Shown here one piece after another: positions 1 through 64,000 of a stretch of 64,000 nucleotides of DNA (position 1 is its first letter; every line of letters begins with the position of its first letter). The DNA is from Onthophagus taurus (lineage: Eukaryota > Arthropoda > Insecta > Coleoptera > Scarabaeidae). Under the pieces are notes generated by a model. The model ran no database searches. It saw only the letters and a list, made by a program, of their open reading frames with translations, and had not been told where the DNA came from. Location: assembly GCF_036711975.1 (NCBI RefSeq), contig NC_091968.1:26769001-26833000 (forward strand). Reading direction: 5' to 3'. Made by a program: the position numbers and the translations under genes.

Positions 1-3000
1 TGCAATCTTCGCCGATTAAGTTTTAAAAATTTGTATAAAATCCATTTCTTGGAATATGAGTATGAAAATTTCCCAAAGTGTTAATAAGAGTGCCCTCTTT
101 CCAATGAACTAACCCGTTTTAAAAAATAACTTTTAGTTTTTGAAAAAACAATATTTGAAGTTTTGATAAAATTTTCAATGTTACAATTTCAATCGATAAT
201 TTTCAAAATTCGCTATAAAATTCATTTCTTGAAGGATCCTTGTGGAAATATCACCAATTATTAATTAAAGTATCCTCTTTTTAATGCAAAAAGCCGTTTT
301 GAAAAATCATTTTTAGTTCTTAAGAAAAAAATTTTTGAAATAATCGACAATTTTTTCGAATTCTGCAATCTTCGCCGATTAAGTTTTAAAAATTCGTATA
401 AAATCCATTTCTTGGAATATGAGTATGAAAATTTTCCAATGTGTTAATAAAAGTGTCCTCTTTCCAATGAACCAACCCGTTTTGAAAAAGAACTTTTAGT
501 TTTTGAAAAAACAATATATGAAGTTTTGATAAAATTTTTGATGTTGCAATTTTTAACGATAATTTTCAAAATGCGCTATAGAATTCATTACTTGAAGGAT
601 CTTTGTGGAAATATCACCAATTATTAATTAAAGTATCCCCTTTTTAATGCAAAAAACCGTTTTGAAAAATCACTTTTAGTTCTTAAGAAAAAAATTTTTG
701 AAATAATCGACAATTTTTTCGAATTCTGCAATCTTCGCCGATTAAGTTTTAAAAATTCGTATAAAATCCATTTCTTGGAATATGAGTATGAAAATTTTCC
801 AATGTGTTAATAAAAGTGTCCTCTTTCCAATGAACCAACCCGTTTTGAAAAAGAACTTTTAGTTTTTGAAAAAACAATATATGAAGTTTTGATAAAATTT
901 TTGATGTTGCAATTTTTAACGATAATTTTCAAAATGCGCTATAGAATTCATTACTTGAAGGATCTTTGTGGAAATATCACCAATTATTAATTAAAGTATC
1001 CCCTTTTTAATGCAAAAAACCGTTTTGAAAAATCACTTTTAGTTCTTAAGAAAAAAATTTTTGAAATAATCGACAATTTTTTCGAATTCTGCAATCTTCG
1101 CCGATTAAGTTTTAAAAATTCGTATAAAATCCATTTCTTGGAATATGAGTATGAAAATTTTCCAATGTGTTAATAAAAGTGTCCTCTTTCCAATGAACCA
1201 ACCCGTTTTGAAAAAGAACTTTTAGTTTTTGAAAAAACAATATATGAAGTTTTGATAAAATTTTTGATGTTGCAATTTTTAACGATAATTTTCAAAATGC
1301 GCTATAGAATTCATTACTTGAAGGATCTTTGTGGAAATATCACCAATTATTAATTAAAGTATCCCCTTTTTAATGCAAAAAACCGTTTTGAAAAATCACT
1401 TTTAGTTCTTAAGAAAAAAATTTTTGAAATAATCGACAATTTTTTCGAATTCTGCAATCTTCGCCGATTAAGTTTTAAAAATTCGTATAAAATCCATTTC
1501 TTGGAATATGAGTATGAAAATTTCCCAAAGTGTTAATAAGGGTGCCCTCTTTCCAATGAACTAACCCGTTTTGAAAAATAACTTTTAGTTTTTGAAAAAA
1601 CAATACTTGAAGTTTTGATAAAATTTTCAATGTTACAATTTCAATCGATAATTTTCAAAATTCGCTATAAAATACATTTCTTGAAGGATCCTTGTGGAAA
1701 TATCATCAATTATTAATTAAAGTATCCTCTTTTTAATGCAAAAAGCCGTTTTGAAAAATCACGTTTAGTTCTTAAGAAAAAAATTTTTGAAATAATCGAC
1801 AATTTTTTCAAATTTGCAATCTTCGCCGATTAAGTTTTAAAAATTTGTATAAAATCCATTTCTTGGAATATGAGTATGAAAATTTCCCAAAGTGTTAATA
1901 AGAGTGCCCTCTTTCCAATGAACTAACCCGTTTTAAAAAATAACTTTTAGTTTTTGAAAAAACAATATTTGAAGTTTTGATAAAATTTTCAATGTTACAA
2001 TTTCAATCGATAATTTTCAAAATTCGCTATAAAATTCATTTCTTGAAGGATCCTTGTGGAAATATCACCAATTATTAATTAAAGTATCCTCTTTTTAATG
2101 CAAAAAGCCGTTTTGAAAAATCATTTTTAGTTCTTAAGAAAAAAATTTTTGAAATAATCGACAATTTTTTCGAATTCTGCAATCTTCGCCGATTAAGTTT
2201 TAAAAATTCGTATAAAATCCATTTCTTGGAATATGAGTATGAAAATTTTCCAATGTGTTAATAAAAGTGTCCTCTTTCCAATGAACCAACCCGTTTTGAA
2301 AAAGAACTTTTAGTTTTTGAAAAAACAATATATGAAGTTTTGATAAAATTTTTGATGTTGCAATTTTTAACGATAATTTTCAAAATGCGCTATAGAATTC
2401 ATTACTTGAAGGATCTTTGTGGAAATATCACCAATTATTAATTAAAGTATCCCCTTTTTAATGCAAAAAACCGTTTTGAAAAATCACTTTTAGTTCTTAA
2501 GAAAAAAATTTTTGAAATAATCGACAATTTTTTCGAATTCTGCAATCTTCGCCGATTAAGTTTTAAAAATTCGTATAAAATCCATTTCTTGGAATATGAG
2601 TATGAAAATTTTCCAATGTGTTAATAAAAGTGTCCTCTTTCCAATGAACCAACCCGTTTTGAAAAAGAACTTTTAGTTTTTGAAAAAACAATATATGAAG
2701 TTTTGATAAAATTTTTGATGTTGCAATTTTTAACGATAATTTTCAAAATGCGCTATAGAATTCATTACTTGAAGGATCTTTGTGGAAATATCACCAATTA
2801 TTAATTAAAGTATCCCCTTTTTAATGCAAAAAACCGTTTTGAAAAATCACTTTTAGTTCTTAAGAAAAAAATTTTTGAAATAATCGACAAGTTTTTCGAA
2901 TTCTGCAATCTTCGCCGATTAAGTTTTAAAAATTCGTATAAAATCCATTTCTTGGAATATGAGTATGAAAATTTCCCAATGTGTTAATAAAAGTGTCCTC

Positions 3001-4230
3001 TTTCCAATGAACCAACCCGTTTTAAAAAATAACTTTTAGTTTTTGAAAAAACAATATTTGAAGTTTAGATAAAATTTTCGATGTTGCAATTTTCATCGAT
3101 AATTTTCAAAATTCGCTATAAAATTAATTTCTTGAAGGATCTTTGTGGAAATATCACCAATTATTAATTAAAGTATCTTCTTTTTAATGCAAAAAGCCGT
3201 TTTGAAAAATCACTTTTAGTTCTTAAGAAAAAAATTTTTGTAATAATCAACAATTTTTTCGAAATTTGCAATCTTCGCCGATTAAGTTTTAAAAATTCGT
3301 ATAAAATCCATTTCTTGGAATATGAGTATGAAAATTTCCCAATGTGTTAATAAAAGTGTCCTCTTTCCAATGAACCAACCCGTTTTAAAAAATAACTTTT
3401 AGTTTTTGAAAAAACAATATTTGAAGTTTTGATAAAATTTTCGATGTTGCAATTTTCATCGATAATTTTCAAAATTCGCTATAAAATTAATTTCTTGAAG
3501 GATCTTTGTGGAAATATCACCAATTATTAATTAAAGTATCCTCTTTTTAATGCAAAAAGCCGTTTTGAAAAATCACTTTTAGTTCTTAAGAAAAAAATTT
3601 TTGAAATAATCGACAAGTTTTTCGAATTCTGCAATCTTCGCCGATTAAGTTTTAAAAATTCGTATAAAATCCATTTCTTGGAATATGAGTATGAAAATTT
3701 CCCAAAGTGTTAATAAGAGTGCCCTCTTTCCAATGAACCAACCCGTTTTGAAAAATAACTTTTAGTTTTTGAAAAAACAATATTTGAAGTTTTGATAAAA
3801 TTTTCGATGTTGCAATTTCAATCGATAATTTTCAAAATTCGCTATAAAATTCATTCCTTGAAAGATCCTTGTGGAAATATCACCAATTATTAATTAAAGT
3901 ATCCTTTTTCTAATACAATAAGCCGTTTTGAAAAATCGCTGTTAGTTTTTGAGAAAAAAATTTTTGAAATAATCGACAATTTTTTCGAAATTTGCAATCT
4001 TCGCCGATTAAGTTTTAAAAATTCGTATAAAATCCATTTCTTGGAATATGAGTATGAAAATTTCCCAAAGTGTTAATAAGAGTGCCCTCTTTCCAATGAA
4101 CCAACCCGTTTTGAAAAATAACTTTTAGTTTTTGAAAAAACAATATTTGAAGTTTTGATAAAATTTTCGATGTTGCAATTTCAATCGATAATTTTCAAAA
4201 TTCGCTATAAAATTCATTTCTTGAAGGATC
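1..4230. repeat. Satellite A: 363-bp units, each a dimer of ~181-bp monomers
   Basis: The phrase GCAATCTTCGCCGATTAAG recurs at about 2, 365, 728, 1091, 1454, 1816, 2179, 2542, 2905, 3268, 3631 and 3993, so the unit is 363 bp with eleven full copies and a partial twelfth. The two halves of each unit are related: both pass through a GCAAT-TT start, a TATAAAATTCATTTCTTG-like stretch, a CCGTTTTGAAAAAT stretch and TTTTAGTT. The array is therefore a two-monomer higher-order repeat. It continues past the left edge and stops abruptly near 4230 at the copia relic. Open frames inside it are not genes. Confidence 0.93.
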
Positions 4231-4337
4231 TTTTTCGAATTTTGGATAGTATATTCAATATTTATTCTTTTATTTTTACAAAAATTTAAAAAAAAAATCG
4301 TAAATTCTCCTCCTTTATCACATCTTATTCTATTATA

Positions 4338-5768
4338 TTATTCATGTTGCGTTTTAATTAATTTTATAAAATCAATTACATTCTGTACAGCTTCTCGTTT
4401 ACTCTTTAATAAATGTACTACAGCAAAATGAGAATAATCATCAATTAGTATTTGAAAATATTTAAAATCTTCACTTGTTGACGGTTGTACGGACCCTGAT
4501 ATGTTCGTGTGAATGCTTTTCTTGTCGATTTTCCTTCTATACATATTCTGCATCTTTCTTCACTTACTGGTAAATTGAGTAACTTTAACCCAATTTTATT
4601 TAGATGTCCTAATCTTCTATGCCACACATCTTCATTTTGTATTATATTACAACACATTTTTGGATGAGCATTTTTAAATTTTAATTCTAATATAAATAAC
4701 CCTTTTAATTTCTTATAAACGTTACTTTTATTCCTTTTTTAATTAGTTGTGAAACTGATAGCAAGTTATGTTTTAATCCTTCTACTATTAATGCATTAAT
4801 TGTAATTTGTCTTTCTTTATAATATTCTAAATGCATATTATTGTTGCTTTCTTCTTTGCCAACATATCATTACCAGTTGCTACTTGTATTTTTACAAAGG
4901 TTTCCAAATTTTCAACTTCTGTTGCATAGGATAATAAATCTATAAATATATTCAATGCAATAAAGGTGATATTATTTGTATGTACTTCATTTGCAGTTTC
5001 GACATTATATATCTTCCTCGCCCACGATACTTAAAATCTCTATCACCTCTTCTTCTTTTTCTTTTGAAATTAAATTGTGCCCGTTTTTTTACATTCATTA
5101 CTTTTGTGTCCACTCAGTCAAATTTTTTTTGTTGGTATTAAAGCTAAATAAATATTATTATTCTGATTACCACACGAATAACATGAAAAAGGCAATGCTT
5201 TGATTACTTCTTCAATATTTCTTGATTCACCTTTACTTATCTGTTTTAATTCCTCATCTAACAGTCTTGATTTTACAAAATCCATACTGATTTCTGTATT
5301 TGATGTTTCTATAGCTGTAATAACTTGATCATAATCTTCGTTTAATGACAAATCTTATCAGATTCGTCAATTTTTGTTCCTATACTTTCCAATTCTCTGA
5401 TATTATTATCAAATTTTAAGAAATAATCTTCCAGTTTTTCTTGTTTCTTTAATTTTAATGTCAATAATTTCTTTTTAAGTGTTAACATTGTAAATACACT
5501 TTTTCTATGGAAAACATCTTTTAAAGATTTCAACATTTCCTTTGCTGTTTTTGAACCACTGAATTATTATAAATTTCGCACGAGCATCTTTCATTTTAAA
5601 TTCAGATTTTTCTTTATCATCTTTTACACTTTCTATATCTTTCTCTAAAGTATTTTCCAATAATCTTTCTTCAAATAAACGAAATTTCCAGTTATTAAAG
5701 TTTTCAGAATTTAGTTGTGGTAGGTTTTCTATATTTTGACTCATTTTTATTTTATATCTTTTTAACAC
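4338..5768 (-). pseudogene. Ty1/copia retrotransposon gag-pol relic
   Basis: Broken minus-strand frames follow copia order. Gag lies at 5768-5342, with ENFNNWKFRL and DARAKFIIIQ near its start. A damaged CCHC zinc knuckle lies near 5190-5090: CYSCG, then a short foreign insert, then SGHKSNEC. A protease-to-integrase linker carries KHNLLSVSQL near 4780. The GAG-pre-integrase motif WHRRLGHLN (about 4620) is followed by CRICIEGK. The start of the integrase core reads FQILIDDYSHFAVVHLL (about 4470-4400). Reverse transcriptase and RNase H are absent because the element is cut at about 4338-4230 next to Satellite A. Several frameshifts and stops make it non-functional. Confidence 0.88.
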
Positions 5769-5797
5769 TTTATTTAATTTATTACTTCTCTGAGCTC

Positions 5798-5812
5798 TGG
5801 GCCCATAACCTG
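5798..5812 (-). promoter_or_regulatory. copia-type primer-binding site
   Basis: On the minus strand the sequence GGTTATGGGCCCAGA lies directly after a CA-ended segment and 57 bp upstream of the Gag start codon at 5741. It resembles the primer site of Drosophila copia, which pairs with an internal part (half-molecule) of initiator methionine tRNA. This supports the copia assignment and marks the inner end of the 5' LTR at about 5813. Confidence 0.72.
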
Positions 5813-5901
5813 TTGTAATTATTTAATAATAATAATATTGCACATAACAACTGTAACTAACATTATATTATTAATTTCATTATTAACATGTCAATTCAAC
5901 A
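5813..5901 (-). mobile_element. probable 5' LTR remnant of the copia relic
   Basis: On the minus strand this stretch can be read as TGTTGAATTG...AATTACAACA, ending next to the primer site. TG/CA ends fit an LTR, but 89 bp is short for copia LTRs and no second LTR is present for comparison, so the outer limit is uncertain. Just outside it, 5936-5971 repeats the sequence inserted in the zinc knuckle. Confidence 0.35.
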
Positions 5902-6410
5902 CTGTCAAAGTCAAATTCAAATTTTTCTTTTTCCTGTTGGTATTAAAGCTAAATGAATATTACTATTCTGAATTTTAGTAATATTTTTCAATAACTCTAA
6001 ATAAATTACGCCTTTTTCGCGTAAATTTGATTTCAATTATTTCTTAATAAATATAAAACCAAAAACTAAATTTTCTTTAATAACGAAACTTCAAATTTCA
6101 AAATGACACATTAACTTAAAAACATGATATAACCAAAATTCCCTGTTAATCATACCAACCGTCACCAATTTTATAAAAATTTGACAGGTGTTGTCAAAAA
6201 AAATCGACATGATAAATTGAATAAAAAATAAAAAAACGTTTTTTGGCTGGAACCAATTTCGTTTATATCCAAGAACAAACAAGTCGTTTGGTACCAAGAT
6301 CATATTTTATGATTTTATTTATGTACTAGTCCTCAAATAAGTTTATTTTTAAAATCGTTCAAAAATAAATTGGAATTTAAAAAGCAAACTCAATTTTTTT
6401 TCATTTATTG
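5902..6410. other. intergenic, between copia relic and ATPsynO 3' end
   Basis: No gene is visible. The stretch 6115-6200 resembles dispersed repeat pieces also seen near 13.69 kb, 23.29 kb and 37.02 kb (a shared theme of GTTGGTA, TTGACAG and AGGGAATTTT). Confidence 0.4.
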
Positions 6411-6413
6411 TTT

Positions 6414-6419
6414 TTCTAT
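6414..6419 (-). terminator. poly(A) signal of ATPsynO
   Basis: AATAAA on the minus strand lies about 115 nt past the ATPsynO stop. A second AATAAA lies almost on the stop (6524-6529), which is too close to be the usual choice. Confidence 0.45.
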
Positions 6420-6532
6420 TACACCAATATAATTGAAAATTCATTCATACCTAAAATAAGCTAACGAACGAGGTTGTTTCATCAAGATGATGGTTTCATA
6501 ACCATATTCTCCTTTTCACTTAGTTTATTTTT

Positions 6533-8018
6533 TTAAACTGGGGTACTAATTATATCCGTGTACTTCTTAATCTTGCTGGAAACGCTCATATCAACGTATC
6601 GATCCCCGATACTGACAATCATCCCGCCAATAATACCCGGATCAACATTAGCCGTTAAATGTAAACTTTGGCTACCTTTCAAAAACGATTTTAAAACTCC
6701 CTCTAACTTTTGACGTTGAGCTTGATCCAAGGGTTTCGCTGTGGTTACTTCACATTGCACCTATTCAAATTCAACAAAAAGTAACGTTCATGAAACAAAT
6801 TCAACAAAGATTTAATTACAACAAAAAATATAATGTTTGGGAACAAAAATATGCCTAAAAGCTGAAAAAAAGTGTTTTAGAGTTTTTGGGTTGCCAGGTT
6901 ACACACAAAATGTCGTGAGCAAAATCATAAAAAATCGTGAGATGTTGAAATTTGTTTAAAAATCACTCAATTTTAATAATATGTGTTGCATATAGGCATA
7001 GGATACAAGTAAAATAGTTTAGACAGCGTTTAATAATGAAAAAAAAATAAAATATTAGTGTAAGTAATTTTAGCGCCATCTAGCGGCGAATAGATGTAAC
7101 TAATAGAGAAATTTACAGTAACCTACAATTTGAGTTGAGAATGTTATGATTTTATTAACACTAATTATTATATTATTTTTGTAATAAAATCGTGAGAAAT
7201 AGATATCAAATCGTGAGACCTGGCAACCTTGCCCACTGTATTAAGCAAAAGGACTAACCTCACCGGACATAAGCAAACCTTGTTCTATGTGAAAGATGGT
7301 TGTGTCTTGTACATAATAAACTCTAAAAGTATGAAACCGCCGCCGCTGTAGTTGTCCCTCTGCTCGTACAGTGGCAGCAACTGTAAAAATCGCCCGACCA
7401 AACCAACTATGCTAGAAGTATGAAATTCTGATGAAATGAACTTTTTGTTAAAATGAATTAACCATGAACCTAAACCTTTTAGAATCGAAATAAAATCTAA
7501 ATCCGCAATAATAATCTTACCTCTCCTCTATGGGCAGACATAATAGTTTTAAAAGCATTAATAACCCCATTTAATTTTTTCAATCGGCCGTTTTCGGCCA
7601 AAATTTGCAACAAATTAGCAGAAGCCGGCGATAATCCCGCTTTGGAAGCGATCGCTTTCACTCCTTCGGTTTTCGTTTGCTTCTTAATAGTCGGATTTAA
7701 AATAAACTCGTTCAATTTAACGTCGGATTTAAGCACACCTTGGAATTGAACCAATTCTTTTTCGACCGCATCCAACTTTTTTTCTTTTGAAGCGGCCGAG
7801 TATAAAGCGGTAGCGTACCGACCCTCAATTCCAAACACTTGGATTGGAGGCTTGATTAATTGGTTAACGGCCCCAGAAGTACTGAAACTCCTCGCCTAAA
7901 ACCGAAAAAGTTAACATAACCTAGAAATCTTGATTACATAACGATTAAAAGGAGGCGGTTTTAATTTGATTTGAGTTAATACGGTACTTACGAGGATTGT
8001 GAACTTTGTTGATGCCAT
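6533..8018 (-). CDS. ATPsynO: ATP synthase subunit O, mitochondrial (OSCP)
   Basis: OSCP sits on top of the F1 head of mitochondrial ATP synthase and joins it to the peripheral stalk. Three exons join in phase 0: 8018-7992, 7895-7521 and 6760-6533, each with GT-AG borders (donors GTAAGTAC and GTAAGATT). They give 9+125+75 = 209 aa, the normal length of the family. The N-terminus (MASTKFTILARSFSTSG) is basic and hydroxylated, like a matrix-targeting peptide cut before the mature start. Conserved OSCP features are YATALYSAASK, the helical N-domain, INAFKTIMSAHRGEV just before the last intron, and the C-terminal segment DPGIIGGMIVSIGDRYVDMS. The second intron (6761-7520) holds no gene. Identification is secure. 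Confidence 0.97.
6763..7518. other. ATPsynO intron 2, no gene
   Basis: This is AT-rich non-coding sequence. The only point of note is GCGCCATCTAGCGG near 7073; the core of this motif recurs in every unit of the 876-bp satellite at 50.6-57.4 kb. A GC-richer patch lies at 7335-7395 with no open frame worth calling. Confidence 0.4.
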
Positions 8019-8059
8019 TATTACCGAATTCTTCTGGTACGAAGCCCCAGAAATTACTT

Positions 8060-9320
8060 AAAAGACTTTAAAAGATGAAATGAGTGACGTTTTAGAGGAG
8101 TTTGAAGTTAGCTGGTTAAGTTAACCCTGTCGAATTATGTCACAAAATTTATTATTTTTTTTAATTAATTTATTATCAATTTAATTTTAACAATCATAAT
8201 TTCGTAACAATAAATAAAATTTAAACAACGATTAAACAAAGTTGATTCAAACAAACTTAATTTTTTTTTGGTTAGTAACTGTTTTGTATTAGGTTGGTGT
8301 CATATATGGTTGCGCCATCTAGTAGTAGGTGACAGAAGAACGATGACTGTCATTGTCATGAGTTAAGGTTATGATTTAAAACTAGACTAATACTAACATT
8401 AGAACTGACCCTTGAATTAGAAATATTTCGTTAAGATGGCTTGTAGGTAACACTAGTTAGCATTAAATATCACTTTGTATTATTATTGAACTAAAACTAG
8501 AACTAGTCTGAGACTAGTCTTGAGATTTTAAACGAAATTAAGTCGAATTTGGGCTCAAGTGAAACGATTTTTAATTTTTAAATCGCTTTAAAACGATTAA
8601 TTCGATGAATTAAAGAAGTTTCTATTAAAAATTCGATTTAAAAAGTTTAATAAATCGTAAAGAAAGCCTTACTTCCGGTTTAGCCGGAAGTTGATTAATT
8701 TTAATCCGAATTAAATCGAATTTTGGCTCGAATGAGAGGATTTTTAAATCGATTGAGTATTTGGAGATCGTATAGAACTAGGATGAACTATTCTTTCATT
8801 AAATAATACGAATATATCATTTTATAAATTTATTTTTGGATATAATTATAAAATAAACATTATTCAAAGAGTGAGAAAATATCCTTACAACCTAATATAA
8901 CAAACGATGAGTTTTGTTTTATAGCCATTTATGTGTATTGCTAATAATTAACAAAACAAAAAATGCTTTTTTTTTACATACAATAAAATTACGTTTTATT
9001 TTTATTTGCCGTTTCACTTGACTAGGTTTTTCACGGCTTAAATTCGTTTCAATATCGATTAACTTCTTAACTATTAATTATTATTAACCTTAATACATAA
9101 TAAGATAATTTAATTAAATTAAACTTAAATCAAACAAAAGGAAATCACAGAAAATTTAATAAATTAATTATTTTACAAAAAAAACGCAAGAATATTTCGA
9201 TTAAATAAAACTCTTTGGCAAAAGCCTTTTATTTTAACACTTTCTGTTTTTATTATTATTTAATAGTAAAACGGGGGACAGATTTTTTTTAGCATTTATT
9301 GTCTAAGAACGGTGACATTA
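8060..9320. other. intergenic, ATPsynO upstream region and TIPE 3' flank
   Basis: No coding potential is seen. A small inverted pair ACTTCCGG/CCGGAAGT lies at 8671-8692. Pieces near 8390-8560 resemble the AGAACTA-rich hairpin family in degraded form. The promoter of ATPsynO should be within the first few hundred bases, but no TATA box is clear. Confidence 0.4.
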
Positions 9321-9326
9321 TTTATT
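9321..9326 (-). terminator. candidate poly(A) signal of the TIPE gene
   Basis: AATAAA on the minus strand lies about 240 nt beyond the TIPE stop codon. Other AATAAA copies nearby make the exact site uncertain. Confidence 0.35.
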
Positions 9327-9561
9327 TCAATGCGTGGATGTAAAAACTATTCTAAGTATTAGAAAAAAAATGTTATGCTCGTGATATGATTCATTTTTTA
9401 GTGTAAAAATACCTTCATCAATTTCGATTCTTGGTCTTTTATCTAAAGACAAACCTACGTAAGAAGATATGTGATAGAGAAAAAAATACGAAACATTCTT
9501 TCCTTTGATATTAACATTTTTGAAGAATTTTTTGGTCGCTTTTTAATATTTAATTTAATCA

Positions 9562-12500
9562 CTAAAGATCTCCGCTTTCGATGGCTTTATTCAAATCGGT
9601 AACGACCCGACCTAAAATATCCCTGTATTCGCCGTCCGGCTTAAAAATCGAATCCAAAAAGTGTTCGTTGCCGAAATAATTAAAGACGCTGTCGATTCTC
9701 GCTAAAGATTTTTCCGTTAAGTGGTTCGAAACAATGAACCTGAGGCACTTGTGTGATTCCCCGAGGGCGTTCGTCAAATAGTTACGGTCGTAACTAAAAT
9801 CGACTTCGTAAAAGGATATAATTGCCATTCCAGCGATTCGAAACTTTGATTTAAAACGTTCCGCTTGTTTTAATTCTTCGGCGGTGAAAAGACCGTTACG
9901 GTGGAGAACTCCTAATTTTATTACTACTTTTATTATGTTTTTTACTAACTTTTCGGCTTCTTTTTTATTATTTGACTGAAAAAGAAAATAATTATTAGGA
10001 AATAAATTAATAAAAATTACATTTAATAAATAATTGAGGATATCATCAGTCATAACCTCATTGATTGATTCATAGGATTACTAAATATAAAACTTCTCAG
10101 AATAGCCTGTCTATTCTAAACTATTGAAAATCGTGTCTATTTTGATCACAGCTATCACAAGATTATACAGGGTGATTCTCTTGATGAGTAAATATCTAGA
10201 GTTTGATTTTGTACTTTTAAACTGATTTTCCCTTGGCCATCTTCAAAAACTCTATAAATAGATTAATATCTCTCATCTTATCCATTTTACAAACAAGTTA
10301 CTTAATATTTCTTAACAAAGTCGAAATCAGATTATTAGTTAAACATAAAAAGAAAGTGCGGAAAAGTGACTAAAACTAGATTAACTTCAGTTATAAAACT
10401 TCTATTACATGATAACTAACTTCAGATTTAAAATATCATGACATATTTGTAATCTTCATTAAAAATCCTTTAAAATGAGTACAAACACGACATATTTATC
10501 TTCAATATTAATGAAGTTATGGTCAACTTCCGGTTAAGAATGTCAACGTCAATTTTGACATATTTGTAATCGTCGTGAAAAATCCTTTAAAATGAGCCCA
10601 AACACGATACGTTTAATTCCAATATTACTCGAGATATAAACAACTTCCGGTTTGAAATGTCAATGTCATTTTGACATATTGTTAATTTTTATAAAATGTT
10701 AATATTTGTCACAAAAACAAAAAAGTAATAAAAAAAATCTAAAATTAAGGTTGGTATTAATATTTAAAAATTAAATTGCTATCTTCATTGTTGCTAACTT
10801 CGGGTTTAATGATTTTTATTCTAACTTTTTTGTTTTTTGAGATAAATGCATCATGTTTGGACTCATTTTAAAGGTGTTTTAATAAAGAACACCATGAAGT
10901 TGTCCATTTGTGTATTATATAATAACTAACTTCAGGTTTAAAATGTCAACCTCAATTTTGACATATTTATAATCCTCATTAAATATCCTTTAAAATGAGT
11001 ACAAACACGACATATTTATCTCCAATATTAATGAAGTTATGGTCAACTTCCGGTTAAGAATGTCAACGTCAATTTTGACATATTTGTAATCGTGGTGAAA
11101 AATCCTTTAAAATGAGTCCAAACACGATACGTTTAATTCCAATATTACTCAAGGTATAAACAACTTCCGGTTTGAAATGTCAATGTCATTTTGACATATT
11201 CTTAATTTTTATAAAATGTCTTAATATTTGTCACAAAAACAAAAATATAATAAAAAATTAAGGTTGGTATTAATATTTAAAAATTAAATTGCTATCTTCA
11301 TTGTTGCTAACTTCGGGTTTAATGATTTTTATTCTAACTTTTTTGTTTTTTGAGATAAATGCATCATGTTTGGACTCATTTTAAAGGTTTTTTAATAAAG
11401 ATCACCATGAAGTTGTCCATTTGTCTATTATATGATAACTAACTTCAGGTTTAAAATGTCAACCTCAATTTTGACATATTTATAATCCTCATTAAATATC
11501 CTTTAAAATGAGTACAAACGCGACATATTTATCTTCAATATTAATGAAGTTATGGTCAACTTCCGGTTAAGAATGTCAACGTCAATTTTGACATATTTGT
11601 AATCGTCGTGAAAAATCCTTTAAAATGAGCCCAAACACGATACGTTTAATTCCAATATTACTTGAGATATAAACAACTTCCGGTTTGAAATGTCAATGTC
11701 ATTTTGACATATTCTTAATTTTTATAAAATGTTTTAATATTTGTCACAAAAACAAAAATATAATAAAAAAAAACCAAAAATTAAGGTTGGTATTAATATT
11801 TAAAAATTAAATTGCTATCTTCATTGTTGCTAACTTCGGGTTAAATGTTTTTTATTCTAACTTTTTTGTTTTTTGAGATAAATACACCATGTTTGGACTC
11901 ATTTTAAAGGTTTTTTAATAAAGATCACCATGAAGTTGTCCATTTGTCTATTATATGATAACCAACTTCAGGTTTAAAATGTCAACCTCAATTTTGACAT
12001 ATTTATAATCCTCATTAAATATCCTTTAAAATGAGTACAAACACGACATATTTATCTTCAATATTAATGAAGTTATGGTCAACTTCCGGTTAAGAATGTC
12101 AACGTCAATTTTGACATATTTGTAATCGTCGTAAAAAATCCTTTAAAATGAGCCCAAACACGATACGTTTAATTCCAATATTACTTGAGATATAAACAAC
12201 TTCCGGTTTGAAATGTCAATGTCATTTTGACATATTCTTAATTTTTATAAAATGTTTTAATATTTGTCACAAAAACAAAAAAGTAATAAAAAAAAATCAA
12301 AAATTAAGGTTGGTATTAATATTTAAAAATTAAATTGCTATCTTCATTGTTGCTAACTTCCGGTTTAATGTTTTTTATTCTAACTTTTTTGTTTTTTGAG
12401 ATAAATACACCATGTTTGGACTCATTTTAAAGGTTTTTTAATAAAGATCACCATGAAGTTGTCCATTTGTCTATTATATGATAACTAACTTCAGGTTTAA

Positions 12501-15500
12501 AATGTCAACCTCAATTTTGACATATTTATAATCCTCATTAAATATCCTTTAAAATGAGTACAAATACGACATATTTATCTTCAATATTAATGAAGTTATG
12601 GTCAACTTCCGGTTAAGAATGTCAACGTCAATTTTGACATATTTGTAATCGTCGTGAAAAATCCTTTAAAATGAGCCCAAACATGATACGTTTAATTCCA
12701 ATATTACTCGAGATATAAACAACTTCCGGTTTGAAATGTCAATGTCATTTTGATATATTCTTAATTTTTATAAAATGTCTTAATATTTGTTACAAAAACA
12801 AAAATATAATAAAAAAAAAAATAAAAAATTAAGGTTGGTATTAATATTTAAAAATTAAATTGCTATCTTCATTGTTGCTAACTTCCGGTTTAATGTTTTT
12901 TATTCTAACTTTTTTGTTTTTTGAGATAAATACACCATGTTTGGACTCATTTTAAAGGTTTTTTAATAAAGATCACCATGAAGTTGTCCATTTGTCTATT
13001 ATATGATAACTAACTTCAGGTTTAAAATGTCAACCTCAATTTTGACATATTTATAATCCTCATTAAATATCCTTTAAAATGAGTACAAACACGACATATT
13101 TATCTTCAATATTAATGAAGTTATGGTCAACTTCCGGTTAAGAATGTCAACGTCAATTTTGACATATTTGTAATCGTCGTGAAAAATCCTTTAAAATGAG
13201 CCCAAACACGATACGTTTAATTCCAATATTACTTGAAATATAAACAACTTCCGGTTTGAAATGTCAATGTCATTTTGACATATTCTTAATTTTTATAAAA
13301 TGTTTTAATATTTGTCACAAAAATAAAAAAGTAATAAAAAAAAAATCAAAAATTAAGGTTGGTATTGATATTTAAAAATTAAATGGGTATCTTCATTGTT
13401 GCTAACTTCGGGTTTAATGTTTTTTATTCTAACTTTTTTGTTTTTTGAGATAAATGCACCATGTTTGGACTCATTTTAAAGGTTTTTTAATGACAATGAC
13501 AAATATGTCATAATTGACGTTGACGTTTCAAACCGGAAGTGATTATATTTCCATTAATATAAAAGTTAAATATGTCGAGTTTGGACTCATTTCAAAGGAT
13601 TTTTTATGAAGTTGACAAATATGTTGGTTTCATAAAGGTCTAAATCTCCTCTAACTTAATTGATTTCTTTTTAATGTTGAGGTTAAATCTGTCAAATTAA
13701 TTGACAGTTGGTAAGATTAACAGGGAATTTTGTTATATCAAGTTTTTAAATCAATTTATCACAGAGACGTTTACACAAATAATTAAAATAAAATAAACAT
13801 TTATTGGTTGTTAAAAAATGTTGTTAATTAATTATCTTTATTAATTTTTTTGAATCAAATTTATCCCCATTTTAATTCCACATAACCTATACAAAATAAA
13901 AACCAATGAGTTAGGTGAAGTTAGCTGTCAATATTTGACAATTAACTCATAATTTAGAACGTAGCCAATAAAATGTGAGAATTGTTAATTTCTTTGATGA
14001 TAACCTTAACTTATGGTTGTACTTTTCATAAAGTGTACTTCTTGTTTTAGCCATTGCACTGGTAGTGTACTAACTTCTGTCAGAATTTCGTCGATTTTTT
14101 CAGCAATATATTCTGTGGTATGTTTTATAAAACATATGGTTTGGTGAAGTAATAATGAAGTTAAGTTAAGCTCCAACCATCACACTGTAAGATAAGTGCA
14201 TTCGCTCTTCTTAATGGTCTCAAATATTTGAAAAATGATTGCCAGTGATTATTACCTGTTGCATAAACAGCCCTAGCTAATAGTTGATTTAGCTTCTCTT
14301 GTTCAACTTTTGATGCAACATTAATAAAACCATCAAGTGTGGAACTTGATGAGGGTCTATTTAAGAATTTTCTAGCGGAGAATATTTTTCTCTTTCATCT
14401 CTACACTGGACAATCAATTTTCTTTCCAACTTAGTTTCCTTAGAGTTGAAATCTCAAGTACTTGAAGCTCTCAATACACCTCATAGGGCTACTATGTTAC
14501 TACTATGTTAGTAAAAGTACAATATAATGCTAAATCATCAGCTTATCGCAATTACATCAAGCTCAATCAGTTCTTAACTAAGTGAGATATATTGAATAAA
14601 ATTGGACTTCTCTGTAGGAGGCCCCTTGAGGCAAACATAACTTTTAATAATTGATAAATAATTCTTTACTTACGTATTGCTTAGCCAAACGATATAAATT
14701 ATCCAACAAAGACGCCGTTGTGTCATCGATAAAAGCCCTTGCGACATTTTTTCCTGCCATCCTCGAAAGAATTTTCTTTTGAGCCCTTAGGCCGATATCG
14801 CGGGCCCTAAACGCACTTTCCGTCATGACTGCAACAACGCATAAAGCACTTTATTAATCGCATTTAAGAAACGTACGTCGTTATAAGAAAAGGAAATATT
14901 TACGAAACGATTAAGCAATAACCAAACAATAGATTAAGAACTAAACCATAACACCATTGTTATAATGAAAAATAATAATAAGACAAAATAAACGTTTTTC
15001 CTTATAATGTGTTAATAATGTGAATAATCGATTTTTATCGTATTTATGCGGAAATTATGACTAAAACGTTTCAATCATTTAAATTCTTTGGTTTAATTAT
15101 TATTTTATTAGGTTCTCGTTGAGGAATTTTATAAATTGAAATGACCTAGACCGCATATCACGAAGATTATTTTTCTCTTTTCCTTTTAACATCGCATTCA
15201 ATTCCAGGCAATTATTAATCATTAATACGACATTGAAGGAGACGAGTTCTCTTTTAAAAAAATCAACAACAAAACTCACCTAAATACTTCACTTTTAATT
15301 ATTTAAATTAAATCTTGATCATTATTTTATTTATTTAATAAACATTTAAATGACTCGTGTCTTTAACGAATTAGAATTATGCTCAAAAGGAGTGGGTACT
15401 TTTAGTTGAGATTATCTTATCGTGTTATTTTCCTTATCTAATTGAAAAGAAAATATGGGTTTAGCGAGATTGGTAAATAACTTTTAGATTAGAACGAAAC

Positions 15501-15951
15501 TGATTGTGAGTGAGAGAGAAAATGTTTAAAAACGGATGTCGAATCCCGTTTTTCCGTTTCCGTTCGGATAAGAAAACAAGAAAGAAAGGAACTTGCCCGG
15601 GTTGGAACGGAAAAGATTAAACTAGGACCAAGAACGAGCTATATCTATTAATAGGAGTGTTTTTGGTTAGATTTAACTTCCTCTTTCAAACACGTTTCAT
15701 TTATTTATTATTAGAGTAAAAAAATAACTTACCTGGATCCAACATTTTCTATTTTTTTAAATTTTTGGGGGTATGTAGGCGTTGTTTAAAAAATAATAAA
15801 ATAAATCCTAAAAAGCAAACAAAAAGGAATAAAAATAAAAATAAAAAGATGTAATAACATTAAAAGCGAATTACTTACATAAACAATCGTTGCATTCAGT
15901 TACAATACATTGATAAATCAACCAACTTTCCAATTCAACTATTGCGGTCAT
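9562..15951 (-). CDS. sigmar: TNFAIP8/TIPE-family protein (sigmar-like)
   Basis: TIPE proteins are six-helix, lipid-cavity cytosolic proteins that carry phosphoinositides and affect cell death, autophagy and cytoskeleton; the Drosophila member is sigmar. The core exon 14828-14674 encodes FRARDIGLRAQKKILSRMAG followed by FIDDTTASLLDNLYRLAKQY. It ends in phase 0 at donor GTAAGTAAAG and joins the last exon 9975-9562, which begins SNNKKEAEKLVKN and ends NKAIESGDL before the stop. The join reproduces the family's Y-x-x-N-KKEAEK block exactly. Two first exons splice in phase 1 to 14828: 15745-15733 (start MLDP) gives 193 aa and 15951-15879 (24 codons) gives 213 aa; the human protein is about 198 aa. 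The intron 9976-14673 carries a 521-bp satellite and a hAT relic. Confidence 0.93.
10050..10340. other. TIPE intron, leading sequence
   Basis: This is unique-looking AT-rich intron sequence between the last exon and the satellite array. No gene was seen. Confidence 0.4.
10340..13490. repeat. Satellite B, first array: ~521-bp units
   Basis: The phrase AACTAACTTCA (or a close variant) recurs near 10410, 10923, 11438, 11960, 12484 and 13006, giving six units of about 515-524 bp. Each unit contains three related blocks of roughly 120 bp, each starting with an AACTTC-CGGTT or ACTTCAGGTTTAAAATGTCAA theme and holding TTTTGACATATT and CCTTTAAAATGAG, followed by a spacer ending TTTGGACTCATTTTAAAGG. 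The array lies wholly inside a TIPE intron. Confidence 0.92.
13490..13630. repeat. inverted end unit of Satellite B
   Basis: After the last full unit the sequence turns round: GACAAATATGTCATAATTGACG, then GACGTTTCAAACCGGAAGTG, then GAGTTTGGACTCATTTC. This is satellite sequence in the opposite orientation. The same junction and order occur at 48740-48890, at the end of the second array. Confidence 0.75.
13630..14000. other. TIPE intron, dispersed-repeat pieces
   Basis: No gene. The stretch TTGACAGTTGGTAAGATTAACAGGGAATTTTGTTATA at about 13700-13737 has relatives near 23.29 kb and 6.12 kb, so it belongs to an unnamed interspersed family. Confidence 0.4.
14020..14400 (-). pseudogene. hAT-superfamily transposase relic
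   Basis: Minus-strand translation gives VASKVEQEKLNQLLARAVYA followed by TGNNHWQSFFKYLRPLRRAN at about 14390-14180. After a gap it gives HTTEYIAEKIDEILTEVS near 14110-14050. These match hAT transposases of insects, in which a 'LARAI-ATG' block, a 'FKYLRP' block and 'HTAEYIA-I-EV' occur in this order. The protein is internally deleted and out of frame. It sits in a TIPE intron. Confidence 0.62.
14830..15730. other. TIPE intron between first exons and core exon
   Basis: No gene. A GC-richer patch at 15530-15620 with a GTTTTTCCGTTTCCG stretch could be regulatory, but no defined element is recognised. Confidence 0.35.
15733..15745 (-). other. sigmar: TIPE alternative first coding exon (short form)
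   Basis: ATGTTGGATCCAG followed by donor GTAAGTT. The single base left over combines with TC at 14828-14827 to keep frame, giving M-L-D-P-V-M-T-E-S. Upstream sequence would be 5' UTR. The frame and perfect donor support it; expression is not shown. Confidence 0.6.
15879..15951 (-). other. sigmar: TIPE alternative first coding exon (long form)
   Basis: An open 73-nt exon beginning ATGACCGCAATAG and ending TTTAT before donor GTAAGTAATT. It encodes 24 residues beginning MTAIVELESWLIYQ and rich in Cys near the end, then joins 14828 in frame (TTC-ATG-ACG). It has the same phase as the short first exon 134 bp away, as expected for mutually exclusive first exons. Confidence 0.55.
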
Positions 15952-15959
15952 TTTATCCC

Positions 15960-16540
15960 CAAAAAAATCTTCACTTAATCTTAAATTAATCCAGGTTTGA
16001 AGTCATCTAAAATGAATAATTAAGTATTAATTAATAGTATTTAACGTCTTTTAAAACGAAGAAATATAACGAAAGAAATAATTATTAATGATTTGTTAAT
16101 AACATTTAAACGATAAATTGAAAAACCGTTGAGAGCCATCTAACGTCAAATGTCACAATTAATTTTATTTACATCTTTTTAATATGTTAAAAAAGTTTCT
16201 GATCCATAATAATTATGGAAATAATAATTAATAACTTATTAATAATTAATAATAATTAATTATTAACTCCCGTGACATTTTAAACGTCAGATGAAAAACA
16301 GATTGCTGTTATTTTATCTTGACAGTACGTGATGTCAAATTTCGTATAAACGTCAAATGGATTTTTGAGGTTAGTTATGTTTATTCGTAGTTGCACAAGT
16401 TTTTATCTGTTTTTTTTATAAGTAGCAGTTTAATAATCTAATTTCTAAGGTATTTACTAGATAATTCACATTTATTTTATATTTTATATAGATTATATAA
16501 TTTCACTTAATGTGTTATGATTATTTCGTATTAAAAAATG
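15960..16540. other. TIPE upstream region, AT-rich
   Basis: Upstream of the two first exons. No coding signal. Contains tracts of AATAATTAAT and a degraded interspersed repeat with GACATTTTAAACGTCA. Confidence 0.35.
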
Positions 16541-16544
16541 CACA

Positions 16545-16872
16545 GTGGAAGTTCTATATAAACGTAGTGATAAGGAAAGCACGACTGAAAGGTACACAAA
16601 CCAACAAGATTTACATTTCCAAACATTGATAGAAGCTAGGGAAATTAAGTGTAGAAAGAAGAAAAACTCAGATAGTGCTTCATTTTCAAGTCAAATTCGA
16701 CAGACAAAAAGTAGATGTTTTGTATACAATATTAAAATCAATGGCGAATTTACTCCAGTTTGCAAAAATGTCTTTTTATAAATACATGGAGTTTCTCGAG
16801 ATTATTCTATTAGTACAAAATAGAACACCTGTCGATATGAGACAGTTTCCTGTAATTATAACTGAAAATTAA
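16545..16872 (+). pseudogene. short relic of an unidentified dispersed ORF
   Basis: Two overlapping plus-strand frames: one carries KCRKKKNSDSAS then GEFTPVCKNVFL, and the shifted continuation reads IHGVSRDYSISTK then ETVSCNYN. The VCKxxFLxxHGVS pattern is familiar from transposon-like ORFs dispersed in insect genomes, but I cannot name the family. Stops and a frameshift show it is dead. Confidence 0.35.
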
Positions 16873-16879
16873 AAAAACA

Positions 16880-17680
16880 TATTTCTGATATTTCAAACAA
16901 ATACAATTGTTGAACTATTTAATTTATACTTGTTATACACAAAAGTTGGAATAGATTGCATTATTTCACATTTTTTATTAATATTTAATATTATTATTAA
17001 ATGACTTAATAAATTATTGATAGATGGCGCTCATATATATTTTTTTTAATTCAAATAAACAGCAATATTTGTGTTAAATTAAATGTCAAATCAAAAATCC
17101 TGTTTTTTAAGATGAATTACGAAAAGTTTAACATGTTAGAATGTTTAAAGTAAATTTTTAGTAGAATAATTTTTATAGTACCGTTATTTACAGGAAACTG
17201 TAAATTTAATTTCTTTGACGACACTAAAAAAAGTTTATTTATAGTTTTATTCTAAAACAATAAGAAATAGACCTCTCAAACCCTATATTTTTGTAATCAG
17301 AAAAAATAACGAATTTAATAATCGAATAATCACTGATTGTTTCCATTTAAAAAAACAAAAATTGTCATAATATGTAGAAATCTAAAACCCAAAACATTTT
17401 TTTGACTACGTCATCAAATTCTCTGTAAAAAAGTGTCCATATAATGTCGTAGTTATAATACTCCACCTATAATAATAACCAAAATAATTGCACTTGCTGG
17501 TTTTACGATATTTTCAATTTTGGCCTCTAGGGGAAAAACAAAAGACGATAGCGTTTTGAGGTTTTTGGCATTAGAAGTTTCTCGAAAAACGAGATCATGA
17601 CATGTAAGCTACTTTTTTTCTAACTTTTATAGTTTCCGAGATAGCCTATTCAGACATCGAATTTGAACCACCCTGTACTT
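16880..17680. other. unassigned AT-rich interval
   Basis: No gene seen. Near 17500-17680 the sequence ends with GAACCACCCTGTAC, which resembles the CACCCTGTA ends of the TIR elements described elsewhere, so part of it is probably a truncated copy of such an element. Confidence 0.35.
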
Positions 17681-17689
17681 CATTGACGT

Positions 17690-18043
17690 TTGAACGCTGT
17701 AAATTACAGATTTCTTTCTAATGTAATTCAAAATATGTGGTACCAGCACGATGGTGCCCCACCTCATCGCGGAAGAGTAGTTGTCGAGTGGTTAAACCAA
17801 TATTTTCCAAACAAGTGGTTTGATAATAATAGTCCATTTGCTTGGCCACCTAGATCCCTCGACCTTAATCCATTGGATTTCTACTTATGGGGTCATATGA
17901 AACAAATTGTGTACCAAGTGAAAATTAACACACGAGAACAGTTATTAAATAGAATACAAATGGCTGCTACTGAAATAAGAAATCAACCAGACATTTTAAT
18001 TCGTCTGAAGAACTCGTTAATTGGCAGAAAGAGGCTATTTTGA
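17690..18043 (+). pseudogene. IS630/Tc1/mariner transposase, C-terminal fragment
   Basis: The open frame contains the second catalytic aspartate in YQHDGAPPH and the third in PPRSLDLNPLDFYLWG, followed by HMKQIVYQVKINTREQLLNRI, typical of the end of this transposase group. There are 36 residues between the two aspartates. The N-terminal DNA-binding part and first aspartate are missing upstream. About 180 bp downstream the sequence ends in AATCACCCTGTATAT (18226-18240), a likely element terminus. The frame is intact for 117 codons, but the gene is truncated. Confidence 0.85.
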
Positions 18044-18289
18044 ACAATATTTGTAATATTTATGTGTTTTAAAAAAAATGTAGCAATTAATTATGATATA
18101 AAAATTAAAACTTTAAAGTGTTATAATTTCGTAAATAAATAATTGAAATAAGACATATGTTCATTAACATTTTTTTTGGTAATTGGATTAGCTATCATAT
18201 GTCAAAATGTGATGGTGAGCTAATAAATCACCCTGTATATTACGAAGGCGAGGCCAATAAATGGTTTTATATAATTGTATTTTTGCTTT

Positions 18290-18690
18290 AGGTTCAGTTC
18301 TTTCTTGCCAACGAGGGTGTTATTAATTTGATAGTAGACTGATACTTATTATGGTTCCAAGATATTCGTACTTTACTACCACTTCCAGTCGTCCCTCTAT
18401 TCTTACGTCAATTACTTACTGCCTGACATTAAGTCGGAGTTAGGTTGTGGTACCCCAGTCTCGTTTTGACTTGCTTTATTCTGTCCATGTATGCTACAAA
18501 GAGTAGTGGGCTTAAACTGACATCCCTTTTCCATTCTGAACTTTTCGGATGTCTTTCCATTCAGTCTAACCCTTCCCATTACGTTATGGTATGCGCTTTT
18601 GATTGCTCTGTTTAGTTTTGGATTTGTCCCAGTTCACTTAAAGTCTAGGAAGGCCAAATTTATATCAATTTATCTGTTTGGCCAGAACGC
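18290..18690 (-). pseudogene. non-LTR retrotransposon reverse transcriptase scrap
   Basis: Minus-strand frames, with shifts, give AYHNVMGRVRLNGKTSEKF and then RMEKGC at about 18595-18515, SPLLFVAYMDRIKQ at about 18515-18475 and VKYEYLGTIIS at about 18385-18350. This order (strand before the QG-xPLSP box, LF-x-Y, then the thumb 'YLG' motif) is that of non-LTR reverse transcriptases. It is heavily broken. Confidence 0.6.
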
Positions 18691-19110
18691 CGTTTATTCC
18701 TCTTCGAGTTTTTCTTCCTTCTGGGTTCTCAGCCGTTTTTCTAGAATTGTCTAGATTGTTCTTCTGATTCTACTTTCCTGGTTTTCCAATTCTTCCAGTT
18801 TTAATCTTACATATATTGTTGTTGTTTCTTTCAGAGCTGTTTTGAGGTTGGTATCAGTTATCAATAGTTCTGCTTCTTTTATTACCTTTACATCTTGTAC
18901 TGCATATTTCATGGATCTAGAGTAAGTCTATTATGCTCTTCTGTACTCTTTCTTTCGTTTCGTATGTTATTTTATGAATATTTTTGATTGTTAAAGTTGA
19001 AGTGGTAATAATTTTTCATATAACGAACTTTTGGCTACAGCAAACACTCTTTTCTCCATATTAGTCCGTTATATCGAGAGTTGCCCCCCTTAATAGTTTA
19101 ACGTAAAGAA
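18690..19110. other. unassigned interval
   Basis: Slightly GC-richer than its surroundings and possibly more of the same retrotransposon, but no further motif could be read. Confidence 0.3.
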
Positions 19111-19116
19111 TTTTAC

Positions 19117-19397
19117 GTAATTTAATGTAAAGAATGTTATTGAAATACTAAAAGTAGCGAGATATATATAAATCAAAACAGCTATTAAAAAAATCGACAA
19201 GAAATATTCGACATTCATCAAAATAATTCCAAAAATTTAGGTTGGTACCATTTTAGGGAAATGTGTTGTAAATTTAAACGTCAAAATGACGTTTAACGTT
19301 ACATGATGACATTTGTGTGTCAAAATAAAGAGTGTAAATAAGTATCTATATATTTAAGGATTTATATACATATATATCTAATTAAATACTTGTGTAT
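19117..19397 (-). repeat. K-core repeat, copy 1 (inverted)
   Basis: An interspersed module with landmarks GTTGGTACCATTTTAGGGAA, AACGTCAAAATGACGTTTAACG and CATGATGACATTTGTGTGTC. Related copies are at 20287-20414, 22924-23198, 26100-26450, 26680-27030, 29190-29490 and 32085-32400. Here it is reversed relative to most others. In several places it directly adjoins the GGTTTAGCCG hairpin. Confidence 0.75.
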
Positions 19398-19399
19398 TT

Positions 19400-20190
19400 A
19401 CATAAACATTCGTATTTTGACGATTATTCGAAATTATTGTTTTAATTAAATACAAAACATATTCACAATTCGAATAAAAACTCAAAAGCAATTAATTATG
19501 TAATGAAAAGAGATTGAATTGTGGGTTTGGAATTTGATTAAATTTAAATTAAATTCCGCTTATGTAATACTAATAAATCATAAAATTCGTTTATTATTAA
19601 TCGTTTATTTAAATATATAATAAATTAAGATTTAAATCGATTAAGTAATGAGATTCTTTAACACGGACTCGAGAACGACTCATACATTATGTATTGTGAA
19701 AAATTAACCGTTTACGCAACGATTTTATTGCGTTGTTAAAACTTCTTTTATTCTTTATCCACGTCGCTTTGGGTGATTTGTTTTAAAAACCGTTGGTGGA
19801 TAAGTTGCGATCCGTTAAATTCTAAGAAAGCACCAGGTGGAAATGTCGTTCCCCTCGAAGAACATCTGCCTCAAAGGTTTTCGTTAAAAAAAGGGGGCAC
19901 GTGCTTCATCTCCCCCTATTTTTACTTCCATTTCTTATTTAATTTTTTTCTTTAAAATTAAAGAAAAGCCGTTTCCGAGTTGCTTCTGAACCTTTGGAAT
20001 CCGTGACCTTCTCGGGTATTTCAAATGTCCGGCCACTCCTCTTTGCCCAGCTGTTCGCTCTTCTTGTCCCTCTTCGTGTATATGCAAAATCATACTCATC
20101 ATCATCTTTTCTCGCGGTCAATTCACTTTCAAGGTCAAAACACTCAATTTTTATTAAAATGTTTTCTTTTTTTTTAAATAAAACCTAGGT
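19400..20190. other. interval with a GC-richer unassigned open frame
   Basis: 19420-19490 is inverted relative to 23199-23268. The patch 19780-20190 is distinctly GC-richer. On the minus strand a stop-free frame runs from 20187 to 19939 and includes ESELTARKDDDEYDFAYTRR then RANSWAKRSGRTFEIPEK. It lacks an ATG near its start and has no clear donor or acceptor, and I do not recognise a family. It could be an exon, a promoter island or chance. Confidence 0.25.
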
Positions 20191-20286
20191 AATGGTATGG
20201 TTTAGTCACCGGAATTAAAGAATGACTCATTTTAGCCGTGATTAAATCATTGGGATTCTTAAAAATTAAAAAAAAAAACACTCAAC

Positions 20287-20414
20287 TGATCTTGGAGGAT
20301 TTTGAGATTTAGGTTTTTAACGATGTTGATGTTTAATTGTCAAATTGACGTTTAAAAGTCAAATATGTAATTCTGAATTTTATTATTTACTTTTATGTAT
20401 TAAATCTATTAGAT
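20287..20414 (+). repeat. K-core repeat, partial copy 2
   Basis: Carries the distal part of the K module (GAGATTTAGGTTTTTAACG, then GTCAAATTGACGTTTAAAAG, then TTTTATGTATTAAAT) and leads straight into the hairpin array. Confidence 0.7.
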
Positions 20415-20429
20415 ATGAAGACACACGGC

Positions 20430-22922
20430 TAAACCCTATACTTTCTAGTTATAGGTCTAGTGTTAGTTCTAGTTTTACACTATCACTAGAACTAACATAA
20501 AATCTAGAACTAGAATCATTCGGGTTTAGCCCCACGTCTCTCAAGACGGCTAAACCCGAATGTTTCTAGTTCTAGGTCTAATGTTAGTTCTAGTAACAGT
20601 TATAGATTGCGCTAGTTAGCATAAAATATCACTATGTTGCATTTTTCATTGCACTAAAACTAGAACTAACACAAGACCTAGAACTAGAATCATTCGGGTT
20701 TAGCCGTCTTGTGAGACGTGCGGCTAAATCCGAATGTTTCTAGTTCTCGGTCTGGTGTTAGTTCTAGTTTTATACTAGCTCTATCACTAGAACTAACACT
20801 AGACCTAGAACTAGAATCATTCGGGTTTAGCCGTCTTTAGAGACGTCCGGCTAAACTCGAATGTTTCTAGTTCTCGGTCTAGTGCTAGTTCTAGTTTTAC
20901 ACTAGCACTATCACTAGAACTAACGCAAGACCTAGAACTATAATCATTCGGGTTTAGCCCCACGTCTTTCAAGACGGCTAAACCCGAATGTTTCTACTTC
21001 TAGGTCTAATATTAGTTCTAGTAACAGTTATAGATTGCGCTAGTTAGCATAAAATATCACTATGTTGCATTTTTCATTGCACTAAAACTAGAACTAACAC
21101 AAGACCTAGAACTAGAATCATTCGGGTTTAGCCGTCTTGTGAGACGTGCGGCTAAATCCGAATGTTTCTAGTTCTCGGTCTGGTGTTAGTTCTAGTTTTA
21201 TACTAGCTCTATCACTAGAACTAACACTAGACCTAGAACTAGAATCATTCGGGTTTAGCCGTCTTTAGAGACGTCCGGCTAAACTCGAATGTTTCTAGTT
21301 CTCGGTCTAGTGCTAGTTCTAGTTTTACACTAGCACTATCACTAGAACTAACGCAAGACCTAGAACTATAATCATTCGGGTTTAGCCCCACGTCTTTCAA
21401 GACGGCTAAACCCGAATGTTTCTACTTCTAGGTCTAATATTAGTTCTAGTAACAGTTATAGATTGCGCTAGTTAGCATAAAATATCACTATATATTGCAT
21501 TTTTCATTGCACTAAAACTAGAACTAACACAAGACCTAGAACTAGAATCATTCGGGTTTAGCCGTCTTGAGAGACGTGCGGCTAAATCCGAATGTTTCTA
21601 TTTCTCGGTCTGGTGTAAGTTCTAGTTTTATACTATTTCTATTACTAGAACTAACACTAGACCTAGAACTAAAATCATTCGGGTTTAGCCCCACGTCTCT
21701 CAAGACGGCTAAACCCGAATGTTTCTACTTCTAGGTCTAATATTAGTTCTAGTAACAGTTATAGATTGCGCTAGTTAGCATAAAATATCACTATGTTGCA
21801 TTTTTCATTGCACTAAAACTAGAACTAACACAAGACCTAGAACTAGAATCATTCGGGTTTAGCCGTCTTGAGAGACGTGCGGCTAAATCCGAATGTTTCT
21901 AGTTCTCGGTCTGGTGTTAGTTCTAGTTTTATACTAGCTCTATCACTAGAACTAACACTAGACCTGGAACTAGAATCATTCGGGTTTAGCCGTCTTTAGA
22001 GACGTACGGCTAAACTCGAATGTTTCTAGTTCTCGGTCTAGTGCTAGTTCTAGTTTTACACTAGCACTATCACTAGAACTAACACAAGACCTAGAACTAG
22101 CATCATTCGGGTTTAGCCCCACGTCTCTCAAGACGGCTAAACCCGAATGTTTCTACTTCTAGGTCTAATATTAGTTCTAGTAACAGTTATAGATTGCGCT
22201 AGTTAGCATAAAATATCACTATGTTGCATTTTTCATTGCACTAAAACTAGAACTAACACAAGACCTAGAACTAGAATCATTCGGGTTTAGCCGTCTTGAG
22301 AGACGTGCGGCTAAATCCGAATGTTTCTAGTTCTCGGTCTGGTGTTAGTTCTAGTTTTATACTAGCTCTATCACTAGAACTAACACTAGACCTGGAACTA
22401 GAATCATTCGGGTTTAGCCTTCTTTAGAGACGTACGGCTAAACTCGAATGTTTCTAGTTCTCGGTCTAGTGCTAGTTCTAGTTTTACACTAGCACTATCA
22501 CTAGAACTAACACAAGACCTAGAACTAGCATCATTCGGGTTTAGCCCCACGTCTTTCAAGACGGCTAAACCCGAATGTTTCTACTTCTAGGTCTAATATT
22601 AGTTCTAGTAACAGTTATAGATTGCGCTAGTTAGCATAAAATATCACTATATTGCATTTTTCATTGCACTAAAACTAGAACTAACACAAGACCTAGAACT
22701 AGAATCATTCGGGTTTAGCCGTCTTGAGAGACGTGCGGCTAAATCCGAATGTTTGTAGTTCTCGGTCTGGTGTTAGTTCTAGTTTTATACTAGCTCTATC
22801 ACTAGAACTAACACTAGACCTAGAATCATTTGGGTTTAGCCGCACGTCTCTAAAGACGGCTAAACCCGAATGATTCTAGTTCTAGGTCTAGTGTTAGTTC
22901 TAGTTTTGCACTAGAACTAACA
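20430..22922. repeat. Hairpin satellite: ~428-bp higher-order array of GGTTTAGCCG palindromes
   Basis: The marker TAGTTAGCATAAAATATCAC recurs near 20613, 21041, 21469, 21772, 22200 and 22629, so the long period is 428 bp with one shortened unit of 303 bp. Each unit contains several inverted repeats whose arms are CATTCGGGTTTAGCC and GGCTAAACCCGAATG around short loops such as ACGTCTCTCAAGAC. These are flanked by CTAGAACTAACAC and GTGTTAGTTCTAG pairs, so almost every segment can fold. No coding potential. Confidence 0.92.
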
Positions 22923-22923
22923 C

Positions 22924-23268
22924 AAATATTTAATTAGATATATATGTATATAAATTCTTAAATATAGAGATACCTATTTACACTTTATTTATACATGTTT
23001 ACAATTTATACACATTTTGACATACAAATGTCATCATGTAACATTAAACGTCATTTTGACGTTTAAATTTACAACGCATTAATTTCCCTAAAATGGTACC
23101 AACCTAAATTTTTAGATATCATTTGATAAATGTCGAATATTTCTAGTCGATTTTTTTAATAACCGTTTTGATTTATATATATTTCGCTATTTTTGAGTTT
23201 TTATTCGAATTGTGAATTTGTTATGAAGTGCTTTTGTATTTAATTAAAATAATAATCGTCAAATTGTT
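22924..23268 (+). repeat. K-core repeat, copy 3, with inverted flank
   Basis: AAATATTTAATTAGATATAT linker, then CAAATGTCATCATGTAACAT, then TAAAATGGTACCAACCTAAA. The tail 23199-23268 is the reverse complement, with changes, of 19420-19490 on the other side of the hairpin array. Confidence 0.7.
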
Positions 23269-23269
23269 G

Positions 23270-24420
23270 AAAAGTTGAAACAGTTGGTAACAATTGACAG
23301 CATTAATAGGGAATTTTATTATTAATGTTTTTAAATCAATCTGTCACATTGACGTTTGAATTTTCATTACTTAACAAGCTGATCTAAACAATTTATTGAT
23401 TAATACACAAAAACCTTGAGTAGGTTTCGATGTCATCGATTCATTCTTTGTAAGTAAACAACGTTTCTACTTCATTCATTAAAATTGAATTATCCTCAAG
23501 GTGAATACAATATGTTTAAAGAAGAAAAATTTTAATTAATACCATATCATAACTTAACTTGTTGAACGATGGTGTGAAGAGCACACTCTCTCTGTAAATT
23601 CAGATAAGAATGGAGCAAAATAAATACTGGGCTTCAATGTCGAGCAGATTAGAAGCAATTACCAAGAATAAGGGCTATCCCATTAATTATTGAGAAGTAG
23701 TACCGGTTTAAAATTACAGTCAATAAAAAAAACCTTGAAAAATAAGTAAAACAATACATCGAGTTTTTCTTAGATAACGTTGAAATAAATTCTTAATAAA
23801 TACGATTAAATTTAGAAAGGTTTCTTTTTCTAAATAAACACCACAATTTCTAAGAAGTTGTAATTAAACCATCCACGATTCACCTAAAATCCTTTTTTCA
23901 ACGCACCAATTCCTTTAAAAGCCGATAAGAATTGAATTAATCAAAATTGTGCGAAATCCCACTTTAGATTTTAGTCGTTGATAACTAAATAGAAAGAAAT
24001 GTCAAAGAAAACGTAATTGTTAGCTGTCAAGCGGTTTGCCATCCGAAATTCAACGGTTACAAATCAATAATCCGGTAGCTTTCACCCTCCTATGGTCAAT
24101 TTAAATCGTGCCACCCCTTCTTTTTCCAGGAAACCTCGTCCTTGAACTTTCCAAACACACACCAAAAATACACCCCCATTAAAATATAATAATTTTGCAA
24201 TAAACTAAATCTTTTAGTAGTAATTTTTATGGTAAGGAAACAAACATGCCCGTTATTCATTATTATCATTCCCCCTTTTTTTTCTTAATCAAAACCAATT
24301 AATTAACAACAAAGACAAAGAAAAAATCAAGATAAACAAGAATTAAGATAACGATATCGCCCTTTTTTGTGATTTTTCTTCGTAAAAGAATTAATTAACC
24401 TATTAAATTGTTTGATGGAA
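23270..24420. other. unassigned interval upstream of the distal TIPE exon
   Basis: 23280-23350 is a dispersed repeat piece (AACAGTTGGTAACAATTGACAG) shared with 13.7 kb. The rest reads as unique AT-rich DNA with no gene. Confidence 0.35.
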
Positions 24421-24447
24421 CTAAAATTTACTTCAAAGAGAACTTAC

Positions 24448-24745
24448 CAATAACCAAATAATGTTGTTCTTGCAATTTTGGGTCCTTCTCTCAATTTCGA
24501 CTTCTTTTAAAATGTCAAAAAGTCATGACACACCGCGTTTCTTTTGCAATTCACTCACACATCGACGATGTCACCGTTTTTCTTGTACCGTTTCTTTTTT
24601 TATTTCCTCAACGCCGAAGAGTTTTGCAGACCGAACGCGAATGCTTCTTGAAACTGCGAGATACAAACACAGTCTACCTATTTGGAGTGGGGGGGTTGGT
24701 GACGTCATGGAAAGCTCTCACTTCTTCGATGGAAGGGAAAGCTCC
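24448..24745 (-). other. candidate non-coding distal first exon and promoter of the TIPE gene
   Basis: A GC-richer block ends on the minus strand at a perfect donor (TTATTG, then GTAAGTTCTC at 24448-24447). No long ATG frame precedes the donor, so it would be 5' UTR. It lies just past the NRDE2 3' end, on the same strand as TIPE, and a consensus CRE lies upstream of it. Assignment to TIPE rests only on position. Confidence 0.35.
24700..24707. promoter_or_regulatory. CRE palindrome TGACGTCA
   Basis: A perfect cAMP-response-element octamer in the GC-richer block upstream of the candidate distal first exon. The position fits a promoter element; binding is unproven. Confidence 0.35.
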
Positions 24746-24931
24746 CTCAAAATTAATTAATAAATTTTTTTTTTAATAAGGATCTTGTAGCAATAACATT
24801 TTAATCTAGAAATTAATTAAAAAATTATGGAAATAATTTTTTTTTAAATAAATTAGGCAACCCAAATTGCACCAAAATTTTTTTTTGGGAAATTTAGGAA
24901 AATTTAAATAAAATAAATTTTATATACAATA

Positions 24932-24937
24932 TTTATT
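24932..24937 (-). terminator. NRDE2: poly(A) signal of NRDE2
   Basis: AATAAA on the minus strand lies about 20 nt after the NRDE2 stop at 24958, implying a very short 3' UTR. Confidence 0.5.
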
Positions 24938-24957
24938 AATGAAAAATACCTGATAAA

Positions 24958-27900
24958 TTATCCTCTTAAAATATCTAATTCTTCCGGAGTTACATGAAGC
25001 CTTAACTGCTTCTCAATAAGTAAATCTTGAATTTGAGGTAACTCAGCAGGAATATAAACAGCAGCATCAATGTACAAAGCCTAAAACAGAGCATAAATTA
25101 ATCTTAAATTAACTATGTGATCCATGTTGGAAGTTATTTTCAGAACCGGTTTTGAATAATCATATTCATCAAATTTGGTATACATTATGAGTGTACTAAG
25201 GGTATTAATTTATTAATTGGTAGCAAATTGAGATCAATTAAGGTATTTCAAAGGGTTGATTAATTAAGTTGTTTTTCTGTTAAATCATTTTCGTTTATTA
25301 TTTATGTTGTTTTTTATGTAAAGGACAATGCTTTATAAGTTATAAATCCATGTCCCTTATATCTAAATCTGTCAAAATTCGACCATCACCCTTAATTAGC
25401 CCTTTTAAATACTTCAATTGGTCTTAACTTGCTACCAATTAATACCCTTGGTACACTTATAACGTATACCAAATTTAGTTTTTCTAGCTTAATGTATTAT
25501 GAAGATATTGAATGTTTTAAACATTTAAGACCCAACTTTGGAGGCCTATAACTTCTAAGGGTTAGTATAGAGATAAGTTGCGTTAAATCATCAGCTTTGT
25601 ATCTGTTCTTATATGAATCATCCTGTATATAGCATTGCAATTGTGACATTCAACAGAGTAAACTCCGTTGCTCTACAAGGAATCTTGTTTATAATGGTTA
25701 CTATTTGACAGAATCTTGCTTATTGTATACACAAAATGGCTTTAGATTGAATAGTTAAATTATTCCACTTTCAGTTAGGTTCATTAACATTTAAACCAGT
25801 GAGATCTAGTGTTAGTTTTAGTTTTACACTAGCATTCATTTAGTTTTGAAATAAATATGTCACACTGACGTTTGTTTGAACTTTTGTTATTCAAAAAGTC
25901 AAAAGATTAAAATAAAAGATAATCTAGAAAAATAGTATTTATCTAAAAATTTACTAATATTTTAACCTCAATTATTTAGTTACTGAAAATGTTACTAATA
26001 ATCAGGAAAACAACATAAATTTTATAAGGGTCTTAATAATACCAACAGAAACCCTAAATAATTTACCTTGACAAGATTTATAGAAAAAAAAAAACGAACT
26101 ATACATCATTTTGACACACAAATGTCATCATGTAACGTTAAACGTCATTTTGGCGTTTAAATTTACAACACATTTCGCTAAAATGGTACCAACCTAAATT
26201 TTTGGAAATCTTTTGATGAATGTCGAATATTTCTTGTCGATTTTTTTAATAACTGTTTTGATTTATATATATCTCGCTACTTTTAGTATTTTAAGAACAT
26301 TCTTTACATTAAATTAACTGATCTTTGAGTATTTCGAGATTTAGGTTTTTAACGATGTTGACGTTTCATTGTCAAATTGACGTTTAAAAGTCAAATAATT
26401 GTCAATTTTATTATTTACTTTTATGTATTAAATGTATTAGGTTGATGTATAATTATTGCATAGATTATTGTTGCATTTTTCATTGCACCAAAACTAGAGC
26501 TAACACTAGACCTAGAACTAGAAAGTATCGGGTTTAGCCGTGCGTCTATTATTCTAGGTCTAGTGTTAGTTCTAGTTTTACACTAGCACTAGAACTAACA
26601 CAAATATTTAATTAGATATATATGTATATGAGTCCCTAAATATATATGTAGATACTTATTTACAGTATTTATTTATACATGATTTTGACACACAGATGTC
26701 ATCATGTAACGTTAAACGTCATTTTGACGTTTAAATTTACAACACATTTCCCTAAAATGTTACCAACCTAAATTTTTGGAAATCTTTTGATGAATGTCAA
26801 ATATTTCTTGTCGATTTTTTTAATAACTGTTTTGATTTATATATATCTCGCTACTTTTAATATTTCAATAGCATTCTTTACATGCATTTACATTAAATTT
26901 AAACTGATCTTTGAGTTTTTTCAGATTAAGGTTTTCAACGATTTTGACGTTTAATTGTCAAATTGACGTTTAAAAGTCAAATATGTAATTGTGAATTTTA
27001 TTATTTACTTTTATGTATTAAATTATTAAGTCTAAAGACGCACGGCTAAACCCGACACTTTCTAGTTCTAGGTCTAGTGTTAGTTCTAGTTTTGCACTAG
27101 AACTGAGATAAGTATTTAATTAAATATACAGGGTGTGTCAAATGTTTGGAATATAGCTAATAACTTCGCCATTTGTGATTTTAGAGAAAAATGTTTCAAA
27201 TACTATTAATTATTGCGCATTTTTTGGCGATATTTGCTTATTTGAGTTGTTTTTTGTTTCGTTGCTATGGCAACCAACATTGTTATTTTAAATGGGATGC
27301 ATATATTTTTTTGCATACTTTGCATAAGTCCTTCTATGCGATGAACATATCAAATCATATGGTTGTATAAGAAAAAAATCGAGAAAAATGCGTTTTTTGA
27401 AAGTATTAAATCACCTAATTACAATCAAAGTAGGCGCCGAAATAAAGCCGTTGACAGCTTTAAATGTCAAAAAAATTACAGTTTCAACAATTATGAATAA
27501 TTAATAATATATGGTCATTGGTAGCTGTCTTTGGCCATCAATTTTTTTGAAGGTTTTTAACAGTTCCGGTGTTAAAGAATTTTTTTAATATTTTCGATAC
27601 TGTGGATTGTGTAATTTGTGTATCCTGGTTAATATCACCGTACCCATACATTATTAATATTTGAATTCTTTGTCGTTCGCTTAATTGCGCCATATTTGTT
27701 TAAACTATCAATTTTTTGACATTTAAAGCTGTCAACGGCGTTATTTCGACACCTCCTTTGATTGTAATTTGCTGATTTAATATTTACAGAGTGAATACAA
27801 CCATATGATTTGATATGTTGATCGCGTAGAGGGATTTATCCTCTATCAAAATGTGCAAAAAAAACATATGCATCCCATTTAAAATAACAATGTTGGTTGC

Positions 27901-30900
27901 CATAGCAACGAAACAAAGAACAATGTAAACAAGCAATTATCGTCAAAAAATGCGCCACAATTAATAAAGAATTTTTTATTTGAAACATTTTTCTATAAAA
28001 TCACAATTGGCGAAGTTATTGGCTATATTCCAGACATTTGACACACTCTGTATACAGGTGGTTCAGTTTTTAATCGGGATACTTTACATTTTACAAATTT
28101 ATTTTTGTAAAATTGGATTTTTTTTACTTTACAAATTTACATTTTTATCTTTTATTTCGGGTATATGTAACCCGTAAAATTTGAAATTCTGTATGTATAC
28201 TTTATTGTTTGTATACTTTATTTTCAACCATATCTTAAACTTCCCTAGCGCCCTCTAAGGGGATGAAATTTACAAAACCTTTTTTGTCTCTTTAGTTTTT
28301 TCCTTAAAGATAATATTATGTATATAAATCCTTAAATATACAGGGTGTCTCAGCGAGACCGGTCATTAGACGTTTCTGGGGTTCTGGCGAAAATAAAAAT
28401 TTGAGAATTCAGACTTAAGTATTATCAATTACGATCTCTTCGTCTAAAATATTTTCAGATTTCTTGCACTTCCGGTTATACCGGAAGTCGCCACCAACTT
28501 TATTTTTTTAAATGGAACATCCTGTATATTTTTACATATTTGGATTTCTCTGTTTTCAAGGTTTATGAATAACTTTACTTTTTGCAATTTGATTCGGCCG
28601 TTCTCGAGTTATTCGAATTTTTCTAGAAAAATATGCTCCAGCAGACATTTGTTCAAAAAATCAGAGAACACTCGATTTTTGGGATATCAATTTAGGATTG
28701 AGAACATGCTTAAGCAACATGATGGAGTATGTTTTGGTGCCGAGAACGGCTGTCTAGATCGTTTGGTCACTCTACTATGACATGTTCACTTTTCGAAATT
28801 TGGAAGCATCGTAACTTCATTTTTTTAAATGGCACCCCCCATATTTTATTACTTAGTCGTCTTCAGCGTCTCATTTTACATCTTTTATATTCCATATGTC
28901 CTATGCCTAACATTAATAGTTTGAGAAATAATTAGGGGTTTTTCAAAAATGCACACATATCATATGGATATTTAGCCTAGTGTGCCATGGAAAACAAATG
29001 TTTAATGACTTATTGATAAACGTCAAAGTCTGATTTACGTTGTTTGATGCTTGTGAGTCTAAAACCAGTTAAAATGGATATTAATAACGTAAATAATGTT
29101 TATACAAATGAAGAAATCCATAATTTATTTTTTGTGCACGAAAAGTGCGACAAAGTCACCCTGTATAGATGCGTATTTACACTCTTTATTTATACATGAT
29201 TTTGACACATAAATGTCATCATGTAACGTTAAACGTCATTTTGACGTTTAAATTTACAACACATTTCTCTAAAATGGTACCAACCTAAATTTTTGGAAAT
29301 CTTTAGATGAATGTCGAATATTTCTTGTCGATTTTTTTAATAACTGTTTTGATTTATATATATCTCGCTATTTTTAGTATTTTAATAACATTCTTTACAT
29401 TAATATAACTGATCTTTGAGTTTTTTGAGATTTAGGTTTTTAACGATGTTGACGTTTAAAAGTCAAATAATTGTGAATTTTATTATTCAGATATTTGAGG
29501 AACAACTAAAACTATATAGAATTATTTGGGTTTAACCAAACGTCACTTAATTGTGTTTTTCGTACTTAATTTAGATTCAGCTGATGATCAATAAGATTAT
29601 TCGAAACCGGTTCTGATAAAAATATTAATAAATCTAAGTTTGTTTTTTCTTTTAATCTTAAATTACTTAAATCAAAAAAGAATTACCTTTAACCACGGAC
29701 ATTCCTCAACAGCTTTATAATAAACATTCCTACACAAATTAGCGTCGTAATTCTCGTACAAAAATTGCAAATACAACCTCCAAATTAATCCGCACCGTCT
29801 CGTACAAACGCCAGAACTTGTTAAATCGCGAAATAACGAAGATATTTTATTTTTTAAGCACCCATTTGCGACCGTTTCTACCCAAGTTTCTTCGATTATA
29901 TTGATTTTTTCCATTTCAATGAGGATTAAAAATAAATTTGGGAATGCGTGCCCCGTTTGGGTTAATAAACGTTTTAATTTCCAAAAATTTTTCCCAATCG
30001 AACAAGAAAGATTTTCCGTTTTTGATAAAATCGTTAAAAAAAAGACGTTGTTTGGATAAGAAACGATGCTTTTAAACAATAACTCGTTTAAGTTTGTTAT
30101 TTTTTGTGGTGATACATTTTTTAGACGATCCTTAAAAACGAGGGAAACGTAAAATTCGAGTATAATTTCTTTTTCGAATACTTTCGATTCGAAATTTAAT
30201 AAAATCTCGTCTAGAAATGTTTTAGTTTCGTCAATTCCTTTGGTGTAATACATAAAAATCGCTTGACAAGTAATCCAATCGATCAAAAAATTCGGTAAGA
30301 AATGCTCAACAGTTTCAATTATTGAATCATCATCGTTTTGAAACAATTTTATCGTAACGTGTTTAAATTTTAGTGTTGCCTCGTTAATCGATGACTCAGA
30401 TATTTGAATATTTCTTTCAAGATTGATCCCTAATGCTAATCGTAATCCGTACTCCAAAGTTTTTTCACGATCATCCTCATTTAAATAAATCTCCATTAAC
30501 GTTTTATAAACAAAACATAAAGAACTTCTTAATAATCGATCACCAATTAAATCAATCGAACGGAAATTATCCTGCATTTTTAAAGTCGCCATTAAAACAT
30601 TCACCCCATTTTCAACACCATCATTCGTAAAAATCTCAATTAAACCAAACTCAACGTACAAAATAATATTATTTCCCGAATTTTTTAATAAATTCTTTCG
30701 ATCCGATTTCAACTTTTTCTGTAACTCTTTTGAAATGTTTAAAAATCCTTTTCTCTCCAAAACTAAGAGAACTCGGTGAAAACGCAACATCCAAACTGCA
30801 ATTGCAGTCTTTTCAGCTCCATTTAAAGCCTCTATCGATAAAGAGATTATTTCAAGAATCGATTTTAAGTATTCTTCTTGCCCAGGAAATTGTTTTAGAT

Positions 30901-33900
30901 ATTGGGGACCAACGGTAAACTTTTTTAAATAATTTAAAAAGTGTTGACTTGTTAAATCAATATGATGCGTTCGTAAAAATGTTGGCAAAACAATCGTTTC
31001 AATTGAATCCAACGACCATGGGACATAATCTAAACCGAAATTTTTCATTGTTGTGTGTCTACATGGTAAAAGTGGGACCTAAAATATAATAATTAATAAT
31101 TATTATTATTTTATAACCTCGTAGAATCTTAAGCTGATTCTGAAACTGTCTTAAATTTTTCTCCATCACGTCCAGAATCTGTATATTGACTCCATTACAC
31201 ATCACTAACTAGGTTTGATGAAAAACTTTGTGAAAATGTTGAATCCAGAAAGCCCAACATTTAAATATCGTACCGAGCTTTTTAAGGCGAGCGGTTCCAT
31301 CAAGATTTAATGACATTGGAAAGACATTATTAAGGTTACTGGGATGCAGGGATGGTGAGAGATTATCTCTGGAGTGTCGTCAGAGAAACCAACCCAAAGA
31401 CATAAAAAAAATTGTCGAAAACTAAGCACCGTAATAAATACCATTAAATTCATCTTTGTGTTGCATACCACATAAAATAAAACTAAATCAAGTGCTTCAT
31501 AGACAGCGCAAAAAATGGTATGCTGGCAGATAAACCTCAAAAAAGTCAACATACAGTAATGATTTGATACAAAAGAGCTTACACAGACATTTCTAGTTAA
31601 TATTTATGTTATTTTATGTTTAAAAAGTTTATGTTATAGTATCTAATTAACTTAGTAGAAAATCCCAGAACAAGTGCTCCTCAACTGGCAGTTCAACAAG
31701 CTACCCATAAAGTCGTGCATCCAGAAACTGTAAGTAGAGTGTTAAACCTTGTGTAAAACCTTTGATTTCTCAACAAAACAGGCAGAAAAGGATTGAATTT
31801 GCTAAAAGATATCTTGCAAGTGACTTTGAATTTTGGAGAACTAACACTATACCTAGAACTAGAATCATTTGGGTTTAGCCGCACGTCTCTAAAGACGGCT
31901 AAACCCAAATGATTCTAGTTCTAGGTATAGTGTTAGTTCTACATAGTAACTGTACTAGTGTAAAACTAGAACTAACTTGGGTTTAGCCGTATTGAGAGAC
32001 GTTCGGCTAAACCCTTCTAGTCTAATGTTAGTTCTAGTTGTTCCTTAAATATCTGAGCTTATTATGCAAATGGGTTAAGTTATATAGATTTAATACATAA
32101 AAGTAAATAATAAAATTCACAATTATTTAAACGTCAATTTGACAATTATTGACGTTTAATTGTCGATAAAAACTTAAATCTTAAAAAACTCAAAGATCAG
32201 TTAATTTAATGTAAAGAATGTTATTGAAATACTAAAAGTAGCGAAATATATATAAATCAAAACAGATATTAAAAAAATCAACAAGAAATATTCGAAATTC
32301 GTCAAAAGATTTCCAAAAATTTAGGTTGGTACCATTTTAGGGAAAATGTGTTGTAAATTTAAACGTCAAAATGACGTTTAACGTTACTTGACGTCATGTT
32401 TTTTTAAAGAAAATTAATTAATTTCTGTTTAAATCATATGAAAAAAGAATTGGTTTACGTTTTTTTAATATAACCTTTAGAAAGTCCGAAAAAATTAAAT
32501 GAAATTGACGTTTTTTAAAATTTTGACGTTTCAAATAATTATTATTAGTCAGTCAATTTGATTACCCGTGACTAATGATTATTTACCTCTATTATTCACT
32601 CTGTGAAAAATGACCACCTTTTGTTTTAGAAAATTCATTTATATGGTACATACCATCAGGTAGTCATGGACAAATATTATTATTATACAGGGTGTCTCAC
32701 GTAACTGGTTCATTAGAACTTTTCAGGTTCCACTATTCGTAGAGATTTGAAATTTTGGTAGCATGGGTTGTTCATTCGGAATTTTCCATCTAAAATATTT
32801 TCAAGATGTCTGCCACTTCCGGTCTACCGGAAGTAGACCATAACTTCGTTATTTTAAATGGAATGCTGTAATTTTTATTACACCATGTAAAAAAATAGGT
32901 TGACTTTGATAAAAATTATTGGTACGTAGCGTTTTTCGTTTTCGAGTTATTTTAGTTATAAGCTTTTTTTTGTAAATTTCAACATGCTCTTTAAAACCCG
33001 ATATCTCAACCAACGTTCATTCAAAAATGATCTACATTGACACGATTACTCTCCAGATGCTGTTAAATAGATTGTCATTTGTTGTATCGGAGTATCTTTT
33101 ACAGGATGGTCAAGAAAGTGGCGATCGTCTTGAAAATATTTTACGTCGAAAGTTCGGAATGAACAACCCATGCTACCAAAATTTCAAAACTATACCAATA
33201 GTGGAACCTAAAAACGTTATGACGAACCAGTTACGTGAGACACTCTGTATTTATATTATATGTATGTATATTATATTAATATATTAATTTTTTGTCAATT
33301 TGTTCGAGTTGGATAACCTTATAACTAATACTCAACTCCAATTAATGCCATCAATACCTCAAAATGTTCGTCTGGATCTCTACTTTTATGTCCATAGAGG
33401 TACAGAAGCACACTAAGTAAAATAAAAAATATACTGAGCATGAACCGTTACTATGTTTTTGAATTTACGATTTTCCACATTTTTGGGAATATCTCGAAAA
33501 CTGGACATGATGGAGAAAAGCTAAAGACAGTTTCAGAATCAGCTCTACGTTATAAAAAAATATCACAGTCTAAAGACGCACGACTAAACCCGAAATTTTC
33601 TAGTTCTAGGTCTAGTGTTAGTTCTAGTTTTAACTGTTGTAACAAACCGCCCTGTATATTAAATTGCGTTTTGTATAATTATTTTGCTTAAGTCAGCGTT
33701 ATCGGGTGAGGCGTTGATGCGCCACCGAGTTCGACTCGGGGAGTCGAGTACCAACTACCAAGGTAGATAGAAGCTACAGTCTTCCCCTTGAGTTCGCTCC
33801 ATTTCATTTTATTTTTAATTTAAACTCTCAATACTAAATTCGGAAAAGCTTCTAAATACGCTGGTGGTTTGTGCTGGGTAATTTGCTAGAGAAATCGAAT

Positions 33901-36900
33901 CCACAGATCGAAATTGTGCCTTGAAGCCAGTTCCTGAAGCGTCCGAAACCTGGTGGAAGAGCGTCGTCGTGGCGTAGAATAAGTAAGCATGATTAATTAC
34001 TATTGTTCTTGAAACTCATAATCATCGCTAGTATTTGTATCCATAGTTAACGTTCCGTTATCTAAAATTTGTTCAATTAGTTTTCGTTTTTCTTCTTTAG
34101 AATTTTAATTCAATTTTTGTTGGTTAATTTATTTTTCTATTTTTTTTAATATATTTTAATTTCCTTAATTTAATATATTAATATTTTTTTATATAAATTC
34201 TTGTTTCGTATTATTTCACTTTCAACACAAGGGCTACGATCCTCCCTCCTTTTACTCATTAACTTCTTAAACCGTTCGGCCAAGTACGAAACTTGCCTGG
34301 TGGTAGCATCTTAAAAATCTTCTATAATTTTTTCTCTTTTTCTGTAAGTACACGCTACCGTACTTCTATCTTTTCCCGTCCGCATAACGTTGGTGGCGGG
34401 TGCCCCTTTCTTCCTCTAATATTACATTGGTGGCGGCGGTGTTCCTTCCCTCCGCCAATATTACACTGTTATGCAGCGCTAGACCAAGAACTAGAATCAT
34501 TTAGGTTTAGCCGTCTTTAGAGACGTGCGACTAAACCCAAACGATTCTAGTTCTAGGTATAGTGCTAGTTCTACATAGTAACAGTGTTGGTGTAAAACTA
34601 GAACTAACACTAGACCTAGAAAGCCTCGGGGTTTTAATTATTATGCACCTAGAATCATTTGGATTTAGCCGTCTTTAGCGTCGTGCAGCTAAACTCAAAT
34701 GATTCTAGTTCTACGTATAATGTTAGTTCTACATAGTAATAGTGTTAGTGTAAAACTAGAACTAACACTACACTTTCTAGTTCTAGGTCTAATGTTAGTT
34801 CTAGTTTTAATTATTATTAAGCGCTAAATTGTTGTCTATTTTTACTAAAATAAAAGTAGATATTAACACTAGACCTAGAATCATTCGGGTTTAGATGTAT
34901 TGAGAGACATACGGCTAAAGTCGAATGTTTCTACTTTTGTATCTAGTGTTAGTTATACAGTATGTACCCAGATCGAGTTACAAAGAGGAAAAAAAATTTT
35001 ATTACTGATTTTTCAAACTTAGCATAAATAATGCGTCGGATATGTTCAAACCACTAAATCGCACAAATTTTATACTCTAACTATAGAAGTTAACTAATTA
35101 TTCCCATTTTTATGTAAAAATTGGACTTTTTTCTAAATTGAAAATTGTTCAAGTTCAATTTATGATATGTAACCATAGAAACCATAAAGAAGCAGACAAA
35201 GAAATTAAATGAGGAAGACGCTGCTTCTGTAATAGCATTAAATTCCATTCAAGAAGCTCCAAAATTATCACTTTAAAGAAGTGCGTTACAAAGAAAATAA
35301 AATTAAACCATTTAGACCACGATTTAGACAGACTTTGGATGCCGGGGGTGATGCCAAACGTTTGGATTTCTGTCTTGAGATTGGTAATGAAATATTAAAT
35401 AACCTAAATTTTCATAAATTGATTGTAATTTCGGATGAAAGCACCTTTTCAACAAATGGCATTGTTTCTTAACAGCATTGTCGTTATTGGAGTGATGTAA
35501 ATCCAAATTTTACACTCTCTAGAAGAAATATTTGGATATGTAACAAAATTATTTTAATGAACAACTTGCTGAATTACCCTTAAATTTTATACGGCCAATG
35601 TACTTTCATCAAGACGGTTGTCCAGCTCACCATTATGAAAAATGGATTGGATGAAATGGATTTTTATTTCTGGGGCCGAATGAAACAAATTGTTTACAGT
35701 GAATCATTATAAGACGATGCAGAACTATTAAAACTAAGAATAATTAATGCGATAGAATCTCACCACTGGCGGAAATTCGTAATTCTTATGAAGAATTTAG
35801 AAGTCGTCTTCAAATGTGTGCCGAATTAGGAGGTGATTTGTTTGAATGCATAGTTGATTTGTTCACTTACAAATAAATAATATTTATTACTTACATGGTG
35901 TGTTATTCCATAAATTTACATTTGAAATACTATTTTATTCAATTATTTAGCCATATTTTAACTTGATTTGTATCAACAAATTTTTTACTTCATAAATATA
36001 CTCAAATTCAGAATGTATTATCTCAAGAACGAATTGAGATATCTAAGTGCGGTTTCGTTCACGTAAAACTGCGTACTTTCCTATATAAGATAGGAATGTT
36101 TCATATAGATATCTTAAGAATTCGATTTTTTGCGATTTTTTAAAGACGATTGTAAAAAAAATTTTACTTCATAAAGATACTCAAATTCAGAATTTATTAT
36201 CTCAAGAACGAATTGAGATATTCAAGTGCGATTTTGTTCACATAAAAGTACGTACTTTCCTCTATAAGATGGGAATCTTTCATGTAGATATCTTAAGAAT
36301 TTGATTTTTACGATTTTTTTTTAAATAATGTGGAAATTTTTTTTACTACATAATTGAGGTTGAGTTCAAAAACTATTATCTCAAGAAAGAGTTGAGATAT
36401 TCAAGAACGGTTTTGTTCGCATAAAAGTACATACTTTTTTCTATATAGTGACAATGTTTCATGAAGATATCTTAAGAATCCGATTTTTTGCGATTTTTTA
36501 AAGACAATTGTAAAAAAATTTTTACTTCATAAAGACACTCAAATTCAGAATGTATTATCTCAAGAACAAATTGAGATATTCATGTGCGGTTTTGTTTACG
36601 AAAATGTACGTACTTTCCTCTATAACATGGGAATGTTTCATATAGATATCTTAAGAATTCGATTTTTATCGACTTGATTTTTATCAAGATTTGTCCGTAT
36701 ATTTTTCACTAACATAAGTTGTAACTTTTATGGTTTCTATGGTTACATATCATAAATTGAACTTGAAAAAATTTTAATTTAGAAAAAAAAGTCCAATTTT
36801 TACATAAAAATGGGTTTAAACATATCCGACGCATTATTTATGCTGAAATAAGTTTGAAAAATCAGTAATAATTTTTTCTTTCATCTTTGTAACTCTATCC

Positions 36901-39211
36901 GGGGACATACTGTAGTTTTAACTCTTTATTTCTTAAGTTTAATAACACTTGTTTAGTGTCTAAATAATTATTTTTAAATAAATTTGTGAATAAAGTTTAA
37001 ACGTCAAGGTGACACAAATTCAATGTTACCAACTGTAACCAACTTCACAACAATTTGTCAAAATTAAATGTCAATTTTATGAAACGTCATGTTTTCTTAC
37101 GAAAATTAATTAATTTATGCTTAAATCATACAAAAAAAGGAATTTGTTTATGTTTTTTTAATGCCAAACTTTTAGAAAGTCCTAAAAAAATTAAATTAAG
37201 TTGACGTTTTTTAAAATTTTGACGTTCAAATAATTATTAGTAGTCTGTCAAGTTGATTACCCATGAATAATGATTATTCAAGCTCATTTATAAGGTAGTT
37301 GTGGACAAATATTATATTTATATTAATATTATATTATATTTTTCCTCCAATGACGTCACGTTTCCTACCTCACCCCATCAACGTCAATTTATTCGACTTA
37401 GATAACCTTATAACAGAAACACACTATCCAAATAAAAAATATACTGAAGACGAACCCTTACTATGTTTTTTAATTTACAATTTTCCACTGCTTCCACATT
37501 TTGAGGATATCTCGAAAACTGGATGTGATGGAGAAAACCTGAAGACAGTTTCAGAATCAGCTCAACATTATACGTTATAAAAAAGTACCGCAGTCTTCGA
37601 GGAAAAAATTGATTAAAATTTGTAAATTATAGTGTTACTTTTATAACCTCAAAAAAATATATTTTATTTTTTAAGGTTATATCATTTTATAATAGGCAAC
37701 CCATTTAACACCAAATCAAACATAACCTCTAATAAACAATTTAAATGAAATATCTTAATATTTACCTTTAATAAAGTTAAAATAATCGCAGTCATTTTAA
37801 AAGTATTCCCAGGCATCGTAATTGGATGAATTAACTCGTTCACATCCTCAACAAAAACCATCCTTTGTGGATCTTCGCAATTTTCATCACCGTTAAATGG
37901 CACCCAATGACAAGCTTCGCGTAATTTTTCAATTCTCAACCAAAGTTCGTGCAGAGGTAATTTAGAATTTAAAACGATTTCTTCGAGTTTTAATAATTCC
38001 CGATCGTTAACACTTCCGTTTCCAATCCCATTAAAAATATTACTTTTATCTTGATGAGATAAATTCAAATTTAAATACATCCTTAATAACGTCCATAACT
38101 GTTCGAATAAACCGCTTTGTTTCAAAAATAAACCACATTGATACAACATCCTTAAAATGTTCTCTTCAAGAATTGATTTTTCAATTTTAGCAGTTCTACG
38201 TAATTGGTGTAAAGTGGAAAGACATTTGGTGTATAATTTTAAGACTGTTGGGGTGTTACAATGAGACATGGAACATTGCTTTGATTCTATATAACCTTGC
38301 CATAAAATTATGTTGCTTTGTTCTTTTTCCACCATTTTTTCTAAATGTATGTTGAGTTCATCGGATGGGAATGCGTTCACACAAACGTTTAAGCGTTCTC
38401 GTTGGAGTTTTTCGTTATTTGGAAGATGGGTTAAAGCTTTATCAAGGATTGAAAGCTTTCTATCTGCAGTTACACGATTTCCCTATTAAATCAAATAAGC
38501 ATTAATTAAATTAATTAAACAATTAACTTTTAATTTATTAACCTTTGCAATGCTACCTTTTTTATTACATTTCTCAAAATTATAAACTGTATCTTGAAAT
38601 TGCACGTAATCAATCCAAGTTTGTACATCTAAAGGATTTTGGGTCAATTTTTGGTTATATTCTTGTGTTGTTTTGGTTAAATTTATTTCTTCACTAAATC
38701 CAGAAATACTTTCGTTCTTTTTAACCTCAATTTTTTTGTCTAAATCTCCTTTTTTTATTGCGTTATCTTTAATTTCTTCACCAAAAAGTTTTAGTTTAAA
38801 GTATCGTTTATATCGTTTGTTATTGAAACGATTTTTTTTAAACATTGAATATTTCCTATCATACTTCGGCACTGCCGGTCTTGAAATTGTATTAACACTA
38901 AAATATTCCTTCGTTAAGGTTTTATCGATTACAAATTCATCAGATTTTGTTATTAAGTTTTCTGGATTTTCTTCAATTTTCTTTTTTTTGTGCTTCTTAG
39001 AGGATTCTTCTTTTCTCGGAGAAGATTTATTTCTTTTTGTTGATTCTTTATCTTTAATATTTTTATTTTCTGGTTCATTGTTTACTAACAAACTTAATTT
39101 TGAAATATCTACTTTAAAACTCGAATTTTTTAACCAGTTTTCATCGTTATTTTCCTCTTTTTCTTGTTCCCCTTTAGCATTTGCATCAGAAAATGCGGGA
39201 AATAGCGACAT
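24958..39211 (-). CDS. NRDE2: NRDE2 homologue (nuclear RNAi-defective 2 / exosome-cofactor MTR4 partner)
   Basis: NRDE2 is a nuclear protein with HAT/TPR-like helical repeats that acts in nuclear RNAi (worms) and, in mammals, binds MTR4 and splicing factors. Four exons, all phase 0, are 39211-38543 (223 codons), 38482-37766 (239), 31078-29687 (464) and 25080-24958 (40 plus stop), giving 966 aa; the human protein is about 1160. Diagnostic features are the start MSLFPAF, a Lys/Glu-rich low-complexity stretch (SSKKHKKKK), the NPLDVQTWIDYVQFQD repeat, LWQGYIESKQ, and ENCEDPQRMVFVEDV in exon 2. In exon 3, VYYKAVEECPWLK joins exactly to ALYIDAAVYIP in exon 4, as in NRDE2 proteins. The C-terminus is EKQLRLHVTPEELDIL. 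Introns 2 (6.7 kb) and 3 (4.6 kb) are packed with transposons. Confidence 0.95.
25160..25485. mobile_element. MITE-like inverted-repeat element
   Basis: The left arm runs AAATTTGGTATACATTATGAGTGTACTAAGGGTATTAATT...TTGGTAGCAA...GATCAATTAAGGTATTTCAAAGGG. The right arm is its reverse complement with changes (CCCTTTTAAATACTTCAATTGG...TTGCTACCAATTAATACCC...GTATACCAAATTT). Arms are about 95 bp with a ~130-bp centre. No ORF. Located in NRDE2 intron 3. Confidence 0.7.
25490..26090. other. NRDE2 intron 3, unassigned stretch
   Basis: No gene. A piece near 25790-25850 shows a degraded CTAGTGTTAGTTTTAGTTTTACACTAGC segment of the hairpin family. Confidence 0.35.
26100..27125 (+). repeat. K-core/hairpin tandem, two copies
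   Basis: The order is K core (26100-26450), hairpin segment (26480-26610), AT-rich linker (AAATATTTAATTAGATATAT), K core again (26685-27030), hairpin (27035-27110), and linker. The repeat unit is about 580 bp. The next linker is interrupted by the TIR elements at 27127 and 28341, and the K series resumes at 29163. Confidence 0.75.
27127..28055. mobile_element. long-TIR Tc1/mariner-like deletion derivative
   Basis: The ends are TACAGGGTGTGTCAAATG and CATTTGACACACTCTGTA. Inverted similarity runs inward for about 340 bp on each side, including GTTGCTATGGCAACCAAC against its complement and a CCGTTGACAGCTTTAAATG pair. The unpaired centre, on the minus strand (about 27695-27500), encodes MAQLSERQRIQILIMYGYGD followed by TQITQSTVSKILKKFF. 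This is the start of a helix-turn-helix transposase DNA-binding domain with an internal deletion; the catalytic part is gone. It sits in an AT-rich linker of the K repeat in NRDE2 intron 3. Confidence 0.82.
28056..28340. other. unassigned insert between two TIR elements
   Basis: About 260 bp of AT-rich sequence beginning CAGGTGGTTCAG lies between the two TIR elements, before the K linker resumes (TATATAAATCCTTAAATATA). It may be a truncated third insertion. Confidence 0.3.
28341..29162. mobile_element. TIR-family insertion with ACAGGGTG/CACCCTGT ends
   Basis: It begins ACAGGGTGTCTCAGCGAGACC and ends AAGTCACCCTGTATAG, between K-linker halves that join cleanly when it is removed, with TATA at both borders. 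It contains an ACTTCCGGT/ACCGGAAGT palindrome near 28470, as does the element at 32691. Sequence 28561-28935 is present again, inverted, at 43500-43890. No intact ORF. Confidence 0.65.
29163..29500 (+). repeat. K-core repeat copy
   Basis: Resumes the K linker (GCGTATTTACACTC), followed by the core (AATGTCATCATGTAACGTT, then TAAAATGGTACCAACCTAAA). It ends in a degraded hairpin remnant (TTATTTGGGTTTAACC) 190 bp before NRDE2 exon 3. Confidence 0.7.
31135..31180 (-). repeat. inverted arm near the edge of NRDE2 intron 2
   Basis: GCTGATTCTGAAACTGTCTT and CTCCATCACGTCCAG are the reverse complement of sequences at 33500-33560 and 37505-37570 (GACAGTTTCAGAATCAGCTC). The first lies 55 bp inside one intron end and the last about 200 bp inside the other. 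Confidence 0.55.
31180..31640. other. NRDE2 intron 2, unassigned stretch
   Basis: No gene. Scattered fragments could be decayed transposase, but none is readable. Confidence 0.3.
31650..31838 (+). pseudogene. Tc1-like transposase fragment
   Basis: Plus-strand frames give ENPRTSAPQLAVQQATHKVV, then HPETVSRVLN, and after a frameshift KPLISQQNRQKRIEFAKRYL then ASDFEFW. The 'NPRTSA', 'TVSRVL' and 'RIEFAK-Y' blocks match the second helix-turn-helix and the linker of Tc1 transposases. It is truncated by a hairpin element starting at about 31836. Confidence 0.65.
31836..32050. repeat. GGTTTAGCCG hairpin elements, two adjacent copies
   Basis: 31839-31940 is nearly perfectly self-complementary: CTAACACTATACCTAGAAC...GGGTTTAGCCG, a 14-nt loop, then CGGCTAAACCC...GTTCTAGGTATAGTGTTAG. 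A second, less perfect copy runs to about 32050. Confidence 0.85.
32085..32400 (-). repeat. K-core repeat, inverted copy
   Basis: Reads as the reverse complement of the K module: GTCAATTTGACAATTATTGACG, then AGGTTGGTACCATTTTAGGG, then AACGTCAAAATGACGTTTAACG. Confidence 0.75.
32405..33580 (+). repeat. left copy of a ~550-bp direct repeat (split by a TIR element)
   Basis: AGAAAATTAATTAATTTCTG, then GACGTTTTTTAAAATTTTGACG, then after the element at 32691-33252, GATAACCTTATAACTAATACTC and GACAGTTTCAGAATCAGCTC. The same order, uninterrupted, occurs at 37093-37590. The pair could be the ends of a larger element or an old duplication. Confidence 0.6.
32691..33252. mobile_element. TIR element, ACAGGGTGTCTCACGTAACTGG ends
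   Basis: The left end ACAGGGTGTCTCACGTAACTGG mirrors the right end CCAGTTACGTGAGACACTCTGT. The arms stay complementary for roughly 125 bp (including GTAGCATGGGTTGTTCATTC). It contains the ACTTCCGGTCTACCGGAAGT palindrome. Non-autonomous; it splits the direct-repeat copy above. Confidence 0.8.
33570..33640. repeat. single hairpin-family remnant
   Basis: TCTAAAGACGCACGACTAAACCC followed by TTCTAGTTCTAGGTCTAGTG, one arm of the hairpin module. Confidence 0.6.
33690..33990 (+). repeat. possible tRNA-derived SINE remnant
   Basis: A GC-richer block with a B-box-like GAGTTCGACTCGG and a rather weak A-box-like region upstream (TATCGGGTGAGGCG). It is followed by unrelated GC-richer sequence and AT tracts. 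Suggestive only; no clear tail or target duplication. Confidence 0.25.
33995..34475. other. unassigned intron interval
   Basis: An AT-rich half is followed by a GC-rich half with two imperfect copies of a TGGTGGCGG / AATATTACA motif (34388-34470). No gene identified. Confidence 0.3.
34480..34957. repeat. hairpin-element cluster
   Basis: Three to four copies of the GGTTTAGCCGTC / GACGTGCGACTAAACCC palindrome with CTAGAACTAACACTA flanks. The last copy is cut by the transposon starting at 34958. Confidence 0.8.
35270..35875 (+). pseudogene. transposase pseudogene of the 34958-36912 element
   Basis: Readable pieces are YFHQDGCPAHHYEKWIG (second aspartate) and, directly after, EMDFYFWGRMKQIVYSESL. 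The segment that should lie between them, with the third aspartate, is deleted, and stops occur upstream. The FYFWGRMKQIVY tail matches FYLWGHMKQIVY at 17690-18043, so both belong to one transposase group. Confidence 0.8.
35985..36670. repeat. ~178-bp tandem repeat, about four units, inside the transposon
   Basis: Units start at TTTTACTTCATAAAGATACTC-like phrases near 35985, 36165, 36340 and 36520, each continuing with TATTATCTCAAGAACGAATTG and AGATATCTTAAGAATTCGA. The period is about 175-182 bp. Confidence 0.85.
37093..37590 (+). repeat. right copy of the ~550-bp direct repeat
   Basis: An uninterrupted counterpart of 32405-33580 with the same landmarks (AAAATTAATTAATTTATGC, then TTGACGTTTTTTAAAATTTTG, then AGACAGTTTCAGAATCAGCTC). 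Its end lies about 180 bp from the donor of NRDE2 exon 2. Confidence 0.6.
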
Positions 39212-39269
39212 GATTGTGTAATTTTATATTTGTTGTCAGATTTTTACATTTTACAATTAGATTTGTATA

Positions 39270-39660
39270 ACGTTAACGACATAACCTAGAATCGCCCAGA
39301 ATAAAGTCCCGTTTTGTTGCGTCATCTATTGAGGTGTATTGAGGCTAGTTTACAGATTACTGTCAAACTTTAACTATAAACATAACCTTAGTCTGAATAT
39401 AGGAAATTAAAATACAATTCATAAATTTAAAACCCCTTTAAAACTAATAGTAAAATGTGTAGAAGGATAATTGTATGGAAACAATATAACCTAGAACGCC
39501 ATAACTTAGAATCCCAAGAAAAGAGCATTTTGTTGCGTCATCTGTTGAGGTGTATTGAGGTTAGTTTACAGTTTACTGTCAACATTGACAATAAACATAA
39601 CCTTAGTTCCAATATAGGAAATTAAAATCAATTAATAAATTTAAAACCATTTAAAACGAA
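39270..39660. repeat. ~200-bp tandem duplication upstream of NRDE2
   Basis: The first copy (about 39275-39460) and second (about 39485-39660) share CCTAGAA, TTTTGTTGCGTCATCT, GAGGTGTATTGAGG, TAAACATAACCTTAG and ATATAGGAAATTAAAAT. It lies immediately upstream of the NRDE2 start, so it is in its promoter region. Confidence 0.75.
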
Positions 39661-40325
39661 TGAAGAATATACTAGAAACAATATACGACATTCACTCATA
39701 ATAAATCACGCGAAGAAATAATCGAATATGATCAATTACTATAAATATGAGAAAAGGCAGTGAATAAAGGTGAAATAATACAACATAAGGGGAAGAAAGA
39801 AAAGGATTTTTATCCAATTTTTGTAATTAGATTATATATGAAAGATAAAACATTAATAAGGTAGCTAAAAGACATATTCCTTTGACAAAATAGTACATTA
39901 AAAAGCTAGTTTCGTAAAACACGCTTGAAATGCACGAATTCAAGTTTAAAAACGCTAAATGAGTGCTTTAAGTCTTATGAAACGTGTTTTTATGCTATTT
40001 TTTGTAATTCGCGTTTTTATCCTTTTTTTTAACATAATAAAATAAATGTTGACAATGTAGGGAAATAGGTATGTAGCAGTTGGTAATACCGCAACACTTG
40101 AAAATAAAAATTTGAATTGACAGTTAGAAATTGTCAAAAGACAAAATGTATTTCTGTAGTAAGAATGAATTGTATAATGATTATGAGTGGTCATCAGAGT
40201 TTTTGAATAACTCGTGTTTTATGTACATATGTACCAGAAGAGAGAGAAGTCCTGAATACAAAATATTCAATCGACATTAACAATCAGACGTAATAGACCC
40301 CATAAGTTTAGAAGAATTCGAAATG
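39660..40325. other. intergenic, no gene
   Basis: AT-rich; nothing recognised apart from a GTACATATGTAC palindrome near 40223. Confidence 0.4.
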
Positions 40326-40329
40326 ATAT

Positions 40330-41150
40330 CATAACATATTCAATGATTTTCACAACCGAAAGAATGGGAAGTCTCAGACCAATATCGCTTATGTTGTGTA
40401 TTAGAAAAGTCTTTTAGAAAATTATCACTAATCGATTGGAATGATGGTTAAAGCATAACAAGGTGCTTGAGGAAACATAATTTGTATTTTGAAAGGATAA
40501 GGAAGTAATCATAAACACATTCTTAACAACAAATATATAATTAGCTTTTCTTAAAAAACACTCAGTGCGGGCATTGTTACTAGATTTGAAGGACGCCTAT
40601 TTATAGCTAAATTGATGGATATTCTGAATGATCATAAAGTACCAAAAACGTTAATGAGTAATACATAAATTAACAGCACTTAAAATCTTAGAGTAGAAGA
40701 ATGACATTTTGAATATAGGCAAAAAACCAAGTACAGAGGATTACCTCACCTACTGCTATATAGTATACAGATGATACAGCAATTTATGCAGGTGCAAAAG
40801 AGGAAGAAAGCTGCATATACCAACTTAATGAAGCTACTAAAGTATTATCAGGATGTTTAGAAGAGCGAGACTTAACATTGGCCACAGAAAAAACTAAGGC
40901 TATGATATTCTCTAGAAAAAGGCATATAACCAGATACAATGTATTATGAAGGAGCTATGATTGAATATAAATATAGACAATGTATGTATCTAGTGAAAAT
41001 AGTACAAATGGACATTAAATTATTGACTTCAACAAAGCGGGGATGGCTTCAACAACCCAATAACTATGCCAACAGCAAAAAGTCAAATGTTGAAATTGGA
41101 CAGAATATGTTATGGAATGTAAATAGGAGAAATGCCGTTAACATATAGGG
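40330..41150 (+). pseudogene. non-LTR retrotransposon reverse transcriptase relic (plus strand)
   Basis: Frames with stops read SLRPISLMLCIRKVF at about 40370-40415, then NRLEWWLKHNKVLEE, then RALLLDLKDAYL (about 40570). After a deletion comes YTDDTAIYAGAKEEESCIYQ, a variant of the catalytic Y-A-D-D box, then LEERDLTLATEKTKAMIFS. This order (RPISL, LLDLKxAY, YxDD, T-K-T-x-M-I-F) is that of Jockey/R1/I-type elements. Confidence 0.8.
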
Positions 41151-41174
41151 CGGAGGTGCTGTGTACAAAATTTA

Positions 41175-43294
41175 CAAGGCCTTGGAATAGTCAAGAAGGC
41201 ATCGCTCTCACCACATCATCCACAATATCAATCAATGCAGTAACGCAGCTGAAGTTATTATTCATAATATAGTCGTTTAGTTGTTCAAACAAAAACCTCT
41301 CCATCACCTTGGACAGAACTGGAAGAATACTAATCGGTCTTAGATCCGTCATCCTCTGTGGATTATTAATTTTGGGGAGGGGATTTATTAAAGATATTTT
41401 CCATGCTGCTGGAAAAAGAGTAGTCCCAATTGCGCTATTTATAATATGCCTAATATATGGTGTAATATGTTTAACAACATAGTTTAATAGTTTGCATGTT
41501 TAATTTATCTTGACTTGTGGCACCTTAACATCTTCAATCTGATTAAACTCAAAAACACCCCCACGTATAGCTACATTTAAATAATGATTATAGAGGTCTA
41601 TGTCATACTCCAAGGTACCTCCCCCCGAAAAATGTTTATTTAGTTCATTCAAGTTTCTGAGGTGTACAGATATTGCTATCTATTTTTTATTAAAAAGTCC
41701 AGCCTTTTTTATCGCTGCCCACTTATTGTCAACACTTCCTATTTGTAATTCAATATAAATTCAACGTTCTGTACTAATAGCTTCCGTGACTGTTTTTCTC
41801 ATAGCTTTGTAAAAAGTCCGGTTATGTGGTAATTTAGATGCTCTAAAATCACGATATGCTGTGGTGAGGCCGCCTCTGAACGATCTCGACCTTTGGTAAT
41901 ACCGCTGCCACCAGAAACAGTATTTTAGTAATTGATCTTAGCAAATCAATCAAAACTAAATGACAAGCGCGCGGCCACTATTTCAAAACCGTGGGTTCTT
42001 GCACTAAGGCTCTGTCAGGAAAAGGGGAAAATTAAAAGACAAGTATTCTAATCCCACTTAAACTATATTAACAAAATAACAAGAAATATTTAACAATGAA
42101 CAAAATGAACCTTAAAATCTACCTACATTTATTTACGACACGACGTTACTTAAAAAGAGATATTCCTGAATCTAACCCCGACAGCTAATTCTCGTTGACA
42201 GATAGGTATAACGGAAACTGGCAGACTTACTTAGGACTTGTCTTGTATTGATTTGGTGGCACGCCGATGAATCGCAATCCTGGATCCTTTTTGTTGGCTT
42301 CTCGGAATTTAACCGGGAAGGTTCCAACACCACTCTCGCACCAAATCCTCAGTGGAAACACAATTACGACACGACGAAACTAAGTCACAGTTCTCGATAT
42401 GCGACGACACTTAGGATTGGCGTTAAAGCGAATTCTAAGTTGCTGTCTAACGTAGCGCTGACGACGTTTCGTCTCAAAAATCTCTTAGGTTCGTTGTGGT
42501 TCTAATTGATTGTGATTGAATTCTGATTCTCATTCTCTGAAAAAGGTCTTACAAGCTCTTAAGTAACCTCGGGTGTTGGAGGGGTGCAAAAACCTTCTTG
42601 AGGCGTTCCTATCCCCTAGACCTGGGCCAATCCAAAATACGGGGCGGATGTTTTACAATAATTTTCTGAGCCAATGAGGGAATTTGGGGAAGGGAACAAT
42701 TTTTGACCACGGGGCCAGAAGATAACATCCGCCGCTAGCTAATCCCAAAAATCATCACGTAAATCCCAAACTGTAGGAGCCATCAAACTTTACGTTTTTA
42801 ACGTCTATTTTATTTTTAACGACTTCTTCGTTATCGCGATTTACATTTCCCCATAAAATTGCTTATACATAAATCTTTCCCAAAATTTATTTCGACCTCT
42901 GGTCACTATTCCGGATGTCGGTCGTAAATGCGAGACGTGATTTTTGGTTTTTAAAAGCAAAAGGTTGCACGCCAGGAATATATCATTCGTATGGTTTATT
43001 CCCAAAACCATTAAATAATTCCCGAATTATTACAATGCTTTGTCTCTAAGTTTTTGCATGGATAGTGTCGGTAATCCATGGTGTCTGGGGTTTTACAAAT
43101 TTACAGGTGGTCCTTAGTACACTATTTTTTTTTTTTATAAGTATGGCGCTGCTTAAGAAATTTACTTTAGTGTCGACATCTGGCATGTCAAAAATACAGA
43201 AGAATGGAATCTTGTACAAATCCTGCATGAATCTATTATACTGAAAATTACCGAAACAGCGAATAGTCCTGGCTATGGGCGCCATTTGGGCCAT
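41175..43294 (-). pseudogene. non-LTR retrotransposon relic (minus strand), split by an LTR-like insertion
   Basis: The minus strand 43294-43040 gives the endonuclease tail (VDTKVNFLSSAIL, then PQTPWITDTI and KLRDKA). After the insertion at 41860-43034 it resumes as AYRDFRASKLPHNRTFYKAM, with NKWAAIKKAGL, then LFPAAWKISLINPLPKI and DLRPISILPVLSKVMERFLF. Joining across the insertion restores the usual LRDKAYRDFR run. Several stops; it ends before the catalytic YxDD. Confidence 0.82.
41860..43034. mobile_element. solo LTR, 1175 bp, with 4-bp target duplication
   Basis: The segment begins TGTGGTGAGGCCGCC and ends CGAATTATTACA. It is flanked by ATGC on both sides (41856-41859 and 43035-43038) and interrupts the frame of the non-LTR relic exactly between LRDKA and YRDF. 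TG/CA ends and a 4-bp duplication are as expected for a Ty3/gypsy or BEL solo LTR. It is GC-richer than its surroundings and has no convincing ORF. Confidence 0.78.
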
Positions 43295-43339
43295 TAGGCG
43301 CCATTTATCAATGAGAAAAGTATATACATATGTTGAATT

Positions 43340-43480
43340 CCTACAGGGTTATTATGGTATATTGGGAAACGAACGTGGTGATACTTTAGCAAGAGAGGGT
43401 TATAATAAAGGTCAAGGATAAATACTAAAATAGAAGTAAATGAGTTGTTTTTGGAGAAGAGAAGAAGAATTTGGGAAAGA
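43340..43480 (+). pseudogene. RNase H fragment of a non-LTR element
   Basis: Plus-strand translation GYYGILGNERGDTLAREG matches the end of the retrotransposon RNase H domain (H-x-GI-x-GNE-x-AD-x-LA). It faces opposite to the adjacent minus-strand relic, so it is a separate element, perhaps related to the one at 40330. Confidence 0.65.
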
Positions 43481-43499
43481 TGGAAATGATATGTGTGCA

Positions 43500-43890
43500 T
43501 TTTTCAAAAAACCCTAATTATTTCTCAAACTATTAACGTTAAGTATAGGACATACGGAGTATAAAAGATGTAAAATGAGACGCCGAAGACGATTAAGTAA
43601 TAAAATATGAGGGGTGCCGTTCAAGAAAATGATGTTATGGTACATCCAAATTTTGAATAGTTAACTTCATAGTAAAGATTTAGACAGCCGTTTTCGGCAC
43701 CAAAACATACTTAATCACGTTCTGAATCCTAAATTGATATCCCGAAAATCGAGTATTCTCTAATTTTTTGAACAAATGTCTGCCAGAGCAGATTTTTTTT
43801 AGAAAAAATCGAATAACTCGAGAACGGCCGAATCAAATTGCAAAAAGTAAAGTTATTCATAAACCTTGAAAATAGACAAATACAAATATG
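43500..43890 (-). repeat. copy of the 28561-28935 repeat, inverted
   Basis: Both loci encode by chance NNFTFCNLIRPFSSYS in opposite orientation and share the ATTTAGGATT and AAAACATAC stretches, so this is part of a TIR-family element. Confidence 0.75.
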
Positions 43891-43899
43891 TAAAAATAC

Positions 43900-43998
43900 A
43901 GTGTGGTAATTAATTATCGTACCCGACGTTATGCAACCAAATACGCAAATCGCGTATTTTAATACCAATACTGTGATATTGGTTGCATACTTGCAATG
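43900..43998. mobile_element. short MITE, copy 1 (rearranged)
   Basis: CAGTGTGGTAATTAATTATCG, then ATGCAACCAA, then CCAATACTGTGATATTGG and TTGCATACTTGCAATGATGACG. The same element in better form lies at 59428-59555. Here the right end diverges after GATGACGTCGAG. Confidence 0.65.
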
Positions 43999-43999
43999 A

Positions 44000-44388
44000 T
44001 GACGTCGAGTAGAACCATCGTTTCATCCATAATCACTCCAATTTTGTTATATTCATAGTTTATTTGTGATTTTGTTGCTCCAACTAAATCACCACAGGGC
44101 AAAGTAATAATAAAATAGCAACAGATAGTAGATAGTACTGGAATAATAGCTACTTAACAAAGAGATTAGAGAAGAAGAGCTCATATTCCAACGTGTCCCT
44201 TATAATAATATCAATCAATCAATAATCTTAGTCAGTCAGTGGTTATTTGGATTAAATTCTCTATTCTTTTCGGTGTTTCGGGTTGGGTTGAGTTAAAAAC
44301 ATTTAAAAATTAATCAGTTTTATATAGACTTTATTTCGCAATAGACTATTTAAAAATTAGTGATAGGAACCTTATAAATATTGTATAT
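44000..44388. other. intergenic, no gene
   Basis: AT-rich interval between the MITE and the TIR element; nothing recognised. Confidence 0.35.
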
Positions 44389-44916
44389 ACAGGGTGTTTC
44401 GGTGACCCGGGGAACAAAATAAATGTAACCACATGTACTAGAGTGAAAATGATGCCGATTAATGTAAAAAAAATTAATAAAAGTCCTCAAATTGCAAAGA
44501 TACAGGCCATCAAAGTTAGGAAATTTTAACAATATCACGTAAAATCATTAGGCAATTTTTGAGTTGGATCAGTACACGAGAACAATGCTATACAGGCTGT
44601 TCCTAAAGTTTGTTTGCTCAGAACTTTTTTATTCCATCATAACCCTATATTTATTTTTGCAGTTTCTAATAGTAAATTTAGTTTAGAAACTTTTATCACT
44701 CTTAAAGAATATTGATAAAAACCACCGTTTTCGTATTAAATGCAAAAATTCTACTGTAAATAGTGTTTAAGATATTTGGAAAAATGTGTTAAAATTTTGA
44801 ACCTGTATCTTTGAACCTTGAAGACTTTTACTAATTCTTTTTTACATGAATCGTCGTCATTTTCACTCTAGTGTATGTGGTTAAATTTGTTCCCCGAGTC
44901 ACCGAAACACCCTGTA
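44389..44916. mobile_element. TIR element abutting the CYP4 stop codon
   Basis: The left end ACAGGGTGTTTCGGTGACCCGG mirrors the right end CGAGTCACCGAAACACCCTGT. Complementarity extends about 140 bp, including CACATGTACTAGAGTGAAAATGA. The right border is about 12 bp from the last base of the CYP4 stop, so CYP4 must use the element, or DNA beyond it, for 3' end formation. Confidence 0.85.
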
Positions 44917-44927
44917 TGTATATATAT

Positions 44928-47900
44928 TTATAATTTCCTCGGTATAAACTTCATTTTCAACCCATGGGTTGTCCTGATAATTATATCGGTTTGAAGTGTG
45001 ATGGTATCCGGTGTATCAACCGGTTCTAATTGAAAATGTCTCATTACAGAAGCAACTGCGGTTTTTAATTCCAACATTGCAAATTTTTGGCCTAAAATAA
45101 TTTAATTATTTTATTTTTTGTATTTTAGACCAACACAAAATCGAACCTATGCAGTTCCTGGGTCCGGCACTGAATGGTATATAAGCAAACGGATGTCTTC
45201 CTTTGGAATTTTCGGGTAAAAACCGATCTGGATCGAATTTTTCCGGATCCGGATAAATTTCCGGATTCCTATGGATGTCATAAATCCTCACCATCACAAT
45301 CACATCTTTTGGAATTTTACATCCCGTACTGGTCACCATATCCTCGCTTGTACAACGTCCAATCATAGGAACGCTCGGATACAATCGCAAAGATTCTTTT
45401 ATAACTCGCTCCAAGTATTTCATTTGGCTTAAATCGTTCATCGTTATATCCCGATCGGAATCATCGCCGAAAATATCGTAAAGCTCTTCAAATATTTTTT
45501 GCTGAACGTCTTTATTGTTGGCGAGAAGCATGAATGTAAATGAAATGCTGGTTGCTGTTGTGTCGTGGCCCTTAAATGAAAAAAGATAGATTTTTGTATA
45601 TATCATTTTTGTGTATACCTCAAACATAAAGGTATCAACTTCTTCTTGAATTCCTTTATCATTGATGGCAGATCCGGATCGTTTTGCCGATAAAAGTAAA
45701 TCAAGCATAGCCATTTTTTTCTTAGTATTCAATTGAAAACCATCCTTCGTAGAGGTAATATCGGATGGATTAAATGTTGTTTCTCGGTCTTTGATTACTT
45801 TCATGGTGAATTTGTGAAGATAATTCGTGGTAATCCAAGATTCCCAAAATTGTCGTGAAAATATATAAATTAAAGGTGAATAGTACCACGGTCTAACTAT
45901 TCTATGCACTGTTAATTCGCCCATTCTAAAAAGAAGAATTACTAATTTAAGTAATTATTTGGATATAAATCTTACTTATAAATCGAATCTCGATAAGCAT
46001 CGCCGGATTTAGCCAAAGTTGTTCCCATAGCTGTTTCACAAATCGTTTGTAACGTGAATTGTGTCACGATCGGGACCACATCTATTACTTTATTCGCGTT
46101 TAATTTCAAATCTTGAACCAATTTTTTACCTTCGTCGATAAAAACGTCTGTGAATTCTTGTAAAATGTTAAAATGGAATGTCGGTGTTAAAACTTTACGT
46201 CTATATTGCCATTTAGGACCTTGAATAGAAAAAGTTTTCAATATTAAGAGATCTGGGAGGATATCGAAATGAAGTTAATATTTGAGCCCGATTTTATAAC
46301 ACGAGCGGGCGCGTGTCATAAATTTTATGACATCAGGTCTGTATTAATATGTATTATGTTATTTTTAATAAAACAGTTAAAACGCACATTTTGCTAGAGT
46401 AAAAATATTTCATTTATGTTAAACAATAATTGTTAAAAACACAAAATGAAATCGATTAATTTTAGGAATTTTCTACGGAATTTCATATAAGTCGCAATAT
46501 ATAAATGCAGTTCTAGGTCTTGTGTTAGTTGTAGTGATAGTGCTAGTATAAAAATAGAACTAACACTAAACCTAGAACTAGAATGTTTCGGATTTAGCCG
46601 TGCGTCTTCAGACGCTGTCAGTCTTGTTTGGACTCATTTTAAAGGTTTTTTTAATAAAGAATACATCATGAAATAGCACCATGAAGTTGTCTATTTGTCT
46701 ATTATATGATAACTAACTTCATGTTTAAAATGTCAACCTCAATTTTAACGTATTTGTAATCTTCATTAAAAATCCTTTAAAATGAGTACAAACACGACAT
46801 ATTTATCTTTAATATTAATGAAGTTATGGTCAACGTCTGGTTAAGAATGTCAACGTCAATTTTGACATATTTGTAATCGTCGTGAAAAATCCTTTAAAAT
46901 GAGTCCAAACACGATACGTTTAATTCCAATATTACTCGACATATAAGCAACTTCCGGTTTGAAATGTCAATGTCATTTTGACATATTCTTAATTTTTATA
47001 AAATGTCTTAATATTTGTCACAAAAACAAAAAAGTAATAAAAAAAAATCAAAAATTAAGGTTGGTATTAATATTTAAAAATTAAATTGCTATCTTCATTG
47101 TTGCTAACTTCGGGTTAAATGTTTTTTATTCTAACTTTTTTGTTTTTTGAGATAAATGCATCATGTTTGGACTCATTTTAAAGGTTTTTTAATAAAGAAC
47201 ACCATGAAGTTGTCCATTTGTCTGTTATATAATAACTAACTTCAGGTTTAAAACGTCAACGTCAATTTTGACGTATTTGTAATCTTCATTAAAAATCCTT
47301 TAAAATGAGTACAAACACGACATATTTATCTCCAATATTAATGAAGTTATGATCACTTCCGGTTAAGAATGTCAACGTCAATTTTGACATATTTGCAATC
47401 GTCGTGAAAAATCCTTTAAAATGAGTCTAAACACGATACGTTTAATTCCAGTATTACTCGAGATATAAACAACTTCCGGTTTGAAATGTCAATGTCATTT
47501 TGACATATTCTTAATTTTTATAAAATGTCTTAATATTTGTCACAAAAACAAAAAAGTAATAAAAAAAATCAAAAATTAAAGTTGGTATTGATATTTAAAA
47601 ATTAAATTGCTATCTTCATTATTGCTAACTTCGGGTTAAATGTTTTTTATTCTAACTTTTTTGTTTTTTAAGATAAGTGCATCATGTTTGGATTCATTTT
47701 AAAGGTTTTTTAATAAAGAACACCATGAAGTTGTCCATTTGTCTGTTATATAATAACTAACTTCAGGTTTAAAATGTCAACCTCAATTTTGACGTATTTG
47801 TAACCTTCATTAAAAATCCTTTAAAATGAGTACAAACACGACATATTTATCTCCAATATTAATGAAGTTATGATCACTTCCGGTTAAGAATGTCAACGTC

Positions 47901-49591
47901 AATTTTGACATATTTGTAATTGTCGTGAAAAATCCTTTAAAATGAGTCCAAACACGATACATTTAATTCCAATATTACTCGAGATATAAGCAACTTCCGG
48001 TTTGAAATGTCAATGTCATTTTGACATATTCTTAATTTTTATAAAATGTCTTAATATTTGTCACAAAAACAAAAAAGTAATAAAAAAAATCAAAAATTAA
48101 GGTTGGTATTGATATTTAAAAATTAAATTGCTATCTTCATTGTTGCTAACTTCGGGTTAAATGTTTTTTATTCAAACTTTTTTGTTTTTTGAGATAAATG
48201 CATCATGTTTGGACTCATTTTAAAGGTTTTTTAATAAAGAACACCATGAAGTTGTCCATTTGTCTATTATATAATAACTAACTTCAGGTTTAAAATGTCA
48301 ACCTCAATTTTGACATATTTATAATCCTCATTAAATATCCTTTAAAATGAGTACAAACACGACATATTTATCTCCAATATTAATGAAGTTATGATCACGT
48401 CCGGTTAAGAATGTCAACATCAATTTTGACATATTTGTAATCGTCGTGAAAAATCCTTTAAAATGAGTCCAAACACGATACGTTTAATTCCAATATTACT
48501 CGAGATATAAGCAACTTCCGGTTTGAAATGTCAATGTCATTTTGACATATTCTTAATTTTTATAAAAGTCTTAAAAACTAAAATATAATAACAAAAAAAA
48601 TAAAAAATTAAGGTTGGTATTAATATTTAAAAATTAAATTGCTAACTTCATTGTTGCTAACTTCGGGTTTAATGATTTTTATTCTAACTTTTTTGTTTTT
48701 TGAGATAAGTGCGTCTTGTTTGGACTCATTTTAAAGGTTTTTTTATGAAGATGACAAATATGTCAAAATTGACGTTGACGTTTCAAACCGGAAGTGATTG
48801 TATCTCCATTAATATCAAAGTTAAATATGTCGAGTTTGGACTCATTTTAAAGGATTTTTTATAAAGATGACAAATATGTCAAAATTAATAGTAACATTTT
48901 TTATGAATACTTTAGCGTTAAATCCTTTCAAATGCATAATATAAGAAGAGATATATTATAAAACCGAAAATTGTCATAAATTTTATGACAGCGCGCCCGT
49001 TCGAAGGTTAATATGTGCCACAGAAATAAAGGAATGTTCGGAACAATTGGATGATGTTTAATGTGCCGAAGGTATTTTGGTAATAATTCTTTACCTGTAC
49101 TCAATAATAACCCTTCTTGTAACCAATTCTCCAAAGGTTTATACATTAAATTTTTATCAATATGTTTCATTCCAGATAATATCGTCTAAAATAACACTTA
49201 ATAGTAATTAGAAAATATATTAAAATATTTACCTCTGCATCAATTGGCGAAGAGATAAAAACAGCGTCTTTAATTCCAGTGCAAAGTCGATAAGTTGGAT
49301 AAAACTTTTTGCTGTATTTTGTTAATTTATTAAATAATTTATCTAAAAACCCAACCAGTTTAAATCAAAAATTCGCAAATTTAAAAAGAAATTCTCACCT
49401 GGAGATACCAAAACGCTAAATAAATGTCCTATAAAAGGATATTCTTTTGGCCCGGGAATTTTAGACATAGCAATTCGATATTTTATATAACAAAAAAGTT
49501 TGTACGTCAAAAGCAAGGAAAGAGTGGTCGTGACGATCATCACTACCGATGTTGGCAGAGATTTAAAATCGATTTGAACGAATTTTTGCAT
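44928..49591 (-). CDS. cytochrome P450, CYP4 family
   Basis: A microsomal heme-thiolate monooxygenase; CYP4 enzymes hydroxylate fatty acids, hormones and xenobiotics. Seven exons: 49591-49399, 49342-49233, 49185-49095, 46219-45976, 45925-45619, 45570-45147 and 45091-44928. All borders are GT-AG and in frame, giving 510 aa. Features: membrane anchor about residues 16-36, IPGP hinge 45-48, GPKWQYRRKVLTPTFHF in exon 4, I-helix FEGHDTTA (about 314-321), E-x-x-R at 374-377 (ESLR), PEKFDPDRFLPEN, and heme loop FSAGPRNCIGQKFAMLE with Cys455. The FMFEGHDTT and FSAGPRNCIGQKFA signatures point to CYP4; the subfamily is not assigned. The 2.9-kb intron 3 carries satellite B. Intron 5 is only 48 bp. Confidence 0.96.
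46240..46500. other. CYP4: CYP4 intron 3, proximal part
   Basis: Unique AT-rich intron sequence. A stretch with ATAACACGAGCGGGCGCGTGTC (46297-46318) has a counterpart in GACAGCGCGCCCGTTCGAAGG at 48988-49008 at the other end of the intron, opposite in orientation. Confidence 0.4.
46505..46612. repeat. hairpin-family element in CYP4 intron 3
   Basis: GTTCTAGGTCTTGTGTTAG, then AACTAACACTAAACC, then TTTCGGATTTAGCCGTGCGTC: one hairpin module fused directly to the start of the satellite B array. Confidence 0.7.
46620..48735. repeat. Satellite B, second array (~521-bp units)
   Basis: AACTAACTTCA recurs near 46713, 47234, 47757 and 48277, giving four units of 520-523 bp that closely match the TIPE-intron array. 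The same ~120-bp inner blocks are present. Confidence 0.92.
48736..48895. repeat. inverted end unit of Satellite B, second copy
   Basis: GACAAATATGTCAAAATTGACG, then GACGTTTCAAACCGGAAGTG, then CGAGTTTGGACTCATTTTAA: the same inverted cap as at 13490-13630. Confidence 0.8.
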
Positions 49592-49646
49592 CTTGAAAAG
49601 ACCACTTTGAAAGGCAAACACAAATTGATGAAATTTTTCAATTGAC

Positions 49647-49680
49647 TGAACTAAATTGGGTTTTAAACGGTTTATTTATA
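49647..49680 (-). promoter_or_regulatory. CYP4: CYP4 core promoter (TATA box and initiator)
   Basis: On the minus strand TATAAATA lies at 49680-49673 and an arthropod initiator TCAGT has its A at 49647. The box is therefore at -33 to -26, the normal spacing, and the 5' leader would be 56 nt to the ATG at 49591. Confidence 0.6.
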
Positions 49681-49689
49681 CTTTTATTT

Positions 49690-50340
49690 TATTGGAGGGG
49701 AAAGTTTCTTTCTTCTCATGATTAATCTCAAACGAATAATAAAAACTTAAGAACTGTTTATATTCAAGAATATCTTGACGTGATTGAACTAAATTTATCG
49801 AAAGATAACCTTTTAAAAAAGGATTTTTCAAATGAATCATGATTAAGTAATTAATAATCATCATTTTCAAAATATCCAAAGTAAATATTTGGATAGTTTA
49901 TATTTTATGCATATTACAGAGAAAATACTAATTATTAACTTCTAAGGTCAAATTCTATATTTGGTTTAAACTTTATACGAGATAAAGATTACTAAGAATT
50001 TATTGAACTCGATATTTTTTTTGTATTAATTTATTTCATGAAGACAAGTTTGCGTCATTTAATAATTTTAATCTTTTTATTTTTTTAAAACTAATCGGAT
50101 CTTTTTTTTTGTAGGTTTTTGATAATTTTATCATAACCTATATTAGTCATAAAATATTGTTTTGAAACAATGATGATTCATTTTTTTAATTAATAAAATT
50201 AAAATAAGTTGTTATCTTAGCCGATTTATTTAAATAACCAATTAAAAACACCTACAGTATGAAAAATCCGTGTTACTCAAGAATGGTAGTACAAATTTCA
50301 AATATTTTTAATGATTTATTTCACTTACAATTAGAAGAGT
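49690..50340. other. CYP4 upstream region
   Basis: AT-rich, no gene. This should include the distal regulatory region of CYP4; no known motif is clear. Confidence 0.35.
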
Positions 50341-50344
50341 AAAA

Positions 50345-50560
50345 GTAAAAGTGGATGTCTTGGTTACCTATACAGTTCGATAGTTGTAGGCGAAAGAGCA
50401 TAAAGCCAGCAAAATTCCAAGTCAAATCACCGTATTTGTGATAAATCTCCAAAAGTGAATGATGGCAACTTTTACATCAATCCATCTCCTTTGGTTAAAT
50501 ACCTGAGTATAATTTTGGATAATGGCTTAATATTATCCAAACAATAGATAACATAAAAGA
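50345..50560 (+). pseudogene. non-LTR reverse transcriptase thumb scrap
   Basis: Plus-strand frames give PLVKYLSIILDNGLILSK, a degraded form of the 'VKYLGxxLDxxLxWxxH' thumb motif. Very short and broken. Confidence 0.4.
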
Positions 50561-50569
50561 GATGAAGCC

Positions 50570-53500
50570 AAATACTTTTATTTAATCTTCATTTAGACGA
50601 AAATTAAAATTTGACATTTAAATGTTATTTTTGACGTTTCGCTCACCCCATCTAGCGTCAATTTTTTAATTTATTTTTTATTGTTCTTCTAAAAAACTTT
50701 GATTTAATAAGTTATATTGTTTGAAAATAAGAGGAAAGAATATTAATCTTTGTTTAGGAGAAAATTTCAAATTTTTACATTTAATTTTTATTTAAATCGT
50801 AAAAACCCTTTTTACACTAGCGCCATCTAGCGTAAATCACCTACGTTAAGTCATATTTGACATTTTAAAACCACCGATTTATTTCTTGCTAATATTATCG
50901 AGTTTTATCAAAAAAATAAGTCCAAATGAAGCGAAAGAAACCTCAAAATACGTTTTTGGACTCCCAAAGTATATGTTTAAAGTGAGTGTGGATTCCAGTA
51001 AGCGATTTTTTCTCTTAAATTAGGGAATGTAGTTTGAGTAGAAAACATAACCTAACTTTCTTAATTGAAGATTATTGGAGATTTAAAAAAATCGATTTGA
51101 TCTATTAAACGGAAAAATGGTAAGTATAACTAATTTAAAATCATTAATTAACCCCATTATTAATTTGTTCAATAAAAATATACAACATGGTAATATCTTA
51201 CCACTGCCACTAGAATTAACACTAAACCGAGAACTAGAAACATTCGGATTTAGCAGCACGTCTCGCAAGACTGCTAAACCCGAATGATTCTAGTTTTAAG
51301 TCTTATGTTAGCTCTAGTGATAGTACAAGTGCAAAACCAGAACTAACACAAGACACACAACTTATCATCTACCATTTTGAAGCAGATTAAGCTTTAATTT
51401 TAATTAGTAGACGATTCTTTTAAGATAACACAAGACAATTAATCTTCATTTAGACGAAAATTAAAATTTGACATTTACATGTTATTTTTGACGTTTCGCT
51501 CACCCCCATCTAGCGTCAATTTTTTAATTTATTTTTTATTATTCTTTTAAAAAACTTTGATTCAATAAATTATATTGTTTGAAAAATAAGAGGAAAGAAT
51601 ATTAATCTTTGTTTAGGAGAAAATTTCAAATTTTTACATTTAATTTTTATTTAAATCGTAAAAAACCCTTTTCTACACTAGCGCCATCTAGCGTAAATCA
51701 CCTACGTTAAATCATATTTGACATTTTAAAACCACCGATTTATTTCTTGCTAATATTATCGAGTTTTATCAAAAAAATAAGTCCAAATGAAGCGAAAGAA
51801 ACCTCAAAATATGTTTTTGGACTCCCAAAGTATATGTTTAAAGTGAGTGTGGATTCCAGTAAGCGATTTTTTCCCTTAAATTAGGGAATGTAGTTTGATA
51901 GAAAACATAACCTAACTTTCTTAATTGAAAATTATTGGAGGTTTTAAAAAATCGATTTGATCTATTAAACGGAAAAAATGGTAAGTAATTAATTTAAAAT
52001 CATTAATTAACTCCATTATTAATTTGTTCAATAAAAATATACAACATGGTAATATCTTAAAACTGCCACTAGAATTAACACTAAACCGAGAACTAGAAAC
52101 ATTCGGATTTAGCAGCACGTCTCGCAAGACTGCTAAACCCGAATGACTCTAGTTTTAAGTCTTATGTTAGCTCTAGTGATAGTACAAATGCAAAACCAGA
52201 ACTAACACAAGACACACAACTTACGCAACACACAACTTATCATCCACCATTTTGAAGCAGATTAAGGTTTAATTTGAATTAGTAGACGATTCTTTTAAGA
52301 TAACACAAGACAATTAATCTTCATTTAGACGAAAAATAAAATTTGACATTTAAATGTTATTTTTGACGTTTCGCTCACCCCCATCTAGCGTCAATTTTTG
52401 AATTTATTTTTTATTATTTTTCTAAAAAACTTTGATTCAATAATTTATATTGTGTGGAAATAAGAGGAAAGAATATTAATCTTTGTTTAGGAGAAAATTT
52501 CAAATTTTTACATTTAATTTTTATTTAAATCGTAAAAAACCCTTTTTTACACTCGCGCCATCTAGCGTAAATCACCTACGTTAAGTCATATTTGACATTT
52601 TAAAACCACCGATTTATTTCTTGCTAATATTATCGAGTTTTATCAAAAAAATAAGTCCAAATGAAGCGAAAGAAACCTCAAAATATGTTTTTGGACTCCA
52701 AAAGTATATGTTTAAAGTGAGTGTAGATTCCAGTAAGCGATTTTTTCCCTTAAATTAGGGAATGTAGTTTGACAGAAAACATAACCTAACTTTCTTAATT
52801 GAAAATTATTGAAGAGTTAAAAAAATCGATTTGATCTTTTAAACGGAAAAAATGGTAAGTAATTAATTTAAAATCATTAATTAACCCCATTATTAATTTG
52901 TTCAATAAAAATATACAACATGCTAATATCTTATGCTAACTAGCGCTACTTACCACTGCCACTAGAACTAACACTAAACCGAGAACTAGAAACATTCGGA
53001 TTTAACAGCACGTCTCGCAAGACTGATAAACCCGAATGATTCTAGTTTTAAGTCTTATGTTAGCTCTAGTGATAGTACATGTCGCGAATCATAAGACCAC
53101 CGGTCTTACATTCCACGATGGTTCGGAAACAAAACGCTTACAGTCATTGATCAACGTTTATTTCAACAAAACACGTGTTATCATAACCACTCGAACTCAA
53201 TATATAATATGAGCCATACACCATACATGAGCCGAGCGAACGCGATACGACGGAGTTCTAAAAGCTACTAAAAATAACGTCGATTCTTCGCAGGTCCCCC
53301 CCTAACAATAAAGCGCTGACGCCCCTACTCGGTAGGCAACCCAATTGACAACTAAATAAATACGAATTCTCAACAGTACAAGTGCAAAACCAGAACTAAC
53401 ACAAAACACACAACTTATCATCCACAATTTTGAAGCAGATTAAGGTTTAATTTGAATTAGTAGACGATTCTTTTAAGATAACGCAAACCAATTAATCTTC

Positions 53501-56500
53501 ATTTAGACGAAAATTAAAATTTGACATTTAAATGTTATTTTTGACGTTTCGCTCACCCCATCTAGCGTCAATTTTTGAATTTATTTTTTATTATTCTTCT
53601 AAAAAACTTTGATTCAATAAATTATATTGTTTGAAAAATAAGAGGGAAGAATATTAATCTTTGTTTAGGAGAAAATTTCAAATTTTTACATTTAATTTTT
53701 ATTTAAATCGTAAAAAACCCTTTTTTACACTCGCGCCATCTAGCGTAAATCACCTACGTTAAGTCATATTTGACATTTTAAAACCACCGATTTATTTCTT
53801 GGTAATATTATCGAGTTTTATCAAAAAAATAAGTCCAAATGAAGCGAAAGAAACCTCAAAATACGTTCTTGGACTCCCAAAGTATATGTTTAAAGTGAGT
53901 GTGGATTCCAGTAAGCGATTTTTTCCCTTAAATTAGGGAATGTAGTTTGATAGAAAACATAACCTAACTTTCTTAATTGAAAATGATTGGAGATTTAAAA
54001 AAATCGATTTGATCTATTAAACGGAAAAAATGGTAAGTAATTAATTTAAAATCATTAATTAACCCATTATTAATTTGTTCAATAAAAATATACAACATGG
54101 TAATATCTTACCACTGCCACTAGAATTAACACTAAACCGAGAACTAGAAACATTCGGATTTAGCAGCACGTCTCGCAAGACTGCTAAACCCGAATGATTC
54201 TTGTTTTAAGTCTTATGTTAGCTCTAGTGATAGTACAAGTGCAAAACCAGAACTAACACAAGACACACAACTTACGCAACACACAACTTATCATCCACCA
54301 TTTTGAAGCAGATTAAGGTTTAATTTGAATTAGTAGACGATTCTTTTAAGATAACACAAGACGATTAATCTTCATTTAGACGAAAATTTAAATTTGTCAT
54401 TTAAATGTTATTTTTGACGTTTCGCTCACCCCATCTAGCGTCAATTTTTGAATTTATTTTTTATTATTTTTCTAAAAAACTTTGATTTAATAAATTATAT
54501 TGTTTGAAAATAAGAGGAAAGAATATTAATCTTTGTTTAGGAGAAAATTTCAAATGTTTACATTTAATTTTTATTTAAATCGTAAAAAACCCTTTTTTAC
54601 ACTCACGCCATCTAGCGTAAATCACCTACGTTAAGTCATATTTGACATTTTAAAACCACCGATTTATTTCTTGCTAATATTATCGAGTTTTATCAAAAAA
54701 ATAAGTCCAAATGAAGCGAAAGAAACCTCAAAATACGTTTTTGGACTCCCAAAGTATATGTTTAAAGTGAGTGTGGATTCCAGTAAGCGATTTTTTCCCT
54801 TAAATTAGGGAATGTAGTTTGATAGAAAACATAACCTAACTTTCTTAATTGAAAATGATTCGAGATTTAAAAAATCGATTTGATCTATTAAACGGAAAAA
54901 ATGGTAAGTAATTAATTTAAAATCATTAATTAACCCCATTATTAATTTGTTCAATAAAAATATACAACATGGTAATATCTTACCACTGCCACTAGAATTA
55001 ACACTAAACCGAGAACGAGAAACATTCGGATTTAGCAGCACGTCTCGCAAGACTGCTAAACCCGAATGATTCTAGTTTTAAGTCTTATGTTAGCTCTAGT
55101 GATAGTACAAATGCAAAACCATAACTAACACAAGATACACAACTTACGTAACACACAACTTATCATCCACTATTTTGAAGCAAATAGTTTAAGCTTTAAT
55201 TTGAATTAGTAGACGATTCTTTTAAGATAACACAAGACAATTAATGTTCATTTAGACGAAAATTTAAATTTGTCATTTAAATGTTATTTTTGACATTTCG
55301 CTCACCCCCATCTAGCGTCAATTTTTTAATTTATTTTTTATTATTCTTTTAAAAAACTTTGATTCAATAAATTATATTGTTTGAAAATCAGAGGAAAGAA
55401 TATTAATCTTTGTTTAGGAAAAAATTTCAAATTTTTACATTTAATTTTTATTTAAATCGTAAAAACTTGTTTTTACACTAGCGCCATCTAGCGTAAATCA
55501 CCTACGTTAAGTCATATTTGACATTTTAAAACCACCGATTTATTTCTTGGTAATATTATCGAGTTTTATCAAAAAAATAAGTCCAAATGAAGCGAAAAAA
55601 ACATCAAAATACGTTTTTGGACTCCAAAAGTATATGTTTAAAGTGAGTGTAGATTCCAGTAAGCGATTTTTTCCCTTAAATTAGGGAATGTAGTTTGATA
55701 GAAAACATAACCTAACTTTCTTAATTGAAAATTATTGGAGATTTAAAAAATCGATTTGATCTATTAAACGGAAAAATGGTAAGTAATTAATTTAAAATCA
55801 TGAATTAACCCCATTATTAATTTGTTCAATAAAAATATACAACATGGTAATATCTTATGCTAACTAGCGCTACTTACCACTGCCGCTGGAATTAACACTA
55901 AACCGAGAATTAGAAACATTCGGATTTAGCAGCACGTCTCGCAAGACTGCTAAACCCGAATGATTCTAGTTTTAAGTCTTATGTTAGCTCTAGTGATAGT
56001 ACAAGTGCAAAACCAGAACTAACACAAGACACACAACTTACGTAACACATAACTTATCATCCACAATTTTGAAGCAGATTAAGGTTTAATTTGAATTAGT
56101 AGACGATTCTTTTAAGATAACGCAAGACAATTAATCTTCATTTAGACGAAAATTAAAATTTGACATTTAAATGTTATTTTTGACGTTTCGCTCACCCCAT
56201 CTAGCGTCAATTTTTTAATTTATTTTTTATTATTCTTCTAAAAAACTTTGATTCACTAAATAATATTGTTTGATAATAAGAGGACAGAATATTAATCTAT
56301 GTTTAGGAGAAAATTTCAAATTTTTACATTTAATTTTTATTTAAATCGTAAAAAAACCCTTTTTACACTCGCGCCATCTAGCGTAAATCACCTACGTTAA
56401 GTCATATTTGACATTTTAAAACCACCGATTTATTTCTTGGTAATATTATCGAGTTTTATCAAAAAAATAAGTCCAAATGAAGCGAAAAAAACATCAAAAT

Positions 56501-57400
56501 ACGTTTTTGGACTTCCAAAGTATATGTTTAAAGTGAGTGTAGATTCCAGTAAGCGATTTTTTCCCTTAAATTAGGGAATGTAGTTTGATTAGAAAACATA
56601 ACCTAACTTTCTTAATTGAAAATTATTGAAGATTTAAAAAAAATCGATTTGATCTATTAAACGGAAAAAATGGTAAGTAATTAATTTAAAATCATTAATT
56701 AACTCCATTATTAATTTGTTCAATAAAAATATACAACATGGTAATATCTTAAAACTGCCACTAGAATTAACACTAAACCGAGAACTAGAAACATTCGGAT
56801 TTAGCAGCACGTCTCGCAAGACTTCTAAACCCGAATGATTCTAGTTTTAAGTCTTATGTTAGCTCTAGTGATAGTACAAATGCAAAACCAGAACTAACAG
56901 AAGATACACAACTTACGTAACACACAACTTATCATCCACTATTTTGAAGCAAATAGTTTAAGCTTTAATTTGAATTAGTAGACGATTCTATTAAGATAAC
57001 ACAAGACAATTAATCTTCATTTAGACGAAAATTTAAATTTGTCATTTAAATGTTATTTTTGACGTTTCGCTCACCCCCATCTAGCGTCAATTTTTTAATT
57101 TATTTTTTATTATTCTTCTAAAAAACTTTGATTCAATAAATTATATTGTTTGAAAAATAAGAGGAAAGAATATTAATCTTTGTTTAGGAGAAAATTTCAA
57201 ATTTTTACATTTAATTTTTATTTAAATCGTAAAAAACCCCTTTTTACACTCGCGCCATCTAGCGTAAATCACCTACGTTAAGTCATATTTGACATTTTAA
57301 AACCACCGATTTATTTCTTGCTAATATTATCGAGTTTTATCAAATGAAGCGAAAAAAAACTCAAAATACGTTTTTCGACTCTAAAAGTATGAGTTTAAAG
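50570..57400. repeat. Satellite C: ~876-bp units containing the hairpin module
   Basis: CTTCATTTAGACG (or GTTCATTTAGACG) recurs at about 50587, 51444, 52319, 53497, 54370, 55246, 56136 and 57015. Spacing is 857-890 bp, apart from one interval of 1178 bp that falls to 877 bp when the LTR insertion is removed. Every complete unit has GCGCCATCTAGCGTAAATC, a TTTTTGGACTC stretch, AACATAACCTAACTTTC, and a hairpin with ACATTCGGATTTAGCAGC and GCTAAACCCGAATG arms. The array fills the space between the CYP4 upstream region and the transporter 3' end. Short open frames in it recur once per unit and are not genes. Confidence 0.94.
53080..53375. mobile_element. solo LTR, 296 bp, with 5-bp target duplication
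   Basis: It begins TGTCGCGAATCATAAG and ends AATTCTCAACA, with GTACA on both sides (53075-53079 and 53376-53380). It interrupts one unit of satellite C, and removing it restores the array period. TG/CA ends and a 5-bp duplication fit a solo LTR (copia or BEL type). The interior is GC-richer than the array. Confidence 0.85.
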
Positions 57401-57433
57401 GAATAATAAAAAAAATTTTTAGGCAATGCTCTA

Positions 57434-57439
57434 TTTATT
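57434..57439 (-). terminator. candidate poly(A) signal of the transporter gene
   Basis: AATAAA on the minus strand lies about 715 nt past the stop and just outside the satellite C edge. The intervening 57445-58150 shows no gene and would be 3' UTR. Confidence 0.35.
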
Positions 57440-58153
57440 TGTATCTTCTTATTAAAACTTCACATAAAGAAATCAACAAGGAATCTCTTTCAAAGCGATT
57501 CCCTTCTTATAATAATAGTCAAAATAGAAAATCTTCATATAAAATAAAAAACTATTAACACATCAATGCTATGATCTCTTAATAATCTTCAATAATATTG
57601 CATCTGGTAACGATATTTTCTCATCACTTCCTACTTTGGCAACATTTCTTAAATTAAAATCGCAGTATAAAACTTCTTTAATTTCCCTATTTTTAAAACA
57701 TTTTTTCTTTTTATATTCGTTTCTTTTTAATCAACTGTTGTATTGATATGTTACAACCAACATGCATTTTTTAAACACTTAATTTTTCTACCTGCAGGTA
57801 CACGTTTTGCGAAACAAATTTAATTTCTATTGTTAGCTCTGCGTGAACGACAAGGAATGACAAAAAAGTATTTTAAATTCTTTTTCTTAATTTGAATACA
57901 AAAATATTGTCGGTTGTACACTTTGATTTTTATTTCCGTATCTTTTTAAAGGTAATTTTTCGTTAGAAAAATAGTCGGGGTTTCAGACTTATTTATTTTT
58001 TTTTGTAGTAAGATTTTAAATGAAACGAAAAGATGGAATGACACGTTGTTTTTTTTTTTAAGTGATTAGGACCTACACTTTCATTCGGTTAATTAATTAA
58101 TTAACCTTGATTTAAATTTTTTTTATTTTAATTTTAAGTTGTTTCGTTAGGGT

Positions 58154-61100
58154 CTACTCATACATTGATGCAGTTGGGGCAACTTCAAGTAACATTTGTA
58201 AGAAAACTGTTACTCCATCTAAATTAAAAAAAAAATAATTAGATTTTTCTTCTTTGGCAAAAAATTTAGGACTTACCCATAAATGGTACTCGCAACTTGT
58301 AATGCACGAATGGAAGGTAAAAAACCATTCCACCGAGAATAAAAAGGGCCGCATAAAGATATTCAATGGTTGGCTTATCAATTATTGGTCCAACAACCAA
58401 ATAGATCGAAACTAGTAACACCAGGATAGGAATGATGACTGGAACCTAACAGAAAATTGATTAAAAAGTAATTTCTTTTTTAAATTCATACTTTGTATGG
58501 TCTCGGATGATTTGGTTTTGTGAATCGCATTACAATTAACGCCAACATAGCACCACCATAAAAAATCCAAGCGGTAAAACTAAAAAAGTCAATCAACGAA
58601 TCTATCGTTCCATATAAAACCATCGCTCCTGCTATTAAAGACTAAAAATCATAAAAAGAAAATATCAATTTTATTTTCAACGATTTTATTTGAAATTATT
58701 ACATGAAAGATTAATCCTGGCGCGGGAGTATATCTTTTGATGTGAACATACGACAAGATATCGAGTAGGTGTCCTTCTCTGCTGGCAGCGAAACAAAGTC
58801 TCCCTGCTGCGAATAACGTCCCATTGGCCGCTCCAAACGTTGATATGGTGACAGAAAGGGGCATCAGCCAAGCCATAGCGCCTAACAAACGATTTCCAAA
58901 GGTAACGGCGACCGCTTCCGAAGTCATCATTTCCAGTGGTGACATTACTGTTAAGTACGATACATTAATGAGCGCATAACATATCGTTACTAATGGAATC
59001 CCGATTACTATGCTACGTGGCAGATTCCTGTAAACCAGAAACAGAAAATAGGGCATCATAACTGTATCGATTTTTTCAGACCGTATTCACTGTTGTATGA
59101 TGGTCGAGACCTAAAAAAAATTTTTTCAACAACAGAAAAATTGGGATGGAAAGTAAGGGTTTAAAGGGATAAATTAAAGAGATTGAGAATTATGAGATTT
59201 TATATGATCCTTTATCCAATCGTATTGACTTACTTGGAGGGATGTTTAATTTCTTCCGTGACATAATTGAGGTTATTCCATCCATCGTAAGCCCATAATC
59301 CAGTGTAAAACGCTGTGGCGATGTTCCCGATGGAATAAACCGTACCCTTGAAGGGATTTTTCAAATGTTGTACGTTACCTAAAAAATAAAACTCATTTTT
59401 TATATCAAAAATTAATGTTTAAGTGATGTGCAGTGTGTTAATTAATTATCGTACCCAAGTATGCAACCAATATCACAGTACGCGTATTGCAATACCAATA
59501 CTGTGATATTGGTTGCATACTTGCAATGATGACGTAATTAATTAACACAGTGTATTACGTTACATTTATAAAAAATTTTTTTAAATTTGTCATTAAAAAA
59601 CACTAGAGAAACATTACAAATTTTGATGATGACTCTTATTTTTTCTACTATGATTTTAATGGCTACCTTTCTTCTGCAATGCGAGTTGTAGCTTTACCCA
59701 ACATTGGTTTCAACAGAGTTTCGATATTTGTCAGAGGGAAAACTAAAAGAAGGAATTTTTGTGGGTCCTAACATACGTAAATTAATGTTTGATGAAAAAT
59801 TTTAGTACACAATGTCAGGTGTTGAAAGAGAAGCTTGGAATGCTTTCAAAAAGGTGATCACTAGATTTTTAGGGAATGAAAAAGACCCTAATTATATCAG
59901 CATTGTCGATGATCTTCTGAAAAGAATGGAAAAACTTGGTTGCATTCTTATTCTTCATATTCTTTTGATATCAAATTAAAGCTTGAAATCTCCTCTTTCA
60001 AATGATATAATTTAATGTATGAGTTGAGTATAAAAATTAACGAGAAAACCAACTTTAATGATTACCCACAAAAAGAGGTTAGATTTGACGACGTTTATAA
60101 ACTTGAAAAAATCATATCTAATTTGTTTATAACAACTAAGAATTGATTTTGATATCAAATTAAAGCTTGAAATTTCCTCTTTAAAATGCTATAATTTTAT
60201 GCATGAGTTGATTATAAGAATTTCCGAGAAAAACAACTTTAATGATTACCCACAAAAAGAGGTTAGATTTGACGTCTATAAACTTTAAAAAATCATACCT
60301 AATTTGTTTATAACAATTAAGAAATGATTTTAGTATCAAATTAAAGCTTGAAATCTCCTCTTTAAAATGATATAATTTAATGTATGAGTTGATTATAAAA
60401 ATTAACGAGAAAACCAACTTTAATGATTACCCACAAAAAGAGGTTAGATTTGACGACGTTTATAAACTTGAAAAAATTATATCTAATTTGTTTATAACAA
60501 CTAAGAATTGATTTTGATATCAAATTAAAGCTTGAAATTTCCTCTTTAAAATGATATAATTTTATGCATGAGTTGATTATAAAAATTTCCGAGAAAAACA
60601 ACTTTAATGATTACCCACAAAAAGAGGTTAGATTTGACGTCTATAAACTTTAAAAAATCATACCTAATTTGTTTATAACAATTAAGAAATGATTTTAGTA
60701 TCAAATTAAAACTTGAAATCTCCTCTTTAAAATGATATAATTTAATGTATGAGTTGATTATAAAAATTAACGAGAAAAACAACTTTAATGATTACCCACA
60801 AAAAGAGGTTTGATTTGACGTTTATAAATTTGAAAAAATCATATCTAATTTATTTATAATAACATAGAAATGATTTTAGTATCAAATTAAAGCTTGAAAT
60901 CTCCTCTTTAAAATGATATAATTTAATGTATGAGTTGATTAGAAAAATTTCCGAGAAAAACAACTTTAATGATTACCCACAAAAAGAGGTTAGATTTGAT
61001 GACGTTTATAAATTTGAAAAAATCATATCTAATTTGTTTATAATAACTAAGAATTGATTTTGATATCAAATTAAAGCTTGAAATCTCTTCTTTAAAATGA

Positions 61101-63549
61101 TATAATTTAATTTATGAGTTGATTAGAAAAATTTCCGACAAAAACAACTTTAATGATTACCCACAAAAAGAGGTTAGATTTGACGTTTATAAATTTGAAA
61201 AAATCATATCTAATTTATTTATAATAACTAATAATTGATTTTGATATTAAATTAAAGCTTGAAATTACCTCTTTAAAATGATATAATTTAATGTATGAGT
61301 TGATTAGAAAAATTAACAAGAAAAACAATTTTAATGATTTACCCACAAAAAGAGGTTAGATTTGACGTTTATAAATTTGAAAAAATCATATTTAATTTAT
61401 TTATAATAACAAAGAAATGATTTTGATATCAAATTAAAGCTTGAAATCTCTTCTTTAAAATGATATAATTTAATGTATGACTTGATTAGAAAAATTTCCG
61501 AAAAAAACAATTTTAATGATTACCCACAAAAAGAGGTTAGATTTGACGTTTATAAATAAAAAAAATCATACCTAATTTGTTTATAACAACTAAGAAATGA
61601 TTTTAGTGTCAAATTAAAGCTTGAAATTTCCTCTTTAAAATGATATAATTTAATGTATGAGTTGATTATAAAAATTTCCGAAAAAAACAATTTTAATGAT
61701 TACCCACAAAAAGAGGTTAGATTTGACGACGTTTATAAACTTGAAAGAATCATATCTAATTTATTTATTACAACTAAGAAATGATTTTGGTATCAAATTA
61801 AAGCTTGAAATCTCCTCTTTATGCCTGATGAGCATAAAACTTTCTACATTCTTATTTGGATTGTTTCCCTGAAAACTTGGGTAGTACCAGTGAAGAGCTG
61901 GCTCAATGTTTCCATCAGGATGTTAAGGTCATGGAGAGGAGATATCAGGGTAAATGGGACGTCAGACTACTGCTAGTCACTTCATCGATGAAAACCAGGT
62001 GTTACAAGTGGAAAATTATTTTTTTTTAGATTGATTGAAAAGGATCGATTAAAAACAACTTGTTGGCGTTCACAAAAGAGGCCACGTCATCATTAAAACG
62101 ATTTTTCAGTTAATAATTAACGAGTAACATACCTTCGAACATTTTATATGCTCCCCCGACAATCACAATAAGAACAGCGACCAATTTCGCTGCGGTAAAA
62201 ATGTTTTGGACGCTTGTAGCCAAGTTGACACTGTAGCAGTTGATGTATAAAATCACAACTAAAAAAGAATTGTTTAACAATAATCAAATAGGTAATAAAT
62301 TACTATATTTACCTATTGTTAACAAAGTAACCATCTTTACAACAATCTCGGGAGGTTCGCACTCGGTGACGAATGCCTCGACGGCATATTTACCAAAACT
62401 GAGACAGATTATCGCCATTTGTGAGGGTTTTAATACCAGAGTGCTCGCCCAAGAGAAAAGGAACGCGGGCGGAGCACCAAAAGCGTCCATAAAATACGCG
62501 TATTCAGCCCCCGATGATGTGTTCATGGTACCCAATTCAGCATATGATAGGGCACCTAAAAAAAGTAAACAAATTAATCAATAAAAGTTCAATATCTCAT
62601 AGACTAAACCGAATTTCATCATAATTACGATACCAAATTAACCCAATTTTCAAGTAAATTTGGATTAAATCCAAAATGCACATTTCCCACACGTAAATGT
62701 TATGATTTCAGTCAACATACGTTTATGTGTTTGTCGGTATTTTTTTGGCGAAATTTAACTTACATATATCTTGTTACGTTTAGATTAAAACGTTCTAAAG
62801 TACATACATACAATGATTTTAGAAACTATTTTCAATGTAAATTGAACGTGAATTTACATCAACTTGAATTATTACCACTTAGTTTTCAAACAACTTTATT
62901 TTATTATGATTTTTTTTAGAAAAATGAGTAAGATCGGATTTGGATTCGATCGAAAAGTTGTGCGTGCCTCGTATGACGTCAAAAAGCGAACCGAAACGCG
63001 TTACTAAAAATATGTGTGAATGGAGCGTTACTATTTTCGTTCTTTGCGCCACTTCGATTTTTGTTACGACCGAATGGTTTTTGGCGTTCAAAAATTATTT
63101 ACCTAGTAATGATAGACCTCCGCAGGCCATCCAAATTACAAAGCTCATCCCAATTGATCCAGTTCGCTCCAACAAACCAGACGGTGAAACGAAAATTCCA
63201 GATCCTAAAATTTTCTTTTTTATTTTCCCTTTTTTTTTGATGGTTTCAAATTTACCAATCATTGTGCCAACAATTAAAGCCACCCCACTGACGAGTCCCA
63301 CCCGTCTCTTGAGGTGAAGAGCGTCATTCTCAGTTGGGCCGGGTCCCTCCAACTGGTCCGGCCCTGTGCAGCCTGTACCCTCAAAGCAGCCTGTGCCCCC
63401 TTCCGAGTCGCCCCCTGAGCCCCCGATTGTTGACCCAACATTTGGACCCCCTGAACAGTCGCCCCCTCCATTGAGTATCCCTGGACTGTGCCCATTAGAC
63501 CTACCACGCCACTGTAAACCTTCTTTTGTGATGGACGCATTATTGTTTC
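58154..63549 (-). CDS. SLC7-family amino acid transporter light chain (LAT-type), first exon missing
   Basis: A twelve-helix APC-superfamily exchanger that normally pairs with an SLC3 heavy chain at the plasma membrane. Nine exons: 63549-63256, 63204-63103, 62555-62313, 62258-62133, 59378-59234, 59027-58703, 58641-58492, 58445-58277 and 58218-58154. All are in frame, giving 538 visible residues. The acceptor at 63549 has no in-frame ATG after it, so the start lies beyond the window. Features: Gly-rich cytosolic N-terminus, then [20 protein letters not shown] and GIFVSPSG (TM1 substrate loop), [18 protein letters not shown], and the Cys in VTECEPP (about visible residue 197), which is the heavy-chain disulfide position. 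Further on are [19 protein letters not shown] and [20 protein letters not shown]. The C-terminus is [10 protein letters not shown]. It resembles the insect minidiscs/sobremesa group; exact orthology is open. Confidence 0.95.
59428..59555. mobile_element. short MITE, copy 2
   Basis: CAGTGTGTTAATTAATTA and TAATTAATTAACACAGTG form terminal inverted repeats. The inside holds ATGCAACCAATATCACAGTA against its complement TACTGTGATATTGGTTGCAT. About 120 bp, in a transporter intron. Confidence 0.85.
59640..59968 (+). pseudogene. relic ORF of a dispersed family, left part
   Basis: Plus-strand pieces read [18 protein letters not shown], then [20 protein letters not shown], then [20 protein letters not shown] and LGC. 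The ORF resumes at about 61830-62020 after the ~182-bp satellite. I recognise it as part of a repeated ORF type of insect genomes, but I cannot assign a function. It lies in a transporter intron, opposite in strand to the gene. Confidence 0.5.
59969..61825. repeat. Satellite D, first array: ~182-bp units
   Basis: ATCAAATTAAAGCTTGAAAT recurs about every 181-184 bp (near 59970, 60153, 60337, 60519, 60702, 60885, 61068, 61251, 61431, 61612 and 61794), about ten units. Each has GATTACCCACAAAAAGAGGTT and GATTTGACG. It lies in the 2.75-kb transporter intron and splits the relic ORF. Open frames repeating every 182 bp are not genes. Confidence 0.94.
61830..62030 (+). pseudogene. relic ORF of a dispersed family, right part
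   Basis: Frames, with shifts, read GLFP(E)-KLG, then [20 protein letters not shown] then [11 protein letters not shown], matching the continuation expected after LGC at 59950 in this ORF type (FPENLG, FHQD, M-x-x-RYQGxW). Confidence 0.5.
62575..63095. other. transporter intron between exons 2 and 3 of the visible set
   Basis: No gene. AT-rich apart from 62940-63060, where a plus-strand frame appears by chance. Confidence 0.4.
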
Positions 63550-63574
63550 CTACAACAATAAATAGTTATTAAAG

Positions 63575-64000
63575 TTCAAAAAATCATATCTACTTTGTTT
63601 ATAATAACTAAGAATTGATTTTGATATCAAATTAAAGCTTGAAATCTCTTCTTTAAAATGATATAATTTAATGTATGAGTTGATTAGAAAAATTTCCGAG
63701 AAAAACAATTTTAATGATTACTCACAAAAAGAGGTTAGATTTGACGTTTATAAATTTGAAAAATCATATCTAATTTGTTTATAATAACTAAGAAATGATT
63801 TTGATATCAAATTAAAGCTGGAAACCTCCTCTTTAGAATAATATTATTTAAAGTATGAGTTGATTAGAAAAATTTCCGAGAAAAACAACTTTAATGATTA
63901 CTCACAAAAAGAGGTTAGATTTGACGTTTATAAATTTGAATAAATCATATCTAATTTATTTACAACAACTAAGAAATGATTTTGATATCAAATTAAAGCT
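63575..64000. repeat. Satellite D, second array (enters from the right edge)
   Basis: The same ~182-bp unit (ATCAAATTAAAGCTTGAAAT near 63628 and 63810, partial at 63992) begins about 25 bp upstream of the acceptor at 63549. It runs out of the window, so the missing first exon lies beyond it. Confidence 0.92.

What the first reader, a model, noticed from the sequence alone, without database searches (positions are those of the whole stretch)
20430..57390. One hairpin module is built into several different satellites
A palindromic module with arms around GGTTTAGCCG / CGGCTAAACC and flanks CTAGAACTAACAC / GTGTTAGTTCTAG makes up the 20.4-22.9 kb array. It sits once per unit in the otherwise unrelated 876-bp satellite at 50.6-57.4 kb. 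It alternates with the K core at 26.1-27.1 kb, and occurs singly or in clusters at 31.84, 33.57, 34.48-34.95 and 46.5 kb. A foldback that joins several array types could be a mobile end or a recombination/replication hot spot that seeds tandem arrays. The sequence sharing is direct; the mechanism is inference.
Basis: partly seen in the sequence, partly recalled or inferred. Interest (0 to 1): 0.72.

Follow-up and report, generated by a model that had tools for sequence, protein, structure and literature searches.

The report
Hairpin-rich repeat feeding two satellites
In this stretch of what looks like an insect genome, a DNA hairpin of about 110 bases is one piece of an old scattered repeat, and neighbouring pieces of that repeat have been copied into two different tandem arrays, much as has been described for other repeats.

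Summary
A ~110-bp palindrome occurs as 17 full copies in the 20.4-22.9 kb array, 7 copies in the 876-bp satellite, 5 full or near-full dispersed copies and 6 halves. An array-only model scores satellite copies at 95.7-101.4 bits; the best of 40 shuffled windows is 6.7.

The reading needs correction. The satellite is not "otherwise unrelated": one unit shares 222 collinear columns (78%) with the array: part of one hairpin, short linker, whole hairpin, spacer. Six of 7 long K copies lie within 53 bp of a hairpin. The hairpin is one component of a dispersed composite repeat, not a free-standing mobile end.

Two hints of hairpin behaviour: loops of third-position array hairpins are reversed relative to their neighbours (5 of 5 tested), and 6 of 17 scored breakpoints fall at the loop, though significance goes once copies of likely common descent are merged. 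The 876-bp array does not begin or end at the palindrome. No target duplication was seen. The genome could not be searched (14 requests unanswered). New member of the known foldback/satellite network.

The parts
20418..20473 (.). half hairpin (loop plus right arm) 6 bp after the K core 3' end
   Evidence: profile hit ending at the loop; K 3' part at 20284-20411
20485..22904 (+). hairpin array: 17 full ~110-bp palindromes, 428-bp higher-order repeat of mostly three hairpins with 17-bp short linkers and a ~60-bp spacer (linkerA)
20595..20654 (+). linkerA (first of 6 copies in the array; others start at 21023, 21451, 21754, 22182, 22610)
20284..20411 (+). K core, 3' part, left flank of the array
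22926..23194 (+). K core, 5' part, right flank of the array
19109..19388 (-). K core copy without a hairpin nearby (nearest 1029 bp)
26100..26439 (+). K core copy
26493..26576 (.). hairpin with left arm complete to the loop and most of the right inner arm missing
26604..27030 (+). K core copy (reference used here)
27032..27090 (.). half hairpin at the K 3' end
29166..29487 (+). K core copy of the K-linkerB-hairpin unit
29504..29550 (+). degenerate left half hairpin stopping at the loop (15.0 bits)
31837..31941 (+). most symmetrical hairpin copy (folding energy -51.6 kcal/mol); left edge abuts a Tc1-like transposase relic (recognised by eye, from memory)
31961..32038 (-). second hairpin, shortened
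32088..32397 (-). K core copy of the K-linkerB-hairpin unit
33569..33628 (.). half hairpin, stops at the loop
34477..34573 (-). hairpin copy
34597..34731 (-). hairpin copy split by ~27 bp of other sequence
34746..34809 (.). outer arm fragments of a hairpin whose middle is missing
34862..34957 (-). diverged hairpin copy, bounded on the right by a mariner-like end (recognised from memory)
46507..46534 (.). outer arm fragment next to the half hairpin (10.4 bits)
46555..46612 (.). half hairpin, stops at the loop
50582..57400 (+). 876-bp satellite array: 8 whole or partial cores with 7 hairpins between them
55821..56038 (-). stretch of one satellite unit collinear with the hairpin array (arm fragment, short linker, hairpin, spacer, linkerA)
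   Evidence: 222 aligned columns, 78% identity; linkerA 55870-55824
8453..8505 (+). linkerA relic followed by a hairpin outer arm
   Evidence: 57-column match, 86%, score 70 against a maximum of 31 in 200 shuffles

Best explanation
The hairpin is one component of an old, dispersed, composite repeat family whose recurring pieces are the K core, short linkers and one or more ~110-bp hairpins (foldback-like; no coding region of the family seen here). Broken copies are scattered through the window. In two places parts were amplified in tandem: between two K ends, a cluster of (mostly) three hairpins plus linkerA was multiplied into the 428-bp higher-order array; elsewhere a piece of such a cluster, up to 222 columns long, became joined to a ~650-bp core of other origin and the whole ~876-bp unit was multiplied. 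Shown: the sharing, the order of the pieces, and loops that point the opposite way from their neighbours'. Inferred: that the family once moved as a transposable element, that tandem growth came from unequal exchange or circular intermediates, and that loop reversal came from pairing of the two arms of a hairpin or cruciform.
For: Collinear 222-column match (78%, gaps counted) of the array with the 876-bp unit at 55.9 kb; the commoner unit form (51.2 kb) gives 154 columns at 84% (arm fragment, short linker, hairpin). LinkerA in 2 of 7 satellite units at 83-85%; the other 5 lack ~19 bp of it between CTTA repeats. K-linkerB-hairpin in the same order at 29.2 kb (+) and 32.1 kb (-), 93% identity over aligned bases, 420 columns of which 94 are gaps, the 29.2 kb hairpin being degenerate. 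Six of 7 K copies over 120 bp lie 1-53 bp from a hairpin. The array is flanked by a K 3' end on the left and a K 5' start on the right. The K-3'-end to half-hairpin junction recurs at 20.4 and 27.0 kb. By the satellite-only model, position-1 array hairpins are closest to the satellite hairpin (102.6-108.5 bits against 76.6-95.0 for the other full array hairpins). Loops of 5 third-position array hairpins match the first hairpin's loop reversed at 19-20 of 22 versus 7 of 22 direct, while their left arms match in the same direction at 42-43 of 44 versus 38-39 swapped.
Against: No full-length element with matching ends or a target-site duplication was delimited, and no coding region was tied to the family. 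One long K copy (19109-19388) has no hairpin near it, and a 41-bp K-like match at 42066-42105 was left out of the count. The third satellite unit tested (52.8-53.1 kb, cut by an insert) matched over 116 columns only, and without linkerA the 51.2 kb unit aligns best to hairpins 1-2, not 2-3, so which array hairpin it corresponds to is uncertain. Right arms of the third array hairpins favour neither direction (38 versus 39 of 44), and against the satellite reference the arms hardly discriminate (L-L 38-39 versus 36-38, R-R 37 versus 37), so turning of the whole hairpin rather than the loop is not excluded. Paired stem changes do not clearly exceed shuffles (4 pairs with double change, reached by 345 of 500; covariation score reached by 35 of 500), so nothing shows that the structure is maintained.
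Confidence: 0.62

Rival explanations
1. The hairpin is itself a short mobile foldback element (MITE-like) that inserts alone, including into the ancestor of the 876-bp satellite.
For: Lone copies in several contexts; the 31837 copy starts near its outer edge inside a Tc1-like transposase relic; three half copies share the same start GTCTNAAGACGCACG with different upstream sequence (27.03, 33.57, 46.61 kb).
Against: No target duplication seen by eye at the lone half copies; the satellite carries linkers and part of a second hairpin as well, so it did not simply receive a lone hairpin; K and linkers usually lie beside it.
Confidence: 0.15
2. The hairpin is a recombination or replication hot spot: extruded hairpins are cut at the tip and seed tandem arrays.
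For: Six half copies stop at the loop; 6 of 17 hand-scored breakpoints within 5 positions of the centre, P 0.005; reversed loops; satellite junctions at a palindrome have been reported (phBglII400, 13 of 16 breakpoints at the longer palindrome; PMC5139131, passages).
Against: After merging the two halves at K ends, 5 of 15, P 0.013; after merging all halves of one type, 3 of 13, P 0.13; both ends of the 876-bp array lie in its core; breakpoints were scored by hand after the pattern was seen and the list is not exhaustive; the same paper finds junctions of another satellite (DTHS3) scattered at random and concludes that palindromes are not needed.
Confidence: 0.15
3. The pieces are ends and hairpins of a rolling-circle element (Helitron/Helentron type), which would give tandem and circularly permuted copies.
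For: Circular-permutation-like junctions (K 3' end to half hairpin at two places; a 66-bp segment at 80% that precedes K at 19.4 kb and follows K at 22.9 kb); tandem arrays within such elements are described (PMC12628747, heading 5 whole and heading 4 first part).
Against: No replicase seen; no defined element ends established; the hairpin is far longer than a Helitron 3' hairpin (recalled).
Confidence: 0.06
4. Chance similarity of CTAG-rich low-complexity words, or an assembly artefact.
For: Arms consist largely of CTAG-bearing six-base words.
Against: Full-length cross-family scores of 71-109 bits against shuffle maxima of 6.7-10.1 bits; copies diverged from one another; a 296-bp insert with a GTACA duplication sits in one satellite unit of 7.
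Confidence: 0.02

Closest known systems
Tetris foldback transposon and TIR-220 satellite of Drosophila virilis (PMC4079207)
   Same: Foldback-like, no coding capacity, many rearranged copies, internal tandem repeats that also form longer satellite-like arrays.
   Different: Tetris has long terminal inverted repeats holding ~220-bp tandem repeats and 8-10 bp target duplications; here each tandem unit is itself a ~110-bp palindrome and no duplication was seen. Abstract and sections 10 and 17 read.
TCAST transposon-like elements of Tribolium castaneum (PMC3411249)
   Same: Satellite sequence embedded in dispersed repeats able to form hairpins.
   Different: There ~269-bp terminal inverted repeats, the two satellite segments ~306 bp apart, and in some copies an ACT duplication; no such frame was delimited here. 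Passages read.
Composite satellite monomers from 'transposon graveyards' (PMC12628747)
   Same: Satellite monomer assembled from pieces of other repeats, then amplified: fits the 876-bp unit.
   Different: A general hypothesis; here both the donor-like cluster and the recipient satellite lie in one 64-kb window. Abstract, heading 5 whole and first part of heading 4 read.
phBglII400 satellite of molluscs (PMC5139131)
   Same: Satellite junctions fall at a palindrome.
   Different: Short 10-12 bp palindromes, not a 110-bp hairpin. Abstract and passages read.

Membership tests
Foldback (FB-type) DNA transposon | long terminal inverted repeats at both ends of an element | tested here: inconclusive
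   Hairpins lie on one or both sides of K, but no copy with matching inverted ends was delimited
Foldback (FB-type) DNA transposon | tandem sub-repeats within the inverted repeats | tested here: inconclusive
   Tandem hairpins lie between K ends, but it is not shown that they are terminal repeats of an element
Foldback (FB-type) DNA transposon | target-site duplication of fixed size | tested here: inconclusive
   None seen by eye at the 33.57 and 46.5 kb half copies; element limits unknown, no systematic scan was run
MITE (hairpin as a free unit) | precise ends flanked by target duplication | tested here: inconclusive
   Shared start of three half copies, no duplication seen by eye
Helitron/Helentron | 5' TC, 3' CTRR with short hairpin, no target duplication (recalled) | not tested
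   Element ends not delimited, so the end motifs were not tested
Satellite DNA | head-to-tail tandem array of similar units | tested here: met
   428-bp array, 876-bp array
Structured RNA gene | match to a described RNA family | tested here: not met
   0 matches at gathering score in the window
Structured RNA gene | covarying stem | tested here: inconclusive
   11 copies aligned; double-changed pairs 4 against 4.2 in shuffles (345 of 500 as high), covariation score 0.076 against 0.062 (35 of 500)

The most novel reading that the evidence does not exclude
Long hairpins in this genome really extrude and act: their loops flip in place, they break at the tip, and the broken tips seed tandem arrays and carry pieces into other satellites, so that one foldback cluster works as a local generator of new satellites.
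Probability: 0.15. Interest if true: 0.6.

Novelty: new member of a known kind. Interest (0 to 1): 0.34.

Why it matters
A donor-like cluster, dispersed relatives and two satellites that share its pieces lie side by side, so steps by which a scattered repeat turns into satellites can be read from one locus. The reversed loops give a simple mark of hairpin-mediated rearrangement that could be counted genome-wide.

Tried and rejected
Whole-genome search for the palindrome: unanswered in all 14 attempts. Searches of viral contigs (4 patterns) and of prokaryote genome contigs (1 pattern) found nothing, as expected for an insect-like repeat. Full-text search for five sequence words found one paper, a yeast study, which I judge irrelevant from its listing. 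Rfam at gathering score: no match. Stem covariation as a sign of maintained structure: not clearly above shuffles. Homology of the K core with the 876-bp core: scores 26 and 28 against a mean of 25 and a maximum of 39 in 200 shuffles, so rejected. Empty-site comparison using the repeat at 37.41-37.58 kb next to the 33.57 kb half hairpin: similarity ends within the shared letters AGTCT at the junction, so no clean empty site, and those letters may belong to the flank rather than to the hairpin. Breakpoint positions were entered by hand after the pattern had been noticed, and the list of 17 is not exhaustive; treat the P values as rough. The chance CTAG-word explanation was rejected.

Full report
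Setting. The window holds AT-rich DNA with coding stretches of ordinary animal genes: ATP synthase OSCP, a TNFAIP8-like protein, NRDE-2, a cytochrome P450 and an amino-acid permease, plus a transposase-like stretch (6 of 7 stretches scanned had a Pfam match; NRDE-2 and the transposase-like DDE match lie below their curated cut-offs). That it is an insect is my judgement from the kinds of genes and repeats, not a call result. Several satellites are present.

The observation. The palindrome is real and far beyond chance. GGTTTAGCCG with up to one mismatch occurs 52 times against 1.21 expected. A profile built from 12 copies finds 17 full copies in the 20.4-22.9 kb array, 7 in the 876-bp satellite, 5 full or near-full dispersed copies and 6 halves, besides small fragments down to noise level. 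Because that profile was trained on all groups, I rebuilt it from each group alone: the array-only model scores satellite copies at 95.7-101.4 bits, the satellite-only model scores the 17 full array copies at 76.6-108.5 bits, and the model from dispersed copies scores satellite copies at 71.2-76.7 bits, against best scores of 6.7, 8.5 and 10.1 bits in 40 dinucleotide-shuffled windows. Six of 6 copies folded as DNA hairpins beat all 200 shuffles. Of 41 strong foldback centres in the window, 40 lie in this family (some are dyads across the short linkers inside the array).

What it is part of. Three results show that the hairpin travels with company. First, the 876-bp unit at 55.9 kb, one of 2 of 7 that keep the full spacer, aligns with the array over 222 columns at 78% identity: end of one hairpin arm, short linker, whole hairpin, spacer and linkerA, in that order. 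Of the other two units aligned, the common form at 51.2 kb gives 154 columns at 84% (arm end, short linker, hairpin; best against hairpins 1-2 of the array repeat), and the 53.0 kb unit, cut by an insert, gives 116 columns at 89%. LinkerA itself matches over 47 bp at 83-85% in those 2 of 7 units; the other 5 lack about 19 bp lying between CTTA repeats. Second, the K core occurs in 7 copies over 120 bp (a 41-bp match at 42.07 kb was not counted), and 6 of the 7 lie 1-53 bp from a hairpin copy. At 29.2 kb on the plus strand and at 32.1 kb on the minus strand K, linkerB and hairpin follow in the same order, 93% identical over aligned bases in 420 columns with 94 gap columns. Third, the 428-bp array itself is bounded by a K 3' end on its left and a K 5' start on its right, so it looks like an inter-K hairpin cluster grown in place. 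A faint relic with linkerA followed by a hairpin arm lies at 8453-8505 (score 70 against a maximum of 31 in 200 shuffles). The K core and the 876-bp core are not detectably related.

How the pieces behave. In the array's three-hairpin repeat, the loop of the third hairpin is reversed. In the 5 third-position copies compared (of 6; the copy at 20485 was not in that call, but its loop was scored the same way) the loop matches the first hairpin's loop at 19-20 of 22 positions when reversed and 7 of 22 when direct, whereas the left arm matches at 42-43 of 44 in the same direction against 38-39 swapped. The right arm does not discriminate (38 against 39), and against the satellite hairpin the arms hardly do. 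That the loop alone turned therefore rests on the left arm and on the arm marks (right arm of the beta type in 16 of 17 array copies; left arm alpha in 15 of 17, two unassigned); turning of the whole hairpin is not excluded. The short linkers on either side keep their direction. In the 55.9 kb satellite unit, between flanks collinear with the third hairpin, the loop lies the other way round. Pairing of the two arms followed by resolution or repair would produce this; the mechanism is inference. The six half copies stop at the loop. With 17 breakpoints entered by hand, 6 fall within five positions of the centre (P 0.005); merging the two halves at K ends gives 5 of 15 (P 0.013), merging all halves of one type 3 of 13 (P 0.13). 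I regard tip breakage as suggestive only. Three halves share the start GTCTNAAGACGCACG with different upstream sequence (27.03, 33.57 and 46.61 kb), which could equally be an element end. The ends of the 876-bp array lie in its core, not in the hairpin (50582 and 57400). Stem changes are not clearly compensated: 4 double-changed pairs, reached by 345 of 500 shuffles; covariation score reached by 35 of 500.

Mechanism. The best-supported account is a dispersed composite repeat with foldback character, now in pieces, from which two tandem arrays drew: one by local multiplication of the hairpin cluster, the other after a piece of such a cluster had become joined to another sequence. Unequal exchange and circular intermediates are both possible; the recurring K-3'-end to half-hairpin junction (20.4 and 27.0 kb), and a 66-bp segment (80%) that precedes K at 19.4 kb but follows it at 22.9 kb, hint at tandem or circular forms.

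Comparison. Tetris of Drosophila virilis is the nearest case I found of a foldback element giving rise to a satellite (PMC4079207; abstract and two sections read). TCAST transposon-like elements of Tribolium castaneum join satellite and hairpin-forming repeats (PMC3411249; passages). The idea of composite satellite monomers from degraded transposons is in print (PMC12628747; abstract and two headings, one in part), and so is clustering of one satellite's junctions at a palindrome, with other satellites in the same paper not showing it (PMC5139131; abstract and passages). Of a Tribolium madens satellite paper (PMC13081366) I saw the outline and abstract only. I found no paper naming this repeat: five sequence words gave one unrelated listing, and subject searches listed none that I recognised as it; most of those papers were seen only as listings. 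Membership in any named transposon superfamily cannot be claimed: ends, duplication and transposase are missing.

Limits. No other genome copy could be examined: 14 whole-genome requests were unanswered, and four viral and one prokaryote contig scans were empty. All conclusions rest on one 64-kb window.

Noticed in passing
53080-53375: A 296-bp insert with TG...CA ends and a 5-bp GTACA duplication sits beside the hairpin in one of the 7 satellite units; it looks like a solo LTR.
   Followed up: partly
10439-13606 and 46621-48900: A satellite of ~513-531 bp spacing, each unit with about 2.3 copies of a 117-bp repeat, occurs at two places; sequence related to it begins within about 25 bp of the half hairpin at 46.61 kb.
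   Followed up: no
50649-57264, for example 51507-51515 and 51676-51693: The 876-bp core carries CATCTAGCG words twice per unit, in three places within CACTAGCGCCATCTAGCG, which resembles the CTCF core motif as recalled; GCGCCATCTAG also occurs at 7073 and 8312.
   Followed up: partly
31501-31838: Relic of a Tc1-like transposase (recognised by eye in translation) that ends at the outer edge of the hairpin.
   Followed up: partly
1-4233, 59963-61821 and 63579-64000: A 180/363-bp satellite at the left end and a 181/365-bp one near the right end, the latter in two blocks; the left and right ones share no match with each other at E 1e-3.
   Followed up: partly
19433-19487 (-) and 23192-23260: A shared segment precedes the K core at one site and follows it at the other, as in a circular permutation.
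   Followed up: partly
59490: The only strong foldback in the window outside the hairpin family (25-bp arms).
   Followed up: no
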